64,000 nt of DNA from an uncultured bacterium (GTDB lineage: Bacteria; Armatimonadota; UBA5829): positions 62,001-126,000 of the forward strand of contig CALJES010000006.1 of NCBI GenBank assembly GCA_938074205.1, in the 5' to 3' direction. Below the pieces are notes generated by a model. That model did not search any database and was not told where the DNA came from. It was given only the letters and a program-made list of their open reading frames with translations. The position numbers and the translations under genes were made by a program. Of this stretch, positions 1-64,000 are shown in pieces. Position 1 is the stretch's first letter, and each line of letters starts with the position of its first letter.

Positions 1-1
1 T

Positions 2-679
2 GAACGCAATCCTGACTCCGCCTACCTTGTAAACACCATTGGCACATGGAATTTGGCCTGTGCGTGTGCGTCAGTGCAATGCCCAATTGTATACGTTAGT
101 ACAGACTACGTATTTGACGGTGAAAAAACTACGCCGTACTCTGAGTTCGACAACCCTAATCCAATCAATGTATATGGAGCGTCTAAGTTAGCCGGTGAGC
201 AAGCCGTAAGAGATCTGTGTGCCAAACACTTTATCGTTCGCACTTCTTGGATTGTGGCTCCACACGGCAAAAACTTTGCGTTGACAATACTGGATCTTGC
301 TCAAAAGCGCATAGCCGAGGGATCAATAGATAAACCTCTCACCATCGTTGCAGACCAAGTGGGCTCTCCCACTTACGCAAAAGACCTCGCAGAGTTTTTG
401 AGTTCACTCGTCGAATCGCCGCTATATGGGATATACCATTTTACGAACTCCGGCAGCTGCTCATGGTTTGAATTTGCGTCAACTGTTCTAGAGTACGCCG
501 GAATTAATCAGGTCAAAGTGTTGCCCATAAAGTCCGAAGAATGGCCTACGCCAACTCGGAGACCCAAGTACTCCGTTCTCCGACACTACAGATTAGAACT
601 CTTGGGCCGCGACAACGTACGCAGCTGGAAAGAAGCAGTTAGGGAGCTTGTTTCGGAATGGACTACAGCAAAACAGTAA
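2..679 (+). CDS. rmlD: dTDP-4-dehydrorhamnose reductase, 5'-truncated by window edge
   Basis: This is the C-terminal three quarters of an RmlD-type short-chain reductase. The frame is open to the first bases of the window, so the start and the N-terminal NAD(P)-binding glycine loop lie outside. Visible family signatures are STDYVFDG and the catalytic Tyr-x3-Lys in YGASKLAGE (Tyr at about base 173). A region near GSPTYAKDLA matches the family's substrate-side segment. RmlD makes dTDP-L-rhamnose for surface polysaccharide, in the cytoplasm. Its last 22 bases overlap the start of ileS, which suggests translational coupling. A general sugar-nucleotide reductase role cannot be excluded without the rest of the rml genes. 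Confidence 0.88.
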   Translation, partial: ERNPDSAYLVNTIGTWNLACACASVQCPIVYVSTDYVFDGEKTTPYSEFDNPNPINVYGASKLAGEQAVRDLCAKHFIVRTSWIVAPHGKNFALTILDLAQKRIAEGSIDKPLTIVADQVGSPTYAKDLAEFLSSLVESPLYGIYHFTNSGSCSWFEFASTVLEYAGINQVKVLPIKSEEWPTPTRRPKYSVLRHYRLELLGRDNVRSWKEAVRELVSEWTTAKQ

Positions 680-3420
680 ATCTGCCAAAGACTTCCTTTC
701 CTATGAAGGCAGACTTGCCACACAGGGAACCGGGATTCCAAAAGTACTGGGAAGACATTCGGCTATACGAGCAACTTGCCACACGTGAAACTGCCAAAGG
801 TACGTTTGTACTCCACGACGGTCCGCCCTACTCCAACGGAGACATTCACATAGGTCATGCGTTGAACAAGATACTCAAAGACATAATCGTGCGCTACAAA
901 GCTATGAGCGGCTACCGCACACCATTCGTTCCTGGCTGGGATAACCACGGTCTTCCCATTGAAAACAAGGTTATGGATGAGTTTCGCCGCAAAGGTGAAT
1001 CTCCTGACCGTCTGGCGATAAGAAGGGCTTGTCGCGAGTATGCCGCCAAGTGGGTCCACAGGCAAAGAGAGCAGTTCAAGCGGCTTGGGTGTATAGCGAA
1101 CTGGAACGACCCTTATTTGACAATGAGCACTGAATATGAAGCAGCCATCATTAAAGTGTTCGGTGAGCTTGCTGAGCAAGGCTACGTCTACAGGGGGCTT
1201 AAACCGATTCACTGGTGTATATACGATGAGACTGCCTTAGCAGAAGCAGAAATTGAGTACGAGGACCACACATCTCCTTCGGTATTCGTGAGGTTCCCGC
1301 TTGCAAAAGACCCGCACGGATTGTTTGGCGACAAGTCTTTGGAGAACTGTTTCACGATAATTTGGACCACTACCCCTTGGACAATCCCTGCCAACCTTGC
1401 TGTAGCGGTTCATCCAGATTATGAGTATAGTTTCGTTGATTCAGGCGATAATCGCTATCTGATAGCTGCTGAGTTAGCGGCAAAGACAATGGCAGCAGCA
1501 AAAGCGGAATCGTTCTCTGTTGCAAAGACTGTGAGAGGCTCCGAACTAGCTGGCATGGTCTTCAAGCACCCGATATTCGAACGGGATTCGGTTCTGGTTC
1601 ACGCCAATTATGTCACGCTCGACGAAGGCACAGGTGTAGTTCATATAGCACCCGGTCACGGACGCGAGGACTTTGAAACGGGACGGCAATATGGGTTAGA
1701 CGTTCTGTGTCCCGTTGATGAAAAAGGTTACTTTACCGAAGAAGCCGGACAGTTAGCCGGATTGCACATCACTAAGCAAGGCAACTCTGCCGTGTTGAAA
1801 GCACTCCGTGAAGTGGGTCATCTGCTTGCTGAGGATGAGGTAGTTCACAGCTATCCGCACTGCTGGCGCTGCCATAATCCGGTAATTTTTCGAACAACCG
1901 TTCAATGGTTCCTGGCACTTGACCACAAGAACCTTCGCCAGCGCCTGATAGAAGCAATAGAAGAAATAGAGTTCTATCCAAAAGAAACCAAAAATCGCCT
2001 TCTGACGATGATTGAAAACTCCCCCGATTGGTGCTTATCTAGGCAACGGTCTTGGGGAGTAGGAATCCCAGTTTTCTTTTGCGCGGAGTGCGGCGAGCCA
2101 ATAATGAGTCGCGAAACGATAGAGGCGGTTTACAAAGAAGTACTTGAAAACGGTTCAGACTCGTGGTTCGAGAAAACAGCAGAGGAACTGCTGCCACCAA
2201 GTGTTACTTGTCCTAAATGCGGCTTTCATCGATTCTGGAAAGAGACAGATGTTTTAGACGTTTGGTTTGACTCCGGATCAAGCTGCCGCGCAGTTTTGGA
2301 AGGGCGTTGGAAACTAGGTTACCCCGCTGATATGTATTTGGAAGGTTCTGATCAACACCGAGGATGGTTCAACAAGTCCCTGATCATCGGGCTTGCAACA
2401 AAGGGGACTCCGCCATTCCGAGAACTCGTCACGCACGGATTTACCCTTGATGCTGAGGGCCGCAAGATGGCAAAAACTCTCGGCAATGTCATTGCACCTC
2501 AGCAGGTTATCAGAGATGTGGGTGCCGACGTTCTTCGTCTATTCTTTGCAAGTTGTGACTATTTCGAGGATGTACGCATCGGCGACGAGATGTTGACTAG
2601 AGTGACGGACGCGTATCGTAGGATTAGGAATACCTTTCGATTCATTCTCGGAAACCTCTTCGACTTTAACCCGCAAACCGATTCTGTACCGTACGCACAG
2701 ATGCTTGAGCTCGACCGTTTTGCTCTACATCGGCTCCAACAGGTAGTTAGACATACTAGAAATGCTTATGAATCTTACCAGTTTCATAAGGTCTACCACG
2801 CTGTGCACGAGTATTGCGCGGTAGACCTCAGTGGTTTCTACCTGGATGTTCTGAAGGACCGAATGTATATTTCTCCACCGAAATCATTAGAACGGCGCTC
2901 TGCTCAGACAGCTTTGCATGCTATACTGGGTACACTAGTGCGACTGATGGCACCCATTCTTGTTCATACTTGCGAGGAAGCCTGGCAAGAATTGCGCGAT
3001 ACCGACAAGACTCAGTCGGTACACCTGACTGACTTCCCGAGCGTCGACGAGAGTCTTGAAGATCCAGAGCTGGAGCGAAATTGGACAAGGATCCTGGAAT
3101 TAAGGAACAGGGTTCTCTCAGCTTTAGAACGCGCCCGCCAAAATGGAGTGATTGGAAAGCCATTAGAATCAAAAATTCGATTATTGGTGCCGAAGGAATT
3201 GCATGAGTTCCTGCAGCCTTACGCAGACTATTTAGCGTCAGTTTTTATAGTATCGCAGGTTGAACTTCGAGAAGGAGACGCAGAAGAGATAGAAGTACTT
3301 CCGCCAACGGGGGCTAAGTGCGAAAGATGCTGGTTGGTGCTAGAGTCAGTAGGTAGACATTCTGAGCATCCTACACTCTGTGGTAGGTGTGTAGAAGCCC
3401 TCAATGCGATGGAGACATAA
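658..3420 (+). CDS. ileS: Isoleucyl-tRNA synthetase
   Basis: A 920-residue class I aminoacyl-tRNA synthetase that charges tRNA-Ile. The N-terminus (MDYSKTVNLPKTSFPMKADL) is the usual bacterial IleS start, so ATG at 658 is chosen although it overlaps rmlD by 22 bases. HIGH is at about residues 64-67 (IHIGHALNK). The GWDNHGLPIE segment follows. The second class I signature is KMAKT at 603-607 instead of the usual KMSKS. The C-terminal zinc-binding cysteines are C888, C891, C908 and C911. The internal region around residues 230-420 is the CP1 editing domain by position. Length is typical for the bacterial form. No T-box leader is present because the gene starts inside rmlD. Confidence 0.97.
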   Translation: MDYSKTVNLPKTSFPMKADLPHREPGFQKYWEDIRLYEQLATRETAKGTFVLHDGPPYSNGDIHIGHALNKILKDIIVRYKAMSGYRTPFVPGWDNHGLPIENKVMDEFRRKGESPDRLAIRRACREYAAKWVHRQREQFKRLGCIANWNDPYLTMSTEYEAAIIKVFGELAEQGYVYRGLKPIHWCIYDETALAEAEIEYEDHTSPSVFVRFPLAKDPHGLFGDKSLENCFTIIWTTTPWTIPANLAVAVHPDYEYSFVDSGDNRYLIAAELAAKTMAAAKAESFSVAKTVRGSELAGMVFKHPIFERDSVLVHANYVTLDEGTGVVHIAPGHGREDFETGRQYGLDVLCPVDEKGYFTEEAGQLAGLHITKQGNSAVLKALREVGHLLAEDEVVHSYPHCWRCHNPVIFRTTVQWFLALDHKNLRQRLIEAIEEIEFYPKETKNRLLTMIENSPDWCLSRQRSWGVGIPVFFCAECGEPIMSRETIEAVYKEVLENGSDSWFEKTAEELLPPSVTCPKCGFHRFWKETDVLDVWFDSGSSCRAVLEGRWKLGYPADMYLEGSDQHRGWFNKSLIIGLATKGTPPFRELVTHGFTLDAEGRKMAKTLGNVIAPQQVIRDVGADVLRLFFASCDYFEDVRIGDEMLTRVTDAYRRIRNTFRFILGNLFDFNPQTDSVPYAQMLELDRFALHRLQQVVRHTRNAYESYQFHKVYHAVHEYCAVDLSGFYLDVLKDRMYISPPKSLERRSAQTALHAILGTLVRLMAPILVHTCEEAWQELRDTDKTQSVHLTDFPSVDESLEDPELERNWTRILELRNRVLSALERARQNGVIGKPLESKIRLLVPKELHEFLQPYADYLASVFIVSQVELREGDAEEIEVLPPTGAKCERCWLVLESVGRHSEHPTLCGRCVEALNAMET

Positions 3421-3422
3421 CC

Positions 3423-3782
3423 ATGAGCAAGAAACTCGACGTAAACAAATTTCGTAAAATGCTCCTGCAACAGCGTGAACAGCTTATAGCAGAGCGTCGA
3501 GCCAGCGCACAAGGTCACGGAGAGGATGGTGTTGAACTCTCGGACTACGATAATCACCCCGCGGACGCTGCTTCTGAAACGTTCGAGAAAACCAGAGAAT
3601 ACGCTCTAGACGCAAACTTCCGACAGATTATTGAATACATCGACGAAGCTCTTCGGAAGATTGATCAAGGCACGTACGGAATTTGTGACAGGTGTGGAGA
3701 ACCAATCAGCATCGAACGCTTGAAAGCGATTCCCTATGCCACATTGTGCATAGCGTGTCAGGAATCTATCGAGAGGCGATGA
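3423..3782 (+). CDS. TraR/DksA-family zinc-finger protein
   Basis: A 119-residue protein with a charged, probably helical coiled-coil N-terminal half and a C-terminal four-cysteine zinc finger (C88-x2-C91-x17-C109-x2-C112, in CDRCGEP...CIACQ). This is the DksA/TraR zinc-finger architecture; family members bind the RNA polymerase secondary channel or are related general stress proteins. ATG at 3423 follows the ileS stop by two bases; the frame upstream of it is open but lacks family similarity. It sits directly between ileS and lspA, a neighbourhood in which DksA-like genes often occur. Whether it is a true ppGpp co-regulator or a YteA-like protein cannot be told from sequence alone. Confidence 0.85.
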   Translation: MSKKLDVNKFRKMLLQQREQLIAERRASAQGHGEDGVELSDYDNHPADAASETFEKTREYALDANFRQIIEYIDEALRKIDQGTYGICDRCGEPISIERLKAIPYATLCIACQESIERR

Positions 3783-3783
3783 T

Positions 3784-4281
3784 TTGCGATCCGCTAGGGC
3801 GTTGAGGCTTTATGTAGTCGCTGCAGCCACAGCGGTTCTGGATCAGGCAACCAAACTGGCCGCCCGGGCACTGTTGACACCTGGAAAGTCTGTAGCCATT
3901 ATTCCCGGCTTTTTTGACCTTGATCTTGTATACAACAGAGGTGCTGCATTCGGTATTCTGCCCGACTGGACGCCCTTGTTGGTTATTCTCGGACTTTGCG
4001 CAATATACGCGTTCTTCAGGCTGGGAAATAACGCGGCAACTCAAAGCTCTCGTCTAATATTTGCCTTGGGGCTATTGACCGGAGGCGCAATAGGTAACCT
4101 CATCGATCGCTTTGCTAGCCGAGAGCAAGCTGTTACCGATTTTATTAGTCTCCACATCACTGCACGTGGAAGAATTTATTCTTGGCCGAATTTCAATGTC
4201 GCTGACATCGGAATAGTGACCGGAGCAGCTCTTCTAATCCTGAATGTTTACGCTTTTGAAAAGGCACGCAATGTCAAATGA
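3784..4281 (+). CDS. lspA: Lipoprotein signal peptidase (signal peptidase II)
   Basis: A 165-residue inner-membrane aspartyl protease that removes the signal peptide from diacylated prolipoproteins. The two catalytic aspartates are visible: D108 in GNLIDRF and D141 in NVADIG. The conserved N-terminal segment LDQATK and the VYNRGAAFG motif are also present. Four hydrophobic segments are expected and seen. The start is TTG at 3784, one base after the stop of the zinc-finger gene; no in-frame ATG is available. It overlaps the next gene by four bases (ATGA). With lgt 0.5 kb downstream, two of the three lipoprotein maturation steps are encoded together. Confidence 0.95.
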   Translation: MRSARALRLYVVAAATAVLDQATKLAARALLTPGKSVAIIPGFFDLDLVYNRGAAFGILPDWTPLLVILGLCAIYAFFRLGNNAATQSSRLIFALGLLTGGAIGNLIDRFASREQAVTDFISLHITARGRIYSWPNFNVADIGIVTGAALLILNVYAFEKARNVK

Positions 4282-4799
4282 TAGGTTATTTCCGACTTCG
4301 CCGCAGTCCTCGGCCAAAGATTAGAATAGAGCTCACTGAAGCAGACCAAGTTCTGGAAGCAATGGCCTTTCTCGGAGTAGTGTTAAGTGTCACCACACTT
4401 CTAACCAACTGGCACAGGGTTCCATCTCGCGTTCCTATGCAATTTGACCTATATGGGAAGGCGACTGAGTGGGGTTCCAAAAATACTCTGCTCCTGCTAT
4501 GTGGGTTAGTCGTACTGTTCTACTTGCTGATCACAATACTGAATCGCTTTCCGCACGTGTTCAACTATCCGGTACCTATTACTGAGCAGAACGCTAGGCG
4601 CCAGTACGCTATTGCAACCCGCGCTCTTCGCTGGCTGAAGCTCGAACTGGTCTGGGGTTATGGATACCTCTTGGCAGCGTGTATTCGGACAAGCTCGAAT
4701 CCGTCGTCACACCTGAGCCCTTGGTTTATGCCTGTGTTTCTTGGAACCGTCTTCATGACCTTAGCAGTGATGATCGTGGGATCATACAAGGCTAGATAA
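4278..4799 (+). CDS. DUF1648-type membrane protein
   Basis: A 173-residue protein with about four hydrophobic segments. After the first membrane segment it has RVPSRVPMQFDLYGKATEWG, which resembles the DUF1648 signature (LPxxIPxHxNxxGxPDxW followed by SK). DUF1648 proteins are membrane proteins of poorly known function; some act as immunity or sensing partners of peptides in Firmicutes. It starts within the lspA stop (ATGA overlap) and ends 13 bases before lgt, so it is very likely co-translated with both lipoprotein-processing enzymes. No enzymatic motif is visible, and a role in lipoprotein processing would be a guess from position only. Confidence 0.7.
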   Translation: MIGYFRLRRSPRPKIRIELTEADQVLEAMAFLGVVLSVTTLLTNWHRVPSRVPMQFDLYGKATEWGSKNTLLLLCGLVVLFYLLITILNRFPHVFNYPVPITEQNARRQYAIATRALRWLKLELVWGYGYLLAACIRTSSNPSSHLSPWFMPVFLGTVFMTLAVMIVGSYKAR

Positions 4800-4812
4800 C
4801 AAGGTTCGAACT

Positions 4813-5565
4813 ATGCACTCAACCCTTGTCGAAATATTCGGCATACCTATTAGGTCCTACGGGCTGATGCTCGTCATCGGATTTCTTCTAGGAGTATGGC
4901 GGGCTGCACGAGTCGGTCGGACCAAAGGAATCCCCACAGAAAGAATGTGGGATTTGGGTCTAGTCGTTCTTGCGACTGGCGTCTTAGGGGCACGGCTCGT
5001 ATACGTCGCCCTAAACTATGAAAGCGTGAGCATAAAAGAGTTCTTCCGATTATGGAACGGTGGACTCAGTTTTCACGGTGGAGTGGCGTTCGCCCTGCTT
5101 TTTGGATGGGTGTTCTTAAATCGAGTAGGCATACCATTTTGGACTGCGGCTGACGTAGTTGCGCCATCAACTGCCATTGGTTACGCGGTTACTAGGATTG
5201 GATGTTTCCTCAATGGATGCTGCTATGGCGCTCCAACAACGCTGCCGTGGGCAGTGCGCTTTAATAACCACGGGTTTATCACTCCACCATCTCATCCAAC
5301 ACAGATATATGCCGCCGCAGCAAATCTGGTAATATTCTTCGTCTTGGCGAGACTAGAAAAGGTTCCTAGAGCTCCGGGCTTTGTGTTCGCGAGCTACATG
5401 GCTATGTACTCGATTTACAGATTCGCTATTGAATTCCCGCGCAAGGGTTACACCGCACAGGAATGGATATTAGGGCTCACGCAAGCACAATGGGTTAGCT
5501 TGGTCATTCTTGTCGTGTCGTTGCCCTGGATTGCTAAAACGCGTGATCGTCGGAACGCACAGTAA
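4813..5565 (+). CDS. lgt: Prolipoprotein diacylglyceryl transferase
   Basis: A 250-residue multi-pass inner-membrane enzyme that transfers diacylglycerol from phosphatidylglycerol to the lipobox cysteine of prolipoproteins. Family hallmarks are RSYGLMLVIGF near the N-terminus (the catalytic H in E. coli is replaced in many lineages), GGLSFHGG, the Lgt signature RIGCFLNGCCYG and HPTQIYA. Seven hydrophobic segments fit the family. It is the third gene of the lspA-DUF1648-lgt unit, 13 bases after the DUF1648 gene. The downstream neighbour is convergent, with about 50 bases between the two stops. Confidence 0.95.
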   Translation: MHSTLVEIFGIPIRSYGLMLVIGFLLGVWRAARVGRTKGIPTERMWDLGLVVLATGVLGARLVYVALNYESVSIKEFFRLWNGGLSFHGGVAFALLFGWVFLNRVGIPFWTAADVVAPSTAIGYAVTRIGCFLNGCCYGAPTTLPWAVRFNNHGFITPPSHPTQIYAAAANLVIFFVLARLEKVPRAPGFVFASYMAMYSIYRFAIEFPRKGYTAQEWILGLTQAQWVSLVILVVSLPWIAKTRDRRNAQ

Positions 5566-5617
5566 AGCGAGCAATGCGATTGCTGCGAGACCTAACCACA
5601 ACAAAAGACCGACTAAG

Positions 5618-6406
5618 CTACTGGTTTGTCGATTCTTCCTCCATATCCACCTTAAAAGTTACCGTTGCGTTAGGTGCTTCCATCCATTCTGCGCCCTTCT
5701 TTATGGAGACCGTAACCTTGTCGGGGCTGTAAAAAGTTTGTCCCTCTTCATCAGTGCCTCTTACGTTTCCGATCAAAGTGACAAGTTGGTTTTTGTCGTC
5801 GTATATGAGCTTTTCTGCGCTGACAGTTCGTTTGTCCTGACTAAGCTTTACGCCGCCTGAAGCAACAGCAGTCTTTGAACGATAGTCGTATTCGAGCCTT
5901 GCGCAGGTGACAGTAGTCGGTTTCGAAAGTTTTGCCCTAATTGACTCGTTGTCCTTCTGCCCAGTGTCGGCTTCATGTTCTTCCCCGGACTTCGGTTTGA
6001 CTAATAGAGTAACGTTGCCTTCCAGGATTCCGAGTCGCTTCTTGAAATAGACGATCCCTTTGTCCGCAACGATGTCACATTCCGGATCGCTTACTGTGAT
6101 CTTACCAGACGACACCGCCGTGCTAGTCTTGCGATCATACTGAACTTCCTCACAGGTCAGTACTGTGTCTCCGTGCGTGAACTTTACTCCGCCGGACAAA
6201 ATGACCTTGTCATCTTGTCCCCAAACAGCCTTCATAAGCTTAGCTTGATAAGTTATTGTCTCCGTGCGCTTCTTATTCGCGGTCTCGTCTTTATCCGACA
6301 ACCGGCTTTGCGTTTCCTGGGCCCACAAGACACATCCACACAGAAGGCTGATGCCAAGAAGCAATATAGGCTTTCCATTCCTGACCAGTTTTTCCGACTT
6401 TAACAT
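5618..6406 (-). CDS. lptA: LptA/OstA-like lipopolysaccharide transport protein
   Basis: A 262-residue exported protein. An N-terminal hydrophobic signal segment ends near CVLWAQ; it contains a cysteine but not a clean lipobox. The mature part has repeated OstA-like beta units, for example VILSGGVKFTHGDTVLTCEEVQYD, IVADKGIVYFKKRLGILEGNV and SAEKLIYDDKNQLVTLIGNV. These match the LptA/OstA beta-jellyroll that bridges the periplasm for lipopolysaccharide. ATG at 6406, one base after the lptC stop, is preferred over an upstream TTG inside lptC. A charged insert of about 30 residues (SGEEHEADTGQKDNE) splits two of the repeats. No LptB, D, F or G is in the window. Confidence 0.82.
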   Translation of the reverse strand: MLKSEKLVRNGKPILLLGISLLCGCVLWAQETQSRLSDKDETANKKRTETITYQAKLMKAVWGQDDKVILSGGVKFTHGDTVLTCEEVQYDRKTSTAVSSGKITVSDPECDIVADKGIVYFKKRLGILEGNVTLLVKPKSGEEHEADTGQKDNESIRAKLSKPTTVTCARLEYDYRSKTAVASGGVKLSQDKRTVSAEKLIYDDKNQLVTLIGNVRGTDEEGQTFYSPDKVTVSIKKGAEWMEAPNATVTFKVDMEEESTNQ

Positions 6407-6407
6407 T

Positions 6408-6995
6408 TCACAATTTGCTTTCAACGTTTATCCTGCCAAACACGTCGAACAGTTTGAGTTCTCGAGCACGGAGATCTAGTGTGAGAGTGCGAGCGGTTAC
6501 TGAACCCAGCAACGACCGAAAATATACAGGCCCAGATGTGATGAGAACCATCCTTGATGTGTTCCACCTAAACCCTTGGGTGTTGATTATCTGGCCTTCA
6601 GGACTGCGTGCGCAGACACCGTGGGAAACAAACAGATCGCCAGAGAATGCATCATATCTAATCATTCCCGCATCAACATTCAGAGCGGGCGTGTGATCCT
6701 GGTAAACTATGCCCTGCTTTATCCCTATTAGGCTTATAACCCTGCGGTCTCGGGACAATTCCGCAGTTTTTGCGTGCAGACTCCAAAGCTTGATCCCTTT
6801 TGAAAGGGCTACGATGCGAGCATCCTTGGCACGCATGAGTGCAGATGGAAGCTGTAAAGGACCCAAAGGGGGCGTAGTATACGGCAGGCGGTGTCTGAAA
6901 ACGAAAAGACTCACCGCCATAAACGCCGCAAGAAGAACTAAGAACGCTAGCGGCCAACGCTTTCTCGCAGTATTTAGCTCGGTCAGCCGCTTCAT
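6408..6995 (-). CDS. lptC: LptC-like bitopic membrane protein of LPS export
   Basis: A 195-residue protein with a short basic N-terminus, one membrane helix (about residues 15-32) and a periplasmic beta-rich part. The segment ARIVALSKGIKLWSLHAKTAELSRD followed by GIKQGIVYQD resembles the LptC core (x-G-x-x-W-x-L-x-A). LptC receives LPS from the LptB2FG transporter and passes it to LptA. The gene lies 12 bases after the lipoprotein gene and one base before lptA, which supports the assignment more than sequence does. Similarity is weak, as is usual for LptC. Confidence 0.75.
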   Translation of the reverse strand: MKRLTELNTARKRWPLAFLVLLAAFMAVSLFVFRHRLPYTTPPLGPLQLPSALMRAKDARIVALSKGIKLWSLHAKTAELSRDRRVISLIGIKQGIVYQDHTPALNVDAGMIRYDAFSGDLFVSHGVCARSPEGQIINTQGFRWNTSRMVLITSGPVYFRSLLGSVTARTLTLDLRARELKLFDVFGRINVESKL

Positions 6996-7007
6996 ACAAG
7001 TGCTTCT

Positions 7008-7877
7008 CTAGAAACTAGGAGGCGGCGGAGGTTCTATGGGTGTCGTGCCCCCTCCTCCGCCGATGTCAAGAACTGTAATCGCGCCTAGAGCTGTTGTTTG
7101 GTTGGTAAGCACAGCGTTTGGAACGGGAATACTATTCTGACTTACAATGGTGCCCTGAAACTGCACCTGTAGTGATGAAGATAGACCGGCACTTGTTAGA
7201 TCTATTTTGAAAGTCGGCGGCCAAGGGCCTCCAGAGAACAGGGGTAAAACAGCCGCATCTCTACCCAGATTCACCGCGAAATATCCCTTAGCGCCAGTTT
7301 TTGTTGTGTAAACCTTGACTGTGCCGAACTCTACCCGCACATTGGGCAAACCCTTCTTGTCCGACGCTTTAACAACACGCCCGATTATTACTGTATCTTT
7401 GGATGGATAAGGAACGGGGGGAGGATTATTAGGATCAGTAACTTCCGTTACTCGAATCGCGCCCAAACTGCTCGTGGTGCCATTCAGCACTTCTATTGGA
7501 ATGTCCACCCAATCTGGATCGTAAGTCTGTCCTCTGTAGGTAACCAGCGTAGTAGTCGGAAAGGCTGGTCCAGCAGCACTTGTATCCACCTGGAAATACC
7601 CGAGCAAGTTATCTGTGTCGCTAATGCGGATTCTGAACTCGCCCTTGCTGTCAGTCGTGGCTGACAGGAAACTATCAGCCAATGGAAGCCTGATGACTAC
7701 TCCTCTGACGCCCTGACCTGTGGCAGAACTCACCACTGTACCGGTCAAGTATCCTGATTCCGTACTAGGAGGTGTCACAGGAGGCTTCACAGGCGACAAC
7801 CCGGGACCCCCTCCCCCGCATCCGACGATGGTAACGGCAGTGACTGCCAAATAGAATGCAATCAGGAACTTTTTCAT
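7008..7877 (-). CDS. Lipoprotein with two carboxypeptidase-regulatory-like domains
   Basis: A 289-residue exported lipoprotein. The signal peptide ends in the lipobox IVGC (cysteine about residue 20), followed by a Gly/Pro-rich linker. Two beta-sandwich repeats resembling CarboxypepD_reg/SdrD-B-like domains follow: GYLTGTVVSSATGQGVRGVVIRL...TDSKGEFRI and TVIIGRVVKASDKKGLPNVRVEF...TKTGAKGYFAV. The C-terminus is a Gly and Pro tract (IEPPPPPSF). ATG at 7877 has AAGGAG nine bases upstream and is preferred over the TTG one codon earlier. It is the first gene of a unit with lptC and lptA, so a role in outer-membrane assembly is possible but not shown. Confidence 0.8.
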   Translation of the reverse strand: MKKFLIAFYLAVTAVTIVGCGGGGPGLSPVKPPVTPPSTESGYLTGTVVSSATGQGVRGVVIRLPLADSFLSATTDSKGEFRIRISDTDNLLGYFQVDTSAAGPAFPTTTLVTYRGQTYDPDWVDIPIEVLNGTTSSLGAIRVTEVTDPNNPPPVPYPSKDTVIIGRVVKASDKKGLPNVRVEFGTVKVYTTKTGAKGYFAVNLGRDAAVLPLFSGGPWPPTFKIDLTSAGLSSSLQVQFQGTIVSQNSIPVPNAVLTNQTTALGAITVLDIGGGGGTTPIEPPPPPSF

Positions 7878-7916
7878 CAACGACGACTCCTTGTGATACT
7901 CCGTTAAGATCGGTCA

Positions 7917-7945
7917 ATTATACTCGAAGCGTCTGCCTTCAGCAA
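7917..7945 (-). promoter_or_regulatory. Candidate sigma-70-type promoter for the lipoprotein-lptC-lptA unit
   Basis: On the minus strand a perfect -10 TATAAT (bases 7917-7922) lies 17 bases after TTGCTG (7940-7945). The -35 matches only the TTG half of the consensus. It sits 40 bases before the ATG at 7877. The 162-base gap after csaB that holds it contains nothing else I recognise. Confidence 0.6.
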
Positions 7946-8039
7946 GACGAACCCAGGGTGACCCTACAGTTCCAAACCTCCGGCAGCGCTGCAAATTCCT
8001 TTCCTATGACTAGAGCGGCGAAAATGAAGTTCCTTGGAC

Positions 8040-9122
8040 TTACTGCTCAACTTCCCCAGCAAGCAGGCGCTGAGCCAGACGCCCTGTGTCCAAAGCCAAT
8101 TCCGCATATACCGAGGCTCTACGCGCCAGATCTGCCCCCAAGCAACTCCTCATAGACCAAGCATCCAGAATGCTGCGCTTGATTAGATTCGGCGACAGAT
8201 CTTCTATGTGAAGCGCAAGATCTACTCCCGACATCTTGGCGAAGGATTGCACTTTAGGATCATAGACCAACGGAACAAATGGAACACCCGCTCCTGCAGC
8301 AAACATCAGCGAATGCAAGCGCATACCCACCACGATATTGCATCTAGCAAATAATCCTTTAGCAATCTCAGACTTTTCAACTATGAGCTCTCGGACTTCG
8401 GGATACTTACGCAAGAGCTGGGCATCCCTCCCAGGGTGCATGGGAACAGACAGACACGTTAAGCCCAGTTTGCCAGCGGCAACCCTTACACCTTCGGCTA
8501 TCACCGGAAGCCATCTATCCCTGCCTGGCCAAGGCCGGAGGCTTATGCCTAGCAAGTTCTCACCGTTCAGGCCATGCTCTGCGAGGAGTCGGTCAGCTGA
8601 ACGCACGTCCGGGACAAGTAAGAATGAAGGATCCGCACTCAGGGCTATAGGCTTCGTGACACCTATATTTTCGAGAAACGTTTTCGAATCCGGATCTCTA
8701 ACCGTAATGACATCTGTGCGGTTGAACGCACGTGCCACAGCTCGCTTGGTACTCTCTCTAATGAGAGGACCTATTCCTTGAGCATAGACCATAGTTTTCC
8801 GACGAAGAATCCGCGCAAGATGCAGCACGAACAGGTAATAATACGGCGACATTGCGCTTGTAACATCTTGAATGAGGCTGCCGCCTCCGCTGAGAACAAG
8901 ATCAGAGTTTCGAATAGCTTTGAATACCTCTCCGACAGAGAATCGATTAGCAGCACTTACACCCGGATGTTGAATTAGTGTATAAGATGGATTACCTGAC
9001 AAGACTGTGAAACGTACCGGAATGCTTAGACGTCGAAATGTCTCGATGATGCCGGCCAACACTGCTTCGTCACCAATGTTGCCGAAGCCATAGTATCCGG
9101 AAATTGTAATCCTGTAAGACAA
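8040..9122 (-). CDS. csaB: Polysaccharide pyruvyl transferase CsaB
   Basis: A 360-residue member of the polysaccharide pyruvyl transferase family. CsaB adds ketal-linked pyruvate to cell-wall polysaccharide, which in other bacteria is the receptor for S-layer (SLH-domain) proteins. Matching segments are GYYGFGNIGDEAVLAGI at the N-terminus, DLVLSGGGSLIQD, YAQGIGPL, and VVGMRLHSLMFAAGAGVPFVPL near the C-terminus, all typical of CsaB. The start is TTG at 9122, four bases past the carB stop, with GAGAGGA about six bases upstream, so it is translationally linked to carB. No SLH-domain protein is seen in the window. Confidence 0.88.
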   Translation of the reverse strand: MSYRITISGYYGFGNIGDEAVLAGIIETFRRLSIPVRFTVLSGNPSYTLIQHPGVSAANRFSVGEVFKAIRNSDLVLSGGGSLIQDVTSAMSPYYYLFVLHLARILRRKTMVYAQGIGPLIRESTKRAVARAFNRTDVITVRDPDSKTFLENIGVTKPIALSADPSFLLVPDVRSADRLLAEHGLNGENLLGISLRPWPGRDRWLPVIAEGVRVAAGKLGLTCLSVPMHPGRDAQLLRKYPEVRELIVEKSEIAKGLFARCNIVVGMRLHSLMFAAGAGVPFVPLVYDPKVQSFAKMSGVDLALHIEDLSPNLIKRSILDAWSMRSCLGADLARRASVYAELALDTGRLAQRLLAGEVEQ

Positions 9123-9125
9123 ATA

Positions 9126-12100
9126 TTATCCTCTCGCTTGCAGATAGCTGCCGACTGTTAGGCATTCAGGCTTTTCGCCCTTAGCCCTAGCGCGCAGAGC
9201 ATACGCCAGCGCCCGTGCCGTATCCAGAGAAGTCACGCACGGAATTGATCTTTGGACACTTGCTCTTCTAATAACTGCTGCTTCCATTTCTATTTTCCTG
9301 TCACGCGAAGGTGTGTTTATCAGTAAGTCGACCTCCCTGCGCGCAATCATATCCAGCAGATTTTTGCCACTGACTTGGCCGATCTTCCCCACCTCGCTTG
9401 CAGAAATGCCGCAAGATGAAAGAAATCTCGCTGTGCCAGATGTAGCGTACACCTGGTAACCCAAATTCACAAACTCGCGTATTATTGGGACAGCCTCTGC
9501 TTTATCCTCGTCGGCAATTGTAGCTATCAACTTGCCCTCAATGGGAACATCCAACAGCGCAGAGACCATCGCCTTGTATAGTGCTTTGGAGAACTTGTAG
9601 TCCATGCCCATTACTTCTCCAGTGGACTTCATCTCCGGACCTAAAGACACATCGACGCCAGGAAGCTTCTGAAAACTGAACACAGGTGCCTTCACTGCAA
9701 CACAAGGCAATTGCCGATATAATCCGGGTTCATAACCAAGATCCCTTAATGACTTACCAAGCAATATCCCTACTGCGAGCTTGACCATCGGCACGCCTGT
9801 TATCTTGGACAGATAAGGCACCGTGCGACTTGCACGAGGATTGACCTCAATAACCTTTACACCTTCATCATCAACCACAAACTGAACATTCATAAGCCCT
9901 CGTATACCTAAGGCAACGGCAATGCGAGTAGAGTACAATACGATTTGCTCTATTACCTCTTCAGAGATCCCCTGGGGTGGACACACAGCCATGCTGTCGC
10001 CAGAATGCACCCCAGCGCGCTCAATGTGCTCCATAATCCCGGGTATGAGACATTCCGTGCCGTCAGCTACGACGTCTACCTCGACCTCTTTGCCAATAAC
10101 GTACTTATCTATGAGGATTGGGGCATCTTGATCCAAGCCGAGTTCCACAGCCAGAGCAAAGTACTTAGTCAGCTCTTCCTCTGAAAATACTATCTCCATT
10201 GCTCTGCCGCCCAGAACATAGCTCGGCCGAACAAGGAGTGGAAACTTGACTTCTCGTGCTACGCTCAGCGCCTCGTGAAGACCTCGCGCAGCTTTGCCCG
10301 GTGGTTTGGGTATCTCGAGCTCTCTCAAAACGTTTTCGAACTTGTCGCGATCCTCAGCAACATCTATTGCCCGAAAGTCGCTTCCCAGAATCGGAATACC
10401 AGCCGAATCGAGGGGTTTCGCCAAGTTTATAGCTGTCTGCCCTCCAAATTGAAGGACGACCCCGTCCGGTTGCTCATAGTTGATCACATTGAGGACGTCC
10501 TCCTTGCAAAGGGGTTCGAAATAAAGGCGGTCGGATGTGTCGAAGTCAGTGGAGACAGTCTCCGGGTTGTTGTTCAGAATAATTGCTTCGTAGCCCGCCT
10601 CCCGGAGTCCCCAAGCCGCGTGAACGCAGCAGTAGTCAAACTCGATGCCCTGACCTATTCTGATCGGGCCGGATCCTATTACAATAACCCTCGGCCTAGA
10701 TAAACGTACTCCTACTTGCTGGGCCGGCTGCATAAAAGATAGCCCCGTTTCGTCTTCGTACTCGTAGCATGAGTAAAAGTAAGGCGTCTGTGCTTCAAAC
10801 TCAGCTGCGCAGGTATCGACCATCTTGAATTTCGGAAGAATGCCCAGCTTCAACTGTACGTAGCGAAGTTGACTCTCAGAAGTACCCGTCAGGTGAGCTA
10901 TTACAGAGTCGGGGAAACGCATTGCCTTTGCGCGTTGCAAAAGCTCCACTGCTTCCGACCTTGCATAAATCAACCCAGATGTCATATCTCTGATTTCAGG
11001 TGCGCGATTCTTTAGCTCGTTCTCTACCGCAACTATGTTCGCGAGTTTTTGGACAAACCATATGTCTACACCAGATACGGCAGCCACTTGATCCGGGCTC
11101 CAGTTTCGGCGTAGAGCCTCGGCGAAAAGAAATAGGCGCTCATCCGTGGGCTCTTTCAAACCCTGGGCAATCTCTTCATCTGTGAGGCATTCAGCGCCCT
11201 TTAGGCTCAGATGTTGAAGACCAATCTCGAGAGATCGCACAGCTTTCATCAGCGCTGCTTCAAACGTTCGGTCAATCGCCATTACCTCGCCTGTGGCTTT
11301 CATCTGGGTGCCTATGCACCGGTCCGCTGAGTAGAACTTGTCAAAAGGCCAGCGAGGTATTTTTACAACAACATAGTCAACAGCCGGCTCAAAAGAGGCC
11401 TTGGTCTTGCCAGTGACTTGGTTGGGAATCTCATCCAAATGAAGTCCCACCGCTATCTTAGCCGCAACCCTAGCTATCGGATATCCAGTAGCCTTAGATG
11501 CTAAAGCAGAGGAACGGCTCACGCGAGGGTTAACCTCGATGACGTAGTATTCGAAGCTTGTTGGGTTCAGAGCAAGCTGGACGTTGCACCCTCCCTCAAT
11601 CTGCAGTGCTCGTATGATTTTGAGAGAGGCGGAGCGAAGCATCTGATATTCCTTGTCCGTGAGCGTCTGGACCGGCGCAACCACTATTGAATCACCGGTG
11701 TGAATGCCCATTGGGTCCAAGTTTTCCATCGAGCAGATTGCGATGCAGGTGTCGTTTGCGTCACGCATCACCTCGAACTCAATCTCTTTCCATCCCAGAA
11801 GGCTTCGTTCGATCAGTACTTGGCTCTTTAATGACAGGCTGAGACCACGCGCGCCTATCTCACGTAGTTCATCTGGGTTCCATGCTATACCTCCACCAGT
11901 GCCGCCAAGCGTATACGCGGGTCTAATAATGAGAGGATAAGGAGGCTGAGATCGAATAATGTCCTCAATCTCAGTTACTGTGCTGACTACCCAGCTATCA
12001 GGAACAGGTTCGCCGATACCGCGCATAAGCGATCTGAAAAGATCGCGGTCCTCTGCGTGAACTATTGATCTGAGAGGAGTTCCTAGTAAACGCACACCAT

Positions 12101-12431
12101 ATTTTTCCAGAATACCCACATTCGCCAACTCAACCGCAAGGTTTAGACCTGTCTGACCACCAAGGGTAGGAAGTAGTCCGTCTGGCCTTTCACTGGCGAT
12201 TATTCTTTCGGCAAATTCCAGAGTGAGAGGCTCTATATAAACCCTGTCTGCTATCTCAACATCGGTCATAATGGTAGCTGGGTTAGAGTTGATCAAGACT
12301 ACTTGGATGCCTTCCTCTCGGAGAGCTTTACAAGCCTGGGTGCCAGCATAGTCAAATTCAGCAGCCTGGCCAATCACAATAGGACCGGAGCCTATTACCA
12401 TCACTTTCCTTATGTCGCTACGTATAGGCAT
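9126..12431 (-). CDS. carB: Carbamoyl phosphate synthase, large subunit
   Basis: A 1,101-residue enzyme that makes carbamoyl phosphate from bicarbonate, ATP and ammonia delivered by CarA. It shows the duplicated ATP-grasp architecture: [21 protein letters not shown] near the start and [20 protein letters not shown] at about residue 550, with two copies of [18 protein letters not shown]-terminal MGS-like allosteric domain follows. ATG at 12431 has GGGAGG immediately upstream and is chosen over GTG at 12446. It follows carA after 86 bases and precedes csaB by 3. Part of the PyrR-controlled operon. Confidence 0.97.
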
Positions 12432-12517
12432 GAAACCTCCCGTCACATATTGCTATTCCTGCCAAAGACCCAGAAAACATCGAACTAGTTTGTGGAAACA
12501 CACAGAATCACGCAGAA

Positions 12518-13618
12518 TCAAAACTTGCCTTGACAATGCGACAGCATACTAACGAACTCTCCAAACAAGTTCTGCTCGTCAAGCGGTCCCGCGCTGGCTT
12601 CAGGATGATACTGGATAGAAACGATGGGTAATTCTCGATGCCGCAGACCTTCGACTGTGCAGTCGTGCAAGTTTATTCTGTCAACCTGTATATAATTTGG
12701 CAGTCTCTCAGGATCAACAGCATAGCCGTGGTTCTGCGCAGTGATGCTTACCTTACCTGTGATAAGGTTCTTTACGGGGTGGTTTGCACCTCGATGCCCA
12801 AATTTTAGCTTGAATGTATCACCGCCAAATGCTAGTCCAAGCATCTGATGACCAAGGCATATGCCCATTATCGGCACTCGGCCAATAAGACCCCGAAGAG
12901 TTTTCACACTCCTGGTCAACTGTTTCGGATCACCAGGTCCTGGAGAGAAGACGACACCGTCCGGTTTGTAAGCAAGTACGTCTGAAGCACTGACACTACA
13001 CGGCAGCACAGTTACTCTGCAGCTTTCTCGCACAAGACACCGAACAATATTTCTCTTCAGACCCAAGTCAACAACAGCAACGTGCGGCGCAGTAGTGTCC
13101 GGTCTTGAAAATCCCCCACTACATTCGTAAGCGCATTTTGTAGACACCCTTTCTACGAAATTCACATCATCGTAGTTGGGAGCCTTTTCAAGTTCCGACA
13201 GTAATTCTTTGGTAGTAAGCTCCGTAGATATAGCCCCCATCATAACTCCCTTCAAGCGAATGTGCCTTGTGAGAGCGCGTGTGTCTACTCCCTCGATTGC
13301 GACAATATTGTTTTGTGCAAGATAATCCCGCAAACTCATACTCATCCGCCAGCTGCTAGGAAAATTGCATATTTCGCGGACCACGAGACCTTCCACCTGA
13401 ACGCGGTCTGACTCCGCATCTTCTGAGTTTGTACCGTAGTTGCCGATCAAAGGGTAAGTAAGTGTTAGGATCTGTCCGGCAAATGAAGGATCAGTTAACA
13501 TTTCTTGGTATCCAGTCATGCCCGTGGAAAATACGACCTCGCCGATAGTTGTTTCCCTCGAGCCGACAGACTTACCTTCGAACACGGTACCGTCTTCAAG
13601 AACTAGAACTGCTCGCAA
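12518..13618 (-). CDS. carA: Carbamoyl phosphate synthase, small subunit (glutaminase)
   Basis: A 366-residue class I glutamine amidotransferase subunit that hydrolyses glutamine and passes ammonia to CarB. The N-terminal CPSase small-chain domain begins MRAVLVLEDGTVFEG. The nucleophile is C254 in GICLGHQMLGLA; the catalytic His-x-Glu is in YHPEASAGP near the C-terminus. The start is TTG at 13618, 16 bases after the pyrE stop, with AGGTAGG upstream; no in-frame ATG fits the family N-terminus. Confidence 0.97.
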   Translation of the reverse strand: MRAVLVLEDGTVFEGKSVGSRETTIGEVVFSTGMTGYQEMLTDPSFAGQILTLTYPLIGNYGTNSEDAESDRVQVEGLVVREICNFPSSWRMSMSLRDYLAQNNIVAIEGVDTRALTRHIRLKGVMMGAISTELTTKELLSELEKAPNYDDVNFVERVSTKCAYECSGGFSRPDTTAPHVAVVDLGLKRNIVRCLVRESCRVTVLPCSVSASDVLAYKPDGVVFSPGPGDPKQLTRSVKTLRGLIGRVPIMGICLGHQMLGLAFGGDTFKLKFGHRGANHPVKNLITGKVSITAQNHGYAVDPERLPNYIQVDRINLHDCTVEGLRHRELPIVSIQYHPEASAGPLDEQNLFGEFVSMLSHCQGKF

Positions 13619-13634
13619 GTGCCCGTACCTACCT

Positions 13635-14231
13635 TCACGAAAATTGGTTGGCGGCTATGAATTCCTCAACACGTCGGCAAGTTTCCTCATCGATAAGCTG
13701 CTTTGTTGCAAGTGTCTCCATAGCCTGCGAGAGTGTACCCAGTGAGTGCAGCTTGTATCCCTGGCGTTCCAAGACCCGCGCTCCACCTTGCTCTCGGTCT
13801 AGTATTACCAACACATCCTTCACTATCAGTCCGGCTTCCTCGAGGGGCTTTATAGCCTCGATTTTTGATGCGCCGTCGGTAACAACGTCGTCTACTACAA
13901 TAACAGTTTCCCCTGCTTGAAAATCGCCTTCGATAAGCCTGCCCGTGCCGTAATGCTTTACCTCCTTACGCGTGTAAATGAGGGGGATACTACTGGCAAG
14001 AGACGTTGCAACGCCTATGGGTATGCCTGCATATGGTATAGCGGCCAGACGATCGCAACCTATTTGCTTTGCTTGTTCAGCAAGTTGCTGTCCGATCTGT
14101 CTAAGCAGAGCAGGTTTAGAAACCAATATTCGGAAATCCACATACACTGGTGAAGTAATACCGCTCTTCAATATGAACTCGCCAAACTTCAGGCAGCCCG
14201 CATCAAAAATACTAAGGTAGAAGTCCTGCAT
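13635..14231 (-). CDS. pyrE: Orotate phosphoribosyltransferase
   Basis: A 198-residue type I phosphoribosyltransferase that converts orotate and PRPP to OMP. The PRPP-binding motif VIVVDDVVTDGASK is clear, and the N-terminal LKSGITSPVYVDFR matches PyrE. ATG at 14231 has GAGGAG seven bases upstream. It sits between pyrC (48 bases upstream) and carA. No pyrF or pyrD is in the operon, so OMP decarboxylation and dihydroorotate oxidation must be encoded elsewhere. Confidence 0.95.
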   Translation of the reverse strand: MQDFYLSIFDAGCLKFGEFILKSGITSPVYVDFRILVSKPALLRQIGQQLAEQAKQIGCDRLAAIPYAGIPIGVATSLASSIPLIYTRKEVKHYGTGRLIEGDFQAGETVIVVDDVVTDGASKIEAIKPLEEAGLIVKDVLVILDREQGGARVLERQGYKLHSLGTLSQAMETLATKQLIDEETCRRVEEFIAANQFS

Positions 14232-14279
14232 AGCATTTCTCCTCTATTATCCAGTCAGATTTGGCAACCACGCTCGAAT

Positions 14280-15623
14280 TTAACAACCATTCTTGACTCG
14301 CACGGGCCTTAACGCGCCGCTGACTATTCGTCCGCCTACAATGGTTGCGGCAACTCTTCCAAACAATTGCCACCCCTCAAAAGGCGTGTTGTGACCTTTA
14401 GACTTAAACTCTTCGTTTCTAACAACTATCTCCGCATTCGGATCCAGCACTGTTATGTCGGCTACCGATCCTTTTGCCAATGTGCCGACGGGTAACTTCA
14501 GCAATCTCGCTGGCTGTGATGTCATTCTGTATATGGCCTGTTCTATGGTCATAATCCCGGGCTTCACAAGGTTTGTAATCACGAGCGGAACCGCCGTCTC
14601 CAAGCCGACCATCCCAAAAGCCGCTTCCTGAAGTTCAACTTCCTTGTCCTCTTGTGCATGAGGTGCGTGGTCTGTGGCTATAACATCAATCGTCCCGTCA
14701 GCAAGTCCCTCCTTAATTGCTTCAACGTCGTCTGCAGTGCGAAGAGGCGGGCAGCACTTGGCATTAGTGTCAAAGGTCATAAGTGCCTCGTCTGTGAGGG
14801 AAAAATAGTGTGGGCAGGTTTCGCAGCTCACGGGGATTCCTCGAGACTTTGCCCAGCGTACAGCCTCCACTCCGCCCCGAGTAGTTATGTGCTGAATATG
14901 AATCTTGCAACCAGTTAAGTCCGCTAGGAGAATATTGCGCCAAATCATTATTTCTTCTGCCTGCCGAGGCCATGGTCGCAACCCGAGAATTGTACATACC
15001 ACGCCTTCATTCATTATCGCGTCTTGCGTCATTGATCGGTCTTCGCAGTGGGTTAATACAGGTATGTCAAACATTTTGCTGTATTCCATAACGCGACGCA
15101 TTAAATCGGCATTCTGAATTGGGAAGGCATCGTCCGAAACAGCCAAAGCCCCCGCTTCGACCATGTCGGCAATTTCTGCCATTTCGGTGCCTGCGTTTGC
15201 TTTCGTGGCAGCTCCAGCAGTGTAAACCCTGACGACTGCTTCTTTGCCTCGCTCTAACACATATCTCACTACAGCCCCATTGTCCACCACTGGCATCGTG
15301 TTGGGCATCGCTAAAACCGTCGTAAAACCACCCGCGGCTGCCGCGCGGCTTCCTGTTTCGATAGTTTCCTTATGTTCATAACCCGGCTCTCGAAGATGAA
15401 CGTGCATGTCAACCAGCCCCGGGCATACGACAAGACCTGAGCAATCGAAAATCTGGCCGTCCTTTTCATCAAGCTTCGTCTGAGCAAGGATTGACTGTGA
15501 TGATGGCTGCTCGATACGCTCGACTATTACTGCTATTACTCCGTCGGCTATAAGAACGTCCGCAACACCACTGTAGTCCTGTGACGGATCTACTACGTAG
15601 CCGCCTTTAAGTAGAATCCACAT
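14280..15623 (-). CDS. pyrC: Dihydroorotase (class I)
   Basis: A 447-residue zinc amidohydrolase that cyclises carbamoyl aspartate to dihydroorotate. The metal site motif [15 protein letters not shown] and the MPNTMPV segment are present, as is [12 protein letters not shown] near residue 320. Length fits the long class I form. ATG at 15623 gives the usual start ([13 protein letters not shown]) and overlaps the end of pyrB by 17 bases. A longer open frame into pyrB is ignored because it lacks family similarity. Confidence 0.95.
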
Positions 15624-16548
15624 GCCCGCTACCTCCCAGCAGTAGATAGAGAAGGGCCATCCGCACAGCCACGCCGTTGGTAACCTGATCTGTGATAACT
15701 GCGAACTCGCCGTCTGCAACGTCCGGTGTTATTTCGATACCTCGGTTCATCGGACCAGGATGCATAACAAGCACGTCCGATTTAGCGCGGCGCAGGCGTG
15801 CCTTGTTAATACCGAAAAGCGTAGAATATTCCCTTATAGAAGGAAAGAACCCCTTATTCATCCTTTCTAACTGAATTCTAAGAACGTTCACTACATCGAC
15901 TCCATCCAAAGCTCTGTCGAGATCGTCATAAACCTTCACAGGTAGTTTGTCTATTTCCGCCGGCAGGAGCGTTCTGGGGCCGCAAATTCTGACCTCCGCC
16001 CCCATCTTGCTCAGCCCCCATATATTGGAGCGAGCAACCCGACTATGCATAATGTCGCCTACAATAAGCACCTTGAGACCTGCAATTTGACCCTTATTCT
16101 GACAAATTGTGAGCATGTCAAGCAGCGCCTGGGTCGGATGTTCGTGCATACCGTCTCCCGCATTTATAACGCTTGACTTCACGATCTTAGCTGCAAAATG
16201 AGGTGCACCGCTGGCACTGTGGCGGATGACAAACAGGTCCATTCCCATGGCTTCCAATGTTAGAAGGGTGTCCTTGAATGATTCTCCCTTTTGTATACTC
16301 GAACCGGCGGTAGAAACAGCCGTGGTGTCGGCACTCATTATTTTGGCTGCCAATTCAAAACTGCAGCGAGTGCGGGTAGAGTTCTCGTAGAAGAGCGTAC
16401 AAATCGACTTACCGCGCAGAATAGGCACCTTCTTTACTGGACGCGATAGAATTTCCTTGTAAGATTCAGCCGTATCGAGAATAAGCTGAATCTCTTCCTT
16501 GCTCATTTCTTGCAATCCGAGAACATCTTTGCGCCGAAGCTGAGTCAT
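15607..16548 (-). CDS. pyrB: Aspartate carbamoyltransferase, catalytic subunit
   Basis: A 313-residue enzyme that condenses carbamoyl phosphate and aspartate. The carbamoyl-phosphate motif [11 protein letters not shown] and the [12 protein letters not shown] segment are diagnostic. ATG at 16548 has AAGGAGGG six bases upstream and is preferred over GTG at 16569. No regulatory subunit gene (pyrI) is nearby, consistent with control by PyrR at the transcription level. The 89-base gap to pyrR holds a 6-bp GC-rich hairpin without a T tract just before this ribosome-binding site. Confidence 0.96.
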
Positions 16549-16637
16549 TGTGCCCTCCTTCCCGCCCACATTTGCTCACGGGCGGTTGCCGAAAACCCTA
16601 CTCCAAAGCACTTTGATTCAAATAGGGATGAGCATTG

Positions 16638-17402
<765 letters not shown>

Positions 17403-17577
17403 TTAGCCTAGAGCCGCTGGTGGTATTGAATAGGTAGTTCAGGACAAGGGTGTGAGCTTTTGCTTCAGAAGCGGTGGGCGGCTGCAGATTATCCATCCGG
17501 CTGTATGCAGACAGCCGAAAACGATGAGTGAGCAGGCGATGGTTTACCAGTCGCTTGTGGGAGAGGAGTGTTAAGCA

Positions 17578-19338
17578 ATGATATACGACCAATCGGAACG
17601 TGATCGACGCAATGTCCCAATCCACGAACTAACTGAAACTCCTTTGGGTAGCCACTTGCCTGAAAGTTCAAAGGAGCGTGACAGCGAACAAGATAGTTCA
17701 ACGCAAGAAGAGACAGAACAAGAGAAGCAGATAGATCTGACCAAGTCTCAAAGTGAACATCCCGCACAAAGCAATGGAGAGCAGCAAACCGAATCAACAG
17801 CGGATGGATCTGCGCCAGAGCAAGCGGAGGGGGTCGACTATTCCGGAACTTTCAAATCACTAAACGTCGGAGACGTGGTGGACGGAGTTGTAGTTCACAT
17901 TGACCACGAAGGCGTATTGGTCGACGTTGGCACTAAGTCTGAAGGCACAATCAGACCCGGCGAACTGAGTAGTGACCCAAGCTTGAGCCCAGAAGAAGTA
18001 GTTAGCGTTGGTGAAAAGATCAAAGTTTATGTTGTAGAGCCAGAAAGCCAAGATGGCGGTCCTGTTCTGTCGAAGAAGCGAGCGGACTTCGAAAACGCTT
18101 GGGAGCGAGTTGAAAAAGCATATGAGGCAGGCTCCACACTAAAAGCCATGGTGACCGACCGTGTGAAGGGTGGATTGGTAGTCGATCTAGGAATTCGTGG
18201 CTTTGTCCCCGCCTCACATGTTGGCAGTGGCAAAGTCAAGAACCTTGACCGATATGTCGGACAGAGCCTACCGTTCAAAGTAATCGAAGTCGACCGAGAA
18301 CACAGGAAAGTCGTGCTTTCCAATCGTCTGGCTATAGAAGAGGAACAACAAAAAGAAGCCAGGGAGCGAACTCTGGCATCTCTAGCCGAAGGACAGATTC
18401 GCGAAGGTGTCGTGCGACGCATTACTGATTTTGGTGCGTTCGTCGATTTGGGTGGTGGAGTAGACGGTCTGCTTCACAAGAGCGAAATGTCCTGGACCCG
18501 TATTAACCATCCATCCGAAGCGGTAAAAGTGGGCCAGAAGATTAACGTTATGGTCCTGAAGCTGAATCTTGAACAGGGCCGAGTATCTCTTGGGTTGAGG
18601 CAAATCCTTCCGGATCCTTGGGAGGAAATCAAGCAAATTTACAGCGTGGGGGACATCATAAAAGGCACTGTGTCAAGGATTGTTCCGTTTGGCGCCTTTG
18701 TTCAGGTTGCAGGCGGTGTTGAGGGTATCATACCAAACACAGAGATGGCATACAGGCGGGTCAATAATCCTGAAGAAATAGTCAGTGTGGGACAGAGCGT
18801 CGAAGTCAAAGTAATCGACATCAGACCAGATGAGCGGAGACTGACTCTTTCATTGCGACAAGCGCAAGCCGAACGCGAGCGCGAACGCGAACAAGCCGAG
18901 TATGATCAGTATACTCAGTCGAAGTCCGATGAAGGACGAACTACGATAGGTGACTTGATAGGACACCAACTTAGCAAATTAGCAATAAGCGATGAGAAGG
19001 AGGAAAAGCCCAACAAGAAGTTGCGGCTCAAGGAATCCAAAAAGCGCTTGAAAGAAGAAGCTGAGGCTTTGGCTGAAGCAGAAGAAGCAGAACTCCTCCA
19101 GGTAGAATTGGATGCTGAGAACGATTCAGTTCAACCAAACGCTATTGACACCGATCAGGGGTTGGATACTGCTTCCTCTAAAACATGCGAGTCTTCAGTT
19201 GAGAATTCCGCTGCGGCTGAGAGTCAGTTTGTCGCTACAGAAATTGAGGAGCCGCGTGAAAAGAACGTGAGCGAAGGCGGTCCTGATACAGGCGAAATCA
19301 GTGGAGAAACCAAGACAGAGTCCCAGTTGGAAGACTGA
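17578..19338 (+). CDS. rpsA: Ribosomal protein S1 homologue with four S1 domains
   Basis: A 586-residue RNA-binding protein. Four S1 domains are legible at about residues 91-167, 181-252, 268-342 and 354-429; the third and fourth carry the classic DFGAFVDLGGGVDGLLH and PFGAFVQVAGGVEGI cores. The first 90 residues are acidic, Gln/Ser/Glu-rich and probably disordered. The last 155 residues are highly charged (Lys/Glu, then acidic). Four domains are usual in Terrabacteria rather than the six of Proteobacteria. ATG at 17578 has GAGGAG nine bases upstream. It may act in translation initiation or more generally as an RNA chaperone. Confidence 0.88.
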   Translation: MIYDQSERDRRNVPIHELTETPLGSHLPESSKERDSEQDSSTQEETEQEKQIDLTKSQSEHPAQSNGEQQTESTADGSAPEQAEGVDYSGTFKSLNVGDVVDGVVVHIDHEGVLVDVGTKSEGTIRPGELSSDPSLSPEEVVSVGEKIKVYVVEPESQDGGPVLSKKRADFENAWERVEKAYEAGSTLKAMVTDRVKGGLVVDLGIRGFVPASHVGSGKVKNLDRYVGQSLPFKVIEVDREHRKVVLSNRLAIEEEQQKEARERTLASLAEGQIREGVVRRITDFGAFVDLGGGVDGLLHKSEMSWTRINHPSEAVKVGQKINVMVLKLNLEQGRVSLGLRQILPDPWEEIKQIYSVGDIIKGTVSRIVPFGAFVQVAGGVEGIIPNTEMAYRRVNNPEEIVSVGQSVEVKVIDIRPDERRLTLSLRQAQAEREREREQAEYDQYTQSKSDEGRTTIGDLIGHQLSKLAISDEKEEKPNKKLRLKESKKRLKEEAEALAEAEEAELLQVELDAENDSVQPNAIDTDQGLDTASSKTCESSVENSAAAESQFVATEIEEPREKNVSEGGPDTGEISGETKTESQLED

Positions 19339-19445
19339 TTGGCGTTCACAGGATGGCGTAAAGAGTATTCCCACTGGACGTGTGTCTCGTCGCGGTAAGC
19401 AAACGGATTAAACGAATCATCTGTAACTGACAACTCGTGGTATAC

Positions 19446-19475
19446 AGCCCAGTAGAGTAATGTTGCTGGGCTTTT
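19446..19475 (+). terminator. Rho-independent terminator after rpsA
   Basis: A perfect 7-bp stem AGCCCAG/CTGGGCT with a 13-base loop, ending in TTTT. It lies about 110 bases after the rpsA stop and 40 bases before the likely coaE start, so it should reduce read-through into coaE. Confidence 0.7.
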
Positions 19476-19514
19476 CCTTTGTCGCAGCCAGCATTGGAGG
19501 TTCAAATTAGAGCT

Positions 19515-20162
19515 TTGGGACCGAATTGCAAGCGTCTGGTGATCGGCATTACCGGGGGAATTGCTTCGGGAAAGAGCACGGTGCTGGAGATGCTCCGGCA
19601 GCGAGGTGCCGAAACGCTGAGCGCCGACGACGTGGCCAGGCAAGTGCTTTCAAAAGGGGAACCAGCGTACCAAGAAGTTCTGGACCGATTCGGGACAGCC
19701 ATAACCGACGCCGATGGGGAAATTGACCGCTCAGTGCTTGCAAAGATCATTTTCGCTGATGAGAAGGCTAGGCGCGATCTCAACCGCATAACACATCCGC
19801 GGATTATTCAGGAAATTCGAGCCGCAATTGAAAGCTTCCGAAAGTGCTCAAAGGGCACATCGGTTCTTGCCATAGAAATCCCCCTGTTGTACGAGTGTGG
19901 ATTGGAATGTATTGTGGACTACGTAGTAGCAGTGGCGGCGGAACAAGGGATTCAGGTTCATCGTCTCACAACCAGAACCAGCATCACGACTGAAGAAGCT
20001 ATCCGGAGAATCAACAGCCAGTTGCCAATGAGCGAGAAGGTGCGGAAGGCAGACTTCGTTGTCTGGAACAATGGTAGCCTTCAAGACCTGGAAGAGGCAG
20101 TCGACGACCTCTGGCGGCGTCTCCTCGCGAACACGTGCGCCGGTCATTCCAGTTCTAGGTGA
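19515..20162 (+). CDS. coaE: Dephospho-CoA kinase
   Basis: A roughly 215-residue P-loop kinase for the last step of coenzyme A synthesis. The Walker A motif GITGGIASGKST is near the N-terminus, followed by SADDVARQVL and ITHPRIIQEI, then IPLLYECGLE, all typical of CoaE. The start is uncertain: no ATG is available. TTG at 19515 gives a family-like N-terminus but lies 14 bases after GGAGG; an in-frame ATT at 19506 has ideal spacing; TTG at 19479 falls on the terminator T tract and is unlikely. Confidence 0.93.
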   Translation: MGPNCKRLVIGITGGIASGKSTVLEMLRQRGAETLSADDVARQVLSKGEPAYQEVLDRFGTAITDADGEIDRSVLAKIIFADEKARRDLNRITHPRIIQEIRAAIESFRKCSKGTSVLAIEIPLLYECGLECIVDYVVAVAAEQGIQVHRLTTRTSITTEEAIRRINSQLPMSEKVRKADFVVWNNGSLQDLEEAVDDLWRRLLANTCAGHSSSR

Positions 20163-20238
20163 ATTCTAGGTGTCCGACAGTGTATGAGATTTGGCTCAGA
20201 GCTGCAGTTGCGTTCGTGAGACATAGTTGCCAAATCTC

Positions 20239-20268
20239 TTGCTCTAGCTAGAATTGATATGCTATAGT
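20239..20268 (+). promoter_or_regulatory. Candidate extended -10 promoter for the exported-protein block
   Basis: TGCTATAGT gives an extended -10 (TATAGT at 20263-20268 with TG one base upstream). A weak -35, TTGCTC, is 18 bases further upstream (20239-20244). It lies 50 bases before the TTG start at 20318. It is the only convincing promoter I found for the 20.3-39.8 kb block. Confidence 0.55.
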
Positions 20269-20317
20269 TGTTGGCGATTCGTTAGATGTTTTCTTTAGTT
20301 TAAGGGAGGAACGGGAC

Positions 20318-22132
20318 TTGTTGCAGCACCTTTTACGATCCAGGATTACCAAAGCAGTCTGCCACGTAACAATCCTGGCACTTCTGGCCACGTTTGCGCC
20401 CCTGCCGCTGGTCTCACGGGCGACTGCTCAACTCATGCCGACGTATTCAGTGGGAGTAGTTGACTTTATCAACGAGTCGGGCGTTCAGGGTGAGCTATTG
20501 GCCAGGCTAGCGACTGACGCAGTTGTTGTTGAGATGGCGAAGACCAACCGTTACGACGTCAGCATTACTCGCGCAATGATCAAAGCGGAAATGGATAAGC
20601 TCGGCATCCGCCCTCCCCTCTCAAAACTCGAACTGGTCAGGCTGGGAGAAGCACTGAACGCTGATGCAATGTTGGAAGGCTACGTCAAAGCTGTCCATCT
20701 GACAGGAACAGGCGAAACTCGGCGGGCAGCTGTCACTTTGGCAGTGCAAATGCGAGACCAAGCTTCCGGCGAAATAATAAACGGAGCAGTGCAGACAGGA
20801 ACATCTAGTGCTCGTATGGGCTATGTCCCCGATGATGATTCTCTGATTGTGGAAGCCGTAAACAATGCTGCGTTCCTCTGTGTTAAAACCATGGTGGACT
20901 ACATAATTCCCGAGGCCACGGTTATGATGAACATCAAAGAGAATCACGTTATGCTAAACCGTGGTTCGCGTGACGGTATAAAACCGGGAATGAGAATGAT
21001 TGTCCTACGTCGCGGAGAGATTATAGGCTATGTTGAAGTTCAGAGAGTAAGCGCAATCGACAGCGACGCAAGAATAATCAAATCGATGAGAGGTATACAA
21101 CCTGAGGACAAGGTGCGTGCCATATTCGATATGCCTTCGGTTGGAGTAAAGGCTGAGTCGGAAACCATACCATCTGGAGCCCCGACGGGTGTAAGGCGAA
21201 AGAGCAATACACTCAGCAAAATCGGGAGATTTGTGTTGGCTGCAGGCATTGTGTTTGGTATTGGTCAGATATTCAGATCTGGCCGCGGAAGTGAGCCCGC
21301 ACCAACAATCGGCACTGGTGACTTTCCAACCATTATCACCTGGGACCCGAGAAAATATGGCCATGGCCAAAACGTACTCGAGTATCAGATATTGCGGGAC
21401 GATTTCACGGACACTGCCGCACCAGTAAAAGTGATACGCGATCCTAGTGCGATAGATATGGGATGGACCGACGTATACAGCCTTTACGGTACAGCAACGG
21501 CGACCAATGTAACTTACTACCGACTCGCCAGCAACCCCGCCACGAGTTATACGGAAGTCACTGCCACTGTACCGCCTGAACCGTATGGGATCACCCACAA
21601 ATACCAGGTGAGAGTGCTATACAGTCTGACCACTACTACTCCCGGTGGTTCATCAGATCAAACTGGTCAGCAACAACAAACGACCACAACGCGCTACTAC
21701 TACACGCCCGTGAGCAACATAATAACAGCTACCGCGATTGAACCGGTTAAGTACACGGATATTGTGTCGCCTGCATATGATCCGGGGGTTGCACCACCTG
21801 AGATATTGGTTACCGATTTGCAAAATGGAACTATTAACTTCGAATGGAAGCGCAAGGATGGTGCCGACGTGTATTACATGGTGGTAGAACCTGTTGTCCC
21901 TGGCACCGGTCCAACCTGGCAAAGTCCATACATTTACGAGACCGGTCCGACGGTGTCACTGCCTGCAAACGCACGGATAGAGCTAGCAAGCGTATTGTCA
22001 AATTCGGCATACGCAGATAAGACTATGAAGTGGCGGGTTTATTGTCGGCATCAAGAAGATACAAGTCCAGCTTGGGTTAAGGGCCAAGAAGCCAGATTTG
22101 TCATTGGTGGTATGCCGCCCATATACCCGTAG
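20318..22132 (+). CDS. Exported CsgG/TolB-N-like protein with fibronectin-like C-terminal part
   Basis: A 604-residue exported protein. A signal peptide (hydrophobic to about residue 33, ending SRATAQ) is followed by a domain of about 180 residues that looks like the CsgG/LpoB/TolB-N fold: VGVVDFINESG, a DAVVVEMAKTNRYDV helix, and LGEALNADAMLEGYVKAV. Next is a beta part resembling FlgT C-terminal domains (MLNRGSRDGIKPGMRMIVLRRG). A hydrophobic segment at about 303-318 could cross a membrane. The rest is beta-rich with fibronectin III-like units. The start is TTG at 20318 with GGGAGGA eight bases upstream. Domain calls are by eye; the function is unknown. Confidence 0.65.
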   Translation: MLQHLLRSRITKAVCHVTILALLATFAPLPLVSRATAQLMPTYSVGVVDFINESGVQGELLARLATDAVVVEMAKTNRYDVSITRAMIKAEMDKLGIRPPLSKLELVRLGEALNADAMLEGYVKAVHLTGTGETRRAAVTLAVQMRDQASGEIINGAVQTGTSSARMGYVPDDDSLIVEAVNNAAFLCVKTMVDYIIPEATVMMNIKENHVMLNRGSRDGIKPGMRMIVLRRGEIIGYVEVQRVSAIDSDARIIKSMRGIQPEDKVRAIFDMPSVGVKAESETIPSGAPTGVRRKSNTLSKIGRFVLAAGIVFGIGQIFRSGRGSEPAPTIGTGDFPTIITWDPRKYGHGQNVLEYQILRDDFTDTAAPVKVIRDPSAIDMGWTDVYSLYGTATATNVTYYRLASNPATSYTEVTATVPPEPYGITHKYQVRVLYSLTTTTPGGSSDQTGQQQQTTTTRYYYTPVSNIITATAIEPVKYTDIVSPAYDPGVAPPEILVTDLQNGTINFEWKRKDGADVYYMVVEPVVPGTGPTWQSPYIYETGPTVSLPANARIELASVLSNSAYADKTMKWRVYCRHQEDTSPAWVKGQEARFVIGGMPPIYP

Positions 22133-22273
22133 GTAACCAGCTTTAGCAGATCCGAGGGTACTTTTCTCCCGTCTGCGGAAGCTCGTTGTCTAAATGTGGT
22201 GCGAATGACACAGCTAGATATGTCATAAGTATCTTCATTGCCCGCTCAGACAGCGAGCAGGAGGTTTGAGCGA

Positions 22274-24550
22274 ATGAACAAGTATAAGGGTTGGTTAGCT
22301 TTCTTATACACTACAGCGCTATTAGTGCTGTTGTGCACCTGTGTGTTTTGTCATAACGAAAGCGTAAAGCAGATATATGTGCCCAATGAATACATTGTGA
22401 AGGCGCAGCCAGGAAGCAACCCCCAGTTTGTCCGCCAGGCAGTTGAGAGAATGGGAGCGACGCTGGTTAAAGCGCTGCCAGTTGCAGACCACTATCTAAT
22501 CAAACTTGGAGGTGCGGGCGGTCACGCCAGTTTGTACACCGGGCGTACTAAATCTGCTCAGCCATTCCGGTGGGTGATAGAGAGCGTTCAGCCGAACTAC
22601 CTATACTATCTCTGTGCCGTGCCCAACGACGAGTACTGGCCCAAGCTATGGAACATGCGTCAAATCAATATGCCCGCCGCTTGGGAAATTGAGAAAGGCA
22701 AGGCAAGGGTTACAGTTGCTATAATTGACAGTGGAACTGCCAATCACCCGGATCTGCAAGGTAGACTCGTTCAGGGATACGATTTCATCGACAACGACAA
22801 CGATCCATCAAATGACCTTATAGGACATGGCACCCACTGCGCAGGCATAGTAGCCGCGCAAGGCAACAACGCGATAGGGGTTTGCGGAGTTTGCTGGAGC
22901 GGCGTTAAGATAATGCCAGTTCGAGTATTTAGCACAGGGGCCACGCCAACGAGCATGCTCGTTCAGGGAGAAGATTATGCCCTGAAGAACGGCGCGCAGG
23001 TGGCAAGTATGAGCTACGGAGGATATGGTGACGATCCGGCTCACCGAGCTAAGATATCTGAGATGGCAGCTGCAGGAATGGTGTTGGTTGCGGCTGCCGG
23101 AAACGATGCAACGAATACGCCCAGTTACCCAGCGGCTTATCCTGAAGTAATCTCAGTCTCTGCCGTAGGTCCTTATGACGCTATTGCCTACTACTCCAAC
23201 TACGGCAAGATAGACATAGCAGCCCCAGGTGGTGATGACTCCCTAGGAGAGGATGCTGAGATTTACAGTACTTTAGTTACCTGGTCTAACAACGCGCCGA
23301 CGTACACTTACGGGTACCTAGAAGGAACATCGATGGCGTGTCCGCACGTTGCAGGTGCCGCTGCTCTTCTTCTTAGTTATGGTGTACCCTCGGCAGAAGT
23401 CAAGAATCGCCTTCTTACCACCGCACGTCCCCCTAGGTCGGGAGGCATGGACTCCATTAGATATGGGGCCGGTATACTGGATGTTCGAGCAGCACTGGCA
23501 AACGCAATAGTTCGAATCGTAGAACCTGCCAAGGGAGCAACCGTAGGAACGTCTCCAGATTTCAGGATTAGTATTCAGGGCATTAATCTGGCGACCGTTA
23601 AGATCTACATTGACTATGCCGACGCAAATGACGACGGTATACCGGACGATCCAAATGAAGGCTTGGTTATCGACGGAACAACTGTCTACTTCTATTTAAA
23701 CTCGACAAGAACAGCCATACAGTTCAACTGGCGTGATATCTCGCCTTCGAGCACAATGGCAACTGGATCACACAATCTGTATGTTTCGGCTGATGCTGCA
23801 GCTGGCGGCGGAAGTGTGTCCGATTGGTGTGTCTTTTCAGTAGCGAGGCGTAAGATAGAAAAAGGGATTCACATGGTGGCATTGCCGTACGATCTTACCC
23901 AACGCGCCTTGGACACACCGGATAAGATACTTCTTGGAACGGCTTTTGACTATGGAGCGAGTCCGCGATCTTTGCTAATCCGGTGGATCTCAGTCCCTCG
24001 TTCAACAACCGACAATAATCCAGTAGGCTATCAATTGTATGACCCTGCCAACTCGGCTGACTGCGTATGGCTAAATCCTCTGACTACGTTCGCTGGAACA
24101 TCATTAGCTACAGGCGGTGGCTACGTATACGATATTGCCCTGAAAAAATTACGCTTTGTCTTTCCCGCCGGCTCTGGCTTCTGGTTGATCGTGCCATACG
24201 ACGTCTGGATAGATGAGTCGTATCCGACCCTGGACGCAGGTTCTAACTTTGACGGCTCAAAGGGCTTCCAAATCCCGTTATACAAGGGCTGGAACATGAT
24301 AGGTAACCCATACGCACATCCAGTACCGTGGAGGGCAGCGCTTTTCACGTACCAGGGCAAGACAAAACCGCTACTAGAGGCTGAGAGTGCAGGCTGGGTA
24401 AAATCCGCCCTATACACCTACGGCGGTTCGAGTGTTGGTTACCAGCGTGTTACAGATAGAGATCTTCTTGAGCCATATACGGGTTACTGGTTGTATGTCC
24501 TCGTTGGCGGGACTGGAACAGACTCGCTCGTTATGACAATTCTACCCTAG
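22274..24550 (+). CDS. Secreted subtilisin-like (S8) serine protease with C-terminal tail module
   Basis: A 758-residue secreted protease. The signal peptide is at residues 1-28, and an inhibitor I9-like propeptide region follows (YIVKAQPGSN...VKALPVADHYLIKL). The catalytic triad is D152 (VAIIDSG), H185 (GHGTHCAG) and S353 (GTSMACPH). After about residue 410 comes a beta domain (RIVEPAKGATVG), then a two-part tail from about 529: MVALPYDL...FPAGSGFWL, then GWNMIGNPYAHPVPW...YTGYW. The same tail ends the next two proteins. ATG at 22274 has AGGAGG nine bases upstream. It may process the neighbouring secreted proteins; that is inferred from position. Confidence 0.92.
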   Translation: MNKYKGWLAFLYTTALLVLLCTCVFCHNESVKQIYVPNEYIVKAQPGSNPQFVRQAVERMGATLVKALPVADHYLIKLGGAGGHASLYTGRTKSAQPFRWVIESVQPNYLYYLCAVPNDEYWPKLWNMRQINMPAAWEIEKGKARVTVAIIDSGTANHPDLQGRLVQGYDFIDNDNDPSNDLIGHGTHCAGIVAAQGNNAIGVCGVCWSGVKIMPVRVFSTGATPTSMLVQGEDYALKNGAQVASMSYGGYGDDPAHRAKISEMAAAGMVLVAAAGNDATNTPSYPAAYPEVISVSAVGPYDAIAYYSNYGKIDIAAPGGDDSLGEDAEIYSTLVTWSNNAPTYTYGYLEGTSMACPHVAGAAALLLSYGVPSAEVKNRLLTTARPPRSGGMDSIRYGAGILDVRAALANAIVRIVEPAKGATVGTSPDFRISIQGINLATVKIYIDYADANDDGIPDDPNEGLVIDGTTVYFYLNSTRTAIQFNWRDISPSSTMATGSHNLYVSADAAAGGGSVSDWCVFSVARRKIEKGIHMVALPYDLTQRALDTPDKILLGTAFDYGASPRSLLIRWISVPRSTTDNNPVGYQLYDPANSADCVWLNPLTTFAGTSLATGGGYVYDIALKKLRFVFPAGSGFWLIVPYDVWIDESYPTLDAGSNFDGSKGFQIPLYKGWNMIGNPYAHPVPWRAALFTYQGKTKPLLEAESAGWVKSALYTYGGSSVGYQRVTDRDLLEPYTGYWLYVLVGGTGTDSLVMTILP

Positions 24551-24631
24551 AATCAGTCTGCATCGCGCGGTTGCTGATATTTGGGATTTAAGGATTTAGT
24601 CCCAGGCAAACGAAAGGACCGGTAAGAAAGT

Positions 24632-26620
24632 ATGCGAGTGCTAGTTAATAACACGCTCCTGCTAGCGACCTTGGTGGTTATTCTTGGAAGCGCGGTTGGG
24701 GGGCAAGCTCAGCAGTTTTCGAGTGATGCCTGGTGGGAGAGTTTGTCGAATCGGTATATCTCCATAGACTTGGGAGTGAGAGGAACTGTTAAGCTTGATC
24801 AGAACTCTCCTGAGTGGCAGATAGCTGGACGGTGGTCTGTGTCTGCCAGAGAAGGCGATCCGGAAATAGCTAACGACAACAACTATCCGCTCGTGTACTT
24901 TGGAGATGTCTGCCCTGCTCATTACTTCGGATATTGGAAAATCCGAATTGGTGACACGGTGTATCTTGTGGGCGATTCTAACACCGGCTACTGGTCCAAG
25001 ATACCCTACGCATATGTTATTCCGCCACCTGGTCTAGGCCTCGGAAGAACTGGCGGCTACATTGATGGTGAGTGGACTGTTCGCAGTGCCGGTGCCGACC
25101 TGGCAACTATGCGAATCCGAATGTCGATAGTCAGAGACCAGTGCAGATTCGAGATTACACTTACTAACAAGTCCGCTGTGTCTCAGACACTCGGACTGTG
25201 CATGACCGGTGACGTTATGGTGGAAGCCACCGACCGTGGAGGCTATCCCTACATCCCTGGGAAGGGCTACGTGCGAACAACTGCGGTGGCTCCGAAACCC
25301 TATCCCATCATTCTTACAGGAAGCAAGATCCCAGCATTCTTTGAGACTTACGACAGTGTTGAGAACCCTGGTGTAGTCGCCAGGAACACCCTAACTTTGC
25401 AAGATTGCACCCCTCCTGACTATTTGGCAATTGGCGAATGGGACGAACTAGTAGGCGCGACGAACTGGCCGCCAGACGACTATAAGCCCGATGTGTCAAA
25501 AGCTGTGGATGATTTGACGTGGGTGTTGGTTTGGAACCCTACTGCACTTGCACCCGGTTCATCACGAAAGGTTGTTACTTATTATGGTATTGGTGCTGCA
25601 TCTGCCTCGTGGAACTACCGTGTCGGTACTAGGATGGAGCCAGACAGCGTTGTACTAGCAGTGCAGGGGCCCAGGTCGTTGAAATACAATTCGGTGACCG
25701 GAACCAATTATTTGGAGGGGCAGCCCTTCAGCATAAAAGCCTACATATACAATTTGGCGACCGATCCAGGTCCATATGAACTGGATGATGTAACAGTTAC
25801 TCTATACTTGCCGCCGGGATTGGAATTGGCTCCCATTGTACCGCAGACTGCCCAGCAAAACCTGGGCAAGGTCCAAGTGAACAGTGAATCTCTTCCTGCA
25901 AGTTGGGAAGTTCAGGCTACGGGCGAACATTGCGGCGAGCTGGAGTATTTTGTCACGGCTCGTGCTGCATCCGGGTGGCAGCAAATAGTCAGCCGCAAAA
26001 TAATGGTGCCTGCGACAAAGAAGGGTACACTGCGCAGCAGATGGCAGCTGATGCACGTACCCTTCACGTTCAACAATACGTTTGTTGAACACGCCTTTGG
26101 CATGCCGAGGAGCTCATTTGGCGCTTTCTACTACGATACAAGAAGCAACACGTATTTGTCACTTTCGCAGCTCCAACCCGGCCAAGGGTTCTGGATGTAT
26201 ATGAATCCTTCTGGATTACCTGCGGATCAGGTTTTGCCGTTCGTACTTGCCTCTGATGCTGCGATCGTCGCGAATCAGCTGGGAAGACAATTAGACGAGT
26301 ACCATATCAACCTATTCTCTGGCTGGAACCTGATTGGAAACCCCTTTGTTTATCCTGTGTATTGGGGTCAAGTGCTCGTTTGGAATAGAAGCACAAACAC
26401 AACGGTGTCTCTAGATCAAGCTGTGACCAACGGGTGGTTGAGCAAGACCATATTCACCTGGATTTCCAGTAGCAATTCTTATGAAAGTTACTCAAGCGAC
26501 GAAACCTTATTGCTTCCGTGGCGGGGTTACTGGGTAAGAGCAAAATATCCGGTAACGCTTATATTCCGACCATCTGTGCCACCGGCTTCTGACGTAACGG
26601 CAAAACCTGACGGAACGTAA
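24632..26620 (+). CDS. Secreted protein of unknown function with shared C-terminal tail module
   Basis: A 662-residue protein with a clear signal peptide (residues 1-26, ending GGQAQ). Residues 30-330 form a beta-rich domain I do not recognise (ISIDLGVRGTVKLDQ, DVMVEATDRGGYPYIPG). Residues 340-460 resemble an Ig-like or DUF11-like beta sandwich (SIKAYIYNLATDPGPYELDD, VTLYLPPGLEL). From about 464 it has the same two-part tail as its neighbours: WQLMHVPFTF...LQPGQGFWMY, then GWNLIGNPFVYPVYW...LPWRGYWVRA. It lies 81 bases after the protease gene and 34 before the giant gene, so the three are probably one transcript. Confidence 0.75.
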   Translation: MRVLVNNTLLLATLVVILGSAVGGQAQQFSSDAWWESLSNRYISIDLGVRGTVKLDQNSPEWQIAGRWSVSAREGDPEIANDNNYPLVYFGDVCPAHYFGYWKIRIGDTVYLVGDSNTGYWSKIPYAYVIPPPGLGLGRTGGYIDGEWTVRSAGADLATMRIRMSIVRDQCRFEITLTNKSAVSQTLGLCMTGDVMVEATDRGGYPYIPGKGYVRTTAVAPKPYPIILTGSKIPAFFETYDSVENPGVVARNTLTLQDCTPPDYLAIGEWDELVGATNWPPDDYKPDVSKAVDDLTWVLVWNPTALAPGSSRKVVTYYGIGAASASWNYRVGTRMEPDSVVLAVQGPRSLKYNSVTGTNYLEGQPFSIKAYIYNLATDPGPYELDDVTVTLYLPPGLELAPIVPQTAQQNLGKVQVNSESLPASWEVQATGEHCGELEYFVTARAASGWQQIVSRKIMVPATKKGTLRSRWQLMHVPFTFNNTFVEHAFGMPRSSFGAFYYDTRSNTYLSLSQLQPGQGFWMYMNPSGLPADQVLPFVLASDAAIVANQLGRQLDEYHINLFSGWNLIGNPFVYPVYWGQVLVWNRSTNTTVSLDQAVTNGWLSKTIFTWISSSNSYESYSSDETLLLPWRGYWVRAKYPVTLIFRPSVPPASDVTAKPDGT

Positions 26621-26654
26621 CGAAGTAAGAATCGAATCCTTGGAGTGTAGAAGG

Positions 26655-29600
26655 ATGATCTTTGGTATGCAAAAAGTCAGTTATCTGGGTGGTTCTGCAC
26701 GCCAGCAGCTCAAACGAGTGATCGCCCTGTCAGCTTTTGCGATTGTAGTAACTGTTGGTTCGAGCTTCGCTGATCTAAGCATGCTCGAAGGCACCACTAA
26801 AGCTACGTCCAACTCAGTCTGGAACTTTGCTGTGCGATGGCAAGACAGCGATGGGCTATGGCCCGTGTACATGCCGGATTCCGACACTGACTACAATTTG
26901 CAGCCTGATCCTATGGCTACGTTTGACAACACAGGTCAGGTTCTCGGACTGCGGACTGTCGCGACGGCTGTAGCACCGCTGCCGAGAGCCTACGCTTGGT
27001 ATCGCATTCCGGCGCTAAACAGCCTCGACGGTTCTATCAAGCTAAAGATCAATAAAGGAATTATCGGTTTAGACCCGAACCGTACGAATCCGAACGCGGT
27101 AGATCCCCGCAACCCAGGAAGGCCGGGTCCGGACAACCCTATACTTGGCGTATATGCTTTCCAGGCCGACGAAAGCGACGAGAATCCAAACCTATTCGAT
27201 CCGTTGAAGTACAGCGATGCTGGTCGGTACGGGGTTATAACCATCGAAGCAGACAAGTTGCCAGCCAGGTTGATTAATCCTCAGACCGGCAGAATGGACG
27301 ACTGGACGCCGCTCTATGTAAAGGTTTCTACGTGCGGCCTGTATGGGGTTTACACCAGGCAAGTAGGAATGCAAGAGTCAACCAACATGCAGACTCGACG
27401 TGTGAATCCCTACATGTCCAGCGTTCAACCTATTAACTATGCAAAGCAGCCTGAGTGGATGCCAGGCGTAATCACAGGCACGTGGCAAGGTCCTGGTGCT
27501 GGGCGTCCTCCGAGCCCAGCAGACTCGCAAGCTTATACCGTAACGCCCACGTTTGACCCTACGGCTTCAGACATGCGTGCTGTGACCGGGATATATTTGC
27601 CGCAGTTGATGAACGGTTTGGTTTACGACAGCACACACGTCGTTCCCGCCGACGCGAGCAAAGTTAAGATGGTGTTGGGCGTGTTCGCTCTATCAAATCA
27701 GGCAGGCACACGTTATGATGACACTCACGTTAACCCTTCTAATCCATCTGCTATCACGTTTGTGTCGGCCGTTTATGCTATCCATACCATGACCGGTACG
27801 CCGGTCGATTCGAGCCACGTCAGCCCGGCAGATCCCAGCAATATCCGCCGTGTTCTTAGTGTAAAGATTCCGGGCCAGGACGTTGAGTATTACGACGCTA
27901 GCCAGCATCCTTGGATGCCGGGAGACACGATTATAGCTCTGAAAGATGGGGTAGAACTGCCTAGTGACACGCAGTCCGTCGTTATCACTTATGAAACCGC
28001 CAATCTATATGATCCGCAAGACCCGTCCCTAGCCTACAAATACGATCCCAACAATGAGCTGACTCGCTATATTGCTCTATCGAGTCCGCTGCCGGAGGGA
28101 GCAAATACTGTTCGTATTGTTTACGGGGTCGGCACAGGACTTGACGGATTCAACTACTATGATCCGCAAAACGCTGACACTGCCTACGTGTTCGGTGATA
28201 AGCAAATAACTCTCAGGTATCCCCTACCCTCTGATGTAACTGATGTTCGGATTCTGTACGGCACGGATGAGCAACTTGAAACTCGCGGGTCTATAATCGA
28301 CTCGATGCACGTTGTACCACCCAACATATGGCGAATCGGCCGAATATCCGGAGTTTATGCAATTCAAGAGCAGGATGGAATTGTACAAGCTGGGTCCATA
28401 ACAACCCAAACAGGCGCTTGGGATACATCCGATCCCACTCGGATGACAGTCATCCCATCGCAGCCTGAAGTGATCGCAAAAGTACTTCGCGTTTATGATA
28501 GCCAGAATCGAGATTATTACGGCCCCGTAAACCCGATAAACCCATTCAAGCCCGGCGATAAAGTCATCAGATTGGATAAGCCTCTTCCGGTCGGGATAAA
28601 CAGCGTAACCATCAGCTATCAGGGTCCATCCACCACGGTCATACCCAGCGACTCAACGTTGATAAGGGGTATCCTTGGGGTTTATGCGGTGCGCGAGATG
28701 AGCGCAACCATGGTAGACAGTACGCACATAATTCCAGAGAAACCTCTTTCTATACGAAGCGTACGAGCCGTTTACGTAACGGCAAATCAATCTGGCACAC
28801 CGGACAACACCGATACCAAGAGACTGACGGTTATCCCATCCCTCCCTGCGATGATCGGCCGCGTATTCGGCGTTTACGACAACCCCGCAATGACGGGTAT
28901 TAACTACTTTGACCCCGATAATCCGGAAACGGCATTTCGACAGGGCGATCTTGTGATCAAGTTGAGTATTCCCCTCCCAGTAGGAGTATCATCAGTAACT
29001 ATCAACTATGAGACAATTAACCTTGGACCATCTTACGCTCAGGGCAGTAGCGAGATCACCTTGGCAAGGCCAATACCCACTTCCGTTCCGGCGATCTCTC
29101 CTGTGCCGATTCGCGTGGTGTACGTGAACAACTTAAACTACGCTGTCCCGAACACTCAGTCTTCGGCCATCACACTCCGAACACCACTGCCGCTGGGAAC
29201 AACTGATGTCGTAATACTTTACATTGATCGGACAAACCGCTATGGTGTAACCCCAGTTGGGACAATCCCAAGATTTGCGCCTGGCGAAGACACTATCGAG
29301 GTAGCAAATGCGTTTCCAGCAGATGCGCTCGGCGGTCATATTGAGTATACAGCGCACTTATTCGCTCCTAGTTATGACCCGTTCGACTATGATCCGAACA
29401 ATCCGTCTACCTATCCATATAGACCGTTCATTCCTGGCGACAAGGTCATTCGACTGAACAGGATAGATCCAAGCGTGCCACTATGGAGCAAGTATACAAC
29501 GCCCGGTGCGCTGAAGCTGTGTATAGCTTATCAGTCAAGCAAGCGTATGCCAGTCGGCGATTACTCGCAAAGCGGTACTATAAGCTTACCAATTCCGCTG

Positions 29601-32600
29601 CCTCAAAAAACTGAGCCCTTGCAAAGCGTATTTGTTGATTACCGCATACTTTCATCCGTGGGGATACCCAACCCCAATCCAAATGCTGACCCACCATACA
29701 TCAATGCTACCAGCGAACCGCCGAAACCAGGGCTTACAATTCTCGCCACCTATACAGTTGGAATACCCTATATGGGTAAGGTTGAGCGGCTTTCATTCTA
29801 CGAACCGGATCCAGTGCCGCACCCGCTCCCACAAATAAGTTCTACTGGGAAATTCACGTTCCCAAGTCCGATGAACGTGACTAACATATGGGCTCAATAT
29901 CGTCGGCAGGAACCTGACACTGTGCCCGGTGCAAGTGGTAGACGTTACGGTGTTGTGTGGGCTAATATCGGCAGCACGTACAGAAACAGGGCTCCGATGT
30001 ACATAGACCCCATTGGCGGCTACGATCCGATTGCCGGCGTGACGTATCGTGTTGCTGCGAGCCGCGGATTGAACCTCAGCAATCCCAAGCAGCAGCCCTC
30101 TTGCAATTTGGAAGAAAACTATCCGCAGTATACAAACCGATTGATCTTTGATCCGCGGCAAAACCCGATGTGGTACGCCAACGTTCTGAGAGCAAACGGA
30201 GACGGGACCCCACGCACTTTTGATGTTTCATTCACAGGAATCGCATACAAGGATAACTGGGTTGTGTATTCTGCTACACAGACTATCACAGTTCACGATT
30301 CGCGGCCCCGGATTTCTGATGAGATGATTGATCACGGCGGAGTAGCTGGTAACAGGGATTACTTGACATCATATCCAAGAGGCGGTGATCCAGACCCATT
30401 GGTTCCTGAGCCAGCAGTGGAAATCAACCCAACATTCCCTGATGACGGCTCAAGTTCAACGCAGTTCGTATTCAGGGTCAGGTATGAGAACCAAGACGGT
30501 TTACCGCCGCTGCCGTGGCTCCCACAAGCAGCAGATCCATGGAATAGTTCGTGCGGACCGACTGGTGTAGTACTCTATCTCGACGAGCAAGGCACGGGTG
30601 ACTATAAGCCGCACTTCATGGCGCCTGAGGACCCCAATAAGCCAGGGGCTGGTAACGTGTACATTTACAGAGTGCTACCACACCATACTTTCGCGTGGAG
30701 CGGACCCAGTGAGCCGGTGGGTTATCCCTGGAACTGGGCGGTTCGCACATACGAGTCATTGGCCTGTGGAGTGTATCATTACTTTTTCGCTTGTTCAGAC
30801 GACTCGTTAACGTTCGATAACGGGTCATTGGTGTTCAGCAATCAGCCGTCGCCTATCGAGTGGGGTGAGGCGGTTGGCTACTATTCGACAGGTTTGGATC
30901 CTTCTCTTCCGAGACAGGTAACAGATTTTCCAGAGATCAGTCGTCCGGCCAACAGGAGGCCTTCGGATAAGCTCGACCGAGCAATACCGTACGACTCTAC
31001 ACTTTACGTTGACAGGTATGTACTGGTGCCTGGTCAATTCCACTACAGGGGTTACCCACTGAGTGCTTCTGAGCACCCCGTTGTCACATGCGAGCTTCGC
31101 ATGCCGCCAGCGGATGATTTAAATATCCCATACGACGACGCAAAGTACGGCTACGGCCGATTCTTCGGGACTATATACCCTTACTCACGCGCAACCAACC
31201 CGCTGATTAGAGGCGGAGCAGGAGGAGTTAATGATCCGATCTACCACGGCCACTCAGCTTTAGCTGAAACTTGTGGCGCAACCACAAAGACTGAAAACGT
31301 GTTCAGAATTCTATACAAGCAAAAAGATAACAAGCCGCCAGTTTATATTAAGCTGTTTATCAACAATGCCAGCTACAAAAGCGGTACAGGTGCTAACTAT
31401 CAATACACTGCATATACGATGTATCCTCGCCCCGGGCAGCCGCAGCCATATAACTACCGCACAGGCGTATGGTACGAATACAAAACGAAACTACCGCCCG
31501 GTCCGCATACCTACTACTTCGAAGCATACGACGGATACCATGTCGTTCGCTTCCCAGTACGACCCGATAAATATCCCTACGACGATGCTGGCGCCGACCA
31601 GAGCGCGTGGGGTTACTATGTAGATGCATGGGTTCCGACTACAAGTCTGCCGTCAGAACGAGGTAACGCTGACTATTTTGACAATGATTACTTCCCAGGC
31701 CCTTACGTGAACAACCCGTGTGTATTGAGCGAAGCTTCCGTTACCCCAAGCACTGGCAAAGAAGGTCAAAACTTCCGATACAGGATTAAATACACGGATC
31801 CTGACGGACAGCGGCCATACAATGCTTATGTCTACATAGAAGTCAATAATCGAGGAGAAGTGCGGCGCTTCTCAATGGTGCCTGAAACTCCATTCTTGGA
31901 TCCCGCCGCCGACCACTCAGATGAATTTAGAAAGGGTGTCTACTACATTTTGGACACCGCAACAATAAAGGATCTTACCCTTGAAAACGGAGTTCGGAGA
32001 TTCTATTTCGAATTCACAGACGACTGGGGCGCCTACTACGACCTAAATGATAGGATCCAGGGCGAAACAACTAGATATCCTGAGGCTGCCGGTAGTTGGA
32101 TCACAGGTCCGGTTATTTCTGGAAACCGACCTCCAACGCTGACAAAAGGCAGCGTGACCTCCCAGGACGGAACAGCGAATCCGGCAACGCTTTGGACGTT
32201 CAGAGTAACATACCGTGATCTGGACAACGATCCTCCAGCGGTCATCAAGCTTTACCTTGGCGAATTGCAGCCCGATGGGCGAACGGTCCTATGGGACGAA
32301 GGACATGCGATGCTTAAGGCTGACCCCGGGGATATTGTATACTCCGATGGCGCAGATTATTACTACCAGACTAGACTAGGTACCAGTGCAAGCGCGGCTC
32401 TGAGTGCACAAAAGCAATACTTCTATGCGTTCGTGGCATTCGACGGTGTAGACTATGCAACTTACAACTCATCTTCGAACGACGAACTTCGCTCAGATGC
32501 AGCCAATTGTATGTTGTTCGACCCGCTGATCCGCGTGAATTCATCGACATATGAGATCAGGCCGCTTGTGGTCCAGAAAGCGACGGTTGTAACCAGCAGC

Positions 32601-35600
32601 TCCGTCAAACCGGAAAACCCGTCCGATATTTTGAGGGTTTGGGGTGTATATCTGACTGAAGATGTCGACAAAGCGTCAGGCACAGCTTCAACAAACTACT
32701 ACGAAACGGGGGCCGAACCCAACGAATTCACTGGAGACACTATCACACTGACAAGAACCTTACCGTTAGGTACAATGAAAGTTTGGGTTAAGTACGAGCC
32801 GAGGGCACCTATCGTCGGTCCCTTGCCGATTGCCCTGCCTGCACCGGCAGGAGTTATCCCCGATGCTCAAATATATGTAAACTATCCAACTAATTCGTCT
32901 CCAGTATTGATCGATGACCAGAAGAACGGTTGGATTAGCGACGATCCCAACCAACCGGATGATCGGTCTGTGCTGGTTATGAGAGGTCTGGCTGTATACC
33001 AGGGACAGCCGAGCATCAAGTATGTCACACCTGAATCACCGCGCGATATTGCATCCGTCGAGGGTGTGTATCTGACTCCGGATCTTTCTGGCGAAAATTA
33101 TTACGACCCCAGTATTCTCGAAACGCCCATGACGATGATCGGCACGGTTGACCCGACCGACCCAACTAGAAAGACCGTCATACCGGACGAGCCCGATCGA
33201 ATTGTATACGTAACGGGCGTCTTTGACCCGAACGATCCAAGCACCACTCCGACGAACTACTTTATGGGAGCTGGTTACCCGGATCCAACAAAGGTAGCTT
33301 GGCAAGAAGCTCTGATCGTAGGCACCAATACAGTTTGGCCTAAGAATCCGAACGACATAGTGTCGATTCAGGGCATATACCAATCGCCCGATGTTTCCAA
33401 GACGAACTATTATAGACAAGACCGCTTGTGTGCGCAGCGTGCCTATGCGTTGGGATATCTAGCCAAGCCATCGAACCCTCAGTTGATATCCCAGGTCCTA
33501 GGAATTTATCTGACTCAGTCGGAATCAGGAACCAACTACTACAATAGTTTTGCCGCGCCAGTGCCCTATTACTACAGCTTGACCTATGACTTCCCAGGTG
33601 GAACATCTACTGTCCACATACTGTATAGGGATTCTTCTGGGGCCACATCCTGGCAGCCAGCAACGGTATGGGTAGGAAGCCTAAGGCCGGCAGATTATCA
33701 ACCAATTAGCAGGGTGTTAGGAGCCTACTTGCTGCCGTCCGACGGAAAAATTCCTTACGATGCCAGTGGAAAGCCTGTTGCACAGGGTTTGAACTATGCC
33801 CCCAATTCATCTTACAAGACAGGGGATCTAGCAATAAGGATTATACCTGTTCAGGTGTCTTCCAATGGCGTCGCACCGAACATGTACATCATATTCGAAA
33901 GCCTACCGTTCGGCTTCGGACCCTACAATGAGTACCTAGCCTCGAGCCGCGATCTCACTGATCTGATGACCGGCGCGAGCACTATGTATCTAGCTTACTA
34001 TCCGCGCGCAGGTCTAACCACTGTAAGCAACAAGACCTTTGTCCCGCTGACATCGCCTCTTCCGGCCGGGGTTGACCGTGTCAATATTCGCTGCATTATG
34101 AAGGCGTTCAACGCAGGCGACACGATCATACCGCTTACAAAAGACCTGCCCGAGGGAACCGACACTGTTTACATCAAGTACGCTGATATAAGGTTCACAC
34201 ACCAAGGCAGGGGAGAAGCTCAGCAACCCATTAGCCTGTTGGGTACGCTTCTCTGGAGCACTGGCACTTCGCACTACGCGCCTGATGGTTGGAACGTAGG
34301 GTCGGCTGAGAAACTGTGGATGCGCGGAACACCCATTGATCCCGTAAACGTCGTTCCTGAGGACACTAGCGTGATAGAATCGGTAAACGGTGTCTTCCTC
34401 GCCCAGGATGCTGCTGGTTTCGACTACTATGCAGCCACACCTGCCCCATATGCCTCCGGGGACAGAACTATAACTCTTGGAACGCCCCTCCCTGCAGGCA
34501 CCACGCAGGTGTGGATTAGCTATTCGCCGCGTAGTGTTTATATCAAGAACAATCTGTATGATATAACATCCGGCGTAGTTGGCGTTTGGCTGAACAACAA
34601 GCGCGACGGTGAAAATTATTTCGATCCAAGACTCGGAGCCCGACATCCCGACAACCCGGATCACATCAGACTAACCAAGCTTGTGCCTGATGGAACCACT
34701 TACCTGTGGGCGCACTACTATCAAAAAGGCGAGTACCACATTGACAGATGGAACAGGAAGGTTGTCTTCCTACCAGGCTATGAGAAAGATGCTTCAACTG
34801 TAGTGACAGCGTCTTACTTCTTCGGTACAAAGATGCCGCAAGCGCTCACCGCGAACACGCCACCAACGCTTACTCAGGGCAAAGTCAGCAGGCTTCGAGG
34901 CAGCCGAAGTGATACTTATATATTCTCGGTAACCTATCGTGACCTGGATGGGCCTAATGGTCAGGCACCCGCGTATGTCCGAGTCTACATCGACGGAACG
35001 CCTTATGATATGACTCCCACTGGACAAGGCACACCGCCTTATCGTGAAGGCGCAGTGTACACGTATACACCACCTGACGGACTCTCCGGTGGATCGCACA
35101 AGTTCCACTTTGAAGCATCAGACGGTGCCGACATCGCCATTTACGACTGGTACACTGAGAATAATGTGCCCAGACCAACATCAGGCCAAACAATTAGGGA
35201 CCTTGACGGGCCGTGGGTGAACAATCCACCGGAACTCTCTGACGGCATCGTGACACCTAATCCGCCGAGTGGCATCAATCCGTGGGATAGTGTTGATTAC
35301 TACGTCACCTATATGGATCCGGACAATGATGAACCATACTTCTACGATCCTGTTAGGGACATTTACGATTACGATGCCGATAAGTCGGGGATACCGGATG
35401 GAGTTGAGTGGTCGGGTTCGCCTAGGTTGTGGGTTGACAGTGGCGTTAAGGACGTTGTGATTACTGGAACTGTAGAGTCGCTGGAAGACGATCCGATGGC
35501 TCCTGGCAAGAAGAGAACTATTGTTGTTGCGGGGAATCCTAAGTGGGAGACGGATAGGTTTGCTGGCCAGCTAATGCAGATTACTAATGGAGCTATTGCT

Positions 35601-38600
35601 GGCAGGGTTTACTTGATCCAGTCCAACACGGAGAACAAACTCTTCATAGCAACGGAAGATCTAGCGGCAGATGGGGTTAAGGATAGTACGGATCCTGAAC
35701 CAAGCCAGTTCAGAATCAACGGATTGCTTATGAGCAAAGCAGATCCGACCCAGCAGGATTACACAAAGGGTGTTCGGTATAAAATAACCGTGCCTAAGCT
35801 TGCTGTGGGCACGCATAAGTTCCACTTCACAGCGATGAGTCGTGAGAACAAGCCTCAATGGCTGATTCAGAAGTTGGAGGCGAAAGACCGAGTTCCCTAC
35901 TCCGTCAAAGTGCAGTATCCTGCAAGCGGCGACCAGAACGGCCCCATCGTGGTATCAACTCCGCCACCAGGTAACACCGCTCCGGTTATTAACAACACAC
36001 AAGATTCTTCGGTATATTTGGGACCGGTTGCCCAGTTGGCAGTAGCAACGGAGATCGACACTGTCGAAGCCTTCGATGCTGCGCGGTTCGCCACTATCCG
36101 CGAAGTCAGAGGCGTATTTCTGAACGCCAATGACTTCAGTCTGACATCTTTATCTGATGATCCGGCCAAGAACTACTATGATCCTATCGAAGGAATTGCT
36201 TTCAAGGCGGGTGACACCGCTATCAAACTGACCCGCAACTTGCCAGTGGCACCCAGTGCGGATATGGTACAGTTCGGAACCGTAGACGCAGCGACTCTGA
36301 CATCCGTAACACCGGATGCAGCCAACATCATCGAGAATGTAATCGGTGTATATCTGACTTCGGATCCGAGCCTCGCTGGTGTAAACTACTATGGTAGTAC
36401 TGGATCTTTTGACGGTAAAACCATAACGCTCGCTCAGCCGCTCCCCAGCGGAACGAAGACCGTGTATATCCATTGTGCTCTGAAGCCGGGGCTAACGTGG
36501 ACGTCGAATCCGCCAGTGCCGGTGTACGTAAAGTACTTCTCAATAACTAACAAGACTGTCTTCCAGGCAAGCGATCTTCTCACGTTTAGAATCAACTATC
36601 GCGACGCAGATGGTGATCCGCCTAGTTATCACGACGGCGTGCAGGGCTATGTGAAGGTTGTTTTCAACAACCTCAATCAGAGCAGGAATATGCGACTACT
36701 GAACTGGACCGGCGGCGTGGTCGACTATACAAAGGATCAAGTGTTCACCACAGAACCCATTAACCCGCCTGAAGGAATATACAAGTACCACTTTGAAGCA
36801 TCGGATGGGTACTATGTGTCCCGCTGGCCGCAGGGTACACTCGGCGATCCAACGGCAAACGATTATCCAATTAGGGTCAACTACAGGCCGGTGCTTTCTA
36901 ACGGTAAAGTCGAACCAACGGCCGGTCAGTCGGCAACCAACTTTACGTTTACGGTGACCTACAAGGACCAAGATGGGCCGGGTGCCACACAGCCCCAGGT
37001 TTACGCGAGGATCACAAAAGCCGACGGTACCCGCGGCTATGTTCGAATACCTATGCGAATGAAGACCGGTAGTCCAAACTACCAAACCGGTGTAGAATTC
37101 GATCTCGTTGTAGTTCCTAACAAGCTCAACCCAGCGCTCCAACCTGGACAGTATAAGGTTGTCTTCGAAGCGACCGATGGCGACGGCGAAGACGCTGTAC
37201 CGTTACCGCAGCCTAGTCAGGATCAATTGTACTTTACGATTAGAGACACAAATGCAGCACCGGTACTTTCAGAGCCGAAAGTTGAACCGGCTGCCGGTAA
37301 GCTGAACACGACGTTTGTGTACAGCGTGACGTATAGAGATGATGACGGAGATGCACCCATAAGCAAATTAACAGGCGCCAAGGATGTGATCACAGTAACA
37401 ATTGACAAGGGCAAAGCGTCTCAACAGGTGATAAGCCTGACAAAATCATCAACTGCACCTGCTAATCCGACACCCCAGGATTACAAAAGCGGCATCCGCT
37501 ATGACAACAAAACGCAACCAATATCTGGCAAGAAGCTAGGCGCGGGGCAGCACACATTCGAGGTTTCTGCCAGTGACGGTACTGCTGACGCGCTACCAGT
37601 GTTAGGTACCGGTCCGGTTCTGCTGATACCATACTTCGATCAGTTCAGAGCTGTCGATGCTGCAGCCACTAATCCGGATGCAGCTCCGGCACTCAGAGTT
37701 GCGAACGTGGGACAAGAAGTAGTCTTTGTGGGTAACATGAAATTCCCGGACAACCCTGTGGCGCAACCGCCAGCCCAGATTTCCAATCTATCGATAGTCG
37801 TGACCAAACCGGATGGCACGAGTATCACGTTGTCAGGTAGCATCACTGACCTAAAAGAGGAAATCCAATACGGAAAGCGCATAGGATGGACAGCAAAGAT
37901 CCGTGTCACCTATCCCAAAGGTGTTGATGCGTCCCTTGTAACCGGCACTAGTCTATCACTCAATGCAACTGGAGAATGGACCGTTGGTATATCGTGGCCC
38001 GGAGACTCAGTGTGGGACAAAGCAGACAATGCTGGTAAGGAGTTTACCATAATCGTCGGTGGGCCGATGAGAACGGTCGCAGTCGCAGATCCGGCGTATC
38101 CAGATGAAAGCACGCCACTTGTTGACATGATAACGGTACCAAAGATCATCGGTTCCGCCGACCCAGGACGAATATTCGGTTATGAACGTGCACTCGAAAT
38201 GCAAATAGTGCGCTGGGATCCAACGTCTATGACATACTTCAGATACGGAACACAAGGCATATTCCCTGACCTGCAGCCTGGTTATGCAATTTGGATCAAG
38301 CCTAGGTCGACATACCCGGCCGAGAGTATCTCGCTGTCAGACGTTGAGAACGGTCTAATTGCACTCGGGAATCCAGAGGCTGCTGTCAATGAACGAAAGA
38401 AGTACAGGTTGATTAAGCCTTTTGTGAAGGATTACCCAGTAGACTCGTCAGGCAACTTGTTGCCGTGCACGATATCGCTGAAGGCCGGTTGGAATCAGTT
38501 TGGTAACATATTCTTCAATTGGAAGAAGGATTCAACTGGTGCCATCGTTACTCCCAGACAGGACGTAGGCATTCCGATAGCTGAGCTAAGTGTGCGATAT

Positions 38601-38948
38601 ATGGGTCAAACCAAGTCACTTGCAGAAGCTGCTAAGGCAGGTTGGATCCGAGACTACGCGTGGCGATATGACGCTGTCAAGCGGCAGTATGTGCTGGTCC
38701 ACGCCTCGGCAGCTGCTGCAGAGTCGGTGATCAAAGCTTGGAGCGGTTATTGGATAAGAGCATTCGTAGACTGTGAGTTGATAATAAACCCGAATACAAG
38801 CTACAACGGACCTTCTGCAAGCAGCTCTCAAACTAAGACCGAATCAGTAAAGATGTTACGAATAGCGGCGGTTGGAGCGCCTGATGTGGAAGAGACAGAA
38901 CTGCTAGCTGCATATGGCCTCGAAGCGCCACCGCCTATCCCTGAATGA
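26655..38948 (+). CDS. Giant secreted repeat protein (4,097 residues) with shared C-terminal tail module
   Basis: A 4,097-residue exported protein, roughly 0.45 MDa. The signal peptide spans about residues 15-40 (VIALSAFAIVVTVGSSFA). At least two repeat families fill it. Family A (bases 27520-29360, 32580-34560 and 36040-36490) has the pattern HVVPxxPxxIxxVxGVY, NYYDP, GDxxIxL, then PLPxGTxxVxIxY. Family B (about nine copies at 30310-32520, 34855-35960 and 36530-37640) has NxPPxLSxGxV, FxVTYRDxDGDxP, YxxGVxY and FEASDG, and resembles PKD/cadherin-like beta sandwiches. Residues from about 3806 are the two-part tail (LQPGYAIWIKP, then GWNQFGN...WSGYWIRA). ATG at 26655 has GGAG nine bases upstream. 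The frame is uninterrupted; function is unknown, and a surface layer, adhesin or sheath is plausible. Confidence 0.8.
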   Translation: MIFGMQKVSYLGGSARQQLKRVIALSAFAIVVTVGSSFADLSMLEGTTKATSNSVWNFAVRWQDSDGLWPVYMPDSDTDYNLQPDPMATFDNTGQVLGLRTVATAVAPLPRAYAWYRIPALNSLDGSIKLKINKGIIGLDPNRTNPNAVDPRNPGRPGPDNPILGVYAFQADESDENPNLFDPLKYSDAGRYGVITIEADKLPARLINPQTGRMDDWTPLYVKVSTCGLYGVYTRQVGMQESTNMQTRRVNPYMSSVQPINYAKQPEWMPGVITGTWQGPGAGRPPSPADSQAYTVTPTFDPTASDMRAVTGIYLPQLMNGLVYDSTHVVPADASKVKMVLGVFALSNQAGTRYDDTHVNPSNPSAITFVSAVYAIHTMTGTPVDSSHVSPADPSNIRRVLSVKIPGQDVEYYDASQHPWMPGDTIIALKDGVELPSDTQSVVITYETANLYDPQDPSLAYKYDPNNELTRYIALSSPLPEGANTVRIVYGVGTGLDGFNYYDPQNADTAYVFGDKQITLRYPLPSDVTDVRILYGTDEQLETRGSIIDSMHVVPPNIWRIGRISGVYAIQEQDGIVQAGSITTQTGAWDTSDPTRMTVIPSQPEVIAKVLRVYDSQNRDYYGPVNPINPFKPGDKVIRLDKPLPVGINSVTISYQGPSTTVIPSDSTLIRGILGVYAVREMSATMVDSTHIIPEKPLSIRSVRAVYVTANQSGTPDNTDTKRLTVIPSLPAMIGRVFGVYDNPAMTGINYFDPDNPETAFRQGDLVIKLSIPLPVGVSSVTINYETINLGPSYAQGSSEITLARPIPTSVPAISPVPIRVVYVNNLNYAVPNTQSSAITLRTPLPLGTTDVVILYIDRTNRYGVTPVGTIPRFAPGEDTIEVANAFPADALGGHIEYTAHLFAPSYDPFDYDPNNPSTYPYRPFIPGDKVIRLNRIDPSVPLWSKYTTPGALKLCIAYQSSKRMPVGDYSQSGTISLPIPLPQKTEPLQSVFVDYRILSSVGIPNPNPNADPPYINATSEPPKPGLTILATYTVGIPYMGKVERLSFYEPDPVPHPLPQISSTGKFTFPSPMNVTNIWAQYRRQEPDTVPGASGRRYGVVWANIGSTYRNRAPMYIDPIGGYDPIAGVTYRVAASRGLNLSNPKQQPSCNLEENYPQYTNRLIFDPRQNPMWYANVLRANGDGTPRTFDVSFTGIAYKDNWVVYSATQTITVHDSRPRISDEMIDHGGVAGNRDYLTSYPRGGDPDPLVPEPAVEINPTFPDDGSSSTQFVFRVRYENQDGLPPLPWLPQAADPWNSSCGPTGVVLYLDEQGTGDYKPHFMAPEDPNKPGAGNVYIYRVLPHHTFAWSGPSEPVGYPWNWAVRTYESLACGVYHYFFACSDDSLTFDNGSLVFSNQPSPIEWGEAVGYYSTGLDPSLPRQVTDFPEISRPANRRPSDKLDRAIPYDSTLYVDRYVLVPGQFHYRGYPLSASEHPVVTCELRMPPADDLNIPYDDAKYGYGRFFGTIYPYSRATNPLIRGGAGGVNDPIYHGHSALAETCGATTKTENVFRILYKQKDNKPPVYIKLFINNASYKSGTGANYQYTAYTMYPRPGQPQPYNYRTGVWYEYKTKLPPGPHTYYFEAYDGYHVVRFPVRPDKYPYDDAGADQSAWGYYVDAWVPTTSLPSERGNADYFDNDYFPGPYVNNPCVLSEASVTPSTGKEGQNFRYRIKYTDPDGQRPYNAYVYIEVNNRGEVRRFSMVPETPFLDPAADHSDEFRKGVYYILDTATIKDLTLENGVRRFYFEFTDDWGAYYDLNDRIQGETTRYPEAAGSWITGPVISGNRPPTLTKGSVTSQDGTANPATLWTFRVTYRDLDNDPPAVIKLYLGELQPDGRTVLWDEGHAMLKADPGDIVYSDGADYYYQTRLGTSASAALSAQKQYFYAFVAFDGVDYATYNSSSNDELRSDAANCMLFDPLIRVNSSTYEIRPLVVQKATVVTSSSVKPENPSDILRVWGVYLTEDVDKASGTASTNYYETGAEPNEFTGDTITLTRTLPLGTMKVWVKYEPRAPIVGPLPIALPAPAGVIPDAQIYVNYPTNSSPVLIDDQKNGWISDDPNQPDDRSVLVMRGLAVYQGQPSIKYVTPESPRDIASVEGVYLTPDLSGENYYDPSILETPMTMIGTVDPTDPTRKTVIPDEPDRIVYVTGVFDPNDPSTTPTNYFMGAGYPDPTKVAWQEALIVGTNTVWPKNPNDIVSIQGIYQSPDVSKTNYYRQDRLCAQRAYALGYLAKPSNPQLISQVLGIYLTQSESGTNYYNSFAAPVPYYYSLTYDFPGGTSTVHILYRDSSGATSWQPATVWVGSLRPADYQPISRVLGAYLLPSDGKIPYDASGKPVAQGLNYAPNSSYKTGDLAIRIIPVQVSSNGVAPNMYIIFESLPFGFGPYNEYLASSRDLTDLMTGASTMYLAYYPRAGLTTVSNKTFVPLTSPLPAGVDRVNIRCIMKAFNAGDTIIPLTKDLPEGTDTVYIKYADIRFTHQGRGEAQQPISLLGTLLWSTGTSHYAPDGWNVGSAEKLWMRGTPIDPVNVVPEDTSVIESVNGVFLAQDAAGFDYYAATPAPYASGDRTITLGTPLPAGTTQVWISYSPRSVYIKNNLYDITSGVVGVWLNNKRDGENYFDPRLGARHPDNPDHIRLTKLVPDGTTYLWAHYYQKGEYHIDRWNRKVVFLPGYEKDASTVVTASYFFGTKMPQALTANTPPTLTQGKVSRLRGSRSDTYIFSVTYRDLDGPNGQAPAYVRVYIDGTPYDMTPTGQGTPPYREGAVYTYTPPDGLSGGSHKFHFEASDGADIAIYDWYTENNVPRPTSGQTIRDLDGPWVNNPPELSDGIVTPNPPSGINPWDSVDYYVTYMDPDNDEPYFYDPVRDIYDYDADKSGIPDGVEWSGSPRLWVDSGVKDVVITGTVESLEDDPMAPGKKRTIVVAGNPKWETDRFAGQLMQITNGAIAGRVYLIQSNTENKLFIATEDLAADGVKDSTDPEPSQFRINGLLMSKADPTQQDYTKGVRYKITVPKLAVGTHKFHFTAMSRENKPQWLIQKLEAKDRVPYSVKVQYPASGDQNGPIVVSTPPPGNTAPVINNTQDSSVYLGPVAQLAVATEIDTVEAFDAARFATIREVRGVFLNANDFSLTSLSDDPAKNYYDPIEGIAFKAGDTAIKLTRNLPVAPSADMVQFGTVDAATLTSVTPDAANIIENVIGVYLTSDPSLAGVNYYGSTGSFDGKTITLAQPLPSGTKTVYIHCALKPGLTWTSNPPVPVYVKYFSITNKTVFQASDLLTFRINYRDADGDPPSYHDGVQGYVKVVFNNLNQSRNMRLLNWTGGVVDYTKDQVFTTEPINPPEGIYKYHFEASDGYYVSRWPQGTLGDPTANDYPIRVNYRPVLSNGKVEPTAGQSATNFTFTVTYKDQDGPGATQPQVYARITKADGTRGYVRIPMRMKTGSPNYQTGVEFDLVVVPNKLNPALQPGQYKVVFEATDGDGEDAVPLPQPSQDQLYFTIRDTNAAPVLSEPKVEPAAGKLNTTFVYSVTYRDDDGDAPISKLTGAKDVITVTIDKGKASQQVISLTKSSTAPANPTPQDYKSGIRYDNKTQPISGKKLGAGQHTFEVSASDGTADALPVLGTGPVLLIPYFDQFRAVDAAATNPDAAPALRVANVGQEVVFVGNMKFPDNPVAQPPAQISNLSIVVTKPDGTSITLSGSITDLKEEIQYGKRIGWTAKIRVTYPKGVDASLVTGTSLSLNATGEWTVGISWPGDSVWDKADNAGKEFTIIVGGPMRTVAVADPAYPDESTPLVDMITVPKIIGSADPGRIFGYERALEMQIVRWDPTSMTYFRYGTQGIFPDLQPGYAIWIKPRSTYPAESISLSDVENGLIALGNPEAAVNERKKYRLIKPFVKDYPVDSSGNLLPCTISLKAGWNQFGNIFFNWKKDSTGAIVTPRQDVGIPIAELSVRYMGQTKSLAEAAKAGWIRDYAWRYDAVKRQYVLVHASAAAAESVIKAWSGYWIRAFVDCELIINPNTSYNGPSASSSQTKTESVKMLRIAAVGAPDVEETELLAAYGLEAPPPIPE

Positions 38949-39055
38949 TGCCGAACGTTCTTTTGGTAGACGTGCAAGATTCTGCTAGCTAATTTTTACA
39001 CCATTGCTCAACAAGACAGTATCGCGGACATAAGATATCTGCCGGAGGAATTAGA

Positions 39056-39799
39056 ATGAAACATAGAACACCAAGCCTAATGGCTTATCTTGCCCTTGGC
39101 CTTACGTTTGGAATGCTGACTTTACAGCCTGCAGACGCATGGCTTTTCGGACTGTGGAAACCTAAGAAATCGGTTGTAAAGATGACGAGGCATACGCTTG
39201 TCATATTCCCGTTCGATATAGGGAGTGTATCTAATCTTCCTGAGGGATTCGGTGAAGCGGTGGCCTCAGACGTTAGAACAATGCTTGCAAATAGCGACTT
39301 TTACATGCCTTTTCTCTACCGGTCGATGCTGGCACCGATACAAAGGGCAAAAGAAGACAACGTTCTGAAATCCTCAGACATGGAGCCACCATTTGCTGAA
39401 GATCGGGCGAAGACTCTAAAGCTTGCCCAGCTGCTTGCAGCAGATTACTATTTGGTCGGGGAAATAGACGATTATCAAATAGATCGCACAAACCGAGTGG
39501 CTGAAATAACCCTAAAAGCAGATCTCTACGACGCGAAGACAACCAAGCTAATTAGAACTCTACTAGTAACGGGCAGAACACTGGAGTCTACTTCGGGAGA
39601 TGAAGACGAGTTGCGTGATATTGCCAAGGGCGTTGCGGTGACCAAGCTTGTTGCCGAACTACTTACTAACCTGCCGAAAACTGAAGCCAAACCAACGTTG
39701 AGCAAGACTGAATCGACAAAATCGCATTCTACGACTGGTGCCGAAGCACTACCCCCTTCTCTGCCACCTACAATAAACACACCTGAACCCCCAAAATAG
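39056..39799 (+). CDS. Exported CsgG/TolB-N-like protein
   Basis: A 247-residue protein with a signal peptide ending LQPADA (about residue 28). The mature part matches the CsgG/TolB-N type of fold: TLVIFPFDIGSVSNLPEGFGEAVASDVRTML, then AQLLAADYYLVGEIDDYQID and ADLYDAKTTKLIRT. No lipobox cysteine is present, unlike true CsgG. The last 45 residues are Thr/Ser/Pro-rich and probably disordered. ATG at 39056 has a strong GGAGGA six bases upstream. It closes the block that starts with the related domain at 20318. An outer-membrane pore role would be an analogy to curli CsgG, not shown here. Confidence 0.65.
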   Translation: MKHRTPSLMAYLALGLTFGMLTLQPADAWLFGLWKPKKSVVKMTRHTLVIFPFDIGSVSNLPEGFGEAVASDVRTMLANSDFYMPFLYRSMLAPIQRAKEDNVLKSSDMEPPFAEDRAKTLKLAQLLAADYYLVGEIDDYQIDRTNRVAEITLKADLYDAKTTKLIRTLLVTGRTLESTSGDEDELRDIAKGVAVTKLVAELLTNLPKTEAKPTLSKTESTKSHSTTGAEALPPSLPPTINTPEPPK

Positions 39800-39913
39800 A
39801 CCACATCTGCTTCAAAGCTATATTCACGGCGTTTATTTTCCTGCTGGACGTTGGTTTAGCCCCGCGTTGTTATGATATGTTTGTTCCTAGAAACAAGAGA
39901 TAGATGAATCCAG

Positions 39914-42019
39914 TTATTTAATGAAAGTTACTTGCTTTTTTTCGGACCAGTCAACATTTCGGGATTGGCCAAAACATTTCACCACGCACGGGCTATCTGA
40001 AACGCCTTCGGCACTGACTACCACACTGTTTCGTGTGGCGGTAACCCGTAGTGTCAGATCACGCCACCGGATTCTGTCTACCGTGAGTTCAGGCCAATCC
40101 GCTGGAAGATGAGGGTCTATAATGAATCCATCTGGCGTGGGCCTAAAACCCAGGAAACCATCCAAAATCACAGTCGGAACTAGAACGCTTTCGAAGAACT
40201 CGCAGTCAAGTCCAAGTCCACCTGGTTTGCCACAACCCTGCAGCGTACCATCGCGCGTTCCGTCATAGTATTTCCTGTAGCCTCCGGCCCTTTGAACTTC
40301 GTCGAACCATTCAACGATTTGACGCAATCTTTTCCACGCATCGTCTGGACCCAAGATCTTTATCCTAGCCATCAGATCGTGGTAGCTGAATCCGAGTACG
40401 GCACCACCGTCCTGTACTTGCCCACCAAACGGAATCGCCTCAGGAGCTGACCAGCCCCAGAAATAGTATTCTATGTTGCGCTTCGTTGTGGCACGCGGCG
40501 CAAAACGCCAGTAGTATATGTCCTTGCCCTGTGAGGTATCTCCCTCTACGTTCCTCTTGCCAGTCAGCCACTCCATTATAGACTGCGCATGTTCCAACGT
40601 GGCGAAGTCGTAGTATATTGCCTCGAAGTTTAGAAACGTGTAGCCGTAATCGTGCGTTTCGCCGTCGGCGTCAATGCAGTTGACAAACCGCCCGGTCTTG
40701 TCGTTCCAGAAAATCTCGTTTCCTAGTGCTTTAACTTCCTGCGCGTGTCTTGTCAATTCCTCCGGATCGAACGCAAGTACTCCTCGCGGAATGTTCCACG
40801 CGGGATGCTGAATAATAGCCTGTTCTATTGCTGCCATTGCCAGGAGAGCGTCGTAGTACAGTATTGTCGCGTAGCAGTCCTTATTGCCGAAAGGAATAAG
40901 ATCCCAGTAGTTGTCACCTATTCCGTGGCCATATAGTACTTGCTTGCCTTCTTTGGTTAACTTTAGCCCGCTGCGGCCGTCGTGACCCCACCAAGTGTTG
41001 TAAACATATTTGCGTTCGAGTGCTTTGTGCTCAGCCATAATATATCTAAGTGCCAACCGCATTCTGTTAATGTTCCGGCGAAGAAAGGCGAGGTCGCCCG
41101 TCCAGTTGAAATACGTGGCGCATCCGTGAATAAAGCTCTGTCCGGTAATATCGTGTCTTGTGTCGTATTGAGTGAAAGCCGAATGAATAACGACACTGCC
41201 GGGTGACCTGCGATTTCCAAAGTTTATGCGAAGCTTTGTAACAGTACCTTTCCACTCCGGATGTCTATATAGTGGGATGACACTGTAGTACAGTTGATCC
41301 CCATCCGGCGGGTCGAAGTACATCCGTTTCTCCGGTGTAAACTCTGGACTGTCCTGGGTGGTCCATTCCAAATACGGCTGAGCACTGCCATCTAGGTCGC
41401 GGGCTTTCCATCTGATCTGAAAAAATGGTGACTGGAAGGTGTCTATCGCAACCACAGGTGATTCAACAGATGCATTAGCTGCCATTATTGTAATATGCCA
41501 GCCATCCTCTCCTATCCCGTCGCTCTGAGCTGAGTGCAGAATCCAACCGTCCGTAGTGCTCAGTTCACTGGGACGCCACCCAGCTCCAACCGTATCCTTG
41601 AATGAGAAGTGCCAACCCATCCCACCTTTTCCCTGATTCCAAAATGGAAATGGCCAACCGTGCGGATGCGCTATTGATGGGTGTTGGTGCACCGACACGT
41701 AACCCTCTGCATCGATGAATCTGTTTGACAGTGCCTGACGCCACTGGTTGCGCATAGTCTGTGCCATACCGCCTGAGTCAACCGCAGGCCAAAGACTTGG
41801 TCCCGGTAGCCAGGAATCCCACAGAGTGGCCTTGGGTCCCGCCCCAGGATAGTGTAGCCAGTAAAGCGCTCGAAGACTGTTCAATTCGCGCTCGTAACCG
41901 GGAACAATAAATCGAGGGAAGTCATCGGGTGTTTGAGCAGTAGTCTCGGTCGACTGTATCCCGAGGATAATGACCAGCATACCTATCGCAGTTGTCATTG
42001 GCAGTGCAAACCTCCGCAC
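39914..42019 (-). CDS. Exported six-hairpin glycosidase-like protein
   Basis: A protein of about 701 residues. A hydrophobic signal segment lies at about residues 7-28 (TTAIGMLVIILGIQ...TTAQ). An N-terminal beta part contains HPHGWPFPFWNQG. From about residue 260 an (alpha/alpha)6-barrel-like region has GQSFIHGCATYFNWTGDLAFLRRN, YNTWWGHDGR and YGHGIGDNYWDLIPFG, which resembles GH63/GH65/GH78-type glycosidases. The C-terminal LPADWPELTVDRIRWRDLTLRV resembles the beta domain that closes these enzymes. GTG at 42019 follows AAGGA by eight bases; ATG at 41998 is the alternative. Substrate and catalytic acids are not assigned. Confidence 0.7.
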   Translation of the reverse strand: MRRFALPMTTAIGMLVIILGIQSTETTAQTPDDFPRFIVPGYERELNSLRALYWLHYPGAGPKATLWDSWLPGPSLWPAVDSGGMAQTMRNQWRQALSNRFIDAEGYVSVHQHPSIAHPHGWPFPFWNQGKGGMGWHFSFKDTVGAGWRPSELSTTDGWILHSAQSDGIGEDGWHITIMAANASVESPVVAIDTFQSPFFQIRWKARDLDGSAQPYLEWTTQDSPEFTPEKRMYFDPPDGDQLYYSVIPLYRHPEWKGTVTKLRINFGNRRSPGSVVIHSAFTQYDTRHDITGQSFIHGCATYFNWTGDLAFLRRNINRMRLALRYIMAEHKALERKYVYNTWWGHDGRSGLKLTKEGKQVLYGHGIGDNYWDLIPFGNKDCYATILYYDALLAMAAIEQAIIQHPAWNIPRGVLAFDPEELTRHAQEVKALGNEIFWNDKTGRFVNCIDADGETHDYGYTFLNFEAIYYDFATLEHAQSIMEWLTGKRNVEGDTSQGKDIYYWRFAPRATTKRNIEYYFWGWSAPEAIPFGGQVQDGGAVLGFSYHDLMARIKILGPDDAWKRLRQIVEWFDEVQRAGGYRKYYDGTRDGTLQGCGKPGGLGLDCEFFESVLVPTVILDGFLGFRPTPDGFIIDPHLPADWPELTVDRIRWRDLTLRVTATRNSVVVSAEGVSDSPCVVKCFGQSRNVDWSEKKQVTFIK

Positions 42020-42024
42020 CAAAG

Positions 42025-42831
42025 CTATCCTTTTTCTAAGGAGCCAATTGTGTCCTCCAGCATCTTCTGGGCACCAATGCGCATACACGAAATATCTCCC
42101 ACCACATAAACCAGATCGGCACCTTTACGGCTCCAATACCCGACGTTCGCAGGACTCGTAGATATTGCGACCGCCTTACCTACTTGCTTTACCACTTCAA
42201 TCGTGTGCTCTATCGCTGCGACGACACGTGGATCGGTAGTCTGCCCCGGCGATCCGAAACTTGTCGAAAGGTCTCCTGGTCCTATTAACACTGCGTCTAT
42301 ACCAGGTACCGAGCATAGTTCTGAGGCTCTCTCAACGGCTTCACACGTTTCTATCTGTATCATGAGGCACAGCTGGCTGTTCAGCTGTCGTTGCAGGTCC
42401 GCAATGTGTGCTCCAATTCCGTAGTTCAGAGCTCTTGAAGCGCCGTAGAACCCGCGACTGCCCAACGGACTATACTTGGCGTGGCGGACAAATTCCTCGA
42501 CTGTCTCCACTGTGTTTGCCATTGGCAGATTAATGATGTCAGGACCACATTCTGCAGCTTTGAGCACATTTTCGCGCCTAGAATCCGCAATTCGAATCAT
42601 TGTTAAAAGATTCAAGCCTGACGCAATGCGACAAAGATCCTCAGCCTGCGCGAAGGTAACAAATTGATGTTCCATCTCGATCCAGATGGAGTCGTAGCCT
42701 AAGCGCGCGACAATTTCTAAGAACGCAGGATTGTAGCTGCTGACAGCTGCTCCAATAAGTACCGGCCTTTTTCTGTTCTTAAGCGCTTGCTCGAGCCGAC
42801 TCAATTTTTCATTCCCTCTCGGAAACAGCAT
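42025..42831 (-). CDS. HpcH/HpaI-family aldolase
   Basis: A 268-residue class II pyruvate-dependent aldolase or lyase of the HpcH/HpaI family. The barrel segments GAAVSSYNPAFLEIVARLGYDSIWIEMEH, KAAECGPDIINLPMANTVE and GVDAVLIGPGDLSTSFG-type segments are typical (the protein reads GIDAVLIGPGDLS). Family members cleave 2-oxo-3-deoxy sugar acids or hydroxy-keto diacids to pyruvate and an aldehyde. ATG at 42831 is used, but a TTG nine codons later has a better-spaced GAGAGGGA. It ends five bases before the glycosidase start, so the two probably act in one carbohydrate pathway; the substrate is unknown. Confidence 0.85.
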   Translation of the reverse strand: MLFPRGNEKLSRLEQALKNRKRPVLIGAAVSSYNPAFLEIVARLGYDSIWIEMEHQFVTFAQAEDLCRIASGLNLLTMIRIADSRRENVLKAAECGPDIINLPMANTVETVEEFVRHAKYSPLGSRGFYGASRALNYGIGAHIADLQRQLNSQLCLMIQIETCEAVERASELCSVPGIDAVLIGPGDLSTSFGSPGQTTDPRVVAAIEHTIEVVKQVGKAVAISTSPANVGYWSRKGADLVYVVGDISCMRIGAQKMLEDTIGSLEKG

Positions 42832-42923
42832 TGTAAGCAGGGAAAACCTCCATGCACAATTGTCAATTATCCGACGGTCACTGTACTACCTGCTTCACCA
42901 TGCGTCGCCATAGGCACTGTTCA

Positions 42924-42965
42924 CAAAAGAGAGCCCGAGGAAGCATAGTAGTCCGCTCCTCGGGC
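42924..42965 (-). terminator. Rho-independent terminator after the ferritin gene
   Basis: A perfect 9-bp inverted repeat, GCCCGAGGA (42933-42941) and TCCTCGGGC (42957-42965), with a 15-base loop. On the minus strand it is followed by TCTCTTTTG. It lies 35 bases past the ferritin stop in the 168-base gap before the aldolase gene; the rest of that gap has no clear signal. Confidence 0.75.
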
Positions 42966-42999
42966 CAGATAAAGTTGGTCAGTCCGCTATTCTGTGTTT

Positions 43000-43488
43000 C
43001 TAACCCATCATCTGAGCTATTCTGTGCTCCAAGCCAAGCATCTGTTGCGGACCAGCCGCTTTAACAAGCGTAAGTAGATATTCCGCACTGGAAACTTCTT
43101 CAACTTGCTCGTCCACATACCACTGCAAGAAGCTGCGAGTTGCGTAGTCTCTCTGCTGGTCTGCAAGCGCAACGAGTTCATTGATGCGCTTAGTAACCTC
43201 GAGCTCGTGATCAAGCGACTGCTTAGCTATGCTTTCGACAGAATCCCAGTCACCCTTAGGCTCATCGATAGTCTTCATGGTAACTTTGCCTCCGACACTG
43301 AGCACGTACCTGATCATCTTCATTGCGTGCTCGCGTTCTTCATCAGCGTGCTTGAAGAAGTAGTCCGCTAGGATCTTCAATCCCATGCTCTCTAAGGCAG
43401 CTGCCATCCCTAGATACGTGTGTGCAGAATATTGCTCGAAGTTTATTTGCTCGTTCAGCTTTGCGTTCATTTGCTCAGAAATCAACAT
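43000..43488 (-). CDS. ftn: Non-haem ferritin
   Basis: A 162-residue iron-storage ferritin, cytoplasmic and 24-meric in the family. Ferroxidase-centre residues are seen in INFEQYSAHTYLGMAAALESMG (first Glu, Tyr) and HADEEREHAMKM (Glu...Glu-x2-His), with further Glu and Gln in LDHELEVTKRIN and FLQWYVDEQVEE. ATG at 43488 has AAGGAGG eight bases upstream. The open frame upstream has no similarity. It is divergent from mlaE and separated from it by about 140 bases. Confidence 0.95.
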   Translation of the reverse strand: MLISEQMNAKLNEQINFEQYSAHTYLGMAAALESMGLKILADYFFKHADEEREHAMKMIRYVLSVGGKVTMKTIDEPKGDWDSVESIAKQSLDHELEVTKRINELVALADQQRDYATRSFLQWYVDEQVEEVSSAEYLLTLVKAAGPQQMLGLEHRIAQMMG

Positions 43489-43549
43489 GCTTCTAACCTC
43501 CTTAAAGCATAGTGTGCGTATTTCAGTTACTTTTGCCCCAATAAAGCAC

Positions 43550-43580
43550 ATTCTAAACACGCGCTGTAGGCGTTTATCAA
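43550..43580 (-). promoter_or_regulatory. Candidate ferritin promoter
   Basis: Minus strand TTGATA (43575-43580), a 19-base spacer and TAGAAT (43550-43555). The spacer is two bases longer than ideal. No clear Fur box is seen between it and the ATG. Confidence 0.4.
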
Positions 43581-43593
43581 ATATCCCGCCGCG

Positions 43594-43623
43594 TTGACAC
43601 CCAGAAGACGACTCAAGTAGAAT
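43594..43623 (+). promoter_or_regulatory. Promoter of the mlaE-mlaF-mlaD unit
   Basis: Perfect TTGACA (43594-43599), an 18-base spacer and TAGAAT (43618-43623). The predicted transcription start (about 43630) coincides with the first possible GTG start codon of mlaE. Either the mRNA is leaderless or translation starts at ATG 43747. Confidence 0.8.
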
Positions 43624-43629
43624 TACGCT

Positions 43630-44511
43630 GTGAGCAGAGCCGACAGGTGCCAACCTGATAACAATACGCAAAGGGCGTCATCCGACAACTCTGGCCGCAT
43701 TCAAGAACACATCGCTTCAGTGGCCCTTGCACCTGGCAACGCGGTAATGAGGTCACTGGATCAATTCTTCGAGTTTCTAGGCGAGTCATTCCTGCTGGTG
43801 TTGAGGACTTGTAGTTTCATATTTCGGCTAGACGTAGATCTCAGAGAAATGCTCCGCCAGATGGCAATTATTGGGGTTGCATCCTTGCCAATAGTCGTTG
43901 TAACAGTTGTATTCTCTGGCGCAGTGCTCTCCCTGTATATGTCGCAGCTAGTGGTAAAATGGGGTGTCGGCGGATATACAGGCGCGGCAGTCGGCTTGTC
44001 TATTGCTCGCGAGCTTGGACCTGTCGTGACCGCCGTGGTCGTAGCAGCAAGAGCCGGCAGCGCTATCGCTGCCGAAATCGGCACTATGCAGGTGACCGAA
44101 CAGATTGATGCGCTACGCGCTCTTGCGGTAAGTCCTGTGCAATATCTTGTTGTACCCAGGTTATTGGCATCGATCGTAATGCTCCCGATATTGACGTTGA
44201 TAGCAGATATTACGGGAGTCATTGCCGGCTACGGGGTTGCTGTTGTGAACGGAGTTGCAGGCGAGAGTTTCATCAGCAGCCTAAAGATGCAGTTGACTAC
44301 ATATGACGTCACTATGGGATTGATAAAAACCCTTTTCTTCGGCGCCGTAGTTGCCACAGTGGGTTCTCAGCAGGGTCTTAGGACATCAGGAGGAGCCACA
44401 GGGGTAGGAAGATCTACCACTAGCGCCGTCGTGAAATCTATTGTCATCATCTACATTCTCAACTTCTTCCTGGCTTACGTTATGTTCGGCGGAAAGACCG
44501 CATTTCTATGA
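43630..44511 (+). CDS. mlaE: MlaE-type ABC transporter permease
   Basis: An MlaE/YrbE-family (DUF140) permease of an MCE lipid transporter in the inner membrane, 293 residues from GTG 43630 or 254 from ATG 43747. Family segments are SGAVLSLYMSQLVVKWG, the signature ELGPVVTAVVVAARAGSAIAAEIGTM and EQIDALRALAVSPVQYLVVPR. About five hydrophobic helices are seen. The first 39 residues of the long form are polar and not family-like, which favours 43747, but the promoter position permits a leaderless GTG. It overlaps mlaF by four bases. Confidence 0.92.
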   Translation: MSRADRCQPDNNTQRASSDNSGRIQEHIASVALAPGNAVMRSLDQFFEFLGESFLLVLRTCSFIFRLDVDLREMLRQMAIIGVASLPIVVVTVVFSGAVLSLYMSQLVVKWGVGGYTGAAVGLSIARELGPVVTAVVVAARAGSAIAAEIGTMQVTEQIDALRALAVSPVQYLVVPRLLASIVMLPILTLIADITGVIAGYGVAVVNGVAGESFISSLKMQLTTYDVTMGLIKTLFFGAVVATVGSQQGLRTSGGATGVGRSTTSAVVKSIVIIYILNFFLAYVMFGGKTAFL

Positions 44512-45257
44512 TTTCAGCGGTTAACCTATCGTATGCAGTCGGCAAGAACTTTATTCTAGACGGTGTAAATCTAACCGTCGAAAAAGGCGAAAGCCTGGCG
44601 ATCATGGGGATGTCCGGAGCAGGAAAGAGCACGCTGCTCAAATGTATGGGCGGACTCCTTCGACCTACGTCAGGCAGTGTGATAGTAGACGGTATTGATC
44701 TAGCACAAACTAGTGAAGGCGACTTGAACCTTGTCAGAATCAAGATTGGAATGGTTTTTCAATACGCCGCTCTTTTTGATTCCATGACGGTTTATGAGAA
44801 CGTCGCATTCGGGCTCAGAAGACATAGGCATCTTACTGAAAAAGAAATAGCACGAGTAGTAAGAGAAAAGCTGGCAATGGTAGGTTTGCCTCACACGGAG
44901 AACATGATGCCTTCTGAGCTCTCAGGCGGCATGCAGAAAAGGGTCGGTCTTGCTCGGGCTCTGGCACTAGATCCGGAAATCGTTCTATACGACGAGCCCA
45001 CCGCGGGATTAGATCCTATAACCTCCGCAGTTATAGCGGAGTTGATCGTGAAAACTCGCGACCAGCTTGGTGTTACGTCCGTAGTCGTATCTCACGACCT
45101 AGCAACTATTAGGCGAGTTGCCAAGCGAATAGCAATGCTTCACGATGGAAAGATCGTCGCAATGGGAAGTACAAAAGAGATCGAGTCAACTTTAAATCCT
45201 ATCGTCCGGCAGTTCCTGACGGGCAGCGCGTTCGGTCCTATCCAAATAACACGATGA
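44508..45257 (+). CDS. mlaF: MlaF-type ABC transporter ATPase
   Basis: A 249-residue ATP-binding subunit. Walker A is GMSGAGKST (about residue 35), the ABC signature LSGGMQKRVGLARAL, Walker B IVLYDEPTAGLDP and the switch histidine VVSHD. The motif FQYAALFDSMTVYENVAFGLR is typical of the Mla/Ttg2A subfamily. Start and stop overlap mlaE and mlaD by four bases each, so the three are translationally coupled. It powers phospholipid movement between membranes in characterised homologues. Confidence 0.95.
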   Translation: MISAVNLSYAVGKNFILDGVNLTVEKGESLAIMGMSGAGKSTLLKCMGGLLRPTSGSVIVDGIDLAQTSEGDLNLVRIKIGMVFQYAALFDSMTVYENVAFGLRRHRHLTEKEIARVVREKLAMVGLPHTENMMPSELSGGMQKRVGLARALALDPEIVLYDEPTAGLDPITSAVIAELIVKTRDQLGVTSVVVSHDLATIRRVAKRIAMLHDGKIVAMGSTKEIESTLNPIVRQFLTGSAFGPIQITR

Positions 45258-46711
45258 AGATAAAAGCGGAAACACAAGTAGGCATAGTAGTCTTCACGGG
45301 CCTGGTAGCGCTCGTTTTAGTTTACTGGTTCCTGGGCGGACTGGGATTGCGCGCCACAACATATAATATCTACGCCATTTTCGAAAATGCTCAGAAGCTT
45401 CAACGCGGCGCCGATGTAAGAATGTCCGGAATTAAGATTGGTCTTGTCGCAAACACCAGGTTGACAGAGGATGCTAAGGCTCGCGTTGACATGCTGATTG
45501 AAAATGGAGTAATGATTCCGAAAGATTCCGTGGCTCGTATTACAACCGGGTCATTTATTGGGGAGTACTATGTCGAGATTGAACCCGGCAAGAGTCGCAA
45601 ACCGCTAGGGCGCTTCGCACAGATCCGAACCAGATCAACTGTCACGCCAGATGAGCTCATCGAAGGTGCTAACGAAGCCCTCCAAACACTCGAAGCATCA
45701 CTGAGAAAACTCAATTCTCTGTTCGCAGGCGAAAAACTGCCGGGTCTAATTGAAGACACTGTAATATCGCTCGATAAAGCAGCAAAGTCAGCTGCAAATC
45801 TTGTCTCCTCGATGCAAACAGTTGTAGATCGTATGGCACCGGAAATCTACCAGACAGTACGAAATGCGCGCAGTACAACTGCGTCTGCGGCCGAAGTCGG
45901 TGCCTTAGTCAGAGATATGGTGCGCGAGGATTTGCGACCCAAGATTTCGACACTCCTCGCAAGCTCAGAGGCACTACTCAAAAACCTTAATACCGCCGTG
46001 GATAGCGTGCAGGAAGTCATAAAAGGCTATAAGAGCAGTGGAGCAGCACTGAGCGGAACTCTCGATAAAGCACAGGCCACGCTTGATACGATAAATGAAG
46101 CTGCAGTCCAGGCAAAGGAAATGCTAACCAAGCTAAACGAGGCCAGTTCGTCGATAAAAGAACTTGCAACCGATGAAGGCATCAAGGAAGATATTCGGAA
46201 GACCATTCGAGATATATCCGAGGTGAGTGGTCAGCTCAAGCAAACCGTTGAAGCCATCAGCCGAAGATTGGGTCCAGTTGTAGGTCCTAGCCCTGAACTA
46301 GTAAAACGTATACCCGAATACGGATTTACCGTGAATGCTCTGGCAAACACGAGCAGAGGTCAGAGTAGATTTGATGCATACTACACCTTCCTACGAGACA
46401 GTAATTTCTACCGCATCGGCGGATATGATATAGGAGAGAACACTAAGTTGATCGCTCAAGGTGGTTCACTGCTCGGACAGAGAATGTCTCTACGGTACGG
46501 CATCTACGCCTCGCGGATTGGGGTTGGAAGCGATTACCGTTTCGGGCAGAGAGGTCTGTTGTCAGCAGATTTCTACAGGCCGAACGATCTGCAACTTGAA
46601 ATGCGAGGCACCTTCAAAGTTCGCGACTGGTTGCGATTTTATGTAGGCACGAATGATTTGCTTGATCGAGAGAACCGAGATTTTATCGTCGGTTTGCAAT
46701 ATAGAAAGTGA
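45254..46711 (+). CDS. mlaD: MCE-domain substrate-binding protein with extended C-terminus
   Basis: A 485-residue MCE protein. One membrane helix lies at residues 9-31, then a single MCE domain at about 35-115 (YNIYAIFENAQKLQRGADVRMSGIKIG). Residues 130-340 are helical and probably coiled coil. Residues from about 350 are rich in alternating aromatic and polar residues (RFDAYYTFLRDSNFYRIGG, RLLSADFY-like strands, RDWLRFYVG) and end VGLQYRK, like an outer-membrane beta-strand terminus. E. coli MlaD is about 183 residues, so the extension could reach the outer membrane. It is coupled to mlaF. Confidence 0.88.
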   Translation: MKIKAETQVGIVVFTGLVALVLVYWFLGGLGLRATTYNIYAIFENAQKLQRGADVRMSGIKIGLVANTRLTEDAKARVDMLIENGVMIPKDSVARITTGSFIGEYYVEIEPGKSRKPLGRFAQIRTRSTVTPDELIEGANEALQTLEASLRKLNSLFAGEKLPGLIEDTVISLDKAAKSAANLVSSMQTVVDRMAPEIYQTVRNARSTTASAAEVGALVRDMVREDLRPKISTLLASSEALLKNLNTAVDSVQEVIKGYKSSGAALSGTLDKAQATLDTINEAAVQAKEMLTKLNEASSSIKELATDEGIKEDIRKTIRDISEVSGQLKQTVEAISRRLGPVVGPSPELVKRIPEYGFTVNALANTSRGQSRFDAYYTFLRDSNFYRIGGYDIGENTKLIAQGGSLLGQRMSLRYGIYASRIGVGSDYRFGQRGLLSADFYRPNDLQLEMRGTFKVRDWLRFYVGTNDLLDRENRDFIVGLQYRK

Positions 46712-46726
46712 CAAGGAGTTACCCCC

Positions 46727-47185
46727 ATGAGAGTTATATTAACCAAAGATGTAAAAGACCTTGGTAAAGCAGGAGATGTAGTAAATGTGGCTGAGGGGTA
46801 CGGGCGCAACTATCTGCTGCCACGGAAGTTGGCGATACTGGCTGATGCCGGAGCCCTCAAAGCGCTGGAGCACAAGAAGCGCATACTTGAAATGAAAGGC
46901 GAACAACTAGCAGCTCAGGCTCGAGAAATTGCTGAAAGGCTCAAAGACATTCGAGTCACCATAACTGGAAAGTCGGGCAGCGGCACAAAGCTCTATGGCT
47001 CCGTAACTAGCCAGGAAATTGCAGACGCACTTCTAAAGCAACACTCCATAAAGATTGACAAGCGCAAGATTCACATAACGGAACCAATCAAGAATATTGG
47101 CACGTTCGAAGTACCCGTAAAACTGCATCACGACGTATCGGCCATTATCCACGTAGACGTAGTAAGCGAACCTGCGGAAGGCTAA
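46727..47185 (+). CDS. rplI: Ribosomal protein L9
   Basis: A 152-residue large-subunit protein. The N-terminal domain MRVILTKDVKDLGKAGDVVNV and the signature GYGRNYLLPRKLAI are diagnostic; the long connecting helix and C-terminal domain (KLYGSVTSQEIADAL) follow. ATG at 46727 has AAGGAG eight bases upstream, 15 bases after mlaD. It precedes dnaB by 87 bases, the usual rplI-dnaB order. Confidence 0.98.
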   Translation: MRVILTKDVKDLGKAGDVVNVAEGYGRNYLLPRKLAILADAGALKALEHKKRILEMKGEQLAAQAREIAERLKDIRVTITGKSGSGTKLYGSVTSQEIADALLKQHSIKIDKRKIHITEPIKNIGTFEVPVKLHHDVSAIIHVDVVSEPAEG

Positions 47186-47272
47186 GTTTTTGATAGTGAT
47201 TCTGTGAACTTTACTGAACGCAAAAAGGAATTCGCACCGTAAGACCGACTTACTGGGTCTGCGGAGGGCTAG

Positions 47273-48679
47273 ATGGAATCAACTGCGGCGATTCTTGGAA
47301 AAATCCCGCCACAAAACATTGAGGCTGAACAGTCCACCCTTGGCTCGATGATGATCGAGAAGATGGCTCTTGAAAAAGGGCTGGAAATCTTGCGAGCAGA
47401 GGACTTTTATCGCCCGGCACATCAGGAGATCTTTGATTGTCTTGCAACCCTGGCTGAGCGTGATGAACCCGCAGACCTAATAACTCTGCAAGAGGAACTA
47501 CGCAGGCGCGGAAAGCTTGAGGATTGCGGAGGCACAGAGTATCTTATGGCCCTCGTAGATTCCGTTCCGACAGCTGCCAACATAGAACACTATGCTCGAA
47601 TTGTCGAGGAGAAGGCTATACTGCGCCGACTTATTGCCGCCGGCACTGAAATAATCGCTATGGCACACAATGAGGAAGACGACGCAGACACCATCACGGA
47701 ACGTGCCGAACAGATTGTATTCCGTGTGGCGCAGCGTCGACTGGGACAGTACTTCCGTCCGATAACCCCTCTCGTAATGCAAACTTGGGAGTGGATAGAC
47801 CGTCGTTACCACGAGAAGGGTGAGACGTCTGGCTTGCCTACTGGCTTTACAAAACTGGATCATATTACGTCGGGGCTCCAACCGAGTGACCTAATAATAA
47901 TTGCTGGACGGCCGTCTATGGGCAAGACAGCACTGGCACTTGACATTGCGATAAACGCAGCCACTAAAGCTAAGCAGACAGTGGCGATATTCTCCATCGA
48001 AATGTCTGCCGAACAACTGGTCCAACGTATGTTATGCTCAGTGGCTAGAGCTAATGCTTATAGGCTGCGGACAGGTTACTTTGATGATTCCGAATGGAAT
48101 CGCCTCGCCCAGGCCGCAAACACGCTTTGGGATGCTCCAATATACATAGACGATACAACCGAGCTGACAACTCTGGCGATGCGCGCCAAGGCGCGTAGAT
48201 TGAAAGCGGAGCATGGTTTGGGACTCGTAATAGTAGACTACTTGCAGCTTGTGCGTTCGCATCGGCGTGCAGAGAATCGCCAGCAGGAAATTTCTGAGAT
48301 TGCAAGAGGGCTGAAGTCGCTTGCACGAGAACTGAGGGTGCCTGTCATTGCTGTATCGCAGCTTAGTAGAGCACCAGAAAAAAGGGACGACAAGCGGCCC
48401 ATGCTTTCCGACTTAAGAGAATCTGGTTCCATTGAAGCAGAAGCTGACCTTGTGGCACTGCTGTATAGACCTGAATATTATGAGCGGCGTGAACTAGAAG
48501 ACACCGAAGCAGTTCGCGGCCGAGAAGGCGAAACATATGATCCAAGCGCTCGTCATGTAGAAACCGCAGAAGTTATTATAGCCAAACATCGCAACGGACC
48601 TACTGGAACTGTGAAACTTGGGTTTGTTCGCGAGTTTACCTCTTTTGAAAATCTCTACGAAGAAGATGACGCAAAGTGA
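47273..48679 (+). CDS. dnaB: Replicative DNA helicase
   Basis: A 468-residue hexameric helicase. The N-terminal domain (PPQNIEAEQSTLGSMMI) and the RecA-like domain with Walker A (IIAGRPSMGKTALALDIA), Walker B (GLVIVDYLQL) and the DLRESGSIEAEADLV segment are complete. No intein is present. ATG at 47273 follows GGAGGG by four bases. The 87-base gap before it has only a 5-bp hairpin and no clear promoter or terminator. Confidence 0.97.
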   Translation: MESTAAILGKIPPQNIEAEQSTLGSMMIEKMALEKGLEILRAEDFYRPAHQEIFDCLATLAERDEPADLITLQEELRRRGKLEDCGGTEYLMALVDSVPTAANIEHYARIVEEKAILRRLIAAGTEIIAMAHNEEDDADTITERAEQIVFRVAQRRLGQYFRPITPLVMQTWEWIDRRYHEKGETSGLPTGFTKLDHITSGLQPSDLIIIAGRPSMGKTALALDIAINAATKAKQTVAIFSIEMSAEQLVQRMLCSVARANAYRLRTGYFDDSEWNRLAQAANTLWDAPIYIDDTTELTTLAMRAKARRLKAEHGLGLVIVDYLQLVRSHRRAENRQQEISEIARGLKSLARELRVPVIAVSQLSRAPEKRDDKRPMLSDLRESGSIEAEADLVALLYRPEYYERRELEDTEAVRGREGETYDPSARHVETAEVIIAKHRNGPTGTVKLGFVREFTSFENLYEEDDAK

Positions 48680-48723
48680 TCTTTTTCGTAGACTGATACG
48701 CTTTTAATGCACGGAGGTAGTAT

Positions 48724-50004
48724 TTGAAAGTTCTGGTTGTAGGCAGCGGTGGACGTGAACATGCACTAGTTTGGAAACTCGCGCAGTCGAAAAGAGTATC
48801 TGGTATTTATTGGATGCCGGGAAATGCTGGCTGTGGAAAACTTGCTGAGCGTATTCCGGGAAACATTATGGATACTTGCAGCGTGGCAGATTTTGCAGAA
48901 CGCAAAAGCATAGATCTAACTATAGTAGGGCCAGAGTCCCCTTTGATTGCTGGTCTTGCAGACGAACTCGAAAGCAGAGGGCTACGCGTATTCGGTCCCA
49001 ATAAAAAAGCCGCACAGCTTGAGGGGAGCAAGGTTTTTGCTAAGCAGCTTATGCTCGAAGAAAACGTCCCTACCGCTAAGTTCCAGGTATTCGATGATCC
49101 TGATGAAGCCTCCCGGTTTGTCACCTCTATTGCTGCCAAATCCAGTGATCCAATTGTTGTGAAGGCAGACGGGGAAGCGGCCGGAAAAGGCGTTGTAGTT
49201 GCACGTAGTGCTGAAGAGGCTCTACAAGCTATAGACAAGATAATGCGTGAAAAGGTATTCGGAGAATCCGGAAACCGCGTTATTATTGAAGAATACCTAG
49301 ACGGCCCTGAAGCTACCTTCATGTGTTTTGTGGATGGAGAGTGCTTCTTGCCAATGGTTCCCTCACAGGATCACAAGCGCGTCTATGACGACGACCAAGG
49401 TCCTAACACAGGAGGAATGGGCTGTTACGCACCAGTCCCTGCCTTTGCCGCAAAGGTTCAAGACCAAGTCATACAAAACATAATTAAACCCACACTTCAA
49501 GGTCTGACCAAACGAGGGATTGTCTACAGGGGAGTGCTATACGTCGGCTTGGCCCTGACGTCTGGCGGACCCAAGGTTGTCGAATTTAACTGTCGGTTTG
49601 GAGACCCCGAAGCTCAGGTGGTTCTGCCACTGATGGAAGGCGATTTGGCTGAGTTGTGTTTGTCTGTCTCAGAAGGTAGGCTTGACGAGAGCACAGTTGG
49701 CTGGTCTGACAAGAAAGCTGTCTGTGTCGTAATGGCTTCCGGGGGATATCCCGGTGAATACGAAAAGGGGAAACCAATTACCGGAATCGAAGATGCTGAA
49801 AGCATCGGGGCATTAGTTTTCCACGCGGGTACAGACATTTGCGAAGGCAGATTGGTAACCTCCGGCGGCAGGGTGCTGGGGGTTACCACTTTGGGTAACT
49901 CGTTCCAAGAAGCCAGAGAGCGAGCTTACGAAGCTGTCTCGAAGATCTATTTCGAGAACGCTCACTATAGGCGCGACATAGCAAGAAAAGCCCTGGTCGT
50001 TTAA
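48724..50004 (+). CDS. purD: Phosphoribosylamine-glycine ligase
   Basis: A 426-residue ATP-grasp enzyme, second step of purine synthesis. N-terminal VLVVGSGGREHALVWKL, the ATP-grasp segment VVKADGEAAGKGVVVA and EFNCRFGDPEAQVVLP are typical. The start is TTG at 48724 with GGAGG six bases upstream. It opens a run purD-purE-purB-purS-purQ-purL-purF, 44 bases after dnaB, without an obvious promoter of its own. Confidence 0.97.
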   Translation: MKVLVVGSGGREHALVWKLAQSKRVSGIYWMPGNAGCGKLAERIPGNIMDTCSVADFAERKSIDLTIVGPESPLIAGLADELESRGLRVFGPNKKAAQLEGSKVFAKQLMLEENVPTAKFQVFDDPDEASRFVTSIAAKSSDPIVVKADGEAAGKGVVVARSAEEALQAIDKIMREKVFGESGNRVIIEEYLDGPEATFMCFVDGECFLPMVPSQDHKRVYDDDQGPNTGGMGCYAPVPAFAAKVQDQVIQNIIKPTLQGLTKRGIVYRGVLYVGLALTSGGPKVVEFNCRFGDPEAQVVLPLMEGDLAELCLSVSEGRLDESTVGWSDKKAVCVVMASGGYPGEYEKGKPITGIEDAESIGALVFHAGTDICEGRLVTSGGRVLGVTTLGNSFQEARERAYEAVSKIYFENAHYRRDIARKALVV

Positions 50005-50014
50005 GGAGGAACTG

Positions 50015-50473
50015 ATGCCGGGAAAAGTCGCTATAGTTATGGGCAGCAAATCCGACTCGGAAACGATGAAAGCTGCTGAGGCAGTTCTAAACGAGTTTGG
50101 CATTGAGAATGATACGTTCATTCTTTCTGCTCATCGCAATCCTCGCGGCGTCGCAGAGTTTGCTGCTGGTGCAGAAGAAAATGGGTACGAGGCCATAATA
50201 GCCGGGGCTGGCATGGCTGCTCACCTGCCAGGTGTCATCGCAGCATTTACATGTCTGCCGGTAATAGGCGTGCCTATTAAGTCTTCGGCTATGCAAGGGC
50301 TTGACTCACTGTTGTCGATCGTTCAGATGCCGAGCGGCGTTCCGGTCGCGACTGTTGCAATCGATGGTGCTCGCAACGCAGGGATTCTGGCAGCCATAAT
50401 CCTAGGGACGAAGTACCCGGAGATCCGCGCTGCTGTCAGGAACTTCAAAGAAAAATTAAGCAGCAACACTTAG
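50015..50473 (+). CDS. purE: N5-carboxyaminoimidazole ribonucleotide mutase
   Basis: A 152-residue PurE. VAIVMGSKSDSETMKAA, SAHRNPRG (usually SAHRTP in class I), IAGAGMAAHLPGVIA and VPIKSSAMQGLDSLLSIVQMP are diagnostic. No purK is in the window, so the N5-carboxylation step must be encoded elsewhere or PurE acts differently; the T-to-N change in the SAHRTP motif is worth noting in that light. ATG at 50015 lies ten bases after purD with AAGGAGGA upstream. Confidence 0.95.
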   Translation: MPGKVAIVMGSKSDSETMKAAEAVLNEFGIENDTFILSAHRNPRGVAEFAAGAEENGYEAIIAGAGMAAHLPGVIAAFTCLPVIGVPIKSSAMQGLDSLLSIVQMPSGVPVATVAIDGARNAGILAAIILGTKYPEIRAAVRNFKEKLSSNT

Positions 50474-50498
50474 AATAGCCCTGGGGGATAGCGGACGA

Positions 50499-51794
50499 AT
50501 GATTGAGCGCTACTGCAAACCCAAGATGAAAGCTGTTTGGAGCGAAGAATCAAAATTTCGGAGCTGGCTCGATGTCGAGATCACCGTCTGCGAAGCGCTT
50601 GAACACTTTGGAGCTATACCGCCCGGCGTAACAGAGAAAATTAGGAATGGTGCCAAGTTTTCGGTTGAACGCATCGAGCAAATTGAGCGTGAAACACATC
50701 ACGATATGATCGCTTTCATAAAATGCGTAGCTGAGAACTTGGGAGATGAAGGGCGGTATCTCCACTACGGAGTAACTAGCTACGATATCGAAGACACCGC
50801 CATGGCTCTGCGGTTGCGATCGGCGTGTGATCTTATCATCGAAGATCTACGAGAACTGGCGAATGTTGTAGCGGAACTCGCTAGAGAACATAAGATGACG
50901 CCGATGATAGGACGAACACATGGAGTTCATGCCGAGCCCATAACGTTTGGCTTTAAAGCGGCCGTCTGGTATTCGCAGGTGCAACGGGACATTGAGCGAA
51001 TGGAACAAGCTCGCGAAGCTATTAGCGTGGGAAAAATATCTGGGGCTGTTGGCATATTTGGCAACATAGATCCGAACGTTGAGGAGTATGTATGCGACAA
51101 GCTCGGACTTCAGCCAGCCCCGATATCAACACAGATCATTCAGCGTGATCGACACGCACAGTTACTAGCGTCACTCGCATTGGTTGCCTGTACATGCGAC
51201 AACATTGCAACTGAGATGAGAAATTTACAAAGAACAGAGATTCTTGAAGTCCAGGAGATGTTCCTGCCAGGTCAGCGCGGTTCGTCGGCTATGCCACATA
51301 AGCGCAACCCGTGGCGGTTCGAGACCATATGCGGTCTGGCAAAAGTCGTTCGGGGGAACCTGATTCCAGCTCTGGAAAACGTGACCAGCTGGCATGAGAG
51401 AGATCTAACAAACTCCTCGGCGGAACGTATTATTCTTCCGGACACTTTCTTAGCAGTGGATTTCATGCTGCAATCTCTTTGTACGCTTCTCAGCAAACTT
51501 GAGGTTCGGCGTGAAAAGATGAAACAAAATCTGGAGACTATGGGAGAGCTCGTATTTTCCGAACACGTCCTGTTGGCTCTGGTACGTAAGGGATTGCACC
51601 GCGAAGAAGCGTACAAAGTGTGCCAGCGTGCCGCTGCCAAATATTGGGACACTGGCGTTTCCTTCCGACGAGCTCTAGAACAAGAACCGGAGGTGATATC
51701 TAGGCTCTCGCCCAGAGAACTTGATGAATGCTTCGATCTTCGACACCATTTGAGGAACGTAGACGCAATATTCAAACGGGTCGGACTGGCATAG
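50499..51794 (+). CDS. purB: Adenylosuccinate lyase
   Basis: A 431-residue fumarase-superfamily lyase acting in both SAICAR-to-AICAR and adenylosuccinate-to-AMP steps. The signature GSSAMPHKRNPWRFE with the flexible catalytic Ser loop, THHDMIAFIK-type segment (THHDMIAF) and GRTHGVHAEPITFG are present. Length is typical. Located between purE and purS with 25- and 52-base gaps. Confidence 0.96.
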   Translation: MIERYCKPKMKAVWSEESKFRSWLDVEITVCEALEHFGAIPPGVTEKIRNGAKFSVERIEQIERETHHDMIAFIKCVAENLGDEGRYLHYGVTSYDIEDTAMALRLRSACDLIIEDLRELANVVAELAREHKMTPMIGRTHGVHAEPITFGFKAAVWYSQVQRDIERMEQAREAISVGKISGAVGIFGNIDPNVEEYVCDKLGLQPAPISTQIIQRDRHAQLLASLALVACTCDNIATEMRNLQRTEILEVQEMFLPGQRGSSAMPHKRNPWRFETICGLAKVVRGNLIPALENVTSWHERDLTNSSAERIILPDTFLAVDFMLQSLCTLLSKLEVRREKMKQNLETMGELVFSEHVLLALVRKGLHREEAYKVCQRAAAKYWDTGVSFRRALEQEPEVISRLSPRELDECFDLRHHLRNVDAIFKRVGLA

Positions 51795-51846
51795 AAAGCC
51801 CGTCAAATAGTATAAAAGCCAATTCATTCGCAGAGGATTCTTCACT

Positions 51847-52086
51847 ATGCCGAAAGCCAACGTATACGTAACTTTGAAACCCTCGCTACTTGACGCCCAA
51901 GGCAAAGTGGTGCAAGGAGCTTTGGAGAAGCTAGGTTTTACGAATGTGAGTGCCGTGCGGATTGGAAAGTATATTCAGATTGAACTCGAAGGTAACAGCA
52001 ACCTCGAGCAGCAGGTTGACGAAATGTGCCGGAAACTCTTGGCAAACCCAGTTATCGAAGACTACAGGTTCGAAATTGAAAGGTGA
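51847..52086 (+). CDS. purS: Phosphoribosylformylglycinamidine synthase subunit PurS
   Basis: A 79-residue protein, the small structural subunit of the PurS-PurQ-PurL complex. ANVYVTLKPSLLDAQGKVVQGALEKLGF and RIGKYIQIEL are typical. PurS is found where PurL is the short form, as here. It ends 12 bases before purQ. Confidence 0.95.
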   Translation: MPKANVYVTLKPSLLDAQGKVVQGALEKLGFTNVSAVRIGKYIQIELEGNSNLEQQVDEMCRKLLANPVIEDYRFEIER

Positions 52087-52098
52087 GATCCACTAACA

Positions 52099-52788
52099 AT
52101 GAAATTTGGCGTCATTCAGTTTCCCGGATCCAACTGTGATCAAGACGCTTACTTCGCTGTGAGAGATATATTGCAGCAGCCCGTTGACTACGTCTGGCAC
52201 CAGGAAAGCAACCTCAGCAAATACGATTGTCTGATATTGCCCGGTGGATTTTCCTATGGTGACTACTTGCGAACGGGTGCAATCGCACGCTTCAGTCCGG
52301 TGATGAGCGCCGTTCAGGAGTTTGCAGATCGCGGTGGATTAGTCATTGGGATATGCAATGGATTCCAGATCCTGTGCGAGGCACATCTGTTGCCAGGTGC
52401 ACTGCTGCCAAACAACACACTCCGATTCCGATGCAAGTACCTCCACGTGCGAGTCGAAAATGATAGCAGCAGTTTTACGCATCTGTGCCATAGGGGACAG
52501 GTTCTTCGAATACCGATAGCACATCATAGCGGCTGCTATTACTGTGAGCCGGATGTGCTCAAAGAATTGGAAAACAAGGACCGAATTCTCCTACGCTACT
52601 GCGACAGAGATGGGAACGTAACGGAAGAATCAAATCCTAACGGGTCAATATCGAACATTGCAGGCGTATTGAATGAGCACGGCAACGTTGCAGGTATGAT
52701 GCCCCATCCAGAGCGTGCCGTTGAAAGCTTGCTTGGCAGCGAGGACGGCGTAATCATTCTACGATCCATAGTTGAGAGGATTTCGTGA
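52099..52788 (+). CDS. purQ: Phosphoribosylformylglycinamidine synthase, glutaminase subunit
   Basis: A 229-residue class I glutamine amidotransferase. The N-terminus [18 protein letters not shown], the [13 protein letters not shown] segment, nucleophile Cys in [19 protein letters not shown] and [10 protein letters not shown] (catalytic His-x-Glu) are clear. It supplies ammonia to PurL. It overlaps purL by four bases. Confidence 0.97.
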
Positions 52789-55067
52789 TGTCTGCAAACG
52801 GAGAGCTTGGAAGCAGAACGGTCCGAGAGACCATTCCTATACCACCTGAAGTATACCGCGAGATGGGTTTGAACGACGAAGAATATCGCAGAGTAGTAGC
52901 AGTGTTGGGCCGTCATCCCACATATACGGAGCTAGGGATGTATGCCGTAATGTGGAGCGAGCACTGCGGTTACAAGTTCTCGCGACCCATATTGAAGCTT
53001 TTTCGGAAATATAGGGAAGCGATTGAAGGCTCCGGTCTTGAAAACGCAGGGCTCATAGACATCGGCGGGGGATTCGGAATAGCTATGAAGATGGAAAGTC
53101 ATAACCATCCGTCGGCGGTTGAGCCCTTTCAGGGCGCGGCAACTGGGGTCGGCGGCATACTGCGTGACATTTTTACGATGGGCGCGAGACCCATAGCTTG
53201 CTTGAACAGTTTGCGGTTCGGTAACCTAGACGATCCAAGAAACAGATATTTGTTTGAACACGTTGTCGGAGGAATTGCTTTCTACGGAAACTGTGTTGGC
53301 GTGCCAACAGTGGGTGGTGAAGTTTATTTCGACGACTGTTATTCGGGGAATCCACTGGTCAATGTCCTGTCGGTTGGTCTAGTCAGACTTGATGAGGTAG
53401 CATTTGCGCGGGCATGTGGCCCCGGCAACCCTGTGATGCTTGTCGGTTCGCGGACCGGGCGCGACGGCATCCATGGGGCAACTTTCGCATCCGTAGAACT
53501 GGGGCCAGACTCGGAATCGCGCAGGCCTAACGTTCAGATAGGAGATCCGTTTACTGAAAAGTGTCTTATTGAAGCAACTCTGGAAGCCCTGAAGACGGGA
53601 TACATCGTAGGTATTCAGGACATGGGTGCGGCAGGAATTACATGTTCCACTTGCGAGACGGCGGCCAAGGCTGGCACTGGTATGAGAATAGACGTGCGCA
53701 AGGTGCCGCTTCGAGAAAAGTCTATGACACCGTACGAAATAATGCTGTCCGAATCGCAAGAGCGGATGCTGGCAATAGTGCAAAAGGGACACGAAAATGA
53801 TGTTGCCCGAATCTTCACAAAATGGGGACTCAACGCTTCTATAATCGGCGAGGTAACGGACGATGGTCTTGTTCACGTCTATGATGGCGACGAGCTCGTT
53901 GCTCAGGTGCCGGCTAAGTCGCTTGCAGAAGAAGCCCCGACATACGAACTGGACACGGAGGAGCCTGATTACCTAAGGCGCGTTCAGGACTATGATCTTT
54001 CTCATATTCACGAACCGGATGATTACAACGAAGTCCTCTTGAAACTCCTAGGGTCACCGACTATAGCTTCCAAGGAGTGGGTTTATGAGCAATATGATCA
54101 CATGGTCCAAACCAATACTGTGGTCTTGCCCGGCTCAGATGCAGCTGTTGTCCGAATCCGCGGAACAAAGAAAGCAATAGCAATTACTACCGATTGCAAC
54201 GGTCGATACTGTTACCTAGATCCATATTTGGGGGCTCAAATAGCCGTTGCAGAAGCAGCTAGGAACCTGGCTTGCTGCGGGGCAAAACCTATGGCTGTCA
54301 CTGACTGCCTGAACTTTGGTAATCCAGAGAAGCCGGAGGTGTTTTGGCAGTTTAGAAAATGCGTTGAGGGTATGGCAGAAGCCTGCGAATTCTTCGAAGC
54401 TCCTGTTGTGAGCGGGAACGTCAGCTTTTACAATGAAACTCCGGATGCTGTTATCTACCCCACCCCCGTAGTCGGCATGCTTGGGCTTATCGAGGACGTA
54501 GAGAAGCGGTGCACAAGTGAGTTTAAACGGGAAGGCGAAATTATTGCGCTTATCTGCGGGTGGAGTACCAATGACGAATCAAGATGTGATCTTAACTCAC
54601 TTGGTGGGAGCGAGTATTTGAAGATTGTTCACGGCCTTGCGGTGGGAAAACCGCCCGCACTACTGATGGAGAAGGAAAAACGCGTCCACCGGGCAGTGTT
54701 GAAAGCTATTGATGAACTACTTCTGAGCTCTGCTCACGACTGTTCTGAGGGAGGTTTGGCGACAGCGCTTGCAGAAGGTTGTATAATGGGAGATGTAGGT
54801 GCGAAGATCTCTCTCATTGCGAACTGCGGTCCAGCTGCCGCGCTGTTTGCTGAAACACAGTCTCGTGTGGTGGTATCGCTACCTATTGAAAAGCTGAGCA
54901 GGCTCCGAGAGATTGCTGAAGAAGAACAAGTGCAAATCACTGTTCTCGGCAAAACCGGTGGCGATAAGCTAGAGATTAAAGTAAACGATGAGCCTGTCAT
55001 AAGCGTCAAAATAAAGGACCTTAGTGAAGCCTGGCGGGGATCGATTCCGAGTGCAATGGAGAAATGA
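52785..55067 (+). CDS. purL: Phosphoribosylformylglycinamidine synthase, synthetase subunit (small PurL)
   Basis: A 760-residue ATP-dependent synthetase that makes FGAM from FGAR and glutamine-derived ammonia with PurQ and PurS. The segments [49 protein letters not shown] and HDCSEGGLA are diagnostic of PurL. The length is that of the short, PurS-dependent form. ATG at 52785 overlaps the purQ stop. Confidence 0.97.
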
Positions 55068-55117
55068 AAGCGCTCTCGAATGGCTTCTCGATTTACCTTT
55101 CTTGCCAAAGGAGATAA

Positions 55118-56548
55118 ATGACCCCTTTTGACAAACGAGAAATAGTTGAAGAGTGCGGTGTTTTCGGCCTTTACGGCAACACAGACGCCGCACGAGTAGC
55201 ATTCTTTGGAATTTTTTCGCTCCAACACCGCGGACAGGAAAGTGCAGGTATTGCCGTCTCGGATGGATCAAAAATCCGAATGCACCGAGATATGGGCTTG
55301 GTAACCCAAGTGTTCCAGGAAGAGCGGCTGGCAGAGCTTCGCGGTTACATCGCAATCGGGCATACTCGCTACTCCACTACAGGCTCGAGTGTACTTCGCA
55401 ATGTTCAACCTCTTCTATGCGAGTGCGACCTTGGCCCAGTAGCACTTGCTCATAACGGAGATCTTATCAACGCGACTGAGCTGCGAGAGGAAATGCTTGA
55501 ACGGGGCATTGAATTCGAAACCACAAACGACAGCGAGGTAATCCTTAAGTTTATAGCAACATCTGGGGCCTGTACAATCGAGGACGCAGTTACTGAAGCG
55601 ATGAAAAAGATTCGAGGGGCATACGCTGTCGTGATTATGACGTGCGACAAACTGATCGGGATTCGAGACCCGTTCGGCATACGGCCGCTTTGTATCGGTC
55701 GGCTTAATGGAACAGAGTACGTGCTCGCATCAGAAACGTGCGCGCTAAATACCATAGGCGCTCAATTTGTAAGAGAAGTGGAACCAGGCGAGATGATAGT
55801 TATAGGCGAACACGGAATGCGCGAGATTCAGGCTGTACCCCGCGAAGGTAGCGCGTTGTGTGTGTTTGAATATGTGTATTTCGCTCGCCCGGACAGTCAA
55901 ATGTACGGTAGAACTATGCACGATGTACGGCGAAGAATGGGACACGAGTTGGCAAAGGAACATCCTGCTCCGGGCGCACATATCGTCTTTCCTATCCCAG
56001 ACACAGGCACGCCGCACGCAATAGGTTTCGCGGAGGCATCTCGTATCCCCTATGCCGAAGGTGTAATAAAGAACAGATACATCCATCGGACTTTCATCCA
56101 GCCGGACCAGCGCATGCGTGAGTTGGGCGTGCGTATGAAGCTCACGCCTTTGAAAGAAAGTTTAGCTGGACGGAAGGTCGTGATGGTAGAGGATTCGATT
56201 GTTCGAGGAACCACAATAGGACCGACGATCAAGATGATTCGCGAAGCAGGCGCAGTCGAAGTTCACGTTCGCATCGCTTCCCCACCCTACAAGCACCCCT
56301 GTTTCTATGGCATCGACACGGCAAATCAAAATGAGCTAATTGCCGCCAAGCTGTCCGTCGAAGAGATACGGCAATACATAGGTGCCGACAGCCTGGGATA
56401 CTTGAGTCTGCCGGGCTTGATCCGAGCCATAGGTGTCAGAAGAGACAAGCTGTGCTGCGCATGCCTCGACGGCAAATACCCCGTGGAAGTCCCTAGATCC
56501 GCCAAGCTCAGCAAGTTTGTTTTTGAGGAACCAGCGGGAGTTAAATAG
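55118..56548 (+). CDS. purF: Amidophosphoribosyltransferase
   Basis: A 476-residue first enzyme of purine synthesis. The N-terminal nucleophile is Cys14 ([10 protein letters not shown]) after a short propeptide that is normally removed. The PRPP motif [15 protein letters not shown] is present. Cysteines in [22 protein letters not shown] and [13 protein letters not shown] correspond to the 4Fe-4S ligands of the Bacillus-type enzyme. It follows purL by 50 bases and precedes cysD by 8. Confidence 0.97.
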
Positions 56549-56556
56549 CCCTTATT

Positions 56557-57462
56557 ATGGAAAGGCTCCACCTTTCTCACCTAGAAGCGCTCGAGGCAGA
56601 AAGCATCCACATTATCCGCGAGGTCGTGGCAGAGTTTGAGCGACCAGTTATGCTCTACTCCGTGGGCAAAGATTCGTCTGTTATGGTGAGGCTCGCGCAG
56701 AAAGCTTTCTATCCGGGCAAGATACCGTTCCCTTTACTTCATGTCGACACCGGTATGAAATTCCCAGAAATGTACGAGTTTCGTGACAGGTTCTGCCGCG
56801 AGATTGGTGCGGATCTGAGAGTCTACCGACATGAGGAAGCCATCGCCCAAGGTGTAAACCCATGGGATCTGGGAACAGTGAAGTGCTGCGCTATCCTCAA
56901 AACTGAAGCGCTTCTTAATGCACTTAAGGAAAGTGGTTATGATGCAGCACTTGGTGGAGCAAGACGCGACGAAGAGAAGTCCAGAGCAAAGGAACGCGTT
57001 TACTCTTTTCGAGATCCCTATGGACAATGGGACCCCAAAAACCAGCGGCCTGAGCTATGGAACCTGTATAACGGTCGAATTAGGAAGGGAGAATCCATTC
57101 GCGTATTTCCACTCTCGAACTGGACGGAACTTGACGTGTGGTTGTATATATACCGCGAAAAAATCCCTGTGGTCCCAATGTATTTTGCCAAAGAACGACC
57201 AATGATTGTTCGCAACGGTCGGTTGATACCCGTCTACGAAGGTATGCGATTAGAACCAGGCGAAAAGCCGCAAATGGTTACGTGCAGGTTTAGAACTCTT
57301 GGGTGTTACCCGTGTACTGGAGCGGTTGTCTCAACAGCAAGCAACGTTGCCGAGATCGTTAAGGAAATGATGACAGTTAGGCGCTCCGAGAGGATCACTC
57401 GCCTAATCGACCACGATCAGGATAGTTCGATGGAACAAAAAAAACGCGAAGGGTACTTCTAG
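56557..57462 (+). CDS. cysD: Sulfate adenylyltransferase subunit 2
   Basis: A 301-residue PP-loop ATPase that with CysN forms APS from sulfate and ATP. The PP-loop is [13 protein letters not shown] (about residue 31); [21 protein letters not shown] and [15 protein letters not shown] are typical of CysD. It starts 8 bases after purF, within the purine run, and its ribosome-binding site is weak, suggesting coupling to purF translation. No sulfite-forming genes (cysH, cysI, cysJ) are nearby, which argues for sulfation rather than sulfur assimilation. Confidence 0.95.
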
Positions 57463-57509
57463 TTTTGTCCGAGCACTCTCAGCAATGTGGGATAGGCCGG
57501 TAGCCAAGC

Positions 57510-59402
57510 ATGTCTACAACCATACAGGAACTTATAGAGCAAGTTAGTAGATCTGAACTGCTGCGGTTTGTAACGGCGGGAAGCGTGGACGACGGAAAAT
57601 CGACGCTTATTGGCAGATTGTTACACGACGCGAAGGCTATATACGAAGATCATCTTGCCTCACTCGATCACGACTCTCGAAAAGCAGGAAGAAATGAGAT
57701 TGACTTTGCGTTACTAACAGATGGTTTAAAGGCTGAGCGAGAGCAGGGTATAACGATTGACGTCGCCTACAGACACTTCTCTACGCCTCGGCGACGGTTC
57801 ATCATTGCGGACACACCAGGTCACGAGCAGTACACGCGAAATATGGCCACCGGCGCTTCCACTGCAGATCTTGCCCTTATACTCATTGATGCGAGAAACG
57901 GAGTAACTACTCAGTCTAAGCGCCATGCCTTCATAGCATCACTTTTTGGTATCCCCCATATGGTAGTCGCGGTAAACAAAATGGACTTGGTAGGCTGGTC
58001 ACAGAACATCTTCGAAGCCATTCGCGATGAATTTGGGCAGTTTTGCACCAAGCTGAGAATAGGAGACCTGGAGTTTATTCCAATAAGTGCTCTCAAAGGA
58101 GATAACGTGGTTCATCGCAGCAAGAACATGCCGTGGTACCAGGGGCCCCTTCTCCTAACGCACCTGGAGACTATTCACATAGCCAGTGACCAAAATTTGA
58201 TAGATTTCAGATTTCCCGTCCAATACGTCCTAAGACCTCATGCCGGCTTTAGAGGATACACAGGTGTGGTTGTGTCCGGTGTGATTCGCGTGGGCGAAGA
58301 GGTAGTTGTTTTACCGTCAAGTCGGTTGACGAGAATCGCGCGCATAATACGGGGCTTCGAAGATGTCGAGTATGCGTTTCCACCCCAGTCGGTCACACTT
58401 TGCGTCGCCGACAATCTAGACATAAGCCGCGGAGATATGATTGCTCACCCGGCAAACGTGCCATGGGTAGCAAGAGACATAGAAGCAATGCTCATATGGC
58501 TGGACGAGGAGCCTCTGCGTCCGGACAAGCATTATCTGGTCAAGCACACCACGTCACTGGTGCGAGGACGGTTCACCGACGTCATGTACAAGATTGATCC
58601 GAACACTCTGCATAGGCAGGAAACACACGTGCTTACCCTCAACGAAATCGGGCGAGTATCGATGCATTTGTTCCGACCAATTATGTGCGACGAATATGCC
58701 CGAAATCGTTACACTGGCGCGTTCATAGTTATAGATCCGGTTACCAACTTTACAGTTGCCTGCGGGATGATTATAGATCGGGCGCACCAATACATGAACC
58801 CAACTGTTGGGTGGCAAGTTGCGCTTCGCGAAGGACAGATAACAGCAGAAGACAGAGCAATGGTTCTCGGTCAAAAACCAGTAACAATCTGGATGACCGG
58901 ATTGAGCGGTTCTGGCAAGTCTACTATCGCTTATGCAATGGAAAGAAAACTCCTTTCGGATGGCCGAGCTTGCTTCGTTTTAGACGGAGATGTGGTACGT
59001 CAAGGTCTGAATAAGGACCTTGGCTTCTGCGCAAAAGACCGATCTGAGAACATACGGCGTGTGGCAGAGGTCGCCCGCCTTATGAATGAGGCTGGACTTA
59101 TAGTTATTGTGTCGCTTATCTCACCATTCAGAGCCGATCGCAAAAATGCGCGATCGATAATTGGAGATGATCGGTTCATCGAGGTTTTTGTAGATACTCC
59201 TATAGAGAAGTGTGAGGAAAGAGATCCGAAAGGGCTGTACGCCAAGGCTAGACAAGGTATAATTCCTGAATTCACCGGTGTCTCTTCGCCGTATGAAGAG
59301 CCTGAGAATCCCGATTTGAGGATAGATACCACTCACCTCTCAGTAGAGGATTGTGTGGAATTATTGCTCCGTTTGCTGCAAGAGAGGCGAGTTTTAGACT
59401 AG
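57510..59402 (+). CDS. cysNC: Bifunctional sulfate adenylyltransferase subunit 1 / adenylylsulfate kinase
   Basis: A 630-residue fusion. CysN GTPase (about residues 15-445) has GSVDDGKSTLIGRLL, DTPGHEQYTRNM and NKMDLV. CysC kinase (about 455-630) has the P-loop GLSGSGKST (about 464-472), LDGDVVRQGLNKDLGF and SPFRADR. Together with CysD it converts sulfate to APS and then to PAPS. The fused form occurs in sulfation clusters as well as assimilation. It lies 47 bases after cysD; the next gene is a convergent sulfotransferase. Confidence 0.96.
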   Translation: MSTTIQELIEQVSRSELLRFVTAGSVDDGKSTLIGRLLHDAKAIYEDHLASLDHDSRKAGRNEIDFALLTDGLKAEREQGITIDVAYRHFSTPRRRFIIADTPGHEQYTRNMATGASTADLALILIDARNGVTTQSKRHAFIASLFGIPHMVVAVNKMDLVGWSQNIFEAIRDEFGQFCTKLRIGDLEFIPISALKGDNVVHRSKNMPWYQGPLLLTHLETIHIASDQNLIDFRFPVQYVLRPHAGFRGYTGVVVSGVIRVGEEVVVLPSSRLTRIARIIRGFEDVEYAFPPQSVTLCVADNLDISRGDMIAHPANVPWVARDIEAMLIWLDEEPLRPDKHYLVKHTTSLVRGRFTDVMYKIDPNTLHRQETHVLTLNEIGRVSMHLFRPIMCDEYARNRYTGAFIVIDPVTNFTVACGMIIDRAHQYMNPTVGWQVALREGQITAEDRAMVLGQKPVTIWMTGLSGSGKSTIAYAMERKLLSDGRACFVLDGDVVRQGLNKDLGFCAKDRSENIRRVAEVARLMNEAGLIVIVSLISPFRADRKNARSIIGDDRFIEVFVDTPIEKCEERDPKGLYAKARQGIIPEFTGVSSPYEEPENPDLRIDTTHLSVEDCVELLLRLLQERRVLD

Positions 59403-59502
59403 CCGGCGCTAACAAGTTGCTTCCTGTCAAGCATGCTGAGAGGTAAGGACATAGTTCCTCACTATATTTAACAGCACGACCGGGGCGCCGCTATCACGAA
59501 AC

Positions 59503-60219
59503 TTACGGCAGATAACCTAGCTCCTTCATCTCATCATGGAGAAAATCAAAATCGTGGACACCATCGTCACTTCGCCAGCGACCCACGGCTTCCGGGTTGA
59601 CTGGAATCCGCGCGAGACGTATTCCAAGAAAATCTTCAAGCCGAGCCAAAGTTTCTTCTTGTTTAAGTACAAAGTCCTCGAATCTTACAAGTATGCAGTG
59701 CTTGGGAGGCGGTGTACTTTTGACAATTTCCCTTTGGTATTTCCAGCTTATTGCGCGACGCACTCGTTCGTCTTCCGATCGATCACACGGTACGCCAAAA
59801 TCAGCCAAATCATCAGTCAAGTGTCGGCCGAGTATGGAATCGCGAGGATCGCGGACCCAGTGTATATAATAAGCATCCGGAAACATCCTTACAATCCAGG
59901 GGTATACCAGCGTGGTTTCAGGAAGTTTCCATCCCTTGATTGGCGCATCACTAGCGAGTACTTTGGCAAGATACGATTCAACCAAACGCTTGAATTCGGG
60001 ATCTATAGGAACCGAATGCAGCCGGGAGAAATCCCAAGTGAGATTGCCCTTGTATTCTACATATTTTCCCAGCACGCGGCACGCCTCGTACATGTCTTCA
60101 GCTGGGACCAAGTCGTAAGAAGTGTTCAGAGGCTCTCCCATATAAACACCGCTTTCAAGTAGGGTTTGAGAGATTGCCCGCGTGCCACCGTGTCCCCTAC
60201 CAATAATCGACACCAACAT
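59503..60219 (-). CDS. PAPS-dependent sulfotransferase family protein
   Basis: A 238-residue protein. The N-terminal VSIIGRGHGGTRAISQTLLESG fits the 5'-phosphosulfate-binding loop of sulfotransferases, and HWVRDPRDSILGRH fits the 3'-phosphate-binding segment (Arg-Asp-Pro-Arg-Asp). It should transfer sulfate from PAPS to an acceptor that is unknown; no signal peptide is seen. ATG at 60219 lies only about three bases after the predicted transcription start. It is convergent with cysNC and divergent from purM. Acceptor could be a glycan; RmlD and CsaB elsewhere in the window show that surface glycans are made. Confidence 0.8.
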   Translation of the reverse strand: MLVSIIGRGHGGTRAISQTLLESGVYMGEPLNTSYDLVPAEDMYEACRVLGKYVEYKGNLTWDFSRLHSVPIDPEFKRLVESYLAKVLASDAPIKGWKLPETTLVYPWIVRMFPDAYYIHWVRDPRDSILGRHLTDDLADFGVPCDRSEDERVRRAISWKYQREIVKSTPPPKHCILVRFEDFVLKQEETLARLEDFLGIRLARIPVNPEAVGRWRSDDGVHDFDFLHDEMKELGYLP

Positions 60220-60228
60220 AGTAGAAGC

Positions 60229-60258
60229 ATTATATCGATGCAATCATTACTTATTCAA
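60229..60258 (-). promoter_or_regulatory. Promoter of the sulfotransferase gene
   Basis: Minus strand TTGAAT (60253-60258), an 18-base spacer and perfect TATAAT (60229-60234). Transcription should begin near 60222, so the mRNA would carry almost no 5' leader before ATG 60219 and no ribosome-binding site. Confidence 0.7.
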
Positions 60259-60273
60259 GAAGGCTCAGCTTAC

Positions 60274-60302
60274 TTGACATACGATTTACTCTGCGGTTTA
60301 AT
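60274..60302 (+). promoter_or_regulatory. Promoter of purM-purN
   Basis: Perfect TTGACA (60274-60279), 17-base spacer and TTTAAT (60297-60302). It lies 25 bases before the purM GTG, whose ribosome-binding site AAGGAGG is centred near 60317. This gives purMN a promoter separate from the purD-purF run. Confidence 0.8.
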
Positions 60303-60327
60303 AGCGTCGTTCCAAGGAGGCAATGTT

Positions 60328-61365
60328 GTGGCAAAAGATGGTTCCACCTACAAAGACGCGGGCGTAGATATTGCAGCCGGCGAGGAAGCCGTTTCCCGTC
60401 TAAGGGAGTTTGTTCAATCCACGTATACCCCCGATGTGCTCACGGATGTGGGTGCGTTCGGAGGCATGTATAAGCTTAACATAGACGGCGTAGCAGAGCC
60501 TGTCCTTGTCTCGTCTATCGATGGTGTGGGAACCAAGGTAAAGATAGCTGCCCTGGCAAACCGTTTTGACACTATCGGTGTCGATCTCGTTAATCACTGC
60601 ATCAACGACATCCTTGTTCAGGGCGCAAGACCACTTTTCTTCCTGGATTACTATGCTACGAGTAAGTTGGTACCCCAGCAAGCTGCTGAAGTTGTGAAAG
60701 GAGCGGCAGAAGCATGCCGGGAAGCCGGCTGCGCACTGTTGGGTGGCGAAATCGCAGAAATGCCGGGCGTCTATTTGGATGGCGAGTTCGACCTCGCAGG
60801 CTGCATAGTTGGGATAGTTGATCGGCACAAAATCATCGACGGATCTAAAGTACAATGCGGAGATGTGGTAATAGGTCTAGCATCTTCCGGATTGCACACG
60901 AACGGTTACTCTCTGGTGCGAAAAGTTCTGTTCGAAGATCATGACTACAAGATCGATCAGTATGTTCCTGAACTTGGAACTGTCCTGGGCGAAGTGCTTC
61001 TTACGCCACATAAGTCCTACCTAAAACCTGTGAACGCTGTGCTGGAAAGGTTCGACGTTCATGGAATGGCGCACCTAACGGGCGGCGGTTTCTACGGAAA
61101 CATACCACGTGTTCTACCATCGGACTGTCAGGTAACCGTAGAGAGAAGACACTGGACAGTGCCGCCAATATTTCAGTTCATACAAGAAAAGGGCAATATA
61201 GATCCGGTAGAAATGCACCGGACATTCAATATGGGGATCGGAATGGTCTTGATCGTCCCCAAAGAGTACGCTTTGGAGATCGCGGAGCTATTACAATCTC
61301 ATGGCGAAGTTGCATGGATAATAGGCGAGGTTCACAAAGGCGCACGCGAGGTTACCGTCATATGA
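60328..61365 (+). CDS. purM: Phosphoribosylformylglycinamidine cyclo-ligase
   Basis: A 345-residue AIR synthetase. KDAGVDIAAGEEAV, VSSIDGVGTKVKIA, GGEIAEMPGVY and HLTGGGFYGNIPRVLP are diagnostic. GTG at 60328 with AAGGAGG seven bases upstream is the only start that fits the promoter and the family N-terminus; the longer open frame reaches back into the sulfotransferase gene. It overlaps purN by four bases. Confidence 0.96.
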   Translation: MAKDGSTYKDAGVDIAAGEEAVSRLREFVQSTYTPDVLTDVGAFGGMYKLNIDGVAEPVLVSSIDGVGTKVKIAALANRFDTIGVDLVNHCINDILVQGARPLFFLDYYATSKLVPQQAAEVVKGAAEACREAGCALLGGEIAEMPGVYLDGEFDLAGCIVGIVDRHKIIDGSKVQCGDVVIGLASSGLHTNGYSLVRKVLFEDHDYKIDQYVPELGTVLGEVLLTPHKSYLKPVNAVLERFDVHGMAHLTGGGFYGNIPRVLPSDCQVTVERRHWTVPPIFQFIQEKGNIDPVEMHRTFNMGIGMVLIVPKEYALEIAELLQSHGEVAWIIGEVHKGAREVTVI

Positions 61366-62012
61366 AACCCAAGCCGATACGAATAGCTGTGCTAGTTTCG
61401 GGAAAGGGTAGAGGAAGCAATATGCAGGCAATCATCGACGCGTGCCGCGCCGGCAAGATAAATGGAGAAGTCGTGCTGGTGATAGGTGTTCGCGACGATG
61501 CACCGGCTATGGAACGCGCCCGCGCTGCAGGCGTAAAAGCGCTCGCCATCTCACCGAAAAGCTTCGAATCAGACGAAGCGTACAACGAAGCGCTTCTCGG
61601 CGCCCTCCAAGAACACAACGTAGATCTAGTTTGCCTAGCGGGATATATGCGTCCGTTGGGACGAGACGTGGTAAATGCATATCTAGGGCGCATCATGAAC
61701 GTTCATCCAGCCCTGATACCTGCCTTTTGCGGCAAGGGGATGTACGGTCACCATGTACACGAGGCCGTGATCAATAGGGGTGTGAAGTACACTGGGGTTA
61801 CTGTGCACTTTGTGGATGAGGAGTATGATCACGGCCCGATAATTGCCCAAACAGTAGTTCCCGTTGAGGATGACGATACCCCTGAAACTCTTGCAGCTCG
61901 CGTATTGCAACACGAACACGAAACCTACATCAAGGCGATCGCACTATTTGCACAGGGGCGACTTCGAATCGAAGGTCAGAGAGTACGCATCCTACCGGAG
62001 GGCCATTCCTAG
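61362..62012 (+). CDS. purN: Phosphoribosylglycinamide formyltransferase
   Basis: A 216-residue folate-dependent GAR transformylase. IAVLVSGKGRGSNMQAIID, DLVCLAGYMRPLG and MNVHPALIPAF are typical; the catalytic Asn-His pair is in IMNVHPALIP and the active-site Asp in DHGPIIAQ. The segment CGKGMYGHHVHEAV replaces the common FPGxHAHxxA but keeps the spacing. ATG at 61362 overlaps the purM stop. Confidence 0.95.
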   Translation: MKPKPIRIAVLVSGKGRGSNMQAIIDACRAGKINGEVVLVIGVRDDAPAMERARAAGVKALAISPKSFESDEAYNEALLGALQEHNVDLVCLAGYMRPLGRDVVNAYLGRIMNVHPALIPAFCGKGMYGHHVHEAVINRGVKYTGVTVHFVDEEYDHGPIIAQTVVPVEDDDTPETLAARVLQHEHETYIKAIALFAQGRLRIEGQRVRILPEGHS

Positions 62013-62026
62013 TACTCATACGATAC

Positions 62027-62126
62027 TGCCCTACATTGTGGTAGATATGTAGCCGAGGGCACTGTCAGTAGTTAGAGCACAACAGAAATCAGCCTAGGCC
62101 GCGGTTCATGTAAGCCATAGTGCCCT
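62027..62126. repeat. Three-part inverted repeat in the purN-tonB intergenic region
   Basis: TGCCCT (62027-62032), AGGGCACT (62056-62063) and AGTGCCCT (62119-62126). The middle element can pair with either flank (6 bp or 8 bp), so two alternative hairpins are possible. The outer one is followed by AGTGTTTCTTTC on the plus strand. It lies between convergent genes and may be a terminator for purN; this is weak. Confidence 0.35.
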
Positions 62127-62156
62127 AGTGTTTCTTTCTGAGCACAAGCGGAGGCA

Positions 62157-63134
62157 CTAAGTGTTTATGGTATAAGCTCTTATTCTCTTGACGCTGCGCG
62201 GTATACCGTTCTGAACGGCAGGCTTGTATTTCATGCGCGACGCTGCACGAACAATGGCGTTGTCCAAAACCCTGTATCCGGAAGACTTTGCAACAGTAAT
62301 GTCGACCACATCACCATCTTCAGTAACGGTGTACTGAATCTCCACGCGAAGTGTAAGGCCCTCAGGTATTGAGCTGGGCACATTGACAGGGTAGTCCTGT
62401 AAAAGCTGCGGTTCCGCACGGTCTGCCAGACGCGATGTGTGAGGTGGCTGGCATAGGTCACACGTGCGACCAGGCTTGCGCTCCTCTGCAAAAGTTCGCA
62501 CTTCAGTTGCTCTGCAATTTGGACCGGGCAGTAGCCCGGAGTGCGAGCAGACCCTGACATCTACGAACTCCGGCCTTGGCGGGTTAGGCGTAGGGCTAGG
62601 CGACGAATTACCCGTTTGGGGTGGACCTTCTCTGCGAGGCGGCTCAGGAGTTCCCACACCAGGACTATGGCCTGAGCCCTGCCCAATCCCCTCTTTTGGA
62701 TCGGGCACCCAGCCAACTGGAGTTTTTCCACCACTCCAGTTTCCAGGTATATCTCCTGAAGCACTGGTCGAACCTATATTCAATTTTCCTCCAGCAGTTT
62801 CGACCGGTTCAGAAACTCGTTGAGAAGTTCGAGAACCAATATTTCCACTTGTAGGGGTTACTGCCCTTTGCCGAGATAAGTGTTCTGCGTGCGCTGACAC
62901 AGCACTGCTGCGGACTGATGTCGGGTTTGGAAGCGACACTCTCGGTGCGTCTGTGAGTTTCGGAGCAGCTTTCGCTGGTAAATCCACCAGATCTACTCTT
63001 ATAAACCGCGGACGTTGAGGAGTATGACGAGGAGTAGAGAGCGCTCTTACTGAGACGTGCCCAATGAAGGCGATCACGAGCAAATGAATCGCCGCAGAGA
63101 TCCCGAGTGCCCTATTTAGAGCTTTGTCTCCCAT
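62157..63134 (-). CDS. tonB: TonB-like energy transducer with four-cysteine insert
   Basis: A 325-residue protein with one N-terminal membrane helix (about residues 9-27), a Pro/Ser/Gly-rich periplasmic linker (about 60-190) and a C-terminal TonB domain (LRVEIQYTVTEDGDVVDITVAKSSGYRVLDNAIVRAA... with MKYKPA). Between linker and TonB domain, residues 190-228 hold C196, C207, C225 and C228 in VCSHSGLLPGPNC...GRTCDLC, a pattern like the cysteine tail of class A penicillin-binding proteins. TonB couples the ExbB/ExbD proton-driven motor to outer-membrane receptors. Gene order exbB-exbD-tonB supports the call. Confidence 0.85.
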   Translation of the reverse strand: MGDKALNRALGISAAIHLLVIAFIGHVSVRALSTPRHTPQRPRFIRVDLVDLPAKAAPKLTDAPRVSLPNPTSVRSSAVSAHAEHLSRQRAVTPTSGNIGSRTSQRVSEPVETAGGKLNIGSTSASGDIPGNWSGGKTPVGWVPDPKEGIGQGSGHSPGVGTPEPPRREGPPQTGNSSPSPTPNPPRPEFVDVRVCSHSGLLPGPNCRATEVRTFAEERKPGRTCDLCQPPHTSRLADRAEPQLLQDYPVNVPSSIPEGLTLRVEIQYTVTEDGDVVDITVAKSSGYRVLDNAIVRAASRMKYKPAVQNGIPRSVKRIRAYTINT

Positions 63135-63181
63135 CGCGCTTCAAATCACTACGGATTTGTGTTTGCGGCCTTGCGCCCGGC

Positions 63182-63604
63182 TCACATTGATGAGTTGGCA
63201 TTGGACCTCTGCTCTGTAGCAATAGTCAAGTAACGAGCCCCGGCTCGCTTAGCCTCGTCAGCCAGCTGGATGCCCTTATCCCACGACTGTAGCTTGTCGC
63301 AATTAATCACGACAACCGCTTTGGGATTGTCTTCAAGTCGGCTTTTCAGAATAGCGTACAAGCGATCAAAACGAACAGGTTGTTTGTCAACATAGTACTG
63401 CCCCGACTTTGTCAGCGTGAGAACTATTTTCACTAGAGGCCGTTGAGTCGACGTTGACGACCGAGGCAAGTTTACGGGCATCCCTTTAGCCGTTGTCATC
63501 GCCAACGACGCCATCATAAAGAACACCAGCAAGAAGAATATCGTGTCAATCATGGGCACGATTTCGATGCGAGCTTTTCTAGGCTGATAAGCGCTTATCC
63601 TCAT
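63182..63604 (-). CDS. exbD: ExbD/TolR-family biopolymer transport protein
   Basis: A 140-residue protein with a short cytoplasmic N-terminus, one membrane helix and a periplasmic domain. IEIVPMIDTIFFLLVFFMM contains the conserved membrane Asp that carries protons. The periplasmic part (VVVINCDKLQSWDKGIQLADEAKRAG) is typical. It starts 26 bases inside the end of exbB and ends 47 bases before tonB. Confidence 0.92.
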   Translation of the reverse strand: MRISAYQPRKARIEIVPMIDTIFFLLVFFMMASLAMTTAKGMPVNLPRSSTSTQRPLVKIVLTLTKSGQYYVDKQPVRFDRLYAILKSRLEDNPKAVVVINCDKLQSWDKGIQLADEAKRAGARYLTIATEQRSNANSSM

Positions 63605-64000
63605 GGCTTACCCTCTCACGAACATCGGCCAGCACGTTTACCATTGCGGTTCCGCGAGCCTCGATTTCAGCAACTATATGCTTTATACGCTCCTGAAGGT
63701 AGTTATATCCGACAAGGGTGAAGATCGCGATCGCGAGACCGGTAGCCGTAGCAATCAAAGCTTCTGCGACGCCGCCGGTTATTGCGGTAGGTGTACTTAT
63801 GCCTTCTTTTCTCGCTATCACGTGGAACGCTGAGATCATACCCGTTACAGTTCCAAACAAACCTAATAGAGGTGCAATAGTTATGATCGTGTCCAGCGCA
63901 CCAAGCCACTTGGTAAGCTGTCTTACCTCTATCGTGCCCTGCTCTTCCATTGCCCTCTCGGCTCCTCTTTCGCCGAGGTGCTTTGTTTGGATGCCAGCGA
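63579..64000 (-). CDS. exbB: ExbB/TolQ-family proton channel protein, 5'-truncated by window edge
   Basis: The frame is open through the last base of the window, so only the C-terminal part (about 140 residues) is seen. The MotA/TolQ/ExbB signature is clear: ITIAPLLGLFGTVTGMISAF, then EALIATATGLAIAIFTLVGYNYL. It forms the inner-membrane motor with ExbD. An internal ATG at 63950 is not the start because similarity continues upstream (KHLGERGAERAMEEQ). Confidence 0.92.
   Translation of the reverse strand, partial: AGIQTKHLGERGAERAMEEQGTIEVRQLTKWLGALDTIITIAPLLGLFGTVTGMISAFHVIARKEGISTPTAITGGVAEALIATATGLAIAIFTLVGYNYLQERIKHIVAEIEARGTAMVNVLADVRERVSHEDKRLSA

Follow-up and report, generated by a model that had tools for sequence, protein, structure and literature searches.

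A linked set of envelope genes, kept in order across almost the whole phylum Armatimonadota, seems to encode a so far undescribed machinery that builds or displays the cell surface. Its genes encode exported proteins, as judged by inspection of their signal peptides; three of them share one C-terminal module (the tail), two related proteins (P0001 and P0005) flank these, and a sixth gene encodes an LptD-like barrel. The reading that we favour, at somewhat less than an even chance, is that the block encodes a system of Armatimonadota for export or display at the outer membrane, in which the barrel, a probable LptD paralogue, works with P0001 and P0005, and in which the tail is a recognition or anchoring module. 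A fuller version is more doubtful and is offered tentatively: an undescribed system for the export or display of proteins at the outer membrane, ancestral to and near-universal in Armatimonadota, which combines a recruited LptD paralogue, a new C-terminal client module, and a Pro-rich docking motif found on both the machine and lipoproteins.

The Gene Block and Its Surroundings

The window, that is, the whole 64,000-nucleotide stretch of DNA that was analysed, comes from a MAG assigned to Armatimonadota, whose 19 contigs total 3.02 Mb; P0001 of the nearest named relative, the isolate A05DMB-I-24, is 93% identical to that of the window. Five adjacent plus-strand ORFs, P0001 to P0005, span positions 20318-39799 (Table 1), exactly where a preliminary description of this DNA had placed five consecutive genes. 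That description had also given all five a signal peptide, which inspection upholds for 5/5 and a hydropathy scan for 4/5, P0005 falling under the threshold. Promoter and terminator scans of the block yielded signals that did not exceed those of shuffles. Downstream of the block, MlaE, MlaF-like ABC and MlaD genes, which belong to envelope lipid transport, stand in a row.

Table 1. Features of the block and of related loci. Plain positions are those of the window; L and C labels denote fetched loci and contigs, and G000 is the window's genome.
Feature	Location	Strand	Remarks
P0001	20318-22132	+	604 aa
P0002	22238-24550	+	770 aa as longest ORF; likely start is an internal Met
Tail of P0002 (GW..GYW module)	23861-24547	+	
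P0003	24632-26620	+	662 aa
Tail of P0003	26018-26578	+	
P0004	26640-38948	+	4102 aa as longest ORF; 4097 aa from an internal Met
Tail of P0004	38121-38801	+	
P0005	39056-39799	+	247 aa
LptD-like barrel (sixth gene)	G000:C6:151404-153332	-	outside the window
MlaE, MlaF-like ABC, MlaD genes	43630-46711	+	
Lipoprotein with CarboxypepD_reg domains	7008-7880	-	
LptC- and LptA/OstA-like genes	5618-6995		
Second LptD-like protein	L056:2028-4427	-	799 aa; G000 contig C3
CsgG-type exported protein	L058:5887-6849	-	320 aa; G000 contig C1
Possible Big_1/P0005-like fusion	L101:9230-13687	-	1485 aa
P0005 relative with extended C-terminus	L026:15035-15832		
Tailed protein with M6 peptidase domain	L027:9328-12696	-	family f14
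Tailed protein + CGGGG-lipoprotein pairs	L060 4179-9098; L062 10303-13999; L063 8160-13703; L116 1-3880; L067, L117-L119, L127, L131		

Conservation Across the Phylum

All genome-scale counts of P0001, P0005, the tail and the barrel given here are counts within Armatimonadota. A profile search of the 205 genomes of the phylum that are at least 90% complete found P0001 relatives, mostly full length, in 203, which represent 122 of 123 genera. Single-sequence searches of a sample of 41 genomes recovered P0001 relatives in 39 and P0005 relatives in at least 30, the latter being a lower bound, and the tail was found in all 41, at 1-20 matches per genome. The expectation of the preliminary description that tail-bearing genes would co-occur with TolB-N-like genes is thus borne out; the converse, tails in a genome without such genes, which it had named as evidence against its proposal, was encountered only marginally, in one near-complete genome (G022) with seven tails and no P0001 relative.

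In loci fetched from many families, the order is P0001, a tailed subtilase, a tailed P0003-like protein, often a giant tailed protein, and P0005, all on one strand, and several families have a second large tailed protein upstream of P0001. The giant protein, the subtilase or P0005 is missing in some clades, and in the loci fetched from family f16 (L096-L098 and L104) the block is cut down to P0001, a single tailed protein and the barrel. Among the matches listed for both, 95/122 genomes place P0001 and the barrel together on a contig, and in 93 of these 95 the barrel follows downstream of P0001, within 25 kb and in the same orientation. The two exceptions among the matches listed are G011 and the genome of the window; in the latter, the barrel lies ~50 kb from the block on the opposite strand, so the window's block is a rearranged version. 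The preliminary description did not recognise the gene set as a named system, and this still holds for what has emerged as a linked envelope gene set with an order kept across the phylum; no paper naming it was found, within a partial coverage of the literature.

The Sixth Gene, an LptD-Like Barrel

Overlooked in the preliminary description, the sixth gene encodes a protein of 640-730 aa that adjoins P0005 in most clades. The protein begins with a Big_1/invasin Ig domain, continues with a jellyroll like that of LptD and closes with a presumed barrel, whose last residue, or one close to it, is often aromatic. The family is present in 203/205 near-complete genomes. Its profile matches the invasin Ig domain 1cwv (E = 5e-12) and LptD 7omm (E = 4e-11), the latter over residues 103-283, which take in the jellyroll and the first barrel strands only; we infer the remainder of the barrel. 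Pfam PF04453, the C-terminal barrel of LptD, was found in 0/41 genomes, with E. coli and Caulobacter controls positive. A second LptD-like protein of 799 aa, with relatives in 37/41 genomes, adjoins an LptF/G-like permease and is probably the real LptD of the phylum, missed by PF04453. With this separate gene beside LptF/G, the block's barrel is more likely an LptD paralogue than the LPS transporter itself, and it is left free for another job. It departs from LptD in its extra Big_1 domain, in having no PF04453 match, in the size of the barrel (~390 residues against ~580, as an estimate), and in its genetic linkage, which is to surface proteins and not to Lpt genes. In one clade, a larger protein matches both the barrel-family profile and the P0005-family domain and is a possible fusion (Table 1).

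The function of LptD itself suggests a different reading of the block. LptD exports glycolipid, working on LPS together with LptA and LptE, and its jellyroll receives lipid from LptA. The block's barrel could likewise be a second lipid or glycolipid exporter, with P0001 and P0005 as LptE- or LpoB-like partners and with tailed proteins that bind or protect the exported glycan. The homology to LptD does include the jellyroll, relatives of both P0001 and P0005 give weak LptE matches, LptA/LptC-like and Mla genes also lie within the window, and Armatimonadetes are listed among the phyla with LPS core genes (PMC5007114). Against this, the homology ends after the first strands, with PF04453 absent, the separate LptD-like gene is already at hand beside LptF/G, and no glycan or lipid genes were seen in the block, such that we consider a lipid exporter unlikely, if well worth keeping in mind.

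P0001 and P0005 as Relatives of LpoB and FlgT Rather than CsgG

P0001 starts with a signal peptide, followed by an LpoB/TolB-N (FlgT_M)-like alpha/beta domain (aa ~41-195), a FlgT_C/TsaP-like barrel domain (aa ~196-271), a hydrophobic segment (aa ~302-319), two FN3-like domains and a C-terminal MPPIYP. Its profile matches TsaP 3jc8 (E = 2e-6, profile positions 188-263) and LpoB structures (4q6l, E = 5e-4, profile positions 32-150), and its relatives reach Pfam LpoB (1e-9), CsgG (best 2e-8, in 5/27 relatives), FlgT_C (PF16538, 6e-5) and, weakly, the MreC barrel and LptE. An AF2 model of aa 37-301, from an alignment without relatives from other genomes, had a pLDDT of 42. P0005 is an exported LpoB/TolB-N/PelC-like alpha/beta protein with a Pro-rich C-terminus, whose profile gives a weak PelC match and whose relatives match LpoB (E = 1e-9), FlgT_M (2e-4) and, weakly, LptE. 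The N-terminal alpha/beta domain is common to the two proteins (profile-profile probability 99.3%, E = 1e-20, 191 columns).

FlgT and TsaP are ring proteins of flagellar or secretin complexes, TsaP being the partner of a secretin ring. The succession of a FlgT_M-like and then a FlgT_C-like domain in P0001 follows the order of FlgT/TsaP, but P0001 has neither the LysM domain of TsaP nor the N-domain of FlgT, carries added FN3-like domains, and belongs to a block without a flagellar or secretin gene. By a simple scan, a later hydrophobic segment is frequent in both the P0001 and the P0005 families, and many P0005 relatives extend with such a segment, a Gly run and a PPPPPF end. Around aa 302-319 of P0001 and in the C-terminal parts of P0005 relatives (one is given in Table 1), a basic stretch leads into the hydrophobic segment, which is succeeded by a run of Gly and a PPPPPF end. 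The topology of such an arrangement after an exported domain is at odds with the positive-inside rule, and the arrangement is possibly a sorting signal.

The preliminary description had noted a CsgG/TolB-N-type domain in the outer two proteins and proposed that they serve the outer-membrane step, CsgG-family proteins being able to form export pores there (curli). The shared domain is confirmed, as an LpoB/TolB-N-like one; the likeness to CsgG is not, there being no Pfam CsgG row at E<=10 for P0001 or P0005 themselves and matches only in some relatives. Compared with single E. coli proteins, a profile of P0001 relatives gives LpoB a probability of 80% and CsgG one of 6.5%. The membrane-hairpin loops measure 28 + 37 aa in E. 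coli CsgG versus 14 + 19 aa in P0001 and 11 + 17 aa in P0005. Because both hairpin regions are too short for CsgG-size hairpins, a curli-type pore is not supported, and we have rejected it; what was found, by loop length, is the case that the preliminary description had set against its own pore, namely LpoB/TolB-N-like domains without pore-forming segments. Both proteins also differ from other members of the LpoB/TolB-N/CsgG/PelC superfamily in that two paralogues flank client genes, and no Cys stands at their likely cleavage sites, which leaves them without a lipobox. With no csgA/B/E/F-like genes seen either, a curli-like system with CsgG-type pores is very improbable in spite of the minority of P0001 relatives that reach Pfam CsgG, and the LptD-like barrel is the better candidate for the outer-membrane component. 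Elsewhere in the window's genome, on a contig other than the block's, the sole protein above the Pfam CsgG cut-off, an exported one (Table 1), lies in a region that also contains prepilin-like ORFs and a secretin (C1:128476).

Domains of the LpoB and TsaP kinds occur in proteins that act at peptidoglycan or at ring structures. Together with the FN3 and Ig domains that occur throughout the block, they would suit a structural tether that exports nothing but connects surface proteins and peptidoglycan with the outer membrane. Yet no peptidoglycan-binding domain was found in the block, and SLH-domain proteins occur in 41/41 genomes, many of them with a length of 570-700 aa that resembles OmpM, the Terrabacteria outer-membrane tether (PMC10628300). 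A tether of this kind thus probably exists already, which makes a second one in the block improbable.

Tailed Proteins and the Shared C-Terminal Module

That the middle three proteins carry one C-terminal module, as first described, is corroborated by pairwise blastp of their C-terminal regions (E = 4e-12, 3e-8 and 8e-7; 22-28% identity); the homology covers the last 200-300 residues, and GWN..GN and GYW are invariant in all three. GW..GYW-like motifs are present in secreted proteins of other phyla. A profile of 40 tails had no match in PDB at E<=10 and no credible match in Pfam. Of the AF2 model of the tail (pLDDT 51), no more than a portion of the C-terminal third is dependable, and VIA-align found no clear structural match to it (best Z 4.7), so no known fold is assigned.

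The description of P0002 as a subtilisin-like protease was accurate: it is an exported protein with a Peptidase_S8 domain (Pfam, E = 1e-51), the triad Asp164/His197/Ser365 in place and the tail at its C-terminus. P0003 is exported, and its homologues across the phylum occupy the corresponding place in the block; it exceeded the cut-off of no Pfam or NCBIfam family, its N-terminal part is without a known domain, and a plasmid search for relatives outside the phylum gave no match. The giant exported P0004 is fairly called a repeat protein, in that profiles derived from P0004 itself recover one repeat in ~16 copies and a second, Ig-like repeat in 10; the copies are diverged, and plain self-blastp gave no match at 1e-3. 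Its tail is followed by a linker of ~50 aa that ends in APPPIPE, and homologues of 1,600-3,300 aa stand at the same place in other loci. In family f14, a tailed protein with an M6 peptidase domain adjoins P0001.

Several exported proteins, including a protease, with a common C-terminal module and a locus with an outer-membrane barrel recall Type IX and other C-terminal-tag systems. The differences are that the tails match no NCBIfam sorting-domain model at E<=1, that the barrel is LptD-like and not SprA, and that the tail is not always terminal, since a FlgD Ig-like domain comes after it in many clades.

Many unrelated proteins outside the block also carry the tail, again often followed by the FlgD Ig-like domain, and this breadth speaks for a coat or adhesive layer at the cell surface for which an ordinary T2SS is the exporter; in it, the tail would be an extracellular beta domain for assembly or binding and the genes would be linked for co-expression. 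Secretins are present in 20/21 genomes, so a T2SS could export the clients, and both T2SS and LPS genes have been reported in Fimbriimonas (PMC4072686). Such a coat leaves the strict linkage to the LptD-paralogue barrel and the FlgT/LpoB-like pair unexplained; it is a serious contender, although in our estimate a doubtful one.

Proline-Rich C-Termini and Associated Lipoproteins

ELPPPP, DTPPPPP, DELPPPPPF and GLEAPPPIPE are examples of the C-termini of P0001, P0005 and many homologues of P0004. The pattern PP(x)0-2P falls in the last 14 residues of 47/84 P0001 and P0005 relatives, against 2/266 other ORFs and 32/2942 internal windows, a contrast that is large even though the motif is loose and the sequences compared are kin, so that its Fisher value should not be read as a true probability. 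A first set of P0004 relatives has the C-terminal motif in 11/27. Genome-wide, a strict DNA pattern for PPxPPF-stop has few matches, many of them random, while the in-frame ORFs that end in this way are P0005 relatives or lipoprotein-like proteins (with uncertain N-termini in L089 and L090). Away from the block, a large tailed protein is recurrently followed by a small Gly-rich lipoprotein (GCGGGGG) with a PPxP end (Table 1), a pair that was seen in 6/20 newly fetched loci (L116-L119, L127 and L131). Within the window, a lipoprotein with CarboxypepD_reg domains is Gly-rich after its Cys, ends in IEPPPPPSF as in the P0005 family, and adjoins the LptC- and LptA/OstA-like genes.

A Proposed Mechanism

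Under the export or display reading, which draws on domain families and gene order, Sec would carry the tailed proteins (the subtilase, P0003 and the giant P0004) over the inner membrane, and a complex of the LptD-paralogue barrel, P0001 and P0005 would be their point of arrival at the outer membrane. Counting against this reading are the tail's lack of a known fold, the FlgD Ig-like domain behind the tail in many clades, the clades that have lost or never had the giant protein, the subtilase or P0005, the displaced barrel of the window's genome, and the odd topology of the hydrophobic segment near the C-terminus. The barrel protein, with its Big_1 domain, jellyroll and barrel, and relocated in the window's genome, would provide the outer-membrane step, and P0001 (FlgT/TsaP-like and likely oligomeric) and P0005 (LpoB-like) would be related periplasmic ring or adaptor proteins. 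The tail would be a putative recognition or anchoring module, and the Pro-rich C-termini of P0001, P0005, P0004 and the small lipoproteins may be a docking element for a shared partner. P0004 would be the main surface product, and the subtilase a putative processing enzyme that trims clients or partners.

Implications for Armatimonadota

A block order kept across nearly the whole phylum, each of the two core genes being present in all but two of the near-complete genomes, probably points to a central role in the envelope. If it is true that an LptD paralogue handles proteins here, the fold of the LPS translocon would serve two purposes. Overall, Armatimonadota, a phylum that is little studied but has several cultured members, gain a concrete envelope system for testing.
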